Shown: positions 1 to 64,000 of the stretch, one piece after another
Position numbering within the stretch: position 1 is the stretch's first letter
Layout: every line of letters starts with the position of its first letter
Assembly: GCF_039365365.1 (NCBI RefSeq)
Contig: NZ_CP134985.1
Location: 1-64,000, forward strand
Direction: 5' to 3'
DNA length: 64,000 nucleotides
From: Buchnera aphidicola (Astegopteryx bambusae)
GTDB taxonomy: Bacteria; Pseudomonadota; Gammaproteobacteria; Enterobacterales; Enterobacteriaceae
The notes under the pieces: generated by a model
Database searches by the model: none
The model's input: the letters and a program-made list of their open reading frames with translations, nothing else
Told to the model about the DNA's origin: nothing
Position numbers and translations under genes: made by a program

Positions 1-1881
1 ATGACTAATTTAATTTATTTTGATGTTATAGTAGTTGGTGGAGGTCATGCAGGAACAGAAGCATCTTTAGTTGCATCTAGAAGAAATTCTAAAACTCTTT
101 TATTGACTCAAAGTATTAATAAAATTGGAGAATTATCATGTAATCCTTCTATAGGTGGTATTGGAAAGAGTCATTTAGTAAAAGAGGTAGATGCATTAGG
201 CGGTATTATGGCGAAGGTTGCTGATAGATCATGTATACAATTTAGGTATTTAAATACTAATAAAGGTTTTGCTGTACGATCTACTAGAATGCAAGTTGAT
301 AGATGTTTTTATAAAAAAAATATTCATAAATTTTTGTTTAATGAAAAAAATTTGTTTGTATTAGAATGTGAAGTAGAAGATTTGATTGTAAAAAATGATA
401 AAGTTTTAGGAGTAATTACGAATTCAGGAAAAAAATTTTTTTCTAAATCTGTAGTAATTACAACTGGTACTTTCTTAAATGGTAAAATTTATGTTGGTAA
501 AAAATTTTTTTCAGGAGGTAGATTTAATGATTTTTCTTCTAAAAATTTATCTATTAACTTGAAAAAGTTTCCTTTTAGATTTGGAAGATTAAAAACTGGA
601 ACTCCTCCAAGAATAGATTCTAGAACTATAAATTTTAATAAGTTAAAAAAGCAGAGAAGTCATAATATACAATTTAATTTTTCTTTTTTAAAAGAAAAAT
701 ACAAAAAGTTGAAACATGTTCCTTGTTATATAACATATACTAATGAAAAAACTTTTAGTATTATAAAAAAAAATATACATAAAAGTTCTATGTATTCAGG
801 AGTTATAAATAGTAAAGGACCTAGATATTGCCCATCTATTGAAGATAAAATAATTAGATTTCCGAATAGAAAAAAACATCAAATATTTTTAGAGCCGGAA
901 AGTATAAATAGTTTTTCAATTTATCCAAATGGTATTTCAACTAGTTTTCCAGAAAATATACAATTAGAAATTCTACATTCTATAAATGGTTTGGAACATT
1001 CTGAAATTTTGCACTTTGGATATGCTGTAGAATATGATTTTTTTGATCCTAGAGATTTGAAAAAAACTTTGGAAAGTGTTTATATAGATGGTTTATTTTT
1101 TGCAGGACAAATTAATGGTACTACAGGTTATGAAGAGGCTGCTTCTCAGGGTTTAGTGGCTGGATTAAATGCATCTCTATATAGTTTTGGAGAATCTATG
1201 TGGTCTCCAAAGAGAAGTGTTTCTTATTTAGGAGTATTAGTAGATGATTTATGTGTTAAAGGAACTAAAGAACCATATAGAATGTTTACATCTAGATCTG
1301 AAAATCGTTTGTTTTTAAGAGAAGATAATGCAGATATTAGATTAACAAAATTAGGAAGAAAATTTGGAATAATATGTGATAAAAGATGGAATAGATACCT
1401 TCAAAAAAAAAATAATATAAAAATGGAAATTTTAAATTTGAAGAAATATAAATTATTATTAAATTCTTTAGATTATGATATATTGAACAAGAAATTTAAC
1501 ATTTCTTTAAAAAAATCTTTTTCTCTATATAAAATCTTAAAAAGACCTAATTTTAAAATTGAAAATTTTAATTTTTTAAAAACTTTTAGTTTCGTTTCTA
1601 AAGATTTTGAAGCTATCAAACAAGTAGAAATAATTTGTAAATATGAAGGATATATAAATAGACAAAATAAAGAAGTAAAAAAAATTGGTTTTTATGAAAA
1701 TATTTTATTACCTGTTAAATTTAATTATGCAAAGATAGCGGGTTTATCTAAAGAGGTTCAGTTTGTGTTAAATAAATATAAACCTTCTTCTATTGGTCAA
1801 GCTTCTAGAATACAAGGAATAACTCCTGCTGCTATTTCTATTTTATTAATAAATTTAAAAAAGAAATTTATCAAATATTAA
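1..1881 (+). CDS. mnmG: tRNA uridine-5-carboxymethylaminomethyl modification enzyme MnmG (GidA)
   Basis: FAD-dependent subunit of the MnmEG complex, which installs the (carboxymethyl)aminomethyl group on the wobble uridine of several tRNAs in the cytoplasm. The 626-residue product is about the length of E. coli MnmG (629). A dinucleotide-binding GGGHAG loop sits at residues 13-18, followed by the conserved [14 protein letters not shown] segment. The C-terminal tail keeps the EGYINRQ and [12 protein letters not shown] signatures. The ATG is the first base of the window, so the promoter is not visible. Its partner mnmE lies at 14.6 kb, so both halves of the complex are retained. In E. coli, rsmG and atpI lie between mnmG and atpB; both are absent here. 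Confidence 0.97.
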
Positions 1882-1967
1882 TACATATTATACATTTTTT
1901 TATAATATTTTATTTTATTTATTTTTGTTTTTTTATTAAAGTTTTTGTTATATTAATAAAGTTATAA

Positions 1968-3113
<1,146 letters not shown>

Positions 3114-3173
3114 ATTTTGTTGTTTTGTTACTATAATATTATATTTATTAAAAATTTTTTGGAAAATAACAAA

Positions 3174-3641
3174 ATGAAAATAAATGCAACTATTTTAGGG
3201 CAAACTATTTCTTTTTTTTTATTTGTATTTTTTTGTGCTAAATATATATGGCCTAACATAATAAGATCTATAAAAATTAGACAAGAAGAAATAGATAAGT
3301 CTTTTAAATTAGCAAAAAATATTAAGATAAGATCTTTAGAAATAGAAAAAATTGCACAAAATAAAATAAATATGGCGAATAAAAAAGCAATAAAAATACT
3401 TGAAAACGCACAATCTGATAGAATTTTAATTTTAGAAGCAGCTATTTTAAATGCAGAACAAAAAAGAAAAGTGATAGTTGCTGAAGGTATAAAAAAATTA
3501 AATTTAAAAAAAAACAAAATTCTAACAGATTTGCAAAAAGAAACTAGTAACTTATCAATTTTTATTGCTAAAAAAATATTAAAAGAATATGTTAAAAAAA
3601 ATAATGTAAATAAAATTTTTGAAAAAAAATTTAAAATTTAA
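3174..3641 (+). CDS. atpF: F1Fo ATP synthase subunit b
   Basis: Peripheral stalk subunit: one N-terminal membrane helix and a long charged coiled coil that holds F1 against rotation. The frame is open from 3117, but the ATG at 3174 is preferred. It follows a GGAAAA ribosome site and yields MKINATILGQTISF, matching the start of E. coli AtpF, and about 155 residues against 156. The membrane anchor spans roughly residues 5-25; the rest is Lys/Glu/Ile-rich helix. It lies 60 bp after atpE. Confidence 0.95.
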   Translation: MKINATILGQTISFFLFVFFCAKYIWPNIIRSIKIRQEEIDKSFKLAKNIKIRSLEIEKIAQNKINMANKKAIKILENAQSDRILILEAAILNAEQKRKVIVAEGIKKLNLKKNKILTDLQKETSNLSIFIAKKILKEYVKKNNVNKIFEKKFKI

Positions 3642-3668
3642 TGTCTTTATAGAGAAATATTATAATTT

Positions 3669-4202
3669 ATGATTAAAAACACATTGTCTAGACCATACGC
3701 AAAAGCAGCATATAAATTTTCTAAAAAAAATTTTGAAGTTTTTAGATGGTATAAAATGATTAATTTTTCTATTAAAATATATTTTTATATTGTTTCTAAA
3801 AATATTTTTTATCTAACTTGTAAAAAGAAAATTTTTGAAAATTTATTTTTAAAAATTTGTAAGAATAATTTTAATTGTTATTTTAAAAATTTCATAAAAA
3901 TTTTGTTTAGAGATAATGTAATGAATTTATTGAAAAACATTAAAAATATGTTTTACAATTATTGGAAATATGATAAAAAAGTGATTACTGCTATAGTTTA
4001 TTCAAAAAATTTTTTGTCTAAAAATATTATTAATAATATATCTAATTTTGTAAAAGTAAATTTTTTTAAAAAAGTATTTTTAAAGAATATTATAGATAAA
4101 TCCATAATTTATGGATTTATAATTAAAGTTAATGACATAATATTTGATAATAGTTTTAATTGTTATTTGAATAAATTAAAAAAATATATGTTAGATGTAT
4201 AG
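3669..4202 (+). CDS. atpH: F1Fo ATP synthase subunit delta
   Basis: Delta subunit linking the peripheral stalk to the top of F1. It has 177 residues, identical in length to the E. coli protein, and begins with the conserved [10 protein letters not shown] motif. The C-terminal segment, [21 protein letters not shown], resembles the E. coli IDKSVMAGVIIRAGD region. The middle is strongly drifted to Lys/Asn/Phe/Ile, typical of fast-evolving non-catalytic subunits in this symbiont. The stop lies 17 bp before the preferred atpA start. Confidence 0.93.
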
Positions 4203-4218
4203 TAGAGGTATGACTAAT

Positions 4219-5769
4219 ATGAATTTTAGTTCACAATCTATCACTAATATTATAGAGAAAAGAATTTCTAAATTTAAGATTTTTAGTGATAGTTATAATG
4301 TAGGAAAAATTATTTCTGTAGTTGATGGAATCATAAAAATAGTAGGAATATCTAAAGTTATGTTAGGTGAAGTTTTGTTAGTAGATAATAAAAAATATGC
4401 TATAGCATTAAATTTAGAACGTGATTGTGTTGGAGCTATAGTTTTAGGATCATATATAAATTTATGTGAGGGAATGGAAGTTAAATGTACTAAAAAGATA
4501 TTAGAAATACCTGTTGGAAATGGTTTGCTTGGAAGAGTTTTAAATAGTTTAGGAGAACCTATAGATGGTAAAGGAAAATTAAATTTTTTTAAATATTCTA
4601 AAGTGGAAAAAGAGGCTCCAAATGTAATTTCTCGTTCTCCTGTCAATGAACCAGTTCAAACTGGATGTAAAGCAATAGATTCTATGATACCTATTGGAAA
4701 AGGTCAAAGAGAATTGATAATAGGAGATAGACAAACAGGAAAAACTACAATTGCAGTAGACATTATTATAAATCAAAAAAATACTGGAATAAGATGTATA
4801 TATGTTGCAATAGGTCAAAAAATGTCTACTGTTTTGAATATAGTTAAAATATTAGAAGAAAAAGATGTGTTAAAAAATACTATAATAGTTGTGTCTTCAT
4901 CTTCTGATGCAGCTTCTTTACAATATTTGTCTCCATATGTTGGGTGTACTATTGGTGAATTTTTTAGAGATAATGGAGAAGATGCTTTAATAATATATGA
5001 TGATTTATCCAAGCATGCAATTGCATATAGACAAATATCTCTATTGTTAAGAAGACCTCCAGGAAGAGAAGCATTTCCGGGAGACATTTTTTATCTACAT
5101 GCTAAATTACTAGAAAGATCTTCTAAAGTTAGTGAAGAGTATGTTTTTAATAAAACTAAAGGTAAAAAAAAAGATAATACTGGATCTTTAACTGCTTTTC
5201 CTATTGTAGAAACACAAGAAGGAGACATTTCCTCTTACATACCTACTAATATAATTTCTATTACTGATGGTCAAATTTTTTTAGAATCAAATTTGTTTAA
5301 CTCTGGCATAATACCAGCTATTAATCCAGGAATTTCCGTGTCTCGAGTAGGAGGTTCTGCGCAAACTCAGATTATGAAAAAGATGTCTATAAAAATTAGA
5401 ACTTATTTGTCTCAATATAGAGAATTATCTTCATTTTCAAAATTTTCTTCTGATTTGGACAAAGTTTCAAAAAATATTCTTTTGCATGGTAAAAAATTAA
5501 TAGAACTTTTTAAACAGTGTAAACATAAGCCATTGAGTGTAGCTGAACAGTCATTACTTTTATTTAGTGTAGAAAATAATTTTTTAGAAAAGATACCTAC
5601 AAAAAAAGTTCATATTTATGAAAAATTGTTGTTAGAATATTTTAATAAAAATTTTTTTAGTTTAACTAAAGAAATAAATTCTTATGGTTTGTATAATAAT
5701 TTTATAAAAAATCAATTTTTTAAAATTATAAATAATTTTAATGCAAAAAACTTTTTTCAAAATTGTTAG
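4219..5769 (+). CDS. atpA: F1Fo ATP synthase subunit alpha
   Basis: Non-catalytic nucleotide-binding subunit of the F1 hexamer. The Walker A motif GDRQTGKT is present, as are the PxxxRPP-type segment [15 protein letters not shown] and the [11 protein letters not shown] region contacting the catalytic site. The frame is open from 4195. The ATG at 4219, about ten bases after an AGAGG ribosome site, gives about 516 residues beginning [16 protein letters not shown], aligning with E. coli (513). The 3' end overlaps an upstream in-frame ATG of atpG but not the chosen atpG start. Confidence 0.96.
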
Positions 5770-5779
5770 GAATTTTTTT

Positions 5780-6649
5780 ATGTCATCCGCTAAGGAAATA
5801 CGAAATAAAATTTTTAGTGTGGAAAATATTAATAAAGTTACTAAAACTATGGAAATGATATCTATATCTAAAATAAAAAAAATTAAATTTAAAATTGATA
5901 ATCGATTTCCATATAAAAATTCTATAAAAAGAATTATAAATAATATTATTAGTTGTAATTTAGAATATACAAATAAATATTTAATAAACAATAGCGTGAT
6001 TAAAAATATATGTATTATAATAATTTCTACAGATAAAGGATTATGTGGTAGTTTAAACATAAATTTATTTAAAAAAATATTGGAACAAATTAAAAAATTT
6101 TATAAATTTAATATAAAATTAATAGTAATTGGTAAAAAAGGTATAAATTTTTTTAAATCTATGAATAATAATTTTATTATTAAAAATTTTAGTTTGTTGG
6201 AATTTTCATTATCTAAATGTGTGACTAAAATTTTAGATATTATAATAGATATGTATAATAAAAAAAAATTTCAAAAATTTTTTTTAGCTAGTAATAAATT
6301 TATTAATTCTATGAATTTTACACCTAATATATTTCAACTGTTACCTTTTTATAACAAAAATTTACATGTAAATGTTTATAGAAAATTTTCGTGGGATTAT
6401 ATTTATGAACCTAATTCTAAATTTTTATTAAAAACATTGTTTAAAAAATATTTAAGATCTATTTTATATTGTAAAATTTTAGAAAATTTATATTGCGAAC
6501 ATTCTTCTAGATTTTTTTCTATGAAACAATCGTCTGATAATATTAACAATATAATAAAAAAATTAAAGTTAACATATAATAAATCTCGTCAATTTACTGT
6601 TACTAAAGAAATTATAGAAATTGTTTCTGGATATTTAACAATTTCATAA
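5780..6649 (+). CDS. atpG: F1Fo ATP synthase subunit gamma
   Basis: Central rotating shaft of F1. The ATG at 5780 is chosen because an AGGA ribosome site lies at 5768-5771 and the product then starts MSSAKEIRNKIFSVENINKVTKTMEM, matching the E. coli N-terminal helix; an earlier in-frame ATG at 5741 lies inside atpA. About 289 residues against 287 in E. coli. STDKGLCGSLNINLFKK and the C-terminal TKEIIEIVSGY helix are conserved, while the peripheral Rossmann part is diverged. Confidence 0.95.
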   Translation: MSSAKEIRNKIFSVENINKVTKTMEMISISKIKKIKFKIDNRFPYKNSIKRIINNIISCNLEYTNKYLINNSVIKNICIIIISTDKGLCGSLNINLFKKILEQIKKFYKFNIKLIVIGKKGINFFKSMNNNFIIKNFSLLEFSLSKCVTKILDIIIDMYNKKKFQKFFLASNKFINSMNFTPNIFQLLPFYNKNLHVNVYRKFSWDYIYEPNSKFLLKTLFKKYLRSILYCKILENLYCEHSSRFFSMKQSSDNINNIIKKLKLTYNKSRQFTVTKEIIEIVSGYLTIS

Positions 6650-6671
6650 TATCATTTTAAAATATTTATAA

Positions 6672-8075
<1,404 letters not shown>

Positions 8076-8114
8076 AAATTTTTAATATGAATTTTTTTAA
8101 ATTTAGGACATTAT

Positions 8115-8408
8115 ATGACATTTTTTTTAGAAGTTGTTAGTCAAAATAAACATATATTTTCTAAAGATGTGATTAAAATTTATGTATTAGGATCAGCGGG
8201 TGAATTGTGTATATATCCTGGTCATTCTCAATTATTAACTTATATAAAATCTGGTCCATTATATATTTTAGATAGTTTAAAAAAGGAGAATTTTTTTTAT
8301 TTATCTGGAGGTATTTTAGAAATTCAACCTAATTTTGTAACAATTTTGTCTGATGATGCTAATTCAATTTCTAAAAAAAATGTGTTAAAACATTTTTTTA
8401 AAAGATAA
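8115..8408 (+). CDS. atpC: F1Fo ATP synthase subunit epsilon, C-terminally truncated
   Basis: Epsilon subunit that binds gamma and the c-ring. The 97-residue product covers the N-terminal beta-sandwich, with GSAGELCIYPGHSQLLT and FFYLSGGILEIQP conserved, and then stops. E. coli epsilon has 139 residues. The two C-terminal helices, which in E. coli insert into F1 and inhibit ATP hydrolysis, are missing, and the DNA after the stop shows no recognisable remnant. The coupling part is kept and the inhibitory part lost. Last gene of the atp operon, followed by a hairpin terminator. Confidence 0.93.
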   Translation: MTFFLEVVSQNKHIFSKDVIKIYVLGSAGELCIYPGHSQLLTYIKSGPLYILDSLKKENFFYLSGGILEIQPNFVTILSDDANSISKKNVLKHFFKR

Positions 8409-8543
8409 AAAAATTTTAAATATTTTTAAATCATATTTTTCAAAAATTAAAATTTTAATATCTTATATATAAAATGATTATTATTATTATTATATATAAT
8501 AATATAAAAATTTATAAAATCAAAATTTAATTTCTTTATAGTA

Positions 8544-8571
8544 GCGGCGGGTTATTTAAAATTCCTGCCGC
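8544..8571. terminator. Bidirectional intrinsic terminator between atpC and gyrB
   Basis: The GC-rich arms GCGGCGGG and CCTGCCGC pair over eight positions with one G-U, around a 12-base A/T loop, with A/T tracts on both sides. The GC-rich stem stands out in this A+T-rich background and lies between convergent atpC and gyrB, so it can serve both. Confidence 0.8.
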
Positions 8572-8589
8572 AAAATTTTTTATATTTTT

Positions 8590-11040
<2,451 letters not shown>

Positions 11041-12147
11041 TTATAATATTAATGGCATGATCATATAAATATTCAAGCTATTTTTTTTTTCTTGTATTTG
11101 TATTGTTGAAAAATTTTTGTTAATTAATAAATATACTTTTTCACTAAAAATATGTTGTAATATATTTAAAAAATATTTTGTGTTTAAATTGAATTTAATA
11201 ATATTATTATTATTTTTTTTTATTAATATTTTTTCTTCTGCTGTCTCATATTCTTCATTTTGAGAAGTTATTTTCATAGTATTATTTTTTATATAAAATT
11301 TTGCGCCATAAAAGGATGAGTCTGACAGAATAGAAATTCTATTTAAAGTTTTTTTTAACAATTTTAAATTTATTTCTATTATTGTGTCAGGATTTTTAAT
11401 TATTAAATTTCTATAATTTGGAAAATTTCCATCTATTAATTTTGTAGTAAACATAATTTCTTTTGTTATAATTTTTAGATGATAATTGTTTATTAATATA
11501 TTTATTTTTTCGTAAATTTCATTTAATATTTTTAATAGTTCTAATACTCCTGTTTTTGCGATTATTACAGAATTTGTTATGTAGTTTTCATTTTTTAGAA
11601 AATATGTAGATATTGCCATTTTATATCCATCAGTAGAAACTGATTGAATATAGTTATTTTTTAATATAACAAATAATCCGTTTAAATAGTATCTGGCATC
11701 GTTTTTTGCCATACAAAAATATGATTTTTCAATTATTTTTTTAAATTTTTTTGCATGAATTGAAAATTTATTGTATTTTTTGAATAAAGTAAATTTTGGA
11801 TATTCTGAGTGTGGCAGAGTAGATAATTTAAATATAATTTTTTTTATTTTTATTATTAAGAAATTTTTTTTTTTTTCAATTAATATATTTTCATTTTTTG
11901 AAAAACTTTTGCATATACTCAGTAATTTTTTTCCAGATACTGTAGTCTTTCCTGAACAAATTTCTTTGTCTACATTTGTTTTTATAATTAGTTCTGTTTC
12001 TAAATTACTACATGTTAAAAATATTTTTTTTTTTTTTAATTTTATAAGTATATTTTCTAGTATTGGATTTTTGTTATTTTTTACTAATACTAAATTAGCC
12101 TGTTTTAATACTTTTAATAAATTAATTTGTTTTATAATAAATTTCAT
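11041..12147 (-). CDS. dnaN: DNA polymerase III sliding clamp (beta subunit)
   Basis: Ring-shaped processivity clamp of the replicative polymerase. The product has 368 residues (E. coli 366) and begins MKFIIKQINLLKVLKQA, like the E. coli MKFTVEREHLLKPLQQV start. The DGYKMAIS segment and the C-terminal IYMIMPLIL, corresponding to the VMPMRL clamp end, are recognisable. Upstream on the same strand, where dnaA normally sits, there is only a 214-bp gap before divergent rpmH. It probably forms a dnaN-gyrB transcription unit. Confidence 0.95.
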   Translation of the reverse strand: MKFIIKQINLLKVLKQANLVLVKNNKNPILENILIKLKKKKIFLTCSNLETELIIKTNVDKEICSGKTTVSGKKLLSICKSFSKNENILIEKKKNFLIIKIKKIIFKLSTLPHSEYPKFTLFKKYNKFSIHAKKFKKIIEKSYFCMAKNDARYYLNGLFVILKNNYIQSVSTDGYKMAISTYFLKNENYITNSVIIAKTGVLELLKILNEIYEKINILINNYHLKIITKEIMFTTKLIDGNFPNYRNLIIKNPDTIIEINLKLLKKTLNRISILSDSSFYGAKFYIKNNTMKITSQNEEYETAEEKILIKKNNNNIIKFNLNTKYFLNILQHIFSEKVYLLINKNFSTIQIQEKKNSLNIYMIMPLIL

Positions 12148-12361
12148 AATTATTTATTTATTTCATTAGAATGTTTGTTATATATGCATTTTTTTATGTT
12201 ATTTTATTATAAACTTAATATTTAATTTTTATTGATAAAATTTTCATAAAAATTTTTTGTGATTTTGATTTTTTTATAAAACATTTTTATTAAATGGATT
12301 TTTAATATATAAAAATTAAGATATAATATTAAAAATATTTAATATATTGAGTTATATATTT
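12148..12361. other. dnaN-rpmH intergenic gap at the expected dnaA locus
   Basis: This divergent spacer holds no gene and no recognisable dnaA remnant. I saw no DnaA box of the form TTATNCACA on either strand. A TATAAT hexamer at 12322-12327 may serve the rpmH promoter, but its -35 partner is weak. In E. coli and in better-known Buchnera genomes dnaA lies between dnaN and rpmH. Confidence 0.6.
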
Positions 12362-12505
12362 ATGAAAAGAACTTATCAGCCGTCAATTTTGAAAAAAAAT
12401 AGATCTCATGGATTTAGAAAAAGAATGTCTACTAAAAATGGAAAAAAAATTTTGCACAGAAGAAGATTAAAAAAAAGATTGAAATTAACAATATCTTCTA
12501 AATAA
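12362..12505 (+). CDS. rpmH: 50S ribosomal protein L34
   Basis: Small, very basic protein of the large ribosomal subunit, 47 residues (E. coli 46). Reading the ATG at 12362 gives [18 protein letters not shown], an almost exact match to the E. coli start, followed by Arg/Lys-rich sequence. The stop at 12503-12505 is seven bases before the rnpA start, the conserved rpmH-rnpA operon arrangement. Confidence 0.97.
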
Positions 12506-12512
12506 AAAATTT

Positions 12513-12872
12513 ATGAAAAAACATAAAAAATTTTCTTTTAAAAAAAAATATAGATTATTAAAAAATTATCAGTTTTATTTTGTTTTTAAGAAATCTTACA
12601 AAGTTTTTAATAAAAAATTTTTAATTTTAAGTAGAAAAAATAATTATTATTATCCTAGATTAGGAATAAGAATATCTTCTAGTATTATAAAATTTTCTAA
12701 TAAAAGAAATGTTGTCAAAAGATTAATAAGAGAAAGTTTTAGATATAATATTAATAAATTATTTTATATGGATTTTGTTGTTATTATAAAAGATAATGTG
12801 TCTGATATAAAAAATTTTTATTTACTAAAATCTTTAAATATTTTGTGGTCTAGACATTTTAAAAAAAATTAA
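12513..12872 (+). CDS. rnpA: Ribonuclease P protein component
   Basis: Basic protein cofactor of RNase P, which matures tRNA 5' ends together with the RnpB RNA (not in this window). It has 119 residues, as in E. coli. The family signature reads RNVVKRLIRESFR, against the usual RNRxKRxxRE, so the second arginine of the RNR motif is replaced by valine. The DFVVIIKDNV segment and the WSRH end are also conserved. Immediately downstream of rpmH. Confidence 0.94.
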   Translation: MKKHKKFSFKKKYRLLKNYQFYFVFKKSYKVFNKKFLILSRKNNYYYPRLGIRISSSIIKFSNKRNVVKRLIRESFRYNINKLFYMDFVVIIKDNVSDIKNFYLLKSLNILWSRHFKKN

Positions 12873-12981
12873 TCATATTGTTATTAATTTTTTAAAAATA
12901 ATAATAATTTGCATATTATTTTATTAAAAATTAATTAAAATATTTTAATAATGTTTAAAATTATTAAAAAGAGAGAATAAA

Positions 12982-14565
12982 ATGTATTGGATAAAGAACA
13001 CTCTTATATTAATTTTTTTGTTTTTGTTAGCATTTTTTGTTTATAAATTTAATAATATAAATTTTTTACATAATTCTATTAACAAAAAAAATATAAATAA
13101 CATAAATTTTGAAAAAGATGATAATTGTTTTAATTCAGATAATACAATTTGTATAAAAACTGATACTTTTAATATTTCAATAGAAAAAAATACTGGAAAT
13201 ATAATTAAAGCTGATTTATTAAAATATAAAGAAAATATTAATTCTTATGATCCATTACATTTATTAAGATCAAAAAAAAATTTTATATATCAAGTAAATA
13301 GTGGATTGTCAGGTATAGACAATAATAATTTTTATTATGATAATAGCTATAATAAAAAAAAGGAATTTCATTTATTAAATAATGATAAATTTTTATTAGT
13401 TCCTATGAAATGGATTTCTAAAAATGGTATATCATATATAAAGACTTTTATTTTTGAAAGAGGGAAATATTTTGTAAAAATAAAATATGATATATTTAAT
13501 AACTCTAAAAATAAAATAAATCTTTCTATATATGGAAATTTGACTCAAAGTATAAATTATGATAAAGAACATCATAGTTATAGTTTTGGTATTAAAACTT
13601 TTAAAGGTGCCGCTTATTCAAGCAGTAAATCAAAATATGAAAAAATTAATTTTAATGATATAGTTAAAAAAAATTATGTTTCTGACTTTTCTAACAACAA
13701 ATGGATAGCTATGATTCAGCCATATTTTGTATCTGCTTGGATACCTGATAATTTTATAAAAAATAAAATATTTTTAGATAGAGTGAATTATAGAGATGTT
13801 TTAATTGGATATCAAACAGAACCATTTAATATTAATTCTTATGAAAATAAACAAATTTGTTCTAAATTATGGATTGGTCCTAAAATAAAGAAAGAAATGT
13901 TAGAAATTTCAGATAGTTTATATTATACCATAGATTATGGATTTTTATGGTTTTTGTCTCAACCATTATTTGAATTTTTGTCTTATTTAAATAATATTTT
14001 TAATAATTGGGGTGTTTCTATAATTGCAATTACTTGTATTATAAAATTTATAATGTATCCAATTTCTAAAATTCAGTATGTTGAAGTTGAAAAAATGAAA
14101 AAAATTCAAAAAAAAATAAGTTTTTTGAAAAAAAAATATAAAGACAATAAGAATTTTTTAAGTAAAGAAATAATGAATTTATATAAAGAAAATAATATTA
14201 ATCCAATAGGAAGTTTCTTGCCTGTTATAATTCAAATGCCAATATTTCTTTCTTTATATTATGTAATTGTTGAATCTGTGGAACTAAGACATTCTCCATT
14301 TATATTTTGGATAAAAGATTTGTCTGACAAAGATCCTTTTTTTATTTTACCAATATTAATGGGAATAACTACATTTTTTATGCAAAATGATTCTGAGAGT
14401 GATAGTAGTTTAGATACATTTCAACAGAAGATAATGCATATAATGCCAATATTTTTTACTATATTTTTCTTATGGTTCCCATCCGGTTTAGTCTTATACT
14501 ATATAATCAGTAATATATTAACAATAGTACAACAAAAAATAATTTATAAAAAATTTAAATTTTAA
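12982..14565 (+). CDS. yidC: Membrane protein insertase YidC
   Basis: Inner-membrane insertase that works alone or with SecYEG. The product has 527 residues (E. coli 548): an N-terminal membrane anchor (about residues 5-24), a periplasmic beta domain, and C-terminal transmembrane helices containing NPIGSFLPVIIQMPIFLSLYYVI, the conserved YidC/Oxa1 core. The GAGAGAATAAA before the ATG can serve as ribosome site. Fo subunits a and c, encoded nearby, are classic YidC clients. Confidence 0.96.
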   Translation: MYWIKNTLILIFLFLLAFFVYKFNNINFLHNSINKKNINNINFEKDDNCFNSDNTICIKTDTFNISIEKNTGNIIKADLLKYKENINSYDPLHLLRSKKNFIYQVNSGLSGIDNNNFYYDNSYNKKKEFHLLNNDKFLLVPMKWISKNGISYIKTFIFERGKYFVKIKYDIFNNSKNKINLSIYGNLTQSINYDKEHHSYSFGIKTFKGAAYSSSKSKYEKINFNDIVKKNYVSDFSNNKWIAMIQPYFVSAWIPDNFIKNKIFLDRVNYRDVLIGYQTEPFNINSYENKQICSKLWIGPKIKKEMLEISDSLYYTIDYGFLWFLSQPLFEFLSYLNNIFNNWGVSIIAITCIIKFIMYPISKIQYVEVEKMKKIQKKISFLKKKYKDNKNFLSKEIMNLYKENNINPIGSFLPVIIQMPIFLSLYYVIVESVELRHSPFIFWIKDLSDKDPFFILPILMGITTFFMQNDSESDSSLDTFQQKIMHIMPIFFTIFFLWFPSGLVLYYIISNILTIVQQKIIYKKFKF

Positions 14566-14607
14566 TATTTTATTATTTAACATATATTTTGGAAAATTTT
14601 TTATTAT

Positions 14608-15975
14608 ATGTATATTCAAGATACTATAGTAGCTTTAGCTACGCCATATGGAATATCAGGTGTTGCTGTACTAAGAATCTCTGGTAATAAAATTTTAGAA
14701 ATTTGTAATAAGATTCTTAAAAAAGTCCCAAAACCTAGATATGCACATTATTTAAGTTTTTTTAGTGTTGTAGATAGTAAAATAATAGATAAAGGAATAG
14801 TTATAAGATATGAAAAACCCAGCTCTTTTACAGGAGAAGATGTTTTAGAACTGCAATGTCATGGAAGTCCTATTTTAGTAAATATTTTGTTAAAAAATAT
14901 TTTGTTGATAGAAGATGTTAGAATTGCAGAAAACGGAGAATTTTCTAAAAGATCATTTTTTAATAATAAAATGGATTTAGTTCAAGCAGAAGGAATAGAT
15001 GATTTAATAAATGCAAATTCTAAGACTACTTTAATTTCTTCTTTAAATTCTGTAAATGGAAATTATTCTATTTATATAAATAAGTTATCCAAAAAAATAA
15101 TAAAAATTATTACAAATATTGAAATTATTTTAAATTCTGAAGAAGAATATAATATTAATATTAATAATTTTATTTTGAAAGAAATAGATAAAATAATAAA
15201 TATTTTAAAAAAAGAAAATAAAAAATTAAAAAAAAATAATTTATTAAAAAATGGTATTAAAATAGTTATAACAGGAGTTCCTAATGTAGGAAAATCTAGT
15301 TTATTTAATGCTATTTTGTCTAATGAAAGATCAATAGTTACAGCATTTAGCGGTACTACAAGAGACATTGTAGTGGATAGTTTTTCTTTCGATGGTATAA
15401 ATTTTAGTATTTCAGATACTGCAGGAATAAATAATTCTAAGAATAAAATAGAAGAAATAGGAATTACAAAGGCATGGAAAGAAATAAGAAAATCTAATTG
15501 TGTATTGTTATTAACAGATTATAATAATATACATGATTTTAAAAAAAATATTTTTAATATAAAAATAATAAAGTATTTAAATACAAATAATATATATTAT
15601 GTAGTAGTTTTTAATAAATGTGATTTAAGAAATGTTTATCCTAATATAAAAATAATTAAAAATATTGCTTATATACATGTATCTGCTAAAAAAAATATTG
15701 GTATAAAATTATTGTTAAAATTTTTAAAAAAAAAATTATTGTTTAAAAATTTTTCTAAAAATATTTTTTTATCTAGAATTAGACATATTAATTTAATAAA
15801 AAGATCTTTATCTCATTTAGTTTATTCTAAAAAACATTTTAAAAAATTTAATAATTTAGAAATTTTGTCTGAAAATTTAAACGTATCTAGAGGATTTTTG
15901 GATAATATAGTTGGAAAATTTTATAAAAATGATTTGTTAGAATCTATATTTTCAAATTTTTGTTTTGGGAAATAA
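14608..15975 (+). CDS. mnmE: tRNA modification GTPase MnmE (TrmE/ThdF)
   Basis: GTPase partner of MnmG in wobble uridine modification. It has 455 residues (E. coli 454). The N-terminal formyl-THF-binding domain begins DTIVALATPYGISGVAVLRISG. The G domain holds the P-loop GVPNVGKSS, a G3 DTAG and the G4 NKCD. The protein ends in CFGK, matching the C-terminal CxGK motif needed for catalysis. It follows yidC as in E. coli; a tRNA-Phe gene on the opposite strand starts just beyond its stop. Confidence 0.97.
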   Translation: MYIQDTIVALATPYGISGVAVLRISGNKILEICNKILKKVPKPRYAHYLSFFSVVDSKIIDKGIVIRYEKPSSFTGEDVLELQCHGSPILVNILLKNILLIEDVRIAENGEFSKRSFFNNKMDLVQAEGIDDLINANSKTTLISSLNSVNGNYSIYINKLSKKIIKIITNIEIILNSEEEYNININNFILKEIDKIINILKKENKKLKKNNLLKNGIKIVITGVPNVGKSSLFNAILSNERSIVTAFSGTTRDIVVDSFSFDGINFSISDTAGINNSKNKIEEIGITKAWKEIRKSNCVLLLTDYNNIHDFKKNIFNIKIIKYLNTNNIYYVVVFNKCDLRNVYPNIKIIKNIAYIHVSAKKNIGIKLLLKFLKKKLLFKNFSKNIFLSRIRHINLIKRSLSHLVYSKKHFKKFNNLEILSENLNVSRGFLDNIVGKFYKNDLLESIFSNFCFGK

Positions 15976-15997
15976 TGAATAAAATATAAAAATAATA

Positions 15998-16070
15998 TGC
16001 CCGAAGGCGGAATCGAACCACCGACACGGGGATTTTCAGTCCACTGCTCTACCAACTGAGCTATCCGGGC
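15998..16070 (-). tRNA. tRNA-Phe (GAA)
   Basis: 73 nt. The minus strand folds as a standard cloverleaf beginning GCCCGGATAGCTCAG, with anticodon GAA (complement of 16035-16037), the T arm GGTTCGATTCC and discriminator A. The 3' CCA is not encoded. It lies alone between mnmE and groES on the other strand. Confidence 0.96.
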
Positions 16071-16161
16071 GTATTAAATATAATTATTTGCAATAAATTT
16101 ATAAAAGTCAACTAATTTATTTTTTATATATAAAATATATTTATAAAATATAAAATTTTTA

Positions 16162-16188
16162 CTTGAAAGTAAATGATATAATACATAT
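16162..16188 (+). promoter_or_regulatory. Candidate sigma-32 heat-shock promoter of groESL
   Basis: A perfect CTTGAAA -35 element at 16162-16168 is followed after 12 bases by ATACATAT, which matches five of the eight positions of the CCCCATNT sigma-32 -10 consensus. It lies about 80 bp upstream of groES. The heat-shock sigma gene rpoH is kept in the same window. A TATAAT at 16177-16182 is too close to the -35 element for sigma-70 spacing. Confidence 0.6.
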
Positions 16189-16269
16189 ATATAATTTTAA
16201 GAAATAAAATACTTATAAAATTTTTAAAAATAATATATTATTTTATTATAAAATAAGGTATTTAAAAAA

Positions 16270-18290
<2,021 letters not shown>

Positions 18291-18345
18291 TTAATATTTT
18301 TATAATTTTTTTATTATTATAGAATTAATTGTATTTTAACATTTT

Positions 18346-18378
18346 CTTATCCTTAGAAATAATTTTTCTAAGGATAAG
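18346..18378 (+). terminator. Intrinsic terminator of groESL
   Basis: A perfect 14-bp stem (arms CTTATCCTTAGAAA and TTTCTAAGGATAAG) around a five-base loop, followed by a short T run. It lies 56 bp after the groEL stop and upstream of efp on the same strand. Confidence 0.85.
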
Positions 18379-18435
18379 TTTTACAAAAATTAAATATTTT
18401 TTTTGAAAAAATAAAAATGAGTAATGTATAATTTT

Positions 18436-19002
18436 ATGATATTTTGTAATAGTAATAGTTTAAAAAATGGATTAAAAATAGTTTTTAATAATGTGCCTTT
18501 TAACATTGAGCGTAGTGATTTTGTTAAACCTGGAAAAGGGCAATCTTTTGTTAGAATTAAAATGAGAAATTTAATAAATAATAAATTAATAGAAAAAACT
18601 TTTAGATCGAATGAAAATTTTAAAATAGCAGATATAGAAAATATAGAAATTTCTTTTTTATACAGATCTGAAAATATTTTTTATTTTATTAATTTAAAAA
18701 ATTATAATGAAATTTTTATAGAAAAAGATAATATAAAAAATATTTTAGTATTTTTAGTACCTGGAAAAAAATATTTTGGATTATTATGGAATAAAAAACT
18801 TATATCTGTAGTAATAAAAAATTTTATTCATTTAAGAGTTGTTAGATTTGAACATTGTTCTGATAATAGTGTAAGTTATAAAAATAAATTAGCTGTGTTT
18901 AAAACAAATCTAAAAATTGTTGTACCGTCTTTTATTAAAATTAATGATATCATTAAAATAGATACTAGATATTTAAAATATGTGTCCAGAATTAATAAAT
19001 AA
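18436..19002 (+). CDS. efp: Translation elongation factor P
   Basis: Rescues ribosomes stalled on proline runs. The frame opens at 18424, but starting at the ATG at 18436 puts the lysine of PGKGQ at position 34, the residue that is lysylated in E. coli EF-P, with no gap, giving 188 residues. FVKPGKGQSFVRIKMRNL and the C-terminal IIKIDTRYLKYVSR are well conserved. The central domain is strongly diverged. The ribosome site is weak. Its stop is only six bases from the stop of convergent dnaC, with no terminator between. Confidence 0.93.
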   Translation: MIFCNSNSLKNGLKIVFNNVPFNIERSDFVKPGKGQSFVRIKMRNLINNKLIEKTFRSNENFKIADIENIEISFLYRSENIFYFINLKNYNEIFIEKDNIKNILVFLVPGKKYFGLLWNKKLISVVIKNFIHLRVVRFEHCSDNSVSYKNKLAVFKTNLKIVVPSFIKINDIIKIDTRYLKYVSRINK

Positions 19003-19008
19003 TTTGTT

Positions 19009-19737
19009 TTATATATATTTTCTATAACTTTTCCATTCAAAATTTAACCATAAACTTTTTCCTATTCTCATTCTGTCTATTACTCTTTCTCCTAATAATG
19101 TTTTCATACCATTATGATTTAAATTAGATAACATTCCTGTAGATCTTTTTGATGAAGATCTTCTATCTACTATTTGATTAATGACTACTTTTTCATATTT
19201 AGATTCTGTTTGCATACCAATTTCATCTATCATTAATAAATCTACTGTACTTAATTTATTCAATAAATTCTCTTCTGTCAAATTACTTGATCCGTTGAAT
19301 GTTTCTTTCATATTAGACATTAAATCTGCTACCGTTACTATAAGCACACTTTTTCCTTTTAATATTAAATAATTTCCAATAGCAGAAGCAAGATGATTTT
19401 TACCGGTTCCAGGATTACCCGAAAAAATAAAACTAGATACATGATTATTAAAGTTTTTTGCATATTTTTTTGCTGCATTTAAAACTCTTTCATGCCCTTT
19501 GTGTTTTATAATATAGTTTTTAAATGAACATTTAGTATATAATGCTTTTATTCCAGATTTTTTAAATGTTTTTTTTATTTTCATAATTTTATTTTTTTTT
19601 AATATAGATTTTGAAGAAATTATTCCCTGTTCTTGATTCCATGATAGCAAATCTTTGTCATTTTTAAATTTTGGTTTTATATGTTTAGGAATTATTTTTT
19701 TTAATCTTTTTAAAAAATTAATGGTATTATTTTTCAT
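19009..19737 (-). CDS. dnaC: DNA replication protein DnaC (helicase loader)
   Basis: AAA+ ATPase that loads the DnaB helicase. It has 242 residues (E. coli 245). The Walker A FSGNPGTGKNHLASAIGNYL and a Walker B with DLLMIDEIGMQ are present, with an arginine-rich VDRRSSSKRSTGMLSNLN segment downstream, as in E. coli. The ATG overlaps the dnaT stop by one base (TAATG), so the pair is translationally coupled. Its retention is notable because dnaA is absent from its usual place. Confidence 0.95.
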   Translation of the reverse strand: MKNNTINFLKRLKKIIPKHIKPKFKNDKDLLSWNQEQGIISSKSILKKNKIMKIKKTFKKSGIKALYTKCSFKNYIIKHKGHERVLNAAKKYAKNFNNHVSSFIFSGNPGTGKNHLASAIGNYLILKGKSVLIVTVADLMSNMKETFNGSSNLTEENLLNKLSTVDLLMIDEIGMQTESKYEKVVINQIVDRRSSSKRSTGMLSNLNHNGMKTLLGERVIDRMRIGKSLWLNFEWKSYRKYI

Positions 19738-20276
19738 TATTTGTCTCTAAAACCATCTGGAATATAATTTTTTTTTATATAAATTTTATTAGATTTAGAT
19801 ATGTTTTTATTATGTTTTGATGCTCTTGTTATTTTTAAACTATATGCTAATTTTTGTTCCCATTGAATATGGTGTAATATTCTTCCTTCTGCTTTCCAAT
19901 AATCTATAAATAAATTTAATTCACTTCTAGATACTTTTTTTTTTATTTCTATTCCCCACATGGCAGCTTTTTTAATAAAATTTTTATCTGGATTCCAATT
20001 TTTATACATTGCAAATTTGTTTTGTATTTTATTTTTTGAGTTAAATTTTTCAATTGATATAATTTTTTTAGAAATATCATTATCTATTTTTTTTTTATAT
20101 ATTTTTATTTTTTTAAAAATTTTTTTTAATATATAATTATTTATTATGTATGTTTTGGGAGCGTTTTTTTCTAATATTAGTATTGTTTTTTTTTTTGTTT
20201 TTTTCAAATATTTTGATGGTTCTTTTAAAAAATTTTCTATAGTTACTTTAAATAAATTTAATTTTTTTATTTCCAT
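19737..20276 (-). CDS. dnaT: Primosomal protein DnaT (protein i)
   Basis: Primosome assembly factor acting with PriA/PriB in replication restart. It has 179 residues, the same length as in E. coli. The N-terminal half is diverged and lysine-rich, but the C-terminal half is clear: KFAMYKNWNPDKNFI, YWKAEGRILHHIQWEQKLA, and the PDGFRDK end correspond to E. coli DnaT. It is directly coupled to dnaC as in E. coli. Confidence 0.93.
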   Translation of the reverse strand: MEIKKLNLFKVTIENFLKEPSKYLKKTKKKTILILEKNAPKTYIINNYILKKIFKKIKIYKKKIDNDISKKIISIEKFNSKNKIQNKFAMYKNWNPDKNFIKKAAMWGIEIKKKVSRSELNLFIDYWKAEGRILHHIQWEQKLAYSLKITRASKHNKNISKSNKIYIKKNYIPDGFRDK

Positions 20277-20317
20277 AAAATTGTTTCCTATATTTTATAT
20301 TTTTTATTTTCGTTTAG

Positions 20318-20857
20318 TTAATTTTTAACTAAATATAGTTTACCAATTGTTTGACCTATATTTTTTTTTTTTATATTTTTCCAATTTTTAGGAATATATA
20401 TATTTTTTTTTTTTATATTTTCTAAATAAACAATAGTATTTTTTTTTGTCCAATTATTTTTTTTCAATAAAATTATAATGTTGTTTATAATATTATTGTT
20501 AAATGGAGGATCTAAAAATATTATATCATATGGTTTTCCATATCTATTTAACCATTTTAATGCATTTACATTTATTACATTTATATTTTTTATAGACAAT
20601 TTTTTTATATTTTTTAATATATTTTTATATAAATAAAAATTTTTTTCTAATGAAGTTACACATTTAGCATTTCTAGATATTGCTTCTATGCTCAGTGATG
20701 CGCTTCCACAAAAACAATCTAAACATTTTGATTTCTTTATATATTTTGATAACCATTCAAATAGAACTTTTTTCATTAAATTTGTTGTTGGTCTTACTTT
20801 ATTTTTTTTGTTTATTATTATATTTCTAGATTTAAATTTTCCTGATATTATTTTCAT
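20318..20857 (-). CDS. rsmD: 16S rRNA (guanine-966-N2)-methyltransferase RsmD
   Basis: SAM-dependent methyltransferase modifying G966 of 16S rRNA. It has 179 residues (E. coli 198). IISGKFKSRNI and VRPTTNLMKKVLFEWL match the N-terminus, CLDCFCGSASLSIEA is the SAM-binding motif I, and the catalytic DPPF motif is present (IIFLDPPF). It is divergent from ftsY, as in E. coli where rsmD and ftsY are neighbours. Confidence 0.92.
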   Translation of the reverse strand: MKIISGKFKSRNIIINKKNKVRPTTNLMKKVLFEWLSKYIKKSKCLDCFCGSASLSIEAISRNAKCVTSLEKNFYLYKNILKNIKKLSIKNINVINVNALKWLNRYGKPYDIIFLDPPFNNNIINNIIILLKKNNWTKKNTIVYLENIKKKNIYIPKNWKNIKKKNIGQTIGKLYLVKN

Positions 20858-20986
20858 ATTATATGCAACAATATTATTAATATATTTGATTTATATTTTT
20901 TATAATGTAAAAATGTTATTATATAATTTTATGAATATCTGTTAATAAAATTATTCAATTCAATATTATAGAAATGAGAATAAAAT

Positions 20987-22131
20987 ATGTCAAAGAGTAA
21001 AAATAATAGTTTTGTTTCTTGGATATTAAGTAGTTTTAAAAAAAAAAAGTTTGTAAAAAATCAGATGATAAGTATAATAATTTAAAAAATAATAATAAAA
21101 TAAATAATGATAAAAGAAAAAATTTTTATGATAAAAACCATAAGAATTATAAAAAATTTTCATCTATAGATAAGTTACATGAAAAAAAAAATAAACTACA
21201 TTTAGATAAAAATAAAAGTATTTTTAACATATTTAAAGAAAAATTATATAATACTAAAAAAAAAATTAGTTCAAAAATAAAAGAAATATTTTTTAAAGAT
21301 AATGTAAAAATTAATAAAAAATTTTTGAAAAAGTTAGAAGAAAATTTATTATTATGTGATGTCGGGTTTAATACTTCTAAAAAAATAATTTCTAATTTAA
21401 ATAAAGAAATTTGTAAAAAAAATATTTTGGATGAAAAGATTGTTTTAGATATGTTAAAAACTCAATTATTGAAAATATTAAAAGTTTCTTATAACAATAA
21501 TTTAAAGATTAAAAAAAAATATCCTTTTTTAATTTTAGTAGTAGGAGTTAATGGTGTTGGAAAAACAACGACTGTTGGAAAATTAGCATGGAAATATAAA
21601 AATCAAGGAAAATCTGTTATGATAGCTGCAGGAGATACTTTTAGGGCGGCTGCAATAGAACAATTAAAAATAATTTCTAAAAAAATATCTGTACCTTTAG
21701 TGTCTCAACATTATAAAGCTGATGCAGCATCTGTTATTTTTGATGCTATACAATCCGCTAAGAACAAACATATAGAAGTGTTAATAGCAGATACTTCTGG
21801 TAGATTACATAATAATAAAAATTTTATATCTGAACTTAAAAAAATTGTTCGCGTTACGAAAAAAATAGATAAAAATTATCCTGATGAAATAATTTTAGTA
21901 GTAGATTCTTCTAGTGGTCATAATGTTATAAAACAAACTAAAGTATTTAATGATGCAATAAATGTTACAGGTACAATTTTTACTAAATTGGATGGAACAT
22001 CTAAAGGTGGTATGATTTTTAATGTTTCTAATAAATTTAACATTCCAATAAGATATATTTGTACTGGAGAAAATAAAGAAGATTTGCATAAATTTGATAG
22101 CAAAAATTTTGTTAAATCTATATTAGAGTAA
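20987..22131 (+). CDS. ftsY: Signal recognition particle receptor FtsY, frameshifted at a poly(A) tract
   Basis: SRP receptor GTPase for co-translational membrane targeting. The ATG at 20987 opens MSKSKNNSFVSWILSSFKKKK, resembling the E. coli FFSWL start, but that frame ends in TAA soon after an 11-base A run (21038-21048). One added A joins it to a second frame that runs through a lysine/asparagine-rich linker into the NG domain: KLEENLLLCDVGFNTSKK, P-loop GVNGVGKTT, AAGDTFRAAA, DTSGRL, TKLDGTSKGG. With the frame restored the protein has about 381 residues. If no slippage occurs, only the NG domain from about 21325 could be made, using a TTG start. The catalytic part is fully conserved, so I regard the gene as functional. 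Confidence 0.9.
21038..21048 (+). repeat. Poly(A) tract (A11) at the ftsY frameshift
   Basis: A run of eleven A in the coding strand marks the exact point where the ftsY N-terminal frame and the NG-domain frame part. Twelve (or nine) A would restore continuity. Confidence 0.9.
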
Positions 22132-22266
22132 TTTTTGTATTTATATACATAATATGTATTTTTATTTTTTATATATATAAGTTATATAATAATATAATAA
22201 TTTTTTTATATTAATATTTTATTTTTTATTTTTTTAAACTAAAATTTTTATAATTTAGGTAATTAA

Positions 22267-23127
22267 ATGTTAAAAATTATTGATGCTATTTCTTATGGTT
22301 CTTTAGGAAGTTTAAATTCTTATATAAACGTAGTTTTTTCTTTTCCTGTTATTTCAAGAAAAAAAGAAAAACATTTTTCAAATTTATTCTATCATAATAG
22401 TGATTTAGTTGCTGCTAAAAATTTAATATTATCTAATTTAAGATTTGTTGTACATATTTCAAGAAATTATTTAGGATATGGTTTGTTGCAATCTGATTTA
22501 ATCCAAGAAGGTAATATTGGATTAATGAAAGCAGTAAAAAAATTTAATCCAGAAATTGGTGTTAGACTAATATCTTTTGCTGTACATTGGATAAAATCAG
22601 AAATACATGAATATGTTTTAAAAAATTGGAGAATAGTTAAAATAGCTACTACAAAAGCTCAAAGAAAATTATTTTTTAATTTAAGAAAGAATAAAAAACG
22701 ACTCGGGTGGTTTAATAAATATGAAATAGAAACTGTTGCTAAAGAATTAGGAGTTACATCAAATGATGTAAAAGAAATGGAAAATAGAATGTTGTCTAAG
22801 GATTTAAATTTTAATCTTTCTTCATGTAAAGAAGATGAAAATCATACGAAATTTAGATTAGTATCATCTTATTTAAAAGATAAAAATTCAAATTTTGCAA
22901 ATATTTTGGAAAAAAATGATTTTTTTAAATATAATATAAGAAAACTTAATAATGCATTGTTGAGTTTAGACAAAAGAAGTAAAAATATAATAACTTCTAG
23001 ATGGTTATATAATAATAAAAAAAAAACTTTACAAAATTTAGCAGATTATTATGGCATTTCTGCTGAAAGAGTTAGACAAATTGAAAAAATTGCTATGAAA
23101 AAGATGAAACTAAAAATAAAAAGTTAA
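22267..23127 (+). CDS. rpoH: RNA polymerase sigma-32 (heat-shock sigma factor)
   Basis: Alternative sigma factor for heat-shock genes. It has 286 residues (E. coli 284). Region 2 contains [32 protein letters not shown] and RLISFAVHWIKSEI. The RpoH-specific box reads QRKLFFNLRKNKKRLGW, nearly identical to E. coli. Region 4.2 ends in YYGISAERVRQIEK. It follows ftsY directly; the cell-division genes ftsE and ftsX that lie between them in E. coli are missing. A matching promoter is seen before groES. Confidence 0.96.
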   Translation: MLKIIDAISYGSLGSLNSYINVVFSFPVISRKKEKHFSNLFYHNSDLVAAKNLILSNLRFVVHISRNYLGYGLLQSDLIQEGNIGLMKAVKKFNPEIGVRLISFAVHWIKSEIHEYVLKNWRIVKIATTKAQRKLFFNLRKNKKRLGWFNKYEIETVAKELGVTSNDVKEMENRMLSKDLNFNLSSCKEDENHTKFRLVSSYLKDKNSNFANILEKNDFFKYNIRKLNNALLSLDKRSKNIITSRWLYNNKKKTLQNLADYYGISAERVRQIEKIAMKKMKLKIKS

Positions 23128-23361
23128 TATTTTAATAATATTTTTATAAAATTTTATGTCATTTACTTTTTAATGTACAATATATACGTAGTTTATAATT
23201 AACATTGTATGTAATGTTTTTATAAAAATGATATAATAATATTATTATCTTTTAATATTTTTTATAAAGTTGTTTATATAGTTTATAACATGTCAAATAT
23301 TATAAATTTGATATTTAAATTTATATAAAATATATTTTGTTTGTATAAGAGAATTTATTTG

Positions 23362-25614
23362 ATGAACATTTTTAGTCATATATTGGGTTTTCCAAGAATA
23401 GGTCCTAATCGAGAGTTAAAGATTGCTCAAGAAAAATATTGGAATAATGAGATAAGTAAAGATGAATTATTTTCTGTAGGAAGAAAAATAAGAAAAAATA
23501 ATTTAAAAATTCAAAAATCTGCATGTTTAGATTTTTTATGTGTTGGAGATTTTTCTTGGTATGATCATGTATTAAATAATAGTATGATGGTTGGAAATAT
23601 ACCTACAAGACATAGAAATGTAAATAATAAAGTTGATATAGACACTTTATTTGGAATTGCTAGAGGCTATAATTCAAAAAATAATTTTGCATGTTCGTCT
23701 GAAATGACTAAGTGGTTCAATACAAATTATCATTATATAGTTCCAGAATTTAATAAAAATACATATTTTAAATTTTCTTGGAAACAAATATTAGAAGAAG
23801 TTGATGAAGCTATAAACTTAAATTTTAATAATATTAAACCAATTTTATTAGGACCAATTAGTTATTTATGGTTAGGAAAAAGAGATAATAATACAGTATT
23901 TGATAAGTTAGAATTATTAGATAAAATTTTACCTATATATAAAAATATTTTATCAGAGTTTAATAAAAGAAATATAAAATGGGTACAAATAGATGAACCA
24001 ATATTGGTTTTAGATATTTCAAAAAAATGGTTAGAATCTTTTATATATGCATATAATTATTTAAATAATAAAAATTTAAAAATATTGTTAACTACTTATT
24101 TTGGTAGTATATCACATAATATAGATATTATAAAAAATATTCCTATTGATGGTATACATATAGATTGTGTTAGTGAAAAAAATAATTTACAAAATTTAAT
24201 AAAAATGTTGTCTAAAGATATTTGTATATCTTTAGGTGTGATAAATGGCAGAAATATATGGAAAGCAGATTTACAAAAAATATATAATGAAATATGTTTC
24301 ATAAAAAATTTTAAAAGAAATTTTTTTATAAGTACTTCTTGTTCTCTAATGCATGTGCCAATTGATATATCTGTAGAAACAAAAATAAAAAAATCTGTTT
24401 TAAAAAAATTTTCTTTTGCAATACAAAAATGCAAAGAATTATATTTATTAAAAAAGTGTTTAAAAAATTTTAATAAAAATTTTTTTACAAAAAAAAATTT
24501 TTTTTATAATAGTGATGTATATAATAAAAGAAAAAATGTTTATATAAAAAAAAATGATTTGGTAAGAAAAAGTACTTATGAATTTAGAATAAAACAACAA
24601 ATTAAAAATTTAAAAATACCAATTCTACCTACTACTACTATAGGATCTTTTCCTCAGACAAAAGAGTTAAGAAACATTAGATTAAAATTTAAAAACAATA
24701 AAATAGATTTAAAAAAATATAATTTTGAAATAAAAAAATATATAAAAAATGTTATTCTCGAACAAGAAAATTTAGGATTAGATGTATTAGTACATGGTGA
24801 ACCTGAAAGAAATGATATGGTAGAATATTTTGGTCAACATTTAGAAGGATTTTTATTTACAGAATTTGGGTGGGTTCAAAGTTATGGCTCTAGATGTGTA
24901 AAACCTCCTATAATATTTGATAATGTTTCTAGAAAAAAACCGATAACTATAAAATGGACTAAATATGCTCAATCTAAGACTAAAAAATTAGTTAAAGGGA
25001 TGCTAACTGGTCCTGTAACTATTTTACTATGGTCATTTTGTAGGGAAGACTTATCAAAAGATATTATCTCTAAACAAATTGCTATTGCTATTAGAAAAGA
25101 AGTAAAAGATTTAGAAAATGCTGGAATAAAAATTATTCAAATTGATGAGCCAGCTTTTAGAGAAGGTTTACCATTAAGAAAAAAATATATAAAATCATAT
25201 TTGTCTTGGGCGATTGATGCTTTCAAATTAAGTTCATCTGTTGTAAATGATGAAACTCAAATACATACACATATGTGTTATTCTAATTTTAATAACATTA
25301 TAGATTCTATAATTAAGTTAGATGCTGATGTAATAACTATAGAATCTTCTAAATCTCATTTAAAATTATTAGATTGCTTTAAAAATATTAAATACCCTAA
25401 TGGGATAGGACCTGGTGTATATGATATACATACAACTAATATTCCAAGTGTTTCGAACATATACGATACTATAAAAAAATATATAAAGATATTTAATATA
25501 GAAAATTTGTGGATTAATCCAGATTGTGGGTTAAAAACTAGAAATTGGAAAGAAGTAAAAATATCTCTAAAAAATATGATATTAGCTACAAAAAATTTGA
25601 GAAATAAAATTTAA
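23362..25614 (+). CDS. metE: Cobalamin-independent methionine synthase MetE
   Basis: Transfers the methyl group of 5-methyltetrahydrofolate (triglutamate) to homocysteine, the final step of methionine synthesis. The ATG at 23362 gives MNIFSHILGFPRIGPNREL, matching the E. coli start, and 750 residues (E. coli 753); an in-frame TTG upstream at 23341 is less likely. Zinc ligands are present in HTHMCYSNFN and NPDCGLKTR, and the PTTTIGSFPQT and VLVHGEPERNDMVEYF blocks are intact. Together with metF at 38.6 kb it keeps the methyl branch of methionine synthesis. No MetJ or MetR box was recognised upstream. Confidence 0.97.
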   Translation: MNIFSHILGFPRIGPNRELKIAQEKYWNNEISKDELFSVGRKIRKNNLKIQKSACLDFLCVGDFSWYDHVLNNSMMVGNIPTRHRNVNNKVDIDTLFGIARGYNSKNNFACSSEMTKWFNTNYHYIVPEFNKNTYFKFSWKQILEEVDEAINLNFNNIKPILLGPISYLWLGKRDNNTVFDKLELLDKILPIYKNILSEFNKRNIKWVQIDEPILVLDISKKWLESFIYAYNYLNNKNLKILLTTYFGSISHNIDIIKNIPIDGIHIDCVSEKNNLQNLIKMLSKDICISLGVINGRNIWKADLQKIYNEICFIKNFKRNFFISTSCSLMHVPIDISVETKIKKSVLKKFSFAIQKCKELYLLKKCLKNFNKNFFTKKNFFYNSDVYNKRKNVYIKKNDLVRKSTYEFRIKQQIKNLKIPILPTTTIGSFPQTKELRNIRLKFKNNKIDLKKYNFEIKKYIKNVILEQENLGLDVLVHGEPERNDMVEYFGQHLEGFLFTEFGWVQSYGSRCVKPPIIFDNVSRKKPITIKWTKYAQSKTKKLVKGMLTGPVTILLWSFCREDLSKDIISKQIAIAIRKEVKDLENAGIKIIQIDEPAFREGLPLRKKYIKSYLSWAIDAFKLSSSVVNDETQIHTHMCYSNFNNIIDSIIKLDADVITIESSKSHLKLLDCFKNIKYPNGIGPGVYDIHTTNIPSVSNIYDTIKKYIKIFNIENLWINPDCGLKTRNWKEVKISLKNMILATKNLRNKI

Positions 25615-25668
25615 TTTTTTTGTTCATTTAAATATTTTATTTTTTATGTTTAAAAATACTTTAATTTT

Positions 25669-25713
25669 AACTATTAAAACTGAAAATTTTTGAATATTTC
25701 AGTTTTAATAGTT
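25669..25713. terminator. Bidirectional terminator between metE and hupA
   Basis: Perfect 17-bp arms, AACTATTAAAACTGAAA and TTTCAGTTTTAATAGTT, flank an 11-base loop, with T-rich sequence following on the + strand and A-rich preceding. It lies between convergent metE and hupA. Confidence 0.8.
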
Positions 25714-25865
25714 TTGTTTAAATATTGTAAAAAATTTATATTAATAAAATTAATATTACAATATTTTTATATAATATTTTATTTTTTTTATTTTAAAAAA
25801 TGTTTTTGTTTAAAAATTTTTCTATATATTTTATTTTTATAAATAATAATCTTTTATAAATAATA

Positions 25866-26141
25866 TTATTTTTTTACAGCGTTTTTTAATGCTTTTCCTG
25901 AAACAAAAGCTGGAACTCTAGTAGCTGCAATTTTTATTTCTTCTCCTGTTTGTGGATTTCTTCCTATTCTTTCTGATCTTTGATTAACTTTAAAAGTTCC
26001 AAATCCAACTATTTGCACTGTTTTTCCTTGTTTTAAAGATTGTGTAATTATTTGTAATGTAGTTTCTAATGTATTTTTTGTTTGAGATTTAGTTAGTGAA
26101 GTTTTTTCTGCAACTGCTTTTATTAATTCAGCTTTATTCAT
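25866..26141 (-). CDS. hupA: Histone-like DNA-binding protein HU
   Basis: Small nucleoid protein, 91 residues (E. coli HU-alpha 90). It begins [20 protein letters not shown]; the beta-arm signature reads [21 protein letters not shown], with the DNA-intercalating proline region intact. Only one HU gene is seen, so the protein is presumably a homodimer. It lies downstream of rpoC on the same strand but separated by 275 bp, so it may have its own promoter. Confidence 0.96.
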
Positions 26142-26253
26142 TAATTTTCCTTAATTATGTATTTTAAATTTTGTTAATAATAATTTTAAAAAAATAATGT
26201 AATCTTTTAAAATTTTTATTTTTTATTTTTTTTATTTTTATTAGAATTTTTAT

Positions 26254-26272
26254 TATAACTATTATAGTTATA
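26254..26272. other. Short perfect inverted repeat between rpoC and hupA
   Basis: TATAACTAT, one base, ATAGTTATA. It could be the weak end of the rpoBC transcript or a binding site near the hupA promoter. There is no clear U tract on the minus strand, so its function is unsure. Confidence 0.3.
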
Positions 26273-26416
26273 CAATTATAATAATATATAATTTTTTAAC
26301 ATTTATATTTTTAAATTATTTAATTCAGTTTTTTATTTTTTTTATAAAATTTAATATTTTATAAATTATTTATAAAAACGTTTAATAAAATATTTTTAAT
26401 TATGTTTATACAAAAT

Positions 26417-29400
26417 TTATAAATTAGAATTTAACATTTCTGATAAATTAGCTGAAGCTTCTTCTACAGTGGTAATATTTTTTTTTGATTGTTTAATTTG
26501 ATTTTTTCTTTTTTCTATTAGTTTAGCTCTTTTTTTATGATATTTATATCCTGTACCAGCAGGTATTAATCTTCCAACTATTACATTTTCTTTTAAACCT
26601 CTCAACTCATCTTTTTTGCCAGATATTGAAGATTCTGTTAAAACTCTAGTAGTTTCTTGAAATGATGCAGCAGAAATAAAAGATTCTGTTGCTAAAGATG
26701 CTTTTGTTATTCCTAATAAATTTCTATTAAATGTTGCTGTTTTTTTATTTTTTTTCTTTAAGATTTTATTTTCTAAAACTATTTTTGAATACTCTACTTG
26801 TTCTTCATGTAAAAATTTTGAATCTCCTGGATTTAATATAGTAGCTTTTCTTAACATTTGCCTAATTATAACTTCTATATGTTTATCATTTATTTTTACA
26901 CCTTGTAATTTATATACTTCTTGAACTTCATTTATTATATATTTAGTAACAGATATTACTCCTCTTAATCTTAATATGTCATGCGGAGATTCTGTTCCAT
27001 CTGAAATTATATCTCCTTTTTCTACTATTTCTCCCTCAAAAACATTAAGTTGCCTCCATTTAGGTATCATTTCTTCGTATAATTTTTTTTTATTTTTTGA
27101 AGTAATTATTAGTCTTCTTTTACCCTTTGTTTCTTTTCCAAAAGATATTTTTCCACTTATTTCTGCTAATATAGCTAACTCTTTTGATTTTCTTGCTTCA
27201 AATAAATCCGCGACTCTAGGTAATCCTCCAGTAATGTCTTTAGTTACACTAGATTCTTGAGGCACTTTTGCTATTACATCTCCAGAATATATTTTTTCAT
27301 TATTTTCAAATTGTATTATTGATTTACCAGGTAAAAAATATTTATAATTGTTTTTTGCATTATTTTCTTGTATGTCTTTTTTATTTTTATTTATAATTTT
27401 TATTGATGGTCTTAAATCTTTTCCTATAATCGTTCTTTCAGAAGTATCTAATACTTTTATATAAGATAATCCTGTTAATTCATCTGTTTGTTTAATTACA
27501 CTTTGACCTTCTATTATTTCTGAAAATTTTACATATCCATTTATTTCAGAAATTATCGGTATTGAATGAGGATCCCATTGTGCTACAATTTCTCCTGAAT
27601 TTACTTTTTTATTATTATATTTTTTTAATATAGCACCATATGGTATTTTGTGATTTTCTTTTATTCTTCCATATTTATCAGTTATTCTTAGCTCTACGTT
27701 TCTAGAAATAATTATTATATTACCATTTTTTTTTTTAACTGTTTTTGCGTTATGTAAATTTATTATTCCAGAACTTTTTATTTTTATACTAGACTCTGTT
27801 ACTAATCTAGAAGCAGCTCCTCCGATGTGAAAAGTTCTCATAGTAAGTTGAGTTCCTGGTTCACCTATAGATTGTGCAGCTATAACTCCAATTGCTTCTC
27901 CTTTATTTACTAGTTTACCTCTTGATAAATCCCTTCCATAACATTGAGCACATACACCAAATTCAGTTTCACACTTTACTACTGTTCTAACTTTTATTTT
28001 ATTGATAGAATATTTTTCTAATTTTTTGCATAAATTTTCATTTAATAAAGTATTTTTTTTTATTAAAATTTTGTTAGTTTTAGGTGTTTTTATATTTTCT
28101 GAAATTACTCTTCCTAAAACTTTATCTCTTAAATATTCTTTTATTTCTCCATTTTCTATTGTTATAAAAATAGACATTCCATCTTTAGTTTTGCAATCAT
28201 TTTCTGTAATTACTAAATCTTGCGCAACATCTACTAATCTTCTAGTTAAATATCCAGAATTCGCTGTTTTTAATGCAGTGTCAGCTAATCCTTTTCTAGC
28301 CCCATGAGTGGATATAAAATATTGTAGTACGTTAAGACCTTCTCTAAAATTTGCTATTATCGGAGTTTCTATTATAGATCCATCTGGTTTAGCCATTAGT
28401 CCTCTCATACCTGCTAATTGTCTTATTTGAGCAGCGGATCCTCTTGCTCCTGAGTCAGCCATAATAAAAATACTGTTAAATGATATTTGTTTTTTTAATT
28501 TTCCATTTTTATTTAGTATTTTTTCTATTGATAAATTTTTCATCATAGCTTTAGAAACTTTTTCATTTGCATTTGACCATATGTCTATAACTTTGTTATA
28601 TCTTTCTCCTGCGGTTACTAATCCTGAATGAAATTGTTCTTGTATTTCTGAAACTTCTGTTTCAGCATCAGATATAATGTCATATTTTTCTTTTGGTATC
28701 ACCATATCATCTATTCCTACTGATGATCCGGATTTTGCAGCATATTTAAATCCTGTATACATTATTTGATCTGCTAATATTACTGTTTTTTTTGTTCCTA
28801 AGGTTCTATAACATATATTTAATATTTCAGAAATTGATTTTTTTTCTAATGTTTTGTTTATTAATGAAAAAGATAACCCTTTTGGTATTATTTTCCATAA
28901 AATAGATCTTCCTATTGTAGTATTTATTATGCTAACATTTTTTTTAAAATTTTTGTTTTCTGTTTTTTTATATTCAAAAATTCTTACTTTAACTTTTGCA
29001 TGTAATGACGCTTTGTCAGAATAATATAGTCTTTCTGCTTCATCAGATCCTGTTAAAATAGATCCTTCTCCTTTAGAATTTATTTTTTCTCTTGTCATAT
29101 AATATAATCCTAAAACAACATCTTGAGAAGGAACTATTATTGGTTCACCGTTTGCTGGTGATAAAACATTTTTTGTAGACATCATTAATGATGATGCTTC
29201 TTTTTGTGCTTGTATCGTAAGAGGAATGTGTACAGCCATTTGATCTCCATCAAAATCAGCATTATATGCAGCACATACTAATGGATGTAATTGAATAGCT
29301 TTTCCTTCTATCAAGATTGGTTGAAATGCTTGTATTCCTAATCTGTGTAATGTTGGCGCTCTGTTTAATAAAATAGGATGTTTTTTTATTACTTTATCTA

Positions 29401-30634
29401 ATATGTCCCAAACTATTGGATCTTCTCTTTCTACCATTTTTTTTGCAGATTTTATTGTATTAGCTAATCCTTTAGATTCTAATTTTCCATATATAAATGG
29501 TTTAAAAAGTTCTAAAGCCATTTTTTTTGGAAGACCGCATTGATTAAGTTTTAAATATGGACCAACTGTTATTACAGATCTTCCTGAATAGTCAACACGT
29601 TTTCCTAATAAATTTTGTCTAAATCTTCCTTGCTTTCCTTTTATCATGTCTGCTAATGATTTTAAAGGTCTTTTATTAGATCCTATGATTGCTTTTCCTC
29701 TTCTTCCATTATCTAATAAAGCATCTACTGCTTCTTGTAACATTCTTTTTTCATTTCTTACTATTATTTCTGGAGCAGATAATTCTAATAATCTTTTTAA
29801 TCTGTTGTTTCTATTTATTACTCTTCTATATAAATCGTTTAAATCAGATGTTGCAAATCTTCCTCCATCTAATGGTACTAATGGTCTTAAATCTGGGGGT
29901 AATACTGGTAGTACATTAAAAATCATCCATTCTGGTTTATTATCAGATTGCAAAAATGAGTCTATTAATTTTATTCTTTTAGAAATTTTTTTTCTTTTAT
30001 TATCAGAATTAATGTTTTTAAATTTTTTTCGTAATTTTAAAGATATCTTCTTCAAATTTATATTTTTTAATAATGTTTGAATTGCTTCAGCTCCCATGTT
30101 TGCGACAAAATCATTTCCAAACTCTTTTATTGAATTTATATATTGTTCTTCAGACAATATTTGTTTTTTTTTTAAATTCGTATTTCCAGAATTTATTACT
30201 ATATATGATTCAAAATATAATACTTTTTCTATGTCTTTTAATGGTATATTAAGTAATAATCCTATTCTTGATGGTAAAGATTTTAAGAACCAAATATGTG
30301 CTATTGGAGATGCTAATTCTATATGCCCCATTCTATCTCTTCTAACTTTACTTTTTGTAACTTCTACCCCACATTTTTCGCATATTACTCCTCTGTGTTT
30401 TAATCTTTTATATTTTCCGCATAAACATTCATAATCTTTTACAGGTCCAAAAATTTTTGCACAAAATAATCCTTCTCTTTCTGGTTTGAATGTTCTATAG
30501 TTTATAGTTTCAGGTTTTTTTACTTCTCCAAATGACCATGATCTTACAACATCAGGAGAAGATAATGAAATTTTTATAGAATCAAATTCTATAGTTTTTG
30601 TTTTTCCTTTTAAAAATTTTAGTAAATTTTTCAA
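26417..30634 (-). CDS. rpoC: RNA polymerase beta' subunit
   Basis: Catalytic large subunit of RNA polymerase, 1405 residues (E. coli 1407). The N-terminal zinc site [20 protein letters not shown], the active-site [12 protein letters not shown] with three aspartates, the bridge/trigger region ([38 protein letters not shown]) and the second zinc cysteines ([15 protein letters not shown]) are all intact. Its size and motifs are almost unchanged despite base drift. It follows rpoB by 63 bp. Confidence 0.99.
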
Positions 30635-30697
30635 AATATGTTCTCTATTAGTATAAACACATTAATTAATTGTTTTTAAAAAAATTTAGTGAATTTT

Positions 30698-33600
30698 TTA
30701 TTTATTTTCTAATTCAATATTTATACCCAAGGATCTTATTTCTTTTAATAAAACATTAAATGATTCAGGCATTCCTGGGTTCATTTTATAATTGCCATCT
30801 ACAATGTTTTTGTATATTTTTGTTCTTCCGTTTACATCATCTGATTTTACTGTTAACATTTCTTGAAGCGTATGAGATGCACCATATGCTTCTAATGCCC
30901 ATACTTCCATTTCTCCAAATCTTTGACCTCCAAATTGAGCTTTTCCTCCTAATGGTTGTTGTGTAATTAAACTATATGATCCAGTGGATCTTGCATGCAT
31001 TTTATCATCTATTAAGTGATTTAATTTTAACATATACATATATCCTACTGTTACAGGTCTTTCAAATTGTTCTCCAGTTTTTCCATCAAATAATTTTATT
31101 TGTCCTGATTTTGGACAATCAGCTAATTTTAACATTTTTTTTATTTCTTTTTCTGTAGCTCCATCAAAAACTGGGGTAGATATTGGCATTCCTTTTGTAA
31201 AATTTTTTGCTAAATTTAATATTTCTATGTCTGAAAATTTGTCAAAATTTATTTTTTGTTGTATATTTTTTCCAACGTTGAATATTTTTTGTATATATTT
31301 TTTTATTTTATTTATATGTTTTTTATTTTTTAACATTTTTTTTATTTTATTTCCTATTCCCTTAGCAGCCATTCCAAGATGTGTTTCTAATATTTGACCT
31401 ATGTTCATTCTTGATGGCACTCCAAGAGGATTTAAAACTATATCTATTGGATGTCCAAATTTATCATAAGGCATATCTTCTATAGGATTTATTTTTGATA
31501 TTACTCCTTTATTTCCATGCCTTCCAGCCATTTTGTCCCCGACTTGTATTTGTCTTTTTACTGCTAGATATACTTTTACCACTTTTAAAATTCCAGGTGC
31601 TAAATCGTCTCCTTTTAGTATTTTTTTTTTAGTTATGTTTATATTTTTTTTTAGTTCTTTTTTTATTTTTTTATATTTTTCTAGTAAAATTTTTATTTGA
31701 TTCTTTTTTTTAGTATTTATATTTTTTTTAAAAAAGTTTTTTTTTATAATTTTTGTTATTTCTGTTTCTTTTACATTTTTTATTTTTATAATTTTACAAA
31801 AAATTTTTAATATATTTTTTTTTAAAATATTAAATTTTTCTAATAAATTTTTTTTTGATTTTTCTATATTTGACTTTTCAATTTCTATGGTTCTTTTGTC
31901 TTTTTTTACACCATCTCTTGTAAATATTTGTATGTCTATTACTGTCCCTACTATACCGTTTGGCACTCTTAAAGAAGAATCTTTTACATCAGATGCTTTT
32001 TCTCCAAAAATTGCTCTTAATAATTTTTCTTCTGGTGTCAGTTGAGTTTCCCCTTTTGGAGTGACTTTTCCGACTAATATGTCATTTTCTTTTACTTCAG
32101 CTCCTATGTATATTATTCCTGATTCATCTAATTTTGATAATGCATGCTCTCCTATATTTGGGATATCTGATGTTATTTCTTCAGATCCTAATTTTGTATC
32201 TCTAGAAATACATGCTAGTTCTTGTATATGTATAGTTGTAAATCTATTTTCTTTAACTACTTTTTCTGATATTAATATTGAATCTTCAAAGTTATATCCA
32301 TTCCATGGCATAAATGCTACTCTTAAATTTTGACCTAATGCCAGTTCTCCTAAATCTGTAGATGTGCCATCAGCTAATATATCACCCTTTAATACTTTTT
32401 CATTAATTTTTACACATGGGGTTTGATTTATACATGTGTTTTGATTTGATCTTGCATATTTAGTTAAGTTGTAAATATCTATTCCTAATTCATCTATATT
32501 ATTTTTTTCTTTTGATTTTATTACTATTTTAGATGCATCGACATATTGAACTTTTCCATTTCTTTTTGAAATTATCATTGCTCCTGAATCTTTAGCTACA
32601 CATCTTTCCATTCCAGTTCCTATTAATGGTTTTTCTGCTTTTAAAGTAGGAACTGCTTGTCTTTGCATGTTAGCACCCATTAATGCTCTATTTGCATCAT
32701 CATGTTCTAAAAAAGGTATTAAAGATGCTCCTACTGATACAATTTGTTGAGTTGAAACATCCATATAATCAATTTTATTAGGATGAAATAATCCTGATTC
32801 TCCTTTGCTTCTGCAAGTTATTAAATCTTCTGTAAATTTATTTTTTTCGTTTATATTGGTATTAGCTTGAGCTATTATATATTCATATTCTTCTATTGCT
32901 GATAAATAACATATTTTATTAGTTACAATTCCTTTTGATACCTTTCTATATGGAGTTTCTAAAAAGCCATATTTGTTTATTTTTGCATAAACTGATAATG
33001 AATTTATTAATCCTATATTTGGACCTTCTGGTGTTTCTATTGGACATACTCTTCCATAATGTGTTGGATGTACATCTCTCACTTCAAATCCAGCTCTTTC
33101 TCTAGTTAATCCTCCTACTCCTAATGCAGATATTCTTCTTTTGTGAGTGATTTCTGCTAATGGATTATTTTGATCCATGAACTGTGATAATTGACTTGAA
33201 CCAAAGAATTCTTTTATAGATGCTGATATTGGTTTTGCATTTACTACATCTTTTGGAATAAGTGAATCTAAATTATTTAGTGATAATCTTTCTTTAACTG
33301 ATCTTTCTACTCTAACCAATCCAACTCTAAATTGATTTTCTACCATTTCTCCTACTGATCTTATTCTTCTATTTCCTAAATGATCTATATCATCTATTTT
33401 CCCATTTCCATTTCTTATATCTATTAATTTTTTTATTACATCTATAATATCTTTTTTTTCTAAAATTGTTGGTCCTGTTATATAATTTCTAGACAGTGAT
33501 TTATTTAATTTCATTCTTCCAACTATGGACAAATCATATCTGTCTTCACAGAAAAATAAGTTATTAAATAAATTTGTCGCTGCTTCTTTTGCAGGAGGTT

Positions 33601-34720
33601 CGCCTGGTCTCATCATTCTATATATTTCTATTAAAGATTGTGTTTTGTCTTTATTAGCATCTAGTTTTATTGTGTTGGATATGTAAGGTCCTTGATCTAG
33701 ATCATTGGTATATATTGTTTTTATACAATTTATGTTAGATTTTATTATTTTTTTGATAGTTTTTAAACAAAATGCAGTATTTGAAGATATTATAATTTTT
33801 TTATTTTTTTTATCAAAATAATCATTAGCAGAAATTTTTCCTATTAAATATTCATTTGGAACTTTTATCTTTTTTATTTTATTTTTTTTTAATTTTTTTA
33901 TGTGTTTTATTGTTATTTTTTTTCCTTTTTTTACATATATTTTATTTTTATATTTAATGTTAAAGAATATTCTTTCTCCTCTTAATCTTTCAGGATACAA
34001 ATGCATGTAAACATTGTTTTTTATTATTTCAAAAATATCTTTTTTAAAAAATATATTTAATATTTTTTTTTCATCGTAATTCATTGCTTTTAAAAATATG
34101 CTAATTGGTAATTTTCTTCTTCTATCTATTCTTACAAACAAATTATCTTTTTGATCAAATTCAAAATCTAACCATGATCCTCTATAAGGAATTATTCTAG
34201 CACTATATAATATTTTTCCAGATGAATTAGTTTTTCCTTTATCACTGTCAAAAAACACTCCAGGACTTCTATGTAATTGTGAAACTACTACTCTTTCTGT
34301 ACCATTAATTATAAAAGTACCATTTTTTGTCATTAATGGTATGTCTCCCATATATACTTCTTGTTCTTCTATTTTTTTTATTTTCTTTTTTTTTTCTTCT
34401 TGTTCATATATTATTAATTTTAATTTTACTTTTAATGGAGAGGAATATGTTAATCCTCTAGTATGACATTCTTTTACATTAAATGCATTTTTTCCTAATT
34501 TATAATCTATATATTTTAGTTCAGCAGTTGAATTATAATTTTTTATTGGAAATACTGATTTGAAAGCAGATTCTAATCCATATATATTTTTTTTATCTTT
34601 TTTTATAAATTTTTTGAATGAATTTATTTGAACAGATAATAAATATGGTATTTCTAATATTTTTGGTCTTTTGCTAAAATTTTTTCTTATTCTTTTTTTT
34701 TCGGTATAAGTAAAAACCAT
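30698..34720 (-). CDS. rpoB: RNA polymerase beta subunit
   Basis: Beta subunit, 1340 residues (E. coli 1342). The rifampicin region reads [30 protein letters not shown], wild-type-like with the key D, H and S residues present. [25 protein letters not shown] and the C-terminal [22 protein letters not shown] segments are conserved. One lysine-rich diverged stretch lies around residues 960-1030, a known dispensable insert region. It is preceded by a hairpin that may attenuate read-through from rplL. Confidence 0.99.
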
Positions 34721-34787
34721 TATTTTTCCTTTTAATAAAACAGTTTTTGTATTTTTTTAATATTTTTTATAAAATTTTTTTAAAATA

Positions 34788-34813
34788 CTGGTGATTATAA
34801 AAAAAATCACCAG
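34788..34813 (-). terminator. Putative rplL-rpoB attenuator hairpin
   Basis: Nine-base arms CTGGTGATT and AATCACCAG around an eight-base loop, followed on the minus strand by TATTTTAAAAAAATTTT. Its position, 30 bp after rplL and about 70 bp before rpoB, matches the partial terminator known between these genes in E. coli. Confidence 0.65.
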
Positions 34814-34842
34814 ATAATATTTTTAAAATTTTTTAAATATTT

Positions 34843-35211
34843 TTATTTTATTTCTATTGTTGCTCCAGATTTTTCTAATGTATTTTTTAAAATTTCTGAT
34901 TCTTTTTTATTTACATTTTCTTTTACAATTGTAGGAGCGGATTCTACTAAATCTTTTGATTCTTTTAATCCTAAATTTGTAATGCTTCTTATTGCTTTTA
35001 TTACGGATATTTTGTTTGGTCCTATAGATTTTAAAAAAATTTTAAATTCTGTTTTTTCTTTTTTTGAATTTGTTTTTAAAATTTTTGTATTAGTAGATAT
35101 GTCTTCAGATGATATTTTAAATTTTTTTTCCATTTTTTTAATTAAATCTAATACATTTTTTACAGACATTTTTTCTATTTCTTCTACTATTTTTGTTTTG
35201 CTTATTGACAT
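34843..35211 (-). CDS. rplL: 50S ribosomal protein L7/L12
   Basis: Stalk protein that recruits translational GTPases. It has 122 residues (E. coli 121). The N-terminal dimerisation part (KIVEEIEKMSVKNVLDLIKKMEKKF), a short hinge and the C-terminal domain (KISVIKAIRSITNLGLKESKDLVESAP) are in order. The hinge is lysine/threonine-rich rather than alanine-rich. It lies 16 bp after rplJ, with which it forms the stalk complex. Confidence 0.97.
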   Translation of the reverse strand: MSISKTKIVEEIEKMSVKNVLDLIKKMEKKFKISSEDISTNTKILKTNSKKEKTEFKIFLKSIGPNKISVIKAIRSITNLGLKESKDLVESAPTIVKENVNKKESEILKNTLEKSGATIEIK

Positions 35212-35227
35212 ATTTATTCCTAATTTA

Positions 35228-35716
35228 TTATTTTTTTTTTTCTTTTTTTAATTTTATTATATTAATTATTTTTATTAATCTAATTATGCATATTTCCTTT
35301 AAAAAGTTAATCAATTTGATTATTGATTCTTTGTATGTTGGTATAATTAGCAATTTTTTAATAGAGATTAATTTTCCTTCTAATGATCCTATTATTGGTT
35401 TTAATTTATAATCTTTTTTATTTTTTTTTATAAGTCTAACGGCAGATCCTGGATGTTTCATAGAATATGCAATTAATGTAGGTCCTTTTATTATTTTTTT
35501 CAAACATTTATAGTTTGTTTTTTGTATTGACATTTTTAATAATGTGTTTTTTATAACTTTTATAATTACATTTTTTTTTGAAGATATTTTTCTAAACTTG
35601 TTTATTTCATTTGTACTGATTCCAGAAAAATTTATTATAATAGCTGATTTTGATTTTTTTGAAAGATTGTATATTTCTTTTATAATATGTTTTTTTTTAT
35701 TTCTTTTTAATATCAT
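35228..35716 (-). CDS. rplJ: 50S ribosomal protein L10
   Basis: Base of the ribosomal stalk, 162 residues (E. coli 165). FSGISTNEINKFR, VIKNTLLKMSIQ and the glycine/proline segment GPTLIAYSMKHPGSAVRLIK are recognisable. The C-terminal helix that binds L7/L12 is reduced to an Ile/Lys-rich tail. A 169-bp spacer separates it from rplA. In E. coli the corresponding leader binds L10 for autoregulation; I could not confirm that fold here. Confidence 0.94.
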   Translation of the reverse strand: MILKRNKKKHIIKEIYNLSKKSKSAIIINFSGISTNEINKFRKISSKKNVIIKVIKNTLLKMSIQKTNYKCLKKIIKGPTLIAYSMKHPGSAVRLIKKNKKDYKLKPIIGSLEGKLISIKKLLIIPTYKESIIKLINFLKEICIIRLIKIINIIKLKKEKKK

Positions 35717-35885
35717 ATTTATATTGTTTCCTACATTTTTTTTAACTTATTTTAAAATATTTTTTTATTATTTTTTTTATAATATAATTTTTTATATTTT
35801 TTTTTATAAAAATATAATATTTTTATTTTTTTAGGACAATAATTGATATTAGATTTTTGTTTGATAAATTTTTAAAAAATTGTTT

Positions 35886-36575
35886 TTATATATTTAAATC
35901 AGAATGATTTATTTGTATAGATCCACCCATAGTAGTAGAAAAATAAATTTTTTTAAAAAATTCACCTTTTATTTTGGAAGGTTTTGTTTTTATTAATGAT
36001 TTGAGAAATGCAAAAAAGTTTTCTTTTATTTGTGTTGTTGTAAAATTTATTTTGCCTATAGAAGTATGTATTATTCCATTTTTGTCGTTTTTATATCTTA
36101 TTTGTCCTTTTTTTATTTTTTTAATTGCATTGAATATATCATTTGTTATTGTTTCAAATTTTATGTTTGGCATTAATCCTCTAGGACCTAATATATGTCC
36201 AAATTTTCCGACTATACTCATGGAATCTGGAGAAGAAATTATTACATCAAATTTGTTAATTTTCTTTTTTATATTTTCTATGTTATATTGATAAATGTAA
36301 TCTGCTTTTGCTTGTTTTGCTAATTCTATATTTTTTCCTTTTGTAAAAACTAATGTTTTTATTTTTTTTCCTAATCCATGAGGCAACATAACTACATTTT
36401 TTATATTTTGTTCATTTTGTTTTGTGTCTATATTAAGATTTATAGATATATCTATGCTTTCTAAAAATTTTACATTTGATGTTTTTTTTAAAATATTTAT
36501 ACATTCATCAATATTATATATTTTTTTTTTTATATTTTTTTTTATTTGTTTCATTCTTTTGCTTTTTTTTTTCAT
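35886..36575 (-). CDS. rplA: 50S ribosomal protein L1
   Basis: L1 protuberance protein and, in E. coli, translational repressor of its own operon. It has 229 residues (E. coli 234). KRMKQIKKNI, VVMLPHGLGK, ADYIYQYNIENIKKK and the HILGPRGLMPN signature are conserved. It is preceded by rplK with a four-base spacer, so the two are cotranslated. Confidence 0.97.
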   Translation of the reverse strand: MKKKSKRMKQIKKNIKKKIYNIDECINILKKTSNVKFLESIDISINLNIDTKQNEQNIKNVVMLPHGLGKKIKTLVFTKGKNIELAKQAKADYIYQYNIENIKKKINKFDVIISSPDSMSIVGKFGHILGPRGLMPNIKFETITNDIFNAIKKIKKGQIRYKNDKNGIIHTSIGKINFTTTQIKENFFAFLKSLIKTKPSKIKGEFFKKIYFSTTMGGSIQINHSDLNI

Positions 36576-36579
36576 TTTC

Positions 36580-37008
36580 TTAATCTTCTATTGTTAGACC
36601 TATAGATTTAGCAGTTCCTATTATGGAAAGAGAAATTTTATTTATATTTGTACTGTTCATGTCTTTCATTTTTATTTTTGATATTTCTTTTATTTGTTTT
36701 TTACTAATTTTTCCTATTTTTTCTATTTTGTTTTTTCCTGATCCTTTTTTTATTTTTGCTAATTTTTTTAATAATATTGATGCTGGTGGAGTTTTTGTTA
36801 TAAATGTAAATGTTTTATCAGAAAAAACAGATATTATTACTGGTATTGGAATACCTTTTTCTAATTTTTTTGTTTTTTCATTAAAATTTTTACAAAATTC
36901 CATTATATTTATTCCTTTTTGTCCTAATGCTGGACCTACTGGTGGGCTAGGATTTGCCATACCTGATGGAATTTGCAATTTTATATAACTTATTATTTTT
37001 TTTGACAT
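36580..37008 (-). CDS. rplK: 50S ribosomal protein L11
   Basis: Component of the GTPase-associated centre, 142 residues as in E. coli. The N-terminal [24 protein letters not shown] is nearly identical to E. coli, as is [15 protein letters not shown]. The C-terminal rRNA-binding domain is lysine-rich but alignable. Sixteen bp after the nusG frame ends. Confidence 0.98.
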
Positions 37009-37024
37009 ATATGATTTCTTTTTT

Positions 37025-37563
37025 TTATGTTTTTTCTATTTGTGAAAAGTTTAATTCTACTGGAGTAGATCTACCAAATATAGATACTGAAACTGTTAAT
37101 CTATTCTTATCATAATCTATATTTTCTACTGTCCCATTAAAATCTGAGAAAGGACCGTTTTTTATTCTAATTATTTCTCCTGGTTCAAATAATATTTTAG
37201 GTCTTGGTTTATTTTCTATTTTTTTTAATTTTTTAATTATATTTTTTATATCTTTTTTTTTAATTGGTATTGGACTTTCTGGGGATCCTCCTATGAATCC
37301 TAATACTTTTGGTACATTTCTAATAATGTGCCAACTTTTTTCATTCATAATCATTTTTATTAATATATATCCTGGAAAAAATTTATTTTCACTCTTTTTT
37401 TTTTACCATTTTTTATTTCTATAACTTCTTCTGTTGGTATCATTATTTTTTCAAACATGTCTTGAACATTATTTATTTTGATATGTTTTTTTATTAATTC
37501 TGCGACTTTGTTTTCTAATCCAGAAAAAGATTGAATTACATACCATTCTTTTTTTTGTTTCAT
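37025..37563 (-). CDS. nusG: Transcription antitermination factor NusG, frameshifted at a poly(A) tract
   Basis: Essential RNA polymerase-associated factor linking transcription to Rho and ribosomes. The gene is in two frames: 37563 down to 37360 encodes the NGN part ([24 protein letters not shown]), and 37354 down to 37025 the rest, including the KOW domain ([19 protein letters not shown]). They meet at a ten-base A run in the coding strand (37395-37404). Adding one A gives [11 protein letters not shown] at the join, which matches E. coli RKSERKFFPGY, and a full 179-residue protein. Without it the upstream frame ends in an unrelated tail, INFFQDIY. Both halves are otherwise conserved. Confidence 0.93.
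37395..37404 (-). repeat. Poly(A) tract (A10, coding strand) at the nusG frameshift
   Basis: Ten T on the + strand, read as A10 in nusG. The E. coli-like sequence changes frame exactly here, and eleven A would restore it. Confidence 0.92.
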
Positions 37564-37564
37564 T

Positions 37565-37927
37565 TTATAACCTTATAGATATAATATTTGATACAATATA
37601 AAATATTAAATTATCTATTATCCATAAAATACTTGATGTGATTATAGTTATTAATATCACTACAATAGATATATATAATATTTCTTTTTTTTTAGGATAA
37701 TTTATTTTTTTTGTTTCTATTATAGTTTCTTGTATAAATTTCAAAAAATTTTTAATTTTTTTTGTTTTACTTATTAAAATTAAAATTAAAAAAATAGAAA
37801 AAGTTAAAAATATTATTTTGCTAATAAAATTTTTTTTTATATAAAAATATAAAAAGAATAAAATTTCTAAAAAAAAAAATGATAATATATAAAATATTCT
37901 AATTTTTTTGTTATTTTTTTTTTTCAT
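37565..37927 (-). CDS. secE: Preprotein translocase subunit SecE
   Basis: Small essential membrane subunit of SecYEG. It has 120 residues (E. coli 127), with two poorly conserved N-terminal membrane helices and the conserved C-terminal part: the amphipathic segment FIQETIIETKKINYPKKKEIL, then a final membrane helix. Its stop is one base before the nusG start, keeping the secE-nusG pair. It is preceded by four tRNA genes on the same strand; tufB, which lies between them in E. coli, is gone. Confidence 0.93.
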   Translation of the reverse strand: MKKKNNKKIRIFYILSFFFLEILFFLYFYIKKNFISKIIFLTFSIFLILILISKTKKIKNFLKFIQETIIETKKINYPKKKEILYISIVVILITIITSSILWIIDNLIFYIVSNIISIRL

Positions 37928-38039
37928 AATATTTCAATTTTTTTACATTCAAAAAAATTAATAAAATTTATTGATATTTTTAAATTTAAAAGTTTTTTTA
38001 TATAAATAAAAAAAATATTTTTTTTAAATTTTTTTTATT

Positions 38040-38111
38040 TGCTGATACCCAGATTTGAACTGGGATCTCATCCTTACCAAGGATGTGCTCTTCCTACTAA
38101 GCTATACCAGC
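38040..38111 (-). tRNA. tRNA-Thr (GGT)
   Basis: 72 nt. Cloverleaf beginning GCTGGTATAGCTTAG, anticodon loop TTGGTAA, acceptor paired with ATCAGC and discriminator A. CCA is not encoded. Last of the four-tRNA group; corresponds to E. coli thrT. Confidence 0.95.
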
Positions 38112-38124
38112 ATTTAATATTTTT

Positions 38125-38195
38125 AGCAGGCAGCGGGAATTGAACCCGCATTATTAACTTGGAAGGCTAAAGTAATACCATTATACTATGCCTGC
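38125..38195 (-). tRNA. tRNA-Gly (TCC)
   Basis: 71 nt. It starts GCAGGCATAGTATAATGG, has anticodon loop CTTCCAA and T arm GGGTTCAATTCCC, and ends in GCCTGCT. CCA is not encoded. Corresponds to E. coli glyT. Confidence 0.95.
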
Positions 38196-38219
38196 TTTTT
38201 TATAAAATAAATTATATTT

Positions 38220-38301
38220 TGGTGGGAGAAGGATTCGAACCTTCGAAGTCTAAGACGGCAGATTTACAGTCTGCTCCCTTTAACCGCTCGGGAATCCCAC
38301 C
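38220..38301 (-). tRNA. tRNA-Tyr (GTA)
   Basis: 82 nt with a long variable arm. It starts GGTGGGATTCCCGAGCGG, has anticodon GTA in CTGTAAA and T arm AGGTTCGAATCCT. CCA is not encoded. Corresponds to E. coli tyrU. Confidence 0.95.
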
Positions 38302-38337
38302 TATATATTAAAATAAATAAAAATTTTTAATTTAATT

Positions 38338-38410
38338 TGCCGGCTACCGGAATTGAACTGGTGACCTACTGATTACAAATCAGTTGCTCTACCTGCTGAG
38401 CTAAGCCGGC
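38338..38410 (-). tRNA. tRNA-Thr (TGT)
   Basis: 73 nt. It starts GCCGGCTTAGCTCAGCAGG, has anticodon loop TTTGTAA and ends in GCCGGCA. CCA is not encoded. First of the four-tRNA group preceding secE; corresponds to E. coli thrU. Confidence 0.96.
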
Positions 38411-38627
38411 CAAATATATTTAAAAAAATATATTTATAATAAACATATTTTATATATCATATTTTTTTTTCAATTTAATGTAAAGAAATAATTATATTAT
38501 TTTGTTTATGTTATTAATTTAAATTTTTTATTTTTATTATTTTTAAATATAAAATTTTATATTAGAAATATTTTTAATATTTTTTATGTTATTATTTTTT
38601 ATTAATATGTTTAAAGGATTTTATAAT

Positions 38628-39536
38628 ATGATAAAAATTTTTAATAAAAATTTAGAAAATATATATTATAATTATATGAATTTTAGAAATAAAATAAATA
38701 TTTCATTTGAAATGTTTCCTTATTCAAATTCAGTTTCTAAAAATAAGTTTTATAAAAGTTTTTTTAAATTATCTAAATTAGATCCAAGATTTTTTTCTAT
38801 AACATGTAATCAAAATTCTGGAGGAAATTATAATACATTAAATTTAATAAAAAATATGAAAAATTATAATAAAAAGTATATTGTTCCTCATTTTACATGC
38901 ATAGAACATTGTAAAAATGAAATCAAAGATATTGCAAACAATTATTGGAAAATTGGTGTTAGGAAAATATTAGCTTTAAGAGGAGATAATTTTTCTAATA
39001 ATTCAAAAAATGTTTTTTTTAATGCATCTGATTTAGTAAATCAATTAAAAAAAATAAGAAATTTTGAAATATTAGTTGCTGCTTATCCTGAAAAACATCC
39101 TGAATCTAAAAATGAAAAAGAGGATTTATATAATTTAAAAAAAAAAATTGATAATGGAGCTAATAAAGCTATTACTCAATTTTTTTTTAAAACAGAAAGT
39201 TTTTTAAATTTTAGAGATAAATGTTTTAAAATAGGAATTACAAAAGAAATAGTTCCTGGAATATTACCAATATATAATTTATCACAATTAAAAAAATTTA
39301 CTAATATTACAAATGTTTCAGTTCCTGATTGGATTTATAATGTTTTTAATAATATAGATCATAGTTCTAATTATCATAAAATAATTAGTAGTATTATATT
39401 AATAAATGTTGTAAATAAGTTATTTTTAGAAGGAGTTAGATCTTTTCATTTTTATACTTTAAATAGATCAGATATAATTTTTTCTATCAGTTATTTGTTG
39501 AATATAAAAAAAATTGATTTTAGTCGTTTTGTATAA
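38628..39536 (+). CDS. metF: 5,10-methylenetetrahydrofolate reductase MetF
   Basis: FAD enzyme that makes 5-methyltetrahydrofolate, the methyl donor used by MetE. The frame opens at 38586, but the ATG at 38628 follows an AAAGGA ribosome site (38613-38618) and gives about 302 residues, close to E. coli (296). NISFEMFPY carries the catalytic glutamate; HFTCIEH, RKILALRGD, AAYPEKHPES and AITQFFF follow; the end reads EGVRSFHFYTLNRSD. In E. coli metF adjoins argECBH; here argG follows after only 124 bp. Confidence 0.95.
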   Translation: MIKIFNKNLENIYYNYMNFRNKINISFEMFPYSNSVSKNKFYKSFFKLSKLDPRFFSITCNQNSGGNYNTLNLIKNMKNYNKKYIVPHFTCIEHCKNEIKDIANNYWKIGVRKILALRGDNFSNNSKNVFFNASDLVNQLKKIRNFEILVAAYPEKHPESKNEKEDLYNLKKKIDNGANKAITQFFFKTESFLNFRDKCFKIGITKEIVPGILPIYNLSQLKKFTNITNVSVPDWIYNVFNNIDHSSNYHKIISSIILINVVNKLFLEGVRSFHFYTLNRSDIIFSISYLLNIKKIDFSRFV

Positions 39537-39660
39537 TATTAAAATTATATTTTATTTTAATTATAAAATTATATTTTTATAAATATTTTAAAAAGTAAAA
39601 AATTAATTTTATAATTTTTTTGTTTACATCAGAATTTTATATATTTAGAGATATTATTAT

Positions 39661-40878
39661 ATGAAAAATAAAAATATTAAAAAAGTAGTTCTTGCATATT
39701 CTGGAGGTTTAGATACTTCTGCAATTATACCGTGGATTAAAGAAAATTATAATGCTGAAGTAATAGCTTTTGTTGCTAACATGGGTCAATCTAAAGAGGA
39801 ACTTAAAAATATAGAAAAAAAAGCTATAGTATCTGGTGCTAGTGAATGTTTTATAAAAGATCTAAGAAAAGAATTTATAAAATATTATTTATATCCATTA
39901 TTACAATCTTATGCTATTTATGAAAATAATTATTTTTTAGGAACAGCTATAGCTAGACCTATTATTGCAAAGAAGCAAGTTGAACTAGCTATTAAAATTA
40001 ATGCTGATGCATTGTGTCATGGTTCTACTGGAAAAGGTAATGATCAAATTAGATTTGAAAGTGCATATACATCTTTAGCTCCAAATTTAAAGATAATATC
40101 TCCTTGGAGAGAATGGAAATTTACATCTAGAATTGATTTGTTGAAATATTTAAAAAAAAATAAAATAAAAACTAATTATAGTAAAGACAAAATTTATAGT
40201 AAAGATGAAAATATATTTCATACATCTACTGAAGGAGGATTATTAGAAAATGTTTGGAATTCTTCAGAAAAAAAAAATATTTGGTCTTTAACTAAAGATT
40301 CATTAGATGCTGTAGAAAAACCTAAATATTTAAAAGTAAAAATGTTAAATGGATATGTAGAAAGTATAAATAATAAAAAAATTTCATTGTTAAAAAGTTT
40401 AAAAAAATTTAATAAATTAGGTTCTTTGCACGGTATAGGAAGAGTAGACTTTGTAGAAAACAGATTAATAGGAATAAAATCTAGAGGATGTTATGAAACT
40501 CCAGGTGGAACAATTATATCAAAGATAATACAATCTTTAGATCAGTTAATATTAGACAGAGATTGTTTAAGATGGAAAAATGTAATAGGTTCAGAATTTT
40601 CTTATTTAGTATATGATGGAAAATGGTTTACTCCATTTAGAAAAGTTTTACAAAAAAATATAAAATTTTTTTCTAAACTAATTTCTGGTACTGTGTTTAT
40701 AAGATTATATAAAGGAAATGTAACAGTTTTAAAGAAAAAATCTAAAAATTCTTTATATTCAAAAGAATTTTCTACTTTCAATAATAGTAATTTTTCTTAT
40801 AAACATAATTATGCAGATGGATTTATTAAATTATTTACTATGTCATCTTTAATTAGATCTATAAAAAAGTTGAATTAA
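39661..40878 (+). CDS. argG: Argininosuccinate synthase
   Basis: Condenses citrulline and aspartate with ATP, the penultimate step of arginine synthesis. It has 405 residues. The PP-loop AYSGGLDTSAI lies at the N-terminus, followed by FLGTAIARPIIAKKQVE, CHGSTGKGNDQIRFE and LHGIGRVDFVENRLIGIKSR. The length matches the short ArgG type rather than the longer E. coli K-12 form. It probably forms a unit with argH 94 bp downstream. argC, argB and argE, expected just upstream in Buchnera relatives, are missing. Confidence 0.95.
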   Translation: MKNKNIKKVVLAYSGGLDTSAIIPWIKENYNAEVIAFVANMGQSKEELKNIEKKAIVSGASECFIKDLRKEFIKYYLYPLLQSYAIYENNYFLGTAIARPIIAKKQVELAIKINADALCHGSTGKGNDQIRFESAYTSLAPNLKIISPWREWKFTSRIDLLKYLKKNKIKTNYSKDKIYSKDENIFHTSTEGGLLENVWNSSEKKNIWSLTKDSLDAVEKPKYLKVKMLNGYVESINNKKISLLKSLKKFNKLGSLHGIGRVDFVENRLIGIKSRGCYETPGGTIISKIIQSLDQLILDRDCLRWKNVIGSEFSYLVYDGKWFTPFRKVLQKNIKFFSKLISGTVFIRLYKGNVTVLKKKSKNSLYSKEFSTFNNSNFSYKHNYADGFIKLFTMSSLIRSIKKLN

Positions 40879-40971
40879 TTAAATAATAATATTGTTTGTT
40901 TATTTTTTTTTGTTTTTTTTAAAATTATTAATTTTATTAATATATTAAAAAATTTTTATATAGGAACAATT

Positions 40972-42342
40972 ATGTTTTTATGGGGCGGAAGATTTAAAGA
41001 AAAATCTGATAATACTTTCTTAAATTTTAACAGATCTTTACATTTTGATTATATTTTAGTTGAACAAGATATATTATCTTTAATTTCTTGGTCAAAATTT
41101 TTATTGTCTTCTAAAGTAATTAATAAATTTGAACAAAAATCTATAGAAAAATGTTTAAATGAAATAAAAGAAAATGTTAAAAATAATTTGAATATTATTT
41201 TGAAAAGTAATTGTGAAGATATTCATACTTGGTTAGAAAGTGAAATAATACGAAAAATAGGTAATATCGGAAAAAAAATACGTACCGGAAGAAGTAGAAA
41301 TGAACAAATAACTACTAGTTTAAAAATGTGGTGTAAACATGTTATAAATAAATTAATAAAATATATAAAAAATTTGCAGATTAAAATATTAACTTTGTCA
41401 GAAAAATGTATTAATATTGTAATGCCAGGATACACACATCTTCAGATAGCTCAACCTATACTATTTTCTCATTGGTGTTTGTCCTATTATGAAATGTTGC
41501 ATAGAGACAAAATTAGATTAAAACATATATTACAAGAAATAGATTTTTGTCCTTTAGGATCAGGTGCTATTTCTGGTGTTTCATATAAAATAAATAGAAA
41601 AAGATTAGCTAAAGAAATTCATTTTTCAGATATTACAAAAAATAGTATAGATAGTGTATCTGATAGAGATTATGTAATAGAAATTTTATCTGCCTCTTCT
41701 ATAGGAATGATGCATCTTTCTAGATTGTCTGAAGATTTAATTTTTTTTAATTCTTCTGAAACAAATTTTATAGAACTTTCTGATTGTATAACTTCTGGTT
41801 CTTCATTAATGCCGCAGAAAAAAAATCCTGATGTTTTAGAATTAATAAGAGGAAAATGTGGAAGGGTTTATGGATCTTTAATTAGTATATTAGTTACGTT
41901 AAAAGGCATACCTATGTCTTATAATAAGGATATGCAAGAAGATAAAGAATGTTTATTTGATGCTATAAATACTTGGAGTAATTGTATAAATATGATGGCT
42001 TTAGTTTTCAAAAACATTTCAGTTAATTATAAAAATTGTTTAAGGTCTGTAGAAAATAGTTTTGCTAATTCTACAGATCTATTAGATTATTTGGTATCTA
42101 AAGGAGTTAGTTTTAAGGAATCTCATGATATTGTAGGAAAAATTGTATTATATGCAATTAATAAAAAAAAATATTTAAATCAAATTAAAATTTCTGTATT
42201 TAAATCTTATAGTGATTTTTTTGAAAATGATTTGTATGATTATATTTCTATAAAAAATGTTTTAAATAGAAAAAATTCTTTTGGTGGAACTTCTAAAAAA
42301 CAAGTGTTACATAGTATTAAAACAGCTAAAAAAAAAATATAA
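40972..42342 (+). CDS. argH: Argininosuccinate lyase
   Basis: Cleaves argininosuccinate to arginine and fumarate, the last step of the pathway. It has 456 residues (E. coli 457). It starts LWGGRFKEKSDN; RTGRSRNEQITTSLKMW, PGYTHLQIAQP and the fumarase-superfamily signature GSSLMPQKKNPD are intact. The AGGAACAATT before the ATG supplies the ribosome site. It is followed by a good terminator facing convergent rpoD. Confidence 0.97.
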   Translation: MFLWGGRFKEKSDNTFLNFNRSLHFDYILVEQDILSLISWSKFLLSSKVINKFEQKSIEKCLNEIKENVKNNLNIILKSNCEDIHTWLESEIIRKIGNIGKKIRTGRSRNEQITTSLKMWCKHVINKLIKYIKNLQIKILTLSEKCINIVMPGYTHLQIAQPILFSHWCLSYYEMLHRDKIRLKHILQEIDFCPLGSGAISGVSYKINRKRLAKEIHFSDITKNSIDSVSDRDYVIEILSASSIGMMHLSRLSEDLIFFNSSETNFIELSDCITSGSSLMPQKKNPDVLELIRGKCGRVYGSLISILVTLKGIPMSYNKDMQEDKECLFDAINTWSNCINMMALVFKNISVNYKNCLRSVENSFANSTDLLDYLVSKGVSFKESHDIVGKIVLYAINKKKYLNQIKISVFKSYSDFFENDLYDYISIKNVLNRKNSFGGTSKKQVLHSIKTAKKKI

Positions 42343-42368
42343 AATTTATTTTGTACTTTTTTTTAATA

Positions 42369-42405
42369 AAGCTTCCTATTAATAAAAATTATAATTAGGA
42401 AGCTT
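42369..42405. terminator. Bidirectional terminator between argH and rpoD
   Basis: The ten-base arms AAGCTTCCTA and TAGGAAGCTT flank a 17-base A/T loop, followed on the + strand by a T-rich CATTTTATT. It lies between convergent argH and rpoD. Confidence 0.75.
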
Positions 42406-42425
42406 CATTTTATTATAAAAACGTT

Positions 42426-44222
42426 TTAATTATCTAAAAAACTTTTCAATATTTCTGATCTACTAGGATGTCTAAGTTTTCTCAAAGCTTTAGCTTCTAT
42501 TTGTCTTATTCGTTCTCTAGTAACATCAAATTGTTTTCCTACTTCTTCTAATGTATGATCGGTGTTCATATCTATTCCAAATCTCATTCTTAGAACTTTT
42601 GCTTCTCTAGTGGTTAATCCAGATAAAACTAAGTTTGTTGCAGTTTTTAAACTTTCAGAAGTTGCAGATTCTAAAGGAAGTTCTAAATTTGTATCTTCTA
42701 TAAAATCTCCTAAATGAGATTCATCATCATCTCCTATTGGTGTTTCCATAGATATTGGTTCTTTTGCTATTTTTAATACTTTTCTAATTTTGTATTCTGG
42801 TATTAACATTTTTTCTGATAGTTCTTCTGGAGTGGGCTCTCTTCCTATTTCTTGTAATATCTGTCTTGATATTCTATTTAATTTGTTTATTGTTTCTATC
42901 ATGTGTACTGGTATTCTTATTGTTCTTGCTTGATCTGCTATAGATCTAGTAATAGCTTGTCTTATCCACCATGTTGCATATGTAGAGAATTTGTAACCTC
43001 TTCTATATTCAAATTTATCTACAGCTTTCATCAATCCTATGTTTCCTTCTTGTATTAAGTCTAAAAATTGTAATCCTCTATTAGTATATTTTTTTGCTAT
43101 TGATATTACTAATCTAAGATTAGCTTCTACCATTTCTTGTTTTGCTTCTTTTGCTTTTTTTTCTCCTAAATATATTTTTTTATTTATTTTTTTTACTTGT
43201 TTTACAGATAATCCAGTGTCTTTTTCTACTTGAATTAATTTTTTAAAAATTGTGTTTATTTCTTTTTTAAATTTTTTTAATTTTTTTATACATTTTTTAT
43301 TTATTTTTATATTATTTTTTATATATTTGAAACTTATTTTTTTATTTTTTAATAATTTTTTTAATATTTTTTTTGGTATTTTACATTTTTTTTTACATAT
43401 GTTTATTATTATTTTTTCATGTATTAAAATTCTTTTTGTTATATTTTTTATATTGTTTATTAGATTTTTAAATTGTTTTTGAGTTAATTTAAATTTATTA
43501 AATATTTCTGATAATTTTTTTATATTTTTGTTATTTTTTTTTTTTATTGTTTTTTTATATTGTTTTTTTAATTGTTTGAATTTTTTTTTTGCTGTGTTTG
43601 TATCAATAATATTACTTTCATATTCTTCTTCTATGTTTTTGTCATATTTATTTTCATTTTTTTTTGTGAATTCTGAATTTATTATATTTATTGAGAATGG
43701 AATTTTTTTATTTTTATTTTCTATAAATCCTGTTATTATTTCTGAAAGTTTTATTTTATTTGATTTTACTTTTTTATATTGTTTTAAAAAATGTTTAATA
43801 GATTTTGGGTGTTCAGCTATTGTAGATTGGATTTGATTTATTCCATTTTCTATTTTTTTTGCTATTTTTATTTCCCCCTTTCTATCTAGTAATTCTATTG
43901 TACCCATTTCTCTCATATACATTCTTACTGGATCTGTTGTTTTTCCAAAATCTGGATCAGAATTTACATTTTCTTGTGTGTTTTCTTCTACAATAATATT
44001 TTCTTTATTATTTTTTTTGTTTAAAATTTTATTTTTTATATCTGATTTTTTTTTTAGGATTATTATTCCCATTTTTTTTATTATTTTTATAATATTTTTT
44101 ATTTTTTTAGAATTTATAAAATATGATGATAAATAATTTTTTATTTCTTCGTAAGTTAAATGTCCTTTTTTTTTTGCATAGGAAATTAGAATATTTAATT
44201 TGTATTTTTTATTTTTATACAT
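42426..44222 (-). CDS. rpoD: RNA polymerase primary sigma factor (sigma-70)
   Basis: Housekeeping sigma factor, 598 residues (E. coli 613). Region 1.2 reads [11 protein letters not shown]; region 2 has [27 protein letters not shown] and [13 protein letters not shown]; region 3 has [10 protein letters not shown]; region 4.2 has [30 protein letters not shown]. The N-terminal 1.1 region and the non-conserved region between 1.2 and 2 are drifted to lysine/isoleucine/asparagine. Last gene of the rpsU-dnaG-rpoD macromolecular synthesis operon, whose order is kept. Confidence 0.98.
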
Positions 44223-44310
44223 AATATTTTTTCCAAAATAATAAAAATAATTATTAATTAATATAGGAAAAATTATTTAATATTTTATAAATATTTTAAA
44301 CTTTTTATTT

Positions 44311-46040
44311 TTATTTATATTTTTTAAATATTAATTTATTAATTTTCCATAATTTTTTTTTTTCTTCTTTATTTAATCCAACTGTTTTTTCCTTATTTAT
44401 TAAAAAATTTTGTTTGTTTTCTAAATTTTGTTTATAAATAATTTTTATTGAATCTAAAAAAACATTTTTTATTTTTTTTTTTAATATCATATGTTGCCAA
44501 CAAGACATTTTTTTTATTATATAATATTTTTTAGAATTTCGATATAATTCTAATATTTGACATGTTTTTATTTTTTTATATTTTTTACAAATTTTTTTAA
44601 TTTCTAAAAATAAATTTATTCCTAATATATTTTTATTACTCAAATTTTCTATTTTTTTAGGTATTATTTTAAATAAATTTGGGTTTTGTACTAATAATCC
44701 TATTAATATTTTTATAATATTGTTTTTTATATTTTTTTTTTTTTTTTTTTTTTATTTTGTAATTTTATGTTTTTAACTTTTGATATTCCTAATTTTTTTA
44801 TTAAATTTTTTTTTAAAAAAAATTTAATTATTTTTCCTGGTATTTTTTCTATTATATTTTTTACTTGTATACTAAATTTTGTTTTTTCTTCTGGATTTGA
44901 TAATTTGTTATTTTTTAGAAGTTTTGTAAATAAAAATTTTGACATTGGAATTGCATTTTTTATTCTTAACAAAAATTTTTTATGTCCTTCTTTTTTGATA
45001 ATACTATCCGGATCTTCTCCTTTTGGTAAAAATATAAATTTTAATATTTTATTATCTTCTATATATGCAAGAGATATTTTTAACGTTTTCCATGATGCTT
45101 TTTTTCCAGCATCATCTCCATCATAACAACATATTATAGTATTTGTTATGTTAAATAATTTTTTTATAATTTTTTCATTTATGGAAGTTCCTAATATAGA
45201 TATTGCATATTTTATTTTATTTTGAAACAGTGTTATTACATCGAAATATCCTTCTACTATTAGTAATTTTTTTATTGGTTTTCTATTGTTTTTATATGTT
45301 TCAAATAGTCCATATAAATTTTCTTTTTTTTTGAAAATTATTGTTTCTGGTGAATTTAGATATTTCGGAACTTTATTAAATATTGTTCTTCCTCCAAATC
45401 CATTTATTTCACCTTTTAAATTTTTTATTGGAAACATTATTCTTTCTACAAATCTATTGTATATTGTATTATTTGTGTTTTTATATAAAATTCCTGATTT
45501 TATTAAATTTTTTATAAATTTTTTATTTTTTTTTATATAATAATTTTTAATAATTTTTAAATTGTTTGAATATCCTATTGAAAATGTTTCAATACTTTTT
45601 TTGTTTATTTTTCTTGTTTTCAGATATTTTGTTACATTTTTATTTTTTTTTTTATATATATTGTTTTTGTAAATTAATGATATTTTTTTTAGTGTATTGT
45701 ATAGTTTTTTTTTTTTATAATATTTTTTATTTATAATTTTGCTATTTGGTATTTTCATTCCATTTAAAGAAGATAATTCTTTAATACTTTCTAAAAAATT
45801 CATTTTTTCATAATTTATTAAAAAGTCTATTGCATTTCCATGAACATGACATCCAAAACAATAATAAAATTGTTTTTCAAAACTTATTGAAAATGATGGT
45901 GTTTTTTCATTATGAAATGGACATATTGAATAATAATTTTTTCCTCTTTTTATTGTTTTTATTTTTGAACTTATAATATCGACTATATTAGTATTTGAGA
46001 GTAGTTCATTTATGAAACTTTTTGGTATTTTATATAACAT
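44311..46040 (-). CDS. dnaG: DNA primase DnaG, split by a frameshift at a 22-base poly(A) tract
   Basis: Makes RNA primers at the replication fork. The first frame (46040 to 44727) has the zinc site CPFHNEKTPSF with FYYCFGCHVHG, the polymerase core and TOPRIM motifs (LIVEGYFDVI, DGDDAGKK). It ends in a lysine run coded by 22 consecutive A and a stop. One extra A continues it into IGLLVQNPNLFKIIP and the C-terminal DnaB-binding domain (ILELYR, GLNKEEKKKLWKINK), matching the E. coli sequence to its end. With the frame restored it has about 576 residues (E. coli 581). Without slippage, a primase lacking its helicase-binding domain would be made. Both parts look under selection. Confidence 0.92.
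44732..44753 (-). repeat. Poly(A) tract (A22, coding strand) inside dnaG
   Basis: Twenty-two uninterrupted T on the + strand, the longest homopolymer I saw in the window, at the exact boundary between the two dnaG frames. Its length is also the least certain to sequence correctly. Confidence 0.9.
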
Positions 46041-46085
46041 TGGTTTTATTTTATTTGTTTATTTATTTATTTTTTCTTTTTTTTT

Positions 46086-46107
46086 GCCGATCTTTTTAAA
46101 GAACGGC
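46086..46107 (-). other. Hairpin between rpsU and dnaG
   Basis: The arms GCCGTTCTTT and AAAGATCGGC (minus strand) pair with one mismatch around a two-base A loop. E. coli has a partial terminator here that lowers dnaG expression, but on the coding strand this hairpin is followed by A rather than U, so it may act as a processing or stability element instead. Confidence 0.45.
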
Positions 46108-46126
46108 TTTTATTTTTATATTTTTA

Positions 46127-46342
46127 TTAATACATTCTTTTTCTTTTTAAATTTTCCCTACTTATTTTTTTTTTTAATCTTTTTACAGCTGATGCTTTAG
46201 CTCTTTTTTTTATTGTTGTAGGTTTTTCATAAAATTCTCTTCTTCTCATTTCAGATAATATTCCTGCTTTTTCACAGGCTCTTTTAAATCTTCTTAATGC
46301 TATATCGAATGGTTCATTTTCTCTAATTTTAATAATTGGCAT
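46127..46342 (-). CDS. rpsU: 30S ribosomal protein S21
   Basis: Small-subunit protein important for initiation on natural mRNAs. It has 71 residues, as in E. coli, and begins [21 protein letters not shown] with the conserved [19 protein letters not shown] that follows. Unusually little drift. First gene of the macromolecular synthesis operon; divergent from tsaD, the arrangement also known in E. coli. Confidence 0.98.
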
Positions 46343-46453
46343 AAGTTTAACATTGTTTTTAACAAGAATTTTTAAATTTATTGTAAATTTATATTTACAA
46401 GTATATACTATAAAATATATATTTTATATTTTTTAAATTAAATATTTTTTAAT

Positions 46454-47491
46454 ATGAAAATATTAGGAATAGAAACTTCTTGTGATGACACTAGTATAGC
46501 AGTTTATGATGATAATTTTGGGTTACTTTTTTGTTGTACTAAAAGTCAATCTAAAATACATTCTAAATATGGAGGAGTAGTTCCTGAAATTGCATCTAGA
46601 TTACATTTTAAAAATATTTTTTTTTTATTGAATAAGTTAATAAAAAATAAAAAAATTGTAAAAGAAGAAATTAATGCTATTTCTTATACAGTTGGTCCAG
46701 GTTTACCTGGTTCTTTATTAGTAGGAGCTACTGTAGCAAATTCTTTGTCATATTTATGGAAAATTCCTATTATATTTGTTAATCATATGGAAGCTCATTT
46801 ATTTTCATATATGTTAGATTTTAAATATTTTATTAAACCAAAATTTCCATTTTTATCTTTATTAGTTTCTGGGGGTCATACTCAAATTGTTTTAGCGAAA
46901 TCTTTCGGAAAATATACTATATTAGGTAATTGTTTAGATGATTCTGCAGGAGAAGTAATAGATAAAATATCTAATATGATAGGTATAAAATATCCTGGAG
47001 GAAAAAAAATGTCTAAATTGGCTAAACATGGTAAATCTGGAGTGTTTAGTTTTCCCAGACCTATGATAAATAGTAATGATTTAAATTTTAGTTTTTCAGG
47101 TTTGAAAACACATGTAACTAGAGTAGTATTAAATAGTAATATTAAAAATTATCAGGTTAAATGTAATATAGCTAGAGAACTGCAAAATTCTATTGTTAGT
47201 GTTTTAGTAAAAAAATGTTTTAAAGCATTGAAAATTATGCAATTAAATAAATTGGTTGTATCAGGTGGTGTTAGCGCAAATATTTTTTTAAGAAAAAGAA
47301 TAATTGATATGTCTAAAAAAATAAAAAATTGTTCTGTTTATTTTACTAAAAAAAATTTTTGTACTGATAATGGAGCCATGGTTGCATATTTAGGTATGTT
47401 ATATTTCAAGCACAATTTTTATTCTAGTTCTAAAATATTTTTTTCTCCTAAATTATCTATTGTAAAAAATATTTATTTTGATAAATGTTAA
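46454..47491 (+). CDS. tsaD: tRNA threonylcarbamoyladenosine (t6A) synthase subunit TsaD
   Basis: ASKHA-fold protein that, with TsaB, TsaC and TsaE, makes t6A37 in ANN-decoding tRNAs. It has 345 residues (E. coli 337). ILGIETSCDDTSIAVYD starts the protein; the metal-binding histidines are in VNHMEAH; LLVSGGHTQIVL, DDSAGEVIDKI and KYPGG follow; and the second metal-site region is FCTDNGAMVAYLG. It is divergent from rpsU with a short shared promoter region. Confidence 0.97.
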   Translation: MKILGIETSCDDTSIAVYDDNFGLLFCCTKSQSKIHSKYGGVVPEIASRLHFKNIFFLLNKLIKNKKIVKEEINAISYTVGPGLPGSLLVGATVANSLSYLWKIPIIFVNHMEAHLFSYMLDFKYFIKPKFPFLSLLVSGGHTQIVLAKSFGKYTILGNCLDDSAGEVIDKISNMIGIKYPGGKKMSKLAKHGKSGVFSFPRPMINSNDLNFSFSGLKTHVTRVVLNSNIKNYQVKCNIARELQNSIVSVLVKKCFKALKIMQLNKLVVSGGVSANIFLRKRIIDMSKKIKNCSVYFTKKNFCTDNGAMVAYLGMLYFKHNFYSSSKIFFSPKLSIVKNIYFDKC

Positions 47492-47628
47492 AAATATATT
47501 TTATATTTTTTTTAATAAATTTTGATTGTATTTTATAAAATAAAATATTTTTTATATCTTTAACAATTTATACATATTATTTTTTTATTTTTAAAAAAAT
47601 AGTTTTTTATATTTGCATGAGTGATTTT

Positions 47629-48882
47629 ATGAAAATATATTTAGTAGGAGGAGCTATAAGAAATAAGTTTTTAGGACTTCCTATAAAAGACAAAGATTGG
47701 GTTGTTGTAGGGTCTAATCCAAGATTTTTTATAAAAAAAAAATATAAACAAGTTGGAAAAAAATTTCCAGTTTTTCTACATCCACGTACTCATGAAGAAT
47801 ACGCTTTAGCTAGAAAGGAAATAAAAAGTGGATTAGGATATAAAGGTTTTAAAGTTAATTATTCTCCTAATGTGACATTAGAAGAAGATCTTATGAGAAG
47901 AGACATTACTATAAATGCTATCGCAAAAGATAAATATGGTAATTATTTTGATCCTTATGATGGGTTAAAAGACATTAAAAATTGCATATTAAGACATGTT
48001 TCTAATTCTTTTTCTGAGGATCCTTTAAGAATATTTAGAGTAGCTAGATTTGCTGCTTTATTGTTTCATTTAGGTTTTAAAATATGTAAAGAAACCTTGT
48101 TTTTGATGTCTAGTAGTTTTTTAAAAAATGAAATAAAATATTTAGAAAAAGAAAGAATTTGGGAAGAAACTAAAAAAGCTTTTAAAACAAAGCATCCAAA
48201 TATATATTTTAAAGTACTATTTAAATGTAATGTTATTATTTATGCTTTTCCTGAAATATATTATTTATTTAATTTAAATGAAAAATTGTATTATTTTAAT
48301 AAACAATATTTTTTGAATCAAAATATTTTTTTAGGTCTTGCATATATTTCTAAATATACTAATAAAATAGATATGCGAATTTCATTTTTTCTCCAATTAT
48401 TTAGTTTAAATTTTGTTAATTGTGTTTCTAATAAAAAAAAAAAACTTTTTTTAAAATTTTTTTTTAACTTTGTTAAAAAATTTTTTTTTAGAATAAATGT
48501 TCCAAATAAAATAAAAAACTTATCTATTGTTTTTGTTAAAAATATAAATTTTTTAATTGATATACATTATAAATCTTCTGAAGAAATAATATTTTTGTTT
48601 AAGAGAATTAATGCTTGGAGAAATTCTGAAATAGTTTATAAATTATCTTTTTTAACAGATTGTTATATTAATTTTTTAAATATTTTTTATAAAAAACATT
48701 TTTATAAAAATGTTTTTGTTGGAAATTATTTAAAAAATGTTTTTAAAGTTGCACAATCTATTTCATTTAAAAATGTTTCTAAAAAAATTAATAAAGGTAT
48801 TCAAATACAAAAAGAAATTAATAAATTAAGGAAATCAGCTATAGATAAGTGGAAATGTTCTATTTTTAATAAGAAAATATAA
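47629..48882 (+). CDS. cca: CCA-adding tRNA nucleotidyltransferase, HD domain degenerate
   Basis: Adds CCA to tRNA 3' ends. The ATG at 47629 gives MKIYLVGGAIRNKFLGLPIKDKDWVVVG, matching E. coli, with the catalytic D-x-D in KDKDW; an in-frame ATG at 47617 is less likely. KFPVFLHPRTHEEYALAR, LEEDLMRRDITINAIA and EDPLRIFRVARFAA are intact. About 417 residues (E. coli 412). In E. coli a metal-dependent HD phosphohydrolase domain follows; here the CHDLGKG motif region reads LQLFSLNF and no HD pair is found. The tail (RINAWR, VAQSISFKNV) is alignable. None of the tRNA genes in the window encodes CCA. Confidence 0.94.
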   Translation: MKIYLVGGAIRNKFLGLPIKDKDWVVVGSNPRFFIKKKYKQVGKKFPVFLHPRTHEEYALARKEIKSGLGYKGFKVNYSPNVTLEEDLMRRDITINAIAKDKYGNYFDPYDGLKDIKNCILRHVSNSFSEDPLRIFRVARFAALLFHLGFKICKETLFLMSSSFLKNEIKYLEKERIWEETKKAFKTKHPNIYFKVLFKCNVIIYAFPEIYYLFNLNEKLYYFNKQYFLNQNIFLGLAYISKYTNKIDMRISFFLQLFSLNFVNCVSNKKKKLFLKFFFNFVKKFFFRINVPNKIKNLSIVFVKNINFLIDIHYKSSEEIIFLFKRINAWRNSEIVYKLSFLTDCYINFLNIFYKKHFYKNVFVGNYLKNVFKVAQSISFKNVSKKINKGIQIQKEINKLRKSAIDKWKCSIFNKKI

Positions 48883-49102
48883 AATAATAATAAATTTTAT
48901 ATACAAAAATTTTTTAATTTTTTTATATTTATTATTTTTTAGTTTGATTTGATGTTTTTATTCTTATTTTAATTTATAAACTATTTTTTTATAATATATT
49001 TTAAATTAAAATTATAATATTTTATTAAATAAAATTATAAAAATTTATTATTTGTTTTCAAACATTATTTAAATAAAATGTTTTTATTTTATTTGTTTTT
49101 TT

Positions 49103-49125
49103 AAAACGGCACTGTGTGCCGTTTT
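49103..49125. terminator. Bidirectional terminator between cca and crr
   Basis: Perfect ten-base arms AAAACGGCAC and GTGCCGTTTT around TGT, then a T run on the + strand and TTTT on the minus strand. It stands out as GC-rich and lies three bases from the crr stop, between convergent cca and the pts operon. Confidence 0.88.
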
Positions 49126-49127
49126 TT

Positions 49128-49631
49128 TTATTTTTTTATTGTCATGATTACAGTTTTTCCTGAAATAATTTTTCCTGACATTTTTTTTATTTTTTTTATT
49201 TTTTCCATATTAGATATTATTACTGGTGTAATTATAGATTTTGCATTTTTTTTTAACATAGGTAAGTCAAAAGTAATTATTAAATCTCCTACTTTTACTT
49301 TTTGATTTTCATTTGCAAATTTTTCAAATCCTTTTCCTCTTAATTTAATAGTATCTATCCCAAAATGTACAAATAGTTCTATTCCTTCATCTGATTTTAT
49401 TGAAAATGCATGTAAAGTTTTAAATATTTTAATTATTTTACCATTTACAGGCGCGACAATACTATTTCCAGTAGGTTGTATAGCTACACCATCTCCTACT
49501 ATTTTGTCTGAAAATACTACATCTGGTACTTTTTCAATTTGAATTATTTCGCCTGATAGTGGTGCAAAAATTTCTATTTTTTCTTTTTTACTATTGGTTT
49601 TGTTTCCAAATATATTAGAAAAAATACCCAT
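49128..49631 (-). CDS. crr: PTS glucose-specific enzyme IIA component
   Basis: Soluble phosphocarrier EIIA-Glc between HPr and the glucose-type permease. It has 167 residues (E. coli 169). [21 protein letters not shown] starts the core. Both active-site histidines are present, in [11 protein letters not shown] and in the phosphorylated [30 protein letters not shown] closes the protein. Last gene of the ptsH-ptsI-crr operon. Confidence 0.97.
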
Positions 49632-49692
49632 TAGTTTCTCCTAAATATTTATTTTAATAATTTATTTTTATATTTTTTATTTTTTAATAATT

Positions 49693-51333
49693 TTAAAAAA
49701 TATTTTTTTTAAAATAACTATTTCTGATTATTTTTTTTATTTTAGGTATTTCTGAAGAACTTACACTTAGTTCATCTATTCCAACTTGTAATAAGAATTT
49801 TATTGCTGCAGGATTACTTGCAAGCTCTCCGCATATTCCAGTCCATTTTCCATTTTTATGAGATTCTTTTACCACCATTTTTATTAATTTAATTATAGAA
49901 GGATGCATAGGATCATATAAATTAGAGACTAGATCATTTCCTCTATCTACAGCTAATGTATATTGTGTTAAATCGTTACTTCCAATGCTAAAAAAATCAA
50001 CTTCTTTAATTAATATGTTAGATATTAATGCGGCAGCTGGAGTTTCTATCATTATTCCTATTTTTATGTTATTATTAAAATTGATATTTTTTTTTCTTAG
50101 TTCTGTTTTTATTTTTTCTAATTCTTTTTTTAAAAAATATATTTCTTCTATTGAAATTATCATAGGAAACATAATTTTTAAGTTTCCAAATTTTGAAGCT
50201 CTTAATATTGCTTTTAGTTGATCTCTTATAATATGTATTTTTTTTGGATATATTCTGATTGCTCTATATCCTAAAAATGGATTTTCTTCTTTTGGTAAAT
50301 TGATACATTTGCATTTTTTATCTCCTCCTATATCTAATGTTCTTATTATAACTTCTTTTTCTTTCATTTTTTTTGCAATTTTTTTATATATTTTAAATTG
50401 TTCTTCTTCAGTAGGTAAACTATTTTTTTCCATATATATAAATTCAGTTCTATACAAACCTATTGATTTTGCACCATTTTCTATAGCTATATCAATTTCA
50501 TCTATTTTATTTATGTTTGCACCTATTTTTATAATTTTTCCATCCAAAGTAATAGCGTCTAAATTTTTGAATATTTTTAAATTTTCTTTTTTTTTCAAAA
50601 ATTTTTCTTGTATTCTATTTTTTAATAGTATTATATTTTTTTTAGGATTTATATAAATTTCGTTGTTTATGCTATCTATTATTATATAATCTTCATTTTT
50701 TATGTTTTTTGTTGCATTTTTTACTCCAACTATTGCTGGTATTCCTAAAGATTTAGCTATTATAGATGTATGAGATGTTTTTCCTCCGAGTTCTGTAATG
50801 AAACCTAATATATTTTTTGTATTTATTTGAGAAGTTTCTGATGGAGTTAAGTCTTTACATATTAAAATTATTTTTTTTTTTATTTTATTAAAATTTTTAA
50901 TCTCTGTGTTTGAAAGATTGTTTATTATTCTTTTCTCTATATCTTTTATGTCTATAATTCTGTTTTTTAAATAATCATTTTTTATTTTTTTCATTTCTTG
51001 TATTTGTTTTTTAATTATTTTTTTTACAGATGTTTCTGCAGAATATTTTTTTTTTATAAAATTTTTTATATCTTTAGAAAATTCTTCATCTTCTAATATC
51101 ATTATATGACCTTCAAAAATGTCTGATTTTTCTTTTCCTAATTTAAGTTTTACATTTTTTTTAATTTTTTTTATTTGTTTTATTGATTTTTTTATAGCTT
51201 TTACGAATCTTTTTGTTTCTAATTTTATTTTTGTTTTTGAAATTTTTTCTTTTTTAATTTTATTTTCTTCTGAATTTATTAATAGCGCTTTTCCTAATGC
51301 TATTCCTTTTGAAACTGGAATTCCTGAAATCAT
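49693..51333 (-). CDS. ptsI: PTS enzyme I (phosphoenolpyruvate-protein phosphotransferase), short C-terminus
   Basis: First enzyme of the sugar phosphotransferase system: takes phosphate from PEP and passes it to HPr. It has 546 residues (E. coli 575). The swivelling histidine is in LGGKTSHTSIIAKSLGIPAIVG; the PEP-binding domain has GLYRTEFIYM, RTLDIGGDK, MIETPAAAL and WTGICGELASNPAA. It ends in IKKIIRNSYFKKNIF, where E. coli continues for about 29 residues. The 61-bp gap to crr is too short to hide them, so this is a real truncation. Confidence 0.95.
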   Translation of the reverse strand: MISGIPVSKGIALGKALLINSEENKIKKEKISKTKIKLETKRFVKAIKKSIKQIKKIKKNVKLKLGKEKSDIFEGHIMILEDEEFSKDIKNFIKKKYSAETSVKKIIKKQIQEMKKIKNDYLKNRIIDIKDIEKRIINNLSNTEIKNFNKIKKKIILICKDLTPSETSQINTKNILGFITELGGKTSHTSIIAKSLGIPAIVGVKNATKNIKNEDYIIIDSINNEIYINPKKNIILLKNRIQEKFLKKKENLKIFKNLDAITLDGKIIKIGANINKIDEIDIAIENGAKSIGLYRTEFIYMEKNSLPTEEEQFKIYKKIAKKMKEKEVIIRTLDIGGDKKCKCINLPKEENPFLGYRAIRIYPKKIHIIRDQLKAILRASKFGNLKIMFPMIISIEEIYFLKKELEKIKTELRKKNINFNNNIKIGIMIETPAAALISNILIKEVDFFSIGSNDLTQYTLAVDRGNDLVSNLYDPMHPSIIKLIKMVVKESHKNGKWTGICGELASNPAAIKFLLQVGIDELSVSSSEIPKIKKIIRNSYFKKNIF

Positions 51334-51405
51334 AATTTTCCTTTAAAATTAATAGTTTTTTTATTTATTTTTTTAATAAATTTAAAAAATTTGTTTATGT
51401 ATTTT

Positions 51406-51663
51406 TTATTTTAAATTTGATATAAATTTTATTAAATGAGATATGGCTGTTTTTTCATCTTTTCCAATTGCGGTTATTGTTATTTTTTTACCGTATTCAA
51501 GTTCTAATGTTTGTAATTTAAATAGACTTTTTGCATTCACGGTTTTTTTGTTTAGTGTTATTGTAATTTTAGAAATAAATTTTTTAGCTTCTTTAACAAA
51601 TAACGAAGCTGGTCTAATATGTAATCCATTTTTTAATTTTATTTTTGTTTCTTTTGTTAACAT
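51406..51663 (-). CDS. ptsH: Phosphocarrier protein HPr
   Basis: Small phosphocarrier between Enzyme I and EIIA. It has 85 residues, as in E. coli. The phosphorylated histidine lies in KNGLHIRPASLFVKEAKKF, and the SLFKLQTLELEYGKKITI region contacts Enzyme I. First gene of the operon; divergent from ligA. In E. coli, cysK, cysZ and zipA lie between ligA and ptsH; none is present here. Confidence 0.97.
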   Translation of the reverse strand: MLTKETKIKLKNGLHIRPASLFVKEAKKFISKITITLNKKTVNAKSLFKLQTLELEYGKKITITAIGKDEKTAISHLIKFISNLK

Positions 51664-51913
51664 ATTTTTCTCTTTATTTTTATATATTAATTATTAAAAT
51701 ATTTAATATTAATTTATTAATAAAAAATGTATATTTAATTTTAAAATAACATGATTTTAAATAAAATTATAAATCTTTAAAAATTTATATAAAATGTTTA
51801 AATGATAATGATATATATTAAACAATAGTTAAAAATTTAAAATATTTATTTTATTTAAATAATATATAATAATACTTTTAAAACTATTTTTATAAAATAA
51901 AATTTATAATAAT

Positions 51914-53665
51914 ATGAAATATATTAATAATATAATTAAAAATTTAAGAAAGAAAATAAAGTTATATGAATACTTTTACCATGTTTTAAATATTTCATTA
52001 GTTTCAGATTATAAATATGATAAATTATTAGAAAGTTTATTAATTTTAGAAAAGAATTTTTCTAATTATAGTGATAATTATTCTCCTACTAAAATTATAG
52101 GAGAAAACTTTTCTAATATGTTTAAATTAAAAAATCATATACTTCCTATGTTATCTTTAGAAAGTTTTTATAAGATTGATTATTTTAATAATTTTTGCAG
52201 TTTTGTAAAGAAAAAAACTAATATAGACAATGTTAAATTTTGTTGTGAATTGAAAATAGATGGTGTAGCTTTAAATTTATTATATAAAGATGGTATTTTG
52301 TTACATAGTTTAACTAGGGGTAATGGATATGAAGGAGAAGATATAACTAATAATATAAATTTAATAAGTAATTTGCCAAAAAAATTATTAGGACACAATA
52401 TACCAAAAATTTTAGAAGTTCGAGGTGAAGTTTTTATATTAAAAACTGATTTTAATAATTTGAACAAAATGTTATTAAAAAAGTTTTTAAAATCTTTTTC
52501 TAATACTAGAAATATAGTATCTGGAGCTTTAAGAAGAAAACATAGTGAATCTAAATTAAATATAAAACTACTTTTTGTAGCTTATGGTATAGGATTTATA
52601 TATCCAAATAATTTGTTTACAAGTCATTATAAAATGTTAAAAAAACTAAAAAATTTTGGTTTTTATATAAACAAATATAATCTAATTTGTAATAAAAAAA
52701 TTACAGTATTTAATTTTTTTAAAAAAGTATTATTAATAAAAGATAAGATTAATTTTGATATAGATGGTATAGTAATAAAAGTAGATTCTATAAAACTACA
52801 AAAAAAAATTGGATATACAAATAAATTTCCTAAATGGGCAATAGCAATAAAATTTGATACAGAAAATTTAGAAACTAGAATTTTAAATGTAAGATTTAAA
52901 ATTGGTAGAACTGGAATATTGACACCTGTAGCTAAATTGCATCCTATAAATTTTTCTGGTGTTGTTATAAAAAATGTTTCTTTGCATAATGTAGATAATA
53001 TTATAAAATTAGGAATAAAAATAGGTTCTTATGTTTTAGTTAAAAGATCTGGTAATGTAATACCTAAAATTGTAAAAGTAATTTCTAAACACAAAAAAAA
53101 AAAATATAAAAAAATATTTTTTCCAAAATATTGTCCATGTTGTAAAAAAGATTTAGTTTTAAGTAAAAATAATAAAATTTATATTTGTATAAATAAAAGA
53201 CATTGTATTTCACAAATAAAAAAAAATATATTACATTTTTTTTCTAAAAATGGATTAAACGTAAGAGGAATAGGTCCCACAATTATAAGTAAACTTGTTG
53301 ATAAAAAAATAATATCTAATCCATTAGATGTTTTTAAATTAAATGAAAATGTTTTATATAATATAAAAAATATTAGTAAAAAGTGTATAAAAAAAATAAC
53401 ATATGAATTAAATATTTCTAAAAATGTAAATTTCTATAATTTTATATATGCGCTGGGAATTCCAGAAATAGGTATATCTGCATCTAAAAATATTGCTAAT
53501 AATTTTAATTCAGTTGAAGAAATAATTTCTGCTAATTACGATGATTTTCGTAATATAAAAAATATAGGAAAAAAAATTTCTAAGAATATATTTTGTTTTT
53601 TTAATTCATCTAATAATGTAAAATATGTTAAAAAATTATCTAAAATATTAAGAATTGTTTTTTAA
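51914..53665 (+). CDS. ligA: NAD+-dependent DNA ligase LigA, lacking the BRCT domain
   Basis: Seals nicks during replication and repair. It has 583 residues against 671 in E. coli. The Ia domain start, the adenylated lysine in CELKIDGVALNL (about residue 114), LEVRGEVF, and the IDGIVIKVDS and WAIAIKF motifs are present. The zinc finger has four cysteines (KYCPCCKKDL, YICINKRHC, about residues 406-430). Helix-hairpin-helix repeats follow (LNVRGIGP, LGIPEIG, IKNIGKKIS). The protein stops where the C-terminal BRCT domain would begin. Confidence 0.96.
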   Translation: MKYINNIIKNLRKKIKLYEYFYHVLNISLVSDYKYDKLLESLLILEKNFSNYSDNYSPTKIIGENFSNMFKLKNHILPMLSLESFYKIDYFNNFCSFVKKKTNIDNVKFCCELKIDGVALNLLYKDGILLHSLTRGNGYEGEDITNNINLISNLPKKLLGHNIPKILEVRGEVFILKTDFNNLNKMLLKKFLKSFSNTRNIVSGALRRKHSESKLNIKLLFVAYGIGFIYPNNLFTSHYKMLKKLKNFGFYINKYNLICNKKITVFNFFKKVLLIKDKINFDIDGIVIKVDSIKLQKKIGYTNKFPKWAIAIKFDTENLETRILNVRFKIGRTGILTPVAKLHPINFSGVVIKNVSLHNVDNIIKLGIKIGSYVLVKRSGNVIPKIVKVISKHKKKKYKKIFFPKYCPCCKKDLVLSKNNKIYICINKRHCISQIKKNILHFFSKNGLNVRGIGPTIISKLVDKKIISNPLDVFKLNENVLYNIKNISKKCIKKITYELNISKNVNFYNFIYALGIPEIGISASKNIANNFNSVEEIISANYDDFRNIKNIGKKISKNIFCFFNSSNNVKYVKKLSKILRIVF

Positions 53666-53685
53666 TTTATTTTTTTGTGAAATAT

Positions 53686-53759
53686 TGGGCTGTGCAGGAT
53701 TTGAACCTGCGACCAATTGATTAAAAGTCAACTGCTCTACCGAACTGAGCTAACAACCC
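53686..53759 (-). tRNA. tRNA-Lys (TTT)
   Basis: 74 nt. It begins GGGTTGTTAGCTCAGTTCGG, has anticodon loop CTTTTAA and T arm CAGGTTCAAATCCTG, and ends in CAGCCCA. CCA is not encoded. Paired with tRNA-Val upstream on the same strand, as in the E. coli valU-lysV type cluster near gltX. Confidence 0.96.
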
Positions 53760-53793
53760 ATATTAAAAAATAAATTCAAAAACAATTTTTTTA

Positions 53794-53866
53794 TAGGTGA
53801 TGTCGGATTCGAACCGACGACTTTCTCCGTGTAAAGGAGATACTCTACCAACTGAGTTAATCACCT
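53794..53866 (-). tRNA. tRNA-Val (TAC)
   Basis: 73 nt. It begins AGGTGATTAACTCAGTTGG, has anticodon TAC in TTTACAC and T arm CGGTTCGAATCCG, and ends in TCACCTA. The first acceptor pair is A-T rather than the G-C of E. coli. CCA is not encoded. Confidence 0.95.
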
Positions 53867-53990
53867 TTAAAAATAATTACTAATTTTACTTAGTATAATA
53901 TTTAATATTAACTAGTCAATATTTTTGTTAATATTTTTTTAATTTTGTTATAAAAATTTTTTGTTTAAATAAAAATATATATAAAAAAAT

Positions 53991-55403
53991 ATGAAAATTA
54001 AAACTAGATTTGCTCCTAGCCCTACTGGAAATTTGCATTTTGGAAATATTAGAACTGCTTTGTTTTCTTGGTTATTTGCTAAGAAAAATGATGGTAAATT
54101 TTTTTTAAGAATTGAAGACACTGATGTTTTAAGAAATGTTGAAGGATCAGTTAAAAATATAATTAAAGTTATGAAATGGTTAGGATTAAATTGGGATGAA
54201 AAAATATATTTTCAGAGTAAAAGATTATATTTATATAAAAAAATTATATTTTTTATGTTAAAAAATGGTTTTGCGTATAAATGTTATTGTTCCAAAACAG
54301 TTTTAGAAGAAAAAAGAAATTATCAAATTTTAAATAATGAAAAGCCTAAATATGATGGAACTTGTAGAAATATACAAAATAGCAATTTTATTTTTAATAA
54401 TTCATTTGTAGTTAGGTTTAGGAATCCTTTGAAAGGTTATGTAAAATTTTTTGATGAAATTAGAGGAATTATAAAATTTAAAAATAGTGAATTAGATGAT
54501 TTTATTATTCAAAGAAGAAATGGTATGCCTACTTATAATTTTTGTGTTGTTGCAGATGATTTAGACATGAAGATAACACATGTTATTAGAGGAGAGGATC
54601 ATATAAGTAATACCCCAAAACAAGTTAATATATTTACTGCATTAAGTGCAAATGTACCAAAATATGCTCATTTGCCTATTTTATTAGATGAAAATAAAAA
54701 AAAATTTTCTAAAAAAAATAATAACAATGATTTTTTTAAATATTTTGAAGAAGGTTTTTTACCTGAAGCTATGCTAAATTATTTAGTAAGATTAGGTTGG
54801 TCACATGGTAATAAAGAAATATTTAGTATCGATGAAATGAAAAATTTGTTTTCTTTTAAAAATGTTAGTAAGTCTTCTAGTATTTTTGATAAAAAAAAAC
54901 TTTTATATTTAAATAAATATTATATTAATAATTTTACTAATGAAAAAATAATTTCATTGTTAAAATATTATTTTGATAAAGAAAATATAGACATTCTAAA
55001 TGGACCTAATGTAAAAAAAGTTTTTAAAGTTTTTAAAAATAGATGTTTTTCGTTAAGAGAAATTGTTATTTGTTCTAGTTATTTATATAAAAAATGTGTA
55101 AATTTTAAAAATTTGTTTTTGGTAAAATGTAATAAAAAAAAGTTTTTAATAATTTTAAAAGTTGTTTATTTTAATTTTAAAAATATTAAAATTTGGATTT
55201 CTTCAGAGATTTGGAAAACAATACAATTAATATCTTATAAAAATAATTTTTCTTTAAAAAAAATTATTTATATTTTGAGAAAAATTTTTACTGGTAAAAG
55301 TTCTTCCCCTAGTATTAGCAAGATACTTTATTTGATAGGATATGCTAAAGTAATTTTTAGTTTGAAAAAATTTATTTTTTTTATAATAAAAAAATTTTTT
55401 TAA
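53991..55403 (+). CDS. gltX: Glutamyl-tRNA synthetase
   Basis: Charges tRNA-Glu. It has 470 residues (E. coli 471). RFAPSPTGNLHFGNIRTALF holds the class I HIGH-like motif (HFGN); LRIEDTD, CYCSKTVLEEKR, PTYNFCVVADDLDM and HVIRGEDHISNTPKQ follow; and the KMSKS-like loop is KKFSKK near residue 237. The anticodon-binding C-terminal domain is heavily drifted. It is divergent from the tRNA-Val-Lys pair, as in E. coli. Confidence 0.97.
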   Translation: MKIKTRFAPSPTGNLHFGNIRTALFSWLFAKKNDGKFFLRIEDTDVLRNVEGSVKNIIKVMKWLGLNWDEKIYFQSKRLYLYKKIIFFMLKNGFAYKCYCSKTVLEEKRNYQILNNEKPKYDGTCRNIQNSNFIFNNSFVVRFRNPLKGYVKFFDEIRGIIKFKNSELDDFIIQRRNGMPTYNFCVVADDLDMKITHVIRGEDHISNTPKQVNIFTALSANVPKYAHLPILLDENKKKFSKKNNNNDFFKYFEEGFLPEAMLNYLVRLGWSHGNKEIFSIDEMKNLFSFKNVSKSSSIFDKKKLLYLNKYYINNFTNEKIISLLKYYFDKENIDILNGPNVKKVFKVFKNRCFSLREIVICSSYLYKKCVNFKNLFLVKCNKKKFLIILKVVYFNFKNIKIWISSEIWKTIQLISYKNNFSLKKIIYILRKIFTGKSSSPSISKILYLIGYAKVIFSLKKFIFFIIKKFF

Positions 55404-55421
55404 ACTTTTCTATTTTTTTTT

Positions 55422-55467
55422 ATTAATATTACATGTAATTGTGTATGTATTGTCATGTAATATTAAT
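55422..55467. terminator. Bidirectional terminator between gltX and fliE
   Basis: Perfect 14-base arms ATTAATATTACATG and CATGTAATATTAAT around an 18-base loop, followed by T-rich DNA on the + strand. It lies between convergent gltX and fliE. Confidence 0.7.
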
Positions 55468-55477
55468 TTTTTATTTT

Positions 55478-55783
55478 TTATATTTGCATGTTCATAATTT
55501 CTTGATATGCAGATATTATTTTATTTTTTACTTTTATTGCAATTTCTAAAAATAATGAAGATTTTTCTAAATCTAATATTGAATCACTTATTGATTGTTT
55601 TTTAAATATTTTTTCATTTTCTAAATTTTTGTTATATATGTTAAAATTTTTTAATATATTTATTTTTTTATTTTCATTATTTAAAAGTTTACAAAAATTA
55701 TTTTTAAATTTACATTTTTTGATATTTATTTCATTACTTAATTTATTAAATTTTGGTATAATATTAAATTCATGTATTTTCAT
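55478..55783 (-). CDS. fliE: Flagellar hook-basal body protein FliE
   Basis: Small protein joining the MS ring and export gate to the proximal rod; itself an early export substrate. It has 101 residues (E. coli 104). The C-terminal half is clear: SDSILDLEKSSLFLEIAIKVKNKIISAYQEIMNMQI aligns with the E. coli end, AYQEVMSMQV. The N-terminal half is drifted. Divergent from fliF with a 109-bp shared promoter region, the same arrangement as in E. coli. Confidence 0.93.
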   Translation of the reverse strand: MKIHEFNIIPKFNKLSNEINIKKCKFKNNFCKLLNNENKKINILKNFNIYNKNLENEKIFKKQSISDSILDLEKSSLFLEIAIKVKNKIISAYQEIMNMQI

Positions 55784-55892
55784 ATTTTTTTAATAATATT
55801 TAATTAAATTAAATTTAATTTTTATTATATCATATTTTATTTTATAAGATTTTAGTAAATATATATTATTTTTTATAACATGAGAAAGTTTT

Positions 55893-57671
55893 ATGAATGA
55901 AAAATTGTCGTTTGAAAAGAAATCTAGTAAAAAAAATTTTTTTAATAATATTTTTATAGCAATAAAAAATAATATAATTATTTTTTTAATATTATTTTCA
56001 TTATTTTTAACTTTGATATTTTCTACTATATTTTTTTATAAATCAGCTAGTTATTCTACATTATATAATAAATTATCTAATGAAGACAAAAATGAAATTA
56101 TTTTTGAATTGTCTAATATGAATATTCCATATAAAATTAGTGGATTAGAAAATAAAATTAGTATACCAAAAAAATTGGTGTATCAAGTTAGATTTAATTT
56201 GTCTGAAAAAGGTATTCCTAGAAACAATATAGATGGTTTTGAAATTTTAGATCAAGAAAAATTTGGTGAAAGTCAATTTCACGAAAGAATAAATTATCAA
56301 AGAGCTTTAGAAGGAGAATTGTCAAAAACAATAATGAAAATAGATTCTATAAAAAATGCATGTGTTCATCTTGTAATGCATTCTAAATCTGTTTTTTTAA
56401 ATAATGATGTAGATGCTTCAGCATCTATTTTATTAACTTTGAAATCTGGAAAGTTATTAGATGTAAATAAAATAAATGCTATTTTACATTTGGTGTCTAA
56501 AAGTGTGTCTGGTTTAAAATACAAAAATATAACTATAGTTGATCAATATGGTAATTTTCTTAATCAAAAAGTAGATTTTGACACATATAATAATAGTAAA
56601 TTAATTTATTTAAGTGAAATAGAAAAAAAGTATAAAAGAAAAATTGAAGAAATTTTAATACCATTATTTGGTGTAAATAATGTACATGCACAAGTGACTG
56701 CGCAGGCAGATTTTGATAAAAAAGAAAAAATAGAAGAGAGATATAAACCTAATTCTGAAAAATTTAATAAATCTATTAGATCCAGTCAAAATATTTATAA
56801 TAGAGAATTTCATAAAAATAAAAATAATTCTAATAATTTAGAAAATAATTTAGTAAAACATTTTGATGAAAAAAAATATGATGAAAAAAATAAGAATTTT
56901 AACTCAAACATATTAGGAAAAAATCAAAATTCTAAAAATAATCATAATTTTAATAATAGTGATATTAACAATAATTATGAATATAGTAATAATTATGATA
57001 ATACTACTAATTATGAGTTAGATCATGATATAACAAATACTAAAGTTAATATAGGAAGTTTAAAAAGAATATCAGTGGGAGTAGTAATAAATTATGTTAA
57101 AGATTCTAACGGAAAATTTTTTCCTATAAGTAAAAATGATATGCAAAAAATAAAAGAATTAATTAAAAATACAATAGGTTTTTCAAAAGAAAGAGGAGAT
57201 ACAGTAAATTTAGTAAATTCATTATTTTTTAATAATACTGCAGAAAAAGAAAAAATTAAATATGTTATTGTAAAAAAAAATAATACAAATTTTCTTTTTA
57301 GAGAATGTTGTTTTATAATATTTTCAATAATAATATTATTTTTTTTATACAAAATTTTTTTTATATGTTTCTTTAAAAAAAAAATAAAAAATAAAGATAT
57401 AGATAAAGAATTAAAAAATAAAGATATAGATAAAGAATTAAAAAATAAAGATATAGATAAAGAATTAAAAAATAAAGATATAGATAAAGAATTAAAAAAT
57501 AAAATGTTTGAAAAAAACAAAAAAAATAATTTTTTAAAAAAACAATCTGAAAAACAAAAATCTTCAAATTCATTAATTGTAACTAAACAAAATAAGAATA
57601 ATAAAAATATTTTTGATAAAAAATCTTCATTTATAGCTAAAATTATTCAAAATTGGATAAATGAAAAATGA
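55893..57671 (+). CDS. fliF: Flagellar MS-ring protein FliF
   Basis: Forms the MS ring in the inner membrane, the platform of the basal body. It has 592 residues (E. coli 552). A first membrane helix lies near residues 27-49, then the ring-building motifs (LSNEDKNEIIFELSNMNIPYKI, FGESQFHERINYQRALEGEL, ASILLTLKSG). An Asn-rich loop of about residues 300-390 follows, then a second helix near 469-491. The cytoplasmic tail contains four perfect nine-residue repeats, residues 499-534. The extreme C-terminus, IAKIIQNWINEK, resembles the FliG-binding end of E. coli FliF. It overlaps fliG (ATGA). Confidence 0.96.
   Translation: MNEKLSFEKKSSKKNFFNNIFIAIKNNIIIFLILFSLFLTLIFSTIFFYKSASYSTLYNKLSNEDKNEIIFELSNMNIPYKISGLENKISIPKKLVYQVRFNLSEKGIPRNNIDGFEILDQEKFGESQFHERINYQRALEGELSKTIMKIDSIKNACVHLVMHSKSVFLNNDVDASASILLTLKSGKLLDVNKINAILHLVSKSVSGLKYKNITIVDQYGNFLNQKVDFDTYNNSKLIYLSEIEKKYKRKIEEILIPLFGVNNVHAQVTAQADFDKKEKIEERYKPNSEKFNKSIRSSQNIYNREFHKNKNNSNNLENNLVKHFDEKKYDEKNKNFNSNILGKNQNSKNNHNFNNSDINNNYEYSNNYDNTTNYELDHDITNTKVNIGSLKRISVGVVINYVKDSNGKFFPISKNDMQKIKELIKNTIGFSKERGDTVNLVNSLFFNNTAEKEKIKYVIVKKNNTNFLFRECCFIIFSIIILFFLYKIFFICFFKKKIKNKDIDKELKNKDIDKELKNKDIDKELKNKDIDKELKNKMFEKNKKNNFLKKQSEKQKSSNSLIVTKQNKNNKNIFDKKSSFIAKIIQNWINEK
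57387..57494 (+). repeat. Four perfect 27-bp tandem repeats in fliF
   Basis: Four in-frame identical copies, each coding KNKDIDKEL, with a nine-base partial copy after. They sit between the second membrane helix and the FliG-binding tail of FliF and would add a charged helical spacer. Confidence 0.95.
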
Positions 57672-58666
57672 ATAATAATATTGACGGTTATACAAAAAGT
57701 GCTTGTTTTTTGTTTTTTTTAGGAATAAAAAAAAGTACAAAAATATTAAATCATTTAGATTTAGAAGAAAAAAAAAAAATAATATTTAAAATGTCAGATT
57801 TATCTATTTTTTCTAAAAAGAATATAAATATTGCAATAAATTCTTATAAAAAATATTATAAAAAAATTTTTTTTGAAAAAAATGATTATGTTAAAAATTA
57901 TTTTAATTCTATAATTAGTAGATCTTTTAATGATAAAGAGAGAAATAAATTATTTAATATCATTAAAATTAAAAAAGAATTTTTAAAAAATGTAAAAAAA
58001 GCAAATTTAAAAAGTTCTAAAAATTGTTATTTAATTCTTAATAAAGAACATCCTCAAATTATTGCAATATTTTTAAAATATTTGAATAAAAAGAAATCTA
58101 TTAAAATTCTTTCTTTTTTTAATAAAAATTATAGATATGAGATTATTAGAAGAATGTTTAAAATTAAACATATGAACAAATTTTCTAAAGAAAACTTTTT
58201 TAAAATAATTAATCATATCTTTAAAGAAAAAAAAAATATTAAATATAGTAATTTTGAATATGTAATAAAAATTTTTAAATCTCTATCCAAAAAAGAAAAA
58301 GTATATATGTTAAAAAATTTTTTTGAAAAAGAGGATGATATAAAAAAAAAAATAATTTGTGAAATATTTTCTTTTGAGGATATTTTTAAGATGAATAATA
58401 AAAATGTGTATATTTTGTTAAAATATGTTAATAAAGAAATTCTATATATCTCTATTATAAATTTATTTGAAAAATTCAGAAATAAGTTTTTGAAAAATAT
58501 GTCTAAAATTCAGTTGAATTATTTTTTTAAAATGATTAAAGAAAATAATTTAAAATTTTCTAAAAAAGATATTTTAATTAGTAAACAGAATATTTTGAAA
58601 ATTTTAAGATTTTTATTAAAAAAAAATATATTAATTTTAAAAGATTTGGAAAAAATTTATGTATAA
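57668..58666 (+). CDS. fliG: Flagellar rotor/switch protein FliG
   Basis: C-ring protein bound to FliF; in motile bacteria it meets the stator. It has 332 residues (E. coli 331). The EHPQ motif is kept (NKEHPQIIAIFLKYL). The C-terminal domain aligns with E. coli without gaps over about 95 residues, sharing FEKFRNKFLKNMS and ending in YV. The five charged torque residues are all changed, by my alignment: K264 to Ile, R281 to Ile, D288 to Lys, D289 to Met, R297 to Phe. Structural role kept, motor role apparently lost. It overlaps fliF by four bases and fliH by eight. Confidence 0.93.
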   Translation: MNNNIDGYTKSACFLFFLGIKKSTKILNHLDLEEKKKIIFKMSDLSIFSKKNINIAINSYKKYYKKIFFEKNDYVKNYFNSIISRSFNDKERNKLFNIIKIKKEFLKNVKKANLKSSKNCYLILNKEHPQIIAIFLKYLNKKKSIKILSFFNKNYRYEIIRRMFKIKHMNKFSKENFFKIINHIFKEKKNIKYSNFEYVIKIFKSLSKKEKVYMLKNFFEKEDDIKKKIICEIFSFEDIFKMNNKNVYILLKYVNKEILYISIINLFEKFRNKFLKNMSKIQLNYFFKMIKENNLKFSKKDILISKQNILKILRFLLKKNILILKDLEKIYV

Positions 58667-59330
58667 ATTATCTTATAAAAAAAAAATGGAAAAATGGAAA
58701 AAATGGAATCCAGATTATTTATGTTTAAATAAAAATGATTTTAAAAATGTTAAAAATAAAAAAAATAACATAAAAGATAATATGTCAAAATCTTTACATA
58801 AAGATGATTTGGTAGAAAATAAAATTTTAGAAGAAAATAAAATTGCTTATAAAAAAGGTTTTTTTGAAGGTAAAATAGTTGGTAACAAATTGGGTTTAGA
58901 AAAATTTTTTTTATATAAAAAATGTTTAAAAAAAGAAAAAATAAAATTTAAAAATTTATTTTTTAATTTGAAAAAATCTATTAAATCTATAAATACTTAT
59001 GTTGCTTTTAAAATGATAAAAATATTATTTAATATTTTAAAGAAAAATAATAGATTTTTTAAAAATAAAAATTATAAAAAAATAATTTATGATGTAAAAA
59101 AATGTTTAAATAAAGAATATAATTTTTTAAATAATTTAAATTTTAAATTTAATCCGAAGGATTTTAAATTTATTAAAAAAAAATTTTTAAATTTTTTTAA
59201 GTTTAGAAAATGGATATTAATTCCAGATGAAAAAATATCTATTGGAGAATGTGAAATTTTTTCTTCTGAAATTAATATAAATTTTACTAGTTTAGATAAT
59301 TTAAATCACTTATATAGAGCTTTCTATTAG
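58659..59330 (+). CDS. fliH: Flagellar export ATPase regulator FliH
   Basis: Peripheral stalk that regulates the FliI ATPase and docks it to the C ring and FlhA. It has 223 residues (E. coli about 228-235). The N-terminal docking motif WKKWNPDYL matches E. coli WKTWTPDDL, with both tryptophans. Then comes a lysine-rich helical middle and a C-terminal part with WILIPDEKISIGECEIFSSE, like the E. coli family. A second in-frame ATG at 58686 would give a start closer to E. coli but lacks a ribosome site. It overlaps the end of fliG. Confidence 0.88.
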   Translation: MYKLSYKKKMEKWKKWNPDYLCLNKNDFKNVKNKKNNIKDNMSKSLHKDDLVENKILEENKIAYKKGFFEGKIVGNKLGLEKFFLYKKCLKKEKIKFKNLFFNLKKSIKSINTYVAFKMIKILFNILKKNNRFFKNKNYKKIIYDVKKCLNKEYNFLNNLNFKFNPKDFKFIKKKFLNFFKFRKWILIPDEKISIGECEIFSSEININFTSLDNLNHLYRAFY

Positions 59331-59340
59331 AGAAAAATTG

Positions 59341-60699
59341 ATGAATGAAAATTTACAAAGTTGGTTTAAAAATATAAATTTTTTAGATAAAAAAATATGT
59401 AAACTTTCGAGGCCAATAAAATATGGTAGATTAATTAGTTCTATTGGACTTTTATTAGAAGTTTCTGGTTTATGTTTATCCATTGGAGATATTTGTATTA
59501 TAGAAGTTTTCAATAATAAAAAAAAATTTTTAATAGAAGGAGAAGTCGTAGGATTTAAAAATAATAATATATTTATAATGTTATTTGAACATTTTAAAGG
59601 AATATCTCCTGGTTTAAAAGTTTTTCCTAAAATTAACAAACATGGATTTTATGAAAATAAAAAACTTCCTGTGGGAAAAGATTTATTAGGAAGAGTTATT
59701 GATAGTTTTGGAAATCCTTTAGATGGTTTTGAAGATATAAATTGTAAAGATTTTTTATCAACAATGTATGAAAAAATTAATCCTTTAAGAAAAAATCCTG
59801 TGAACAAGATATTAGACACTGGAATAAAAGCGATAAATTCTTTATTAACAATAGGTATGGGTCAAAGAATAGGATTATTCGCTAGTTCAGGGGTTGGAAA
59901 AAGTGTATTATTAAGTATGATATCAAAAAATTCTAAAGCAGATATTTTTATAATATCATTAATAGGTGAAAGAAGTAGAGAAGTTCTTGAATTTATAGAA
60001 AACATAAAAATGTCAAAAAATTTTAATAAATCTGTAATAATAGTTTCTCCAGCTGATAGTTCTCCTTTGTTAAAAGTGCAAGGAACTTTATATTCAATTA
60101 GTATAGCTGAATATTTTAGAAAAAAGGGTAATCATGTTTTGTTTATTTTGGATTCTTTAACAAGATATGTAATGGCAGAAAGAGAAATATCTATTGCTAT
60201 GGGTGAAATTCCTATTGTAAGAGGTTATCCAACTTCTATATTTTCTAAATTACCACTTTTTATAGAGAGATCTGGTAATGGAGAATATGAGAATTGTTCT
60301 ATAACTGGATTATATACTGTGTTAGTTGAAAATAATGAAAGTTTAGATCCTATTTCTGATTTAGCAAAATCAGTTTTAGATGGGCATATTATGTTATCAA
60401 AAAATTATGCTGATTCAGGGCATTATCCTGCCATTGACATAGAAACTTCTATAAGTAGAATAATGTTTAATTTAGTTGATAATGAGCATTATAATAAAGC
60501 AATTTATTTAAAAAAATTAATATCTGTATATAGACAAAATAGAGATTTAATAAATTTAGGTGCATATGTTAAAGGGCATGATAAAATTTTAGATGATGCA
60601 ATTATTTTATGGCCTAAAATAGAAAGTTTTTTACAACAAGATAGAAATGATGTATATAATTTTAGTGACTCTTATAAATATTTAAGTAAATTAATTTAA
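59341..60699 (+). CDS. fliI: Flagellum-specific type III export ATPase FliI
   Basis: Hexameric ATPase energising export, homologous to F1 beta. About 452 residues (E. coli 457). P-loop ASSGVGKSVLL, LIGERSREVLEFIE with the catalytic glutamate, LFILDSLTRYVMAEREI and the GHYPAIDIETSISRIM segment are intact. The ATG at 59341 is preferred to the TTG one codon earlier at 59338. Conservation is much higher than in its neighbours FliH and FliJ, which suggests an active ATPase. Confidence 0.97.
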   Translation: MNENLQSWFKNINFLDKKICKLSRPIKYGRLISSIGLLLEVSGLCLSIGDICIIEVFNNKKKFLIEGEVVGFKNNNIFIMLFEHFKGISPGLKVFPKINKHGFYENKKLPVGKDLLGRVIDSFGNPLDGFEDINCKDFLSTMYEKINPLRKNPVNKILDTGIKAINSLLTIGMGQRIGLFASSGVGKSVLLSMISKNSKADIFIISLIGERSREVLEFIENIKMSKNFNKSVIIVSPADSSPLLKVQGTLYSISIAEYFRKKGNHVLFILDSLTRYVMAEREISIAMGEIPIVRGYPTSIFSKLPLFIERSGNGEYENCSITGLYTVLVENNESLDPISDLAKSVLDGHIMLSKNYADSGHYPAIDIETSISRIMFNLVDNEHYNKAIYLKKLISVYRQNRDLINLGAYVKGHDKILDDAIILWPKIESFLQQDRNDVYNFSDSYKYLSKLI

Positions 60700-60722
60700 T
60701 AAAAATAATGTTAGGAAATTTT

Positions 60723-61169
60723 ATGAAAAATAAAATTAGATTAATTAGTTTTTTAATTTTATTAGAAAAAATAAAATTAAAAAAAATATGTATAAAATTT
60801 TTTAATTTATTAAATTTTGAAAAATCTAATTTGTTTAATATAAACGCATTAAATAAATATAAAAAAATTTATGTAAAAAAAAATAATATATTACTTTCAA
60901 AAGGAACTAATGTTTTCAAAATACAAAATATTAATAATTTTTTAATTTTATTAAATAAAAATATTGTAAAAAAAAATAATTATGCAAAGAAAATTTTTTT
61001 TAAAAAAAATATGTTTATTAAAACAATTGTTAAAAATAAAAATAAAATAAAAATTTTAAAATTTTTGAATTTATCTTTTTTAAATAGATTAAATGATGAT
61101 AAAATTTATATTTACGAATGTAATAATGAAGAATTAATAAATATATTTTTTAAAAAAAATTTTGTATGA
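60723..61169 (+). CDS. fliJ: Probable flagellar export chaperone FliJ
   Basis: Assigned mostly by position between fliI and fliM and by size: 148 residues from the ATG at 60723 (AGGAAA ribosome site), against 147 in E. coli. The sequence is very lysine/asparagine/isoleucine-rich and predicted helical, with little recognisable identity. In E. coli FliJ is a coiled coil inserted in the FliI hexamer, like gamma in F1. A degenerate fliK is a less likely alternative, as FliK is longer. Confidence 0.65.
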   Translation: MKNKIRLISFLILLEKIKLKKICIKFFNLLNFEKSNLFNINALNKYKKIYVKKNNILLSKGTNVFKIQNINNFLILLNKNIVKKNNYAKKIFFKKNMFIKTIVKNKNKIKILKFLNLSFLNRLNDDKIYIYECNNEELINIFFKKNFV

Positions 61170-61236
61170 AATTTTTTTATTGAACATATATGTGTTTATT
61201 TTTTTTATATAATTTTTTATTTTTTAAGGAAATTTT

Positions 61237-62616
61237 ATGAAAAAATATTATAATAATTTTATACATGTTAGTGAAATTTTGAGAAAATTTGATTGTGTAC
61301 CATATAATAAAAATCATTATATGAATGATAATTTTGTTTATAATGATTTTAATTTTTTTGATGTTTTATATGCTGATTTAAATAATGTATATTTTAAAGA
61401 AAAAATTTTTTTAAAAAATTTGTTTAAAAATTTTTCTAATATTTTGGAAATTCATTTATCTAATATGTTAGATTATAAAATCAAAATAAATGTTAGTAAT
61501 ATAAAAATACAAACATATCAAAATTATTTCAGAAACATTGATTCTTTAATAAGTTTTAATTGTTTTAAAATTTCTTCTATAAAAAATTTTGGTTTTTTTA
61601 TTTATTCTAATAATTTTATTTTAAATATGATAGAATTATTTTTTGGTAGTTTAGATAATTGTATTAATAAAAGTACAAAATATGATGTATCTTATAGTCA
61701 ACATTTTATGAATAATAATTTTATAAAAATATTAGTTAAAAATATATCAAATATTTTAAAAAAAAATTTAAATTTTCAAATATCTTTATGTAAATTAGAT
61801 AGTTTTTTTTGTAAGTTTAACAATAAATCTTTTTTTTTAAATGATTTTTTTATTGTAATATGTTTGAAATTATATAAAAATAATATGTATTTTAATTCTT
61901 TTCATATATGTTTTCCTATAAATTTTATTAAGCATATTAATAAAATTATTTTATTTAAATCAAATAAAATAAATGAAAAATTTAATATTAAAAAAAATTT
62001 TTATGTATTAAATAATATAAAATTTGTTATGTCTGCATTTTTACAAAATTTTTATATTAGTTTATTTAATTTATATAATTTAAGAAATAATTGTGTTATA
62101 AAAATATATAATCCGAATGATGTATATGTATTTATAGGTAAAAAATTATTTTTTTTAGGAAAAAATATAATTTTTAAAAATAATAATTCTGTTCTAATAA
62201 AAAAAAGAATATATTTAAAATATTCAAATTATGGTGAAAATATGAATGATGAATTAAAAAAATTTAATAAATATTTTTCAGATAGTAAGAAATTTTCAGA
62301 TAATAAAGAAAATAAAATTTTTTCTAACAGTAATAATAAAGATATTTTAGAAAAAGATGATTTAAATAATAAAATTAATTTTATAGGAGATGTAGAAGTA
62401 AAAATGTCTGTTAGATTAGGAAGTATAAATATAAAGACAAAAAAATTACTTTCTATAAAAAATGGCTCTATTCTACAATTAGATCAATTAGCTGGAGAGC
62501 CTTTAGATATTTTAGCAAATGGTTGTTTAATAGCAAAAGGTGAGATAGTAGTTATAAAAAATAAATATGGTATAAGAATAGTTAATATATTAAATAATAT
62601 GAATAATTTAAAATAA
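61237..62616 (+). CDS. fliM-fliN: Fused flagellar switch proteins FliM-FliN
   Basis: One 459-residue frame covers both C-ring proteins. Residues 1-335 align with FliM (E. coli 334): the CheC-like middle domain (QTYQNYFRNIDSLISF, NMIELFFGSL) and a diverged SpoA domain. From Met336 (ATG at 62242) the sequence is FliN: an acidic/asparagine linker, then DVEVKMSVRLGSINIKTKK, GSILQLDQLAGEPLDILANG and GEIVVIKNKYGIRI, very close to E. coli. No stop separates them. A GGTGA at 62233-62237 precedes the internal ATG, so some free FliN might also be made. The N-terminal CheY-binding peptide of FliM is not recognisable. fliK upstream and fliL/fliO are absent. Confidence 0.93.
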   Translation: MKKYYNNFIHVSEILRKFDCVPYNKNHYMNDNFVYNDFNFFDVLYADLNNVYFKEKIFLKNLFKNFSNILEIHLSNMLDYKIKINVSNIKIQTYQNYFRNIDSLISFNCFKISSIKNFGFFIYSNNFILNMIELFFGSLDNCINKSTKYDVSYSQHFMNNNFIKILVKNISNILKKNLNFQISLCKLDSFFCKFNNKSFFLNDFFIVICLKLYKNNMYFNSFHICFPINFIKHINKIILFKSNKINEKFNIKKNFYVLNNIKFVMSAFLQNFYISLFNLYNLRNNCVIKIYNPNDVYVFIGKKLFFLGKNIIFKNNNSVLIKKRIYLKYSNYGENMNDELKKFNKYFSDSKKFSDNKENKIFSNSNNKDILEKDDLNNKINFIGDVEVKMSVRLGSINIKTKKLLSIKNGSILQLDQLAGEPLDILANGCLIAKGEIVVIKNKYGIRIVNILNNMNNLK

Positions 62617-62754
62617 AACATAATTTTATTCTTTTAATTTTATTTTATTTTTTTATGTTTTAATATTTACATTTTTTAAAATTTTGTAATAAAATTATAT
62701 TATTTTTTAAAATTTTTATGTTTTATTATATAAATTTAATATTTGGATATTGTA

Positions 62755-63495
62755 ATGAAATATATTAAAATTTTGTTGTTTTTTTTTTCATTAGTTTCTA
62801 CTTCTGTTTATGCTTTTAATTTAAATGATATTAATAATTTATTTTTAAATAAAGGAAGTGATCTTTCTATTCCTATAGATATTTTAATAGTAATGGGTTC
62901 TTTAAGTTTTTTACCTGCTATAATTTTGTTAATGACAAGTTTTACTAGAATAATCATTGTGTTAAGTTTATTGAGAAATGCTTTAGGAATGACATATTCT
63001 CCTCCAAATCAAATATTAATTGGTTTGAGTTTGTTTATTACTTTTTTTACGATGTCTTCAGTGTTTGGATCAGTTTATAAAGACTCATATTTACCATTTA
63101 TAAATAATAAAATTAATTCTGAAGTTGCAATAAAAAATGCTGTATTTCCTTTTAAGAAATTTATGTTAAATCAGATAAAAGATTCAGAATTATCATTTTT
63201 TTTAAAATTATCTAAAGAAAAAAATGTAAAATTTAAAAATAAATATGATATACCCATTTATATTGTAATACCAGCATTTGTGTCTAATGAGTTAAAAATA
63301 GCTTTTCAAATAGGTTTTATGATATTTATACCTTTTATAGTAATAGATTTGATTGTATCAAGTGTTTTAATGGCTTTAGGTATGATGATGGTTCCACCTT
63401 CTAGTATATCTTTACCATTTAAATTAATATTATTTGTGTTATCTGATGGATGGAATTTGTTAATAAATTCTTTAATAAAAAGTTTTTATTTTTAA
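62755..63495 (+). CDS. fliP: Flagellar type III export gate protein FliP
   Basis: Core of the export gate with FliQ and FliR. The ATG at 62755, after a TTGGA ribosome site, gives 246 residues (E. coli 245); a TTG at 62743 is less likely. A cleavable signal peptide is evident (hydrophobic, ending VYA after residue 20). SFTRIIIVLSLLRNALGMTYSPPNQILIGLSLF and the C-terminal SVLMALGMMMVPPSSISLPFKL are conserved. fliO, a FliP assembly factor in E. coli, is missing upstream. Confidence 0.97.
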   Translation: MKYIKILLFFFSLVSTSVYAFNLNDINNLFLNKGSDLSIPIDILIVMGSLSFLPAIILLMTSFTRIIIVLSLLRNALGMTYSPPNQILIGLSLFITFFTMSSVFGSVYKDSYLPFINNKINSEVAIKNAVFPFKKFMLNQIKDSELSFFLKLSKEKNVKFKNKYDIPIYIVIPAFVSNELKIAFQIGFMIFIPFIVIDLIVSSVLMALGMMMVPPSSISLPFKLILFVLSDGWNLLINSLIKSFYF

Positions 63496-63528
63496 TTTTT
63501 TATAAAATTTTTAATTTTAGGTAAAAAT

Positions 63529-63801
63529 ATGACTTTAGAAACCGTAGATAGTTTATTAGGGCAATCTATAAAAATGATTTTAATATTATCAATGCCTTTA
63601 TTAATTGTTGTATTACTTATAGGATTAATTATAAGTATATTACAATCAATAACTCAAATTAATGAACAAACTTTATCTTTTGTACCTAAAATATTTTCCA
63701 TATTAAGTATATTAATATTATTAGGACCCTGGATGTTGAGTACAATAATAAATTATATTAGAGATTTAATTAAAATTTTACCTATTTTAGTAAATATATG
63801 A
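63529..63801 (+). CDS. fliQ: Flagellar type III export gate protein FliQ
   Basis: Small two-helix gate subunit, 90 residues (E. coli 89). It begins MTLETVDSLLGQSIKMI; the helix-loop motif SILQSITQINEQTLSFVPKI and the PWMLS end are conserved. A GGTAAAA precedes the ATG. It overlaps fliR by four bases (ATGA). Confidence 0.96.
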   Translation: MTLETVDSLLGQSIKMILILSMPLLIVVLLIGLIISILQSITQINEQTLSFVPKIFSILSILILLGPWMLSTIINYIRDLIKILPILVNI

Positions 63802-64000
63802 TAAATATAAATTTTTATGAAATTTTTGAAATGTTTAATAAAATAATTTTTGTATTTTCTAGAATATTACCAGTAATTATTTTAGTTCCTATCTTTGGAG
63901 AAAATATTGTAAATAAAAGAATAAAAATATTATTTTCATTATTTTTAAGTTTTTTATATATAAATATTTACATTATTAATTATAGTATAAAATTATTTTC
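63798..64000 (+). CDS. fliR: Flagellar type III export gate protein FliR (partial, cut by window end)
   Basis: The ATG at 63798 overlaps the fliQ stop. About 67 residues are visible, starting MININ and containing FSRILPVIILVPIFGEN, which resembles the first membrane segments of FliR (E. coli LLRVLALISTAPILSE). The frame is still open at 64000. Position after fliP-fliQ fixes the identity. Confidence 0.88.
   Translation, partial: MININFYEIFEMFNKIIFVFSRILPVIILVPIFGENIVNKRIKILFSLFLSFLYINIYIINYSIKLF

Follow-up and report, generated by a model that had tools for sequence, protein, structure and literature searches.

Conserved -1 frame changes at poly(A) tracts of ftsY, nusG and dnaG in a Buchnera genus, probably corrected during expression

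Poly(A) frameshifts in Buchnera and Blochmannia are reportedly rescued by transcription slippage, a finding attributed to Tamas et al. (2008), and ancient frameshifts are said, after Wernegreen et al. (2010), to be maintained by selection. According to the passages of PMC5009743 available to us, corrected transcripts make up 12–50% in cell-wall and histidine genes, and polymerase slippage at a homopolymer in dnaX of Thermus thermophilus yields two protein lengths. For Blochmannia vafer, the available sections of PMC3017870 give eight frameshifted genes, including dnaG and dnaX. Ribosomal frameshift sites are described with downstream structures in the accessible part of PMC8254509.

In a 64,000-nt window (the whole stretch of DNA analysed) of Buchnera aphidicola from Astegopteryx bambusae, three genes thought to be essential, ftsY for the signal recognition particle (SRP) receptor, nusG for NusG and dnaG for DNA primase, are written out of frame. 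As in the cases of Tamas et al., the frame changes once, within an A run, and the gene is otherwise intact, and we propose the same place of correction, at the run; the functions concerned, however, are those of DNA primase, the SRP receptor and NusG, and our cases come from genome sequences. With the frameshifts of Wernegreen et al. and of B. vafer they share conservation between species, dnaG having been affected independently, while our comparison covers three genes in six aphid-symbiont genomes and includes spans whose lengths differ by multiples of three, as well as a single reversion to the open frame. The T. thermophilus dnaX is alike in the proposed homopolymer slippage giving two protein lengths, but there the genomic frame already encodes the long product, which in our genes would require slippage. 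E. coli dnaX and chloroplast atpB also change frame at A runs, E. coli dnaX likewise by -1, but at sites with downstream structures, none of which was seen here in seven folded stretches. We conclude that these frameshifts are a new, unusually deep case of the kind known from Tamas et al. and Wernegreen et al., the novelty being that the breaks are shown to be old and kept across a genus. Our literature search found no report of a frameshifted nusG in Buchnera, the one paper that it brought up naming nusG only in its reference list; the C. japonica genome paper mentions neither nusG, dnaG nor a frameshift in its main text, and no mention of nusG or a frameshift was found in the available part of PMC11193766.

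An earlier, sequence-only reading had placed the breaks at runs of A11, A10 and A22, and in all three genes the run is present and the frame changes inside it (Table 1). Three-frame translations bore out its further claims that the direction is the same, the downstream half lying in the -1 phase each time, and that both halves are conserved in different frames, with Pfam domains divided across them; the exception is the 21-residue N-terminus of FtsY, which matched no Pfam family although it is recognisable in all six genomes. The SRP54 GTPase match of ftsY has an E value of 5.3e-72, and the Pfam NusG domain is divided over the two nusG halves (positions 1-48 and 43-92 of 93, plus KOW). In ftsY, the TAA stop that bounds the downstream frame is located at the first bases of the tract in all six genomes; in dnaG, the overlap window consists of the tract, with a TAA at its start and a TATAA after it.

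Table 1. Parts of the three frameshifted genes in the window
Feature	Position	Strand	Content
ftsY N-terminal piece (MSKSKNNSFVSWILSSFKKK...)	20987..21048	+	upstream frame, tract included
ftsY A11 tract	21038..21048	+	frame-change site
ftsY downstream piece	21049..22131	+	-1 frame: linker, SRP54_N, SRP54 GTPase (Pfam); codon-position pattern
nusG upstream piece	37405..37563	-	first half of NusG domain
nusG A10 tract	37395..37404	-	frame-change site
nusG downstream piece	37025..37394	-	-1 frame: NusG domain second half and KOW
dnaG upstream piece	44754..46040	-	zinc ribbon, catalytic core, Toprim, DnaB_bind
dnaG A22 tract in linker	44732..44753	-	frame-change site
dnaG downstream piece	44311..44731	-	-1 frame: C-terminal DnaB-binding domain, DnaG_DnaB_bind E 2.1e-18

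We compared six genomes of one Buchnera genus, including that from A. bambusae; the hosts of the six species presumably belong to the aphid tribe Cerataphidini. The same -1 phase was found for nusG and ftsY in all six genomes and for dnaG in five. Since 17 of the 18 gene-by-genome cells are thus in the -1 phase, the phase is more than chance, an explanation that this conservation rules out. A run of at least ten A lies inside the overlap window in all 17 shifted cases, and a second run is found there in dnaG of G052, G061 and G062 and in ftsY of three genomes. The phase is kept despite changes in length. The ftsY tract measures A11, 13, 13, 16, 13 and 16 and the span across the junction 260, 209, 167, 230, 191 and 227 nt, and the A13/A16 pattern requires at least two changes on the tree, each of three bases. 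The dnaG spans of 86, 95, 101, 98 and 101 nt are all 2 modulo 3. In nusG the span is 163 nt in all six genomes, with no indel, and the tract is A10, A12 or A13 with no net change in span length. The single exception is dnaG of C. japonica, which is in frame, with a span of 102 nt and a tract interrupted by a G (A8-G-A9); as this species is nested in the tree, parsimony makes it a derived return to frame. All five relatives keep at least ten A at the nusG and ftsY sites, and dnaG also scores, in C. japonica via a neighbouring run; the same holds for only four of the 107 other within-gene sites with at least ten A in the A. bambusae genome.

Apart from the tract change, both sides of each gene are open and under purifying selection in the six species. 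Downstream of the nusG tract, dN is 0.011-0.068 and dS 0.21-0.64 (five pairs of 15), and dN is likewise well below dS in the downstream parts of dnaG and ftsY (five pairs of 15). Between the nusG tract and the next in-frame ATG, eight of nine variable columns fall on third codon positions when read in the downstream frame, an argument for a single joined protein. No clear codon-position pattern was seen in the 15 codons of the ftsY N-terminus (0.182, 0.204, 0.244) or in the ftsY linker.

Judged from these genomes, the breaks are old and maintained, having been out of frame since before the six sampled species diverged. The retention of such breaks in related species means that the cell must be correcting the frame as a matter of routine. 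The sequence-only reading had argued for a tolerated state rather than random decay, and conservation in six genomes, selection in the downstream frame and retention of the phase lend this strong support, while slippage of RNA polymerase, which it took to be the corrector, is the best reading. Core machinery genes, here those for DNA primase, the SRP receptor and NusG, can remain frameshifted while an entire symbiont genus diversifies, with selection acting on both tract and phase. Such genes may well be scored as broken by automatic annotation, and comparisons of gene content among small genomes may then overlook them. Furthermore, this gene set, together with the natural return of C. japonica dnaG, makes it directly testable whether the polymerase or the ribosome is responsible and whether the state is tolerated or programmed.

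We consider it probable (roughly 70%) that ftsY, nusG and dnaG are working genes locked in the -1 phase at poly(A), whose frame is restored during expression, likely by the polymerase adding an A. RNA polymerase would slip backwards on the A run and add one A in a fraction of transcripts; the ribosome would read these straight through to full-length FtsY, NusG and DnaG, unslipped transcripts would give truncated products alongside, and the tract and its phase would be held by selection. The joined protein, slipping by the polymerase rather than the ribosome, and the yield are what we infer. In the available passages of PMC5574713 on transcription errors in Buchnera, 151 of 157 insertions but only 16 of 57 deletions fall in homopolymers. 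Six frameshifted loci were found in the genus (nusG, ftsY, dnaG, tilS, rsmI and tadA), every one at a run of at least ten, and given this homopolymer insertion bias their common phase is as expected if insertions rescue; the agreement of six in six gives a two-sided binomial value of 0.03, which is weak on its own. Against this reading, the same passages put the mean Buchnera deletion rate per base at 1.75e-5, no lower than that of insertions (1.30e-5), and, in the available part of PMC6260861, poly(T) causes more slippage of the E. coli RNA polymerase than poly(A) does, and a cited in vitro study obtained mostly deletions on A11. A deletion bias in replication would equally yield a shared direction. 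The single rule of direction seen by the sequence-only reading extends to all six loci within the genus, but one break elsewhere goes against it: in G010, from another Buchnera genus, ftsY changes frame in the opposite direction at a T10.

It is possible, though a good deal less likely, that the frame is restored in translation, by ribosomes that slide or shift by -1 on repeated AAA codons, in the manner of E. coli dnaX and chloroplast atpB. The product would be identical, and one tRNA-Lys(UUU) is encoded in the window. In the accessible sections of PMC4363877, an E. coli cell-free system shows robust ribosomal sliding from A11 upwards but little at A9 or A10, and the available part of PMC8254509 ascribes the atpB oligo-A frameshift to ribosomal recoding. 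However, no downstream structure stood out (z -0.81 to 1.21) in seven stretches of 80 nt representing seven of the 18 cases, taken directly after the tract in the three A. bambusae genes and from some bases further in nusG of four relatives; nor was an upstream Shine-Dalgarno-like stimulator obvious by eye in nusG. The slippery heptamers A AAA AAG or A AAA AAA are present, trivially so in any A7 run. As a classical heptamer needs only seven bases, and runs of A7-A9 are some seven times commoner than runs of at least ten in the A. bambusae genome (758 versus 109), the restriction of breaks to the longer runs speaks against it, while leaving A11-dependent sliding untouched. Moreover, the interrupted dnaG tract of C. 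japonica still holds slippery heptamers, yet is in frame, and the tadA break of G063 lies at a T11, where the ribosomal A-AAA-AAG site is absent and the polymerase explanation holds.

A more speculative extension of polymerase slippage, which we regard as improbable, is that the nusG break forms a regulatory circuit. NusG works on the very polymerase whose slippage would be required for its own synthesis, so a shortage of NusG could increase slipping at the nusG tract and bring the level back up; the fixed 163-nt span in six species would then be kept for that reason. Such a circuit would be a transcriptional counterpart of the release-factor-2 frameshift loop.

Separate synthesis of the two halves, with internal initiation or reinitiation producing the downstream half, seems very unlikely. 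In nusG, an in-frame ATG (37354) does follow five bases past the upstream stop, and in G063 another lies just before the tract; but the stretch from tract to ATG evolves as coding in the downstream frame and contains part of the NusG domain, and in five of six genomes that frame offers no earlier start at an ATG, GTG or TTG. In ftsY and dnaG of A. bambusae, the first such codons (21325 and 44643) are inside domain matches. Still less credible is ordinary decay, the breaks being incipient pseudogenes: small genomes lose genes, and the start of thrS is eroded in two of the species, but there several stops are spread over more than one frame, whereas the present genes are open and selected on both sides and retain their phase. 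Although undercalled homopolymers would all shift in one direction, we reject assembly error, the least likely alternative, since data from two laboratories and two sequencing methods are concordant, one group's Illumina genomes having the same phase as nusG and ftsY of C. japonica from another group (Nanopore with 1,819x Illumina polishing; available parts of PMC9672956 and PMC11193766), and C. japonica dnaG is in frame.

Breaks elsewhere were sought in two scans. The first, of 164-167 kb of the six genomes, gave 37 candidates, of which 13 were kept (nusG 6, dnaG 5, tilS 1, rsmI 1) and 24 dropped by eye as antisense ORFs, tRNA spacers, short spurious ORFs or an alternative start. The second, of 60 kb of five genomes (without G062), gave 24 places; only tadA was kept, nearly all of the 23 others lying in one stretch at about 187-195 kb, presumed to be rRNA, and one being a spurious start of a dnaQ-like gene. 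Such scans see breaks near gene ends poorly, ftsY having been missed and picked up separately. A check of starts and stops flagged 33 of 120 genes, including the four known; six others were inspected, and more breaks near gene ends may exist among the 23 remaining.

The A. bambusae genome has 111 sites with at least ten A within gene bounds (60-nt flanks excluded) in 164 kb, four of them out of frame (ftsY, nusG, dnaG and tilS). The sequence-only reading had found three breaks in one window striking, but because long A runs are common, some within intact ORFs, they form no special cluster, and conservation is what stands out. Nor are long tracts simply better off in the -1 phase, since an A14 of dnaN is in frame in four of six genomes and the dnaG linker of G010 has an A11 in frame. 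Among intact ORFs of the window, gyrB has runs of T15 and T13 (+ strand) and dnaN runs of T14 and T13.

The window covers positions 1–64,000 of contig 1, which is 411,372 bp long. The genome totals 420,629 bp and includes a 7,058-bp contig that shares 99.8% identity with the leuABCD plasmid NZ_CP134989 of Buchnera from the same host species, Astegopteryx bambusae.

Upon re-reading the sequence, we confirmed the three A runs, and the frame changes associated with them, that the sequence-only reading had described in ftsY, nusG and dnaG, genes known to be essential in E. coli. The two halves lie in different frames in all six genomes of the genus (Buchnera of Astegopteryx bambusae, Ceratovacuna japonica, Ceratovacuna keduensis, Pseudoregma panicola, Chaitoregma tattakana and Ceratoglyphina bambusae) for both nusG and ftsY, and in five of the six for dnaG. 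The phase is −1 in every shifted case, and all 17 of them have ten or more consecutive A's inside the stretch that is open in both frames, a stretch that barely exceeds the run itself in ftsY of C. bambusae and in dnaG of A. bambusae and C. tattakana. The frameshifts are real and biologically meaningful, and breaks of this type are known from earlier work on endosymbionts.

Differences among the genomes in the downstream frame, by codon position (first, second, third), are 0.068, 0.035 and 0.278 for nusG, 0.188, 0.109 and 0.237 for dnaG, and 0.159, 0.075 and 0.332 for the NG part of ftsY, profiles similar to those of five intact control genes. No such pattern was seen in the ftsY N-terminus (0.182, 0.204, 0.244) or linker (0.431, 0.318, 0.364). 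In nusG, nine columns vary in the stretch that runs from the tract to the following in-frame ATG. Eight of them are third positions, and the remaining one is a first-position change in a leucine codon that retains leucine; a tenth variable column falls inside the tract of five genomes. The two amino acid changes in this stretch are E/D and K/N. In five of the six genomes the downstream frame has no ATG, GTG or TTG start ahead of it; that of C. tattakana has an ATG immediately ahead of the tract. With those starts, the stretch would be reachable in the five genomes only via a frame change, which speaks for one joined NusG protein.

The phase is kept while lengths change. The interval separating the ftsY start from a conserved anchor measures 260, 209, 167, 230, 191 and 227 nt in the six genomes, each 2 modulo 3, a pattern that in part shows only that the downstream linker is translated. 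The ftsY tract itself is A11 in A. bambusae, A13 in C. tattakana, C. bambusae and C. keduensis, and A16 in P. panicola and C. japonica. In a tree built from six proteins, P. panicola groups with C. keduensis and is then joined by C. japonica, each with 100% support, and A. bambusae groups with these three at 53%; on this tree, the distribution of A16 and A13 requires at least two changes of three. In the five shifted species the dnaG linker measures 86, 95, 101, 98 and 101 nt. That of C. japonica has 102 nt; its tract reads A8-G-A9 with the gene in frame, by parsimony a derived return. The nusG span does not vary, at 163 nt in each of the six.

The tracts are conserved as well. A. bambusae has 118 alignment sites with A runs of at least 10, of which 111 lie wholly within gene bounds; excluding the shifted tilS site leaves the three shifted sites and 107 others, the latter being taken as in frame from their position within ORFs or open pieces. 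All five relatives retain ten or more A's at four of the 107, and at three of three shifted sites under the window rule. A strict count gives two of three, since the A10 counted for C. japonica dnaG is a neighbouring run; the probability of two of two shifted sites being retained by chance is about 0.003. Elsewhere in this genome, 96 consecutive A's, perhaps an assembly artefact, begin one base past the stop codon of a gene that we take to be zwf-like (G000:C1:234880–234975, locus L189).

A search of 164 kb in 120 gene alignments, and of another 60 kb in five genomes, revealed three young breaks in the genus, all −1 (see table).

Frame changes at homopolymer runs within and outside the genus
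Gene	Location	Run and direction	Restriction
ftsY	window 21038–21048 (+)	A11, −1	
nusG	window 37395–37404 (−)	A10, −1	
dnaG	window 44732–44753 (−)	A22, −1	
tilS (tRNA-Ile lysidine synthetase)	G000:C1:86953–86965 (L132)	A13, −1	A. bambusae only; one unbroken match in five relatives
tadA-like (adenosine-deaminase-like)	G063:C1:195557–195567 (L179)	T11 (not A), −1	C. tattakana only, of five genomes
rsmI-like methyltransferase	G052:C1:69365–69375 (L141)	A11, −1	C. bambusae only, of six genomes
dnaG, Toprim region	G049:C2, about 193837–193848 (L168)	A12, −1	
ftsY, N-terminus	G010:C1, near 16.4 kb (L123)	T10, opposite	

The start of a gene that, from its appearance, we take to be thrS (threonyl-tRNA synthetase; G000:C1:94241–96244) is eroded by several stops in the orthologues of both Ceratovacuna species, in contrast to the tract breaks.

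A sample of 60 genomes from the family includes 58 from outside the genus, and 57 of these have an open nusG frame of 181–198 residues; the sole exception (G028) is of low completeness. The nusG site is in frame with A8 at most in five outgroup genomes. A dnaG match was found in 148 genomes of a 149-genome sample of the family; among the matches listed, the open frame is shorter than 500 residues in both genus members of that sample and in G049, of another Buchnera-like genus, whose break lies at a different place in the gene and is independent. In-match dnaG stops also occur in G134 (two TAA) and G120 (one TGA). The dnaG linker is in frame in four outgroup genomes, with A6 to A8 in three and A11 in G010. 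For ftsY, the start of outgroup G018 lay outside the reach of the comparison. The proposed rule of a single direction holds for all shifted cases and young breaks within the genus, but the ftsY break of G010 is a counterexample.

The shared −1 direction fits the literature on homopolymer insertion and transcript correction. In a study of Buchnera transcripts (PMC5574713), 151 of the 157 insertions lay in homopolymers, as did 16 of the 57 deletions, and insertion climbed with run length up to 11; the same paper also counts 70 deletions overall, and gives similar mean rates of insertion and deletion. In frameshifted genes of other endosymbionts, 12–50% of transcripts are reported to be corrected (PMC5009743). 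The main rival to polymerase slippage is ribosome sliding, which would join the same halves by a −1 slide. Four points favour the polymerase, none of them decisive: (i) no breaks at shorter runs were found in the genus, though runs of A7–A9 outnumber those of at least A10 by 758 to 109, an argument confounded because longer runs mutate more; (ii) no downstream structure was found in the seven stretches examined; (iii) the dnaG tract of C. japonica is interrupted; and (iv) the tadA-like break lies at a run of T. What makes these breaks an unusually good test case is their depth across six species, the identity of the affected genes, the conservation of the tracts and a natural return to frame.

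Also in the window, a presumably ligA-like ORF (51914–53665) encodes 583 residues; the open frame is 587–597 residues in the five relatives, versus 688 in one outgroup Buchnera.
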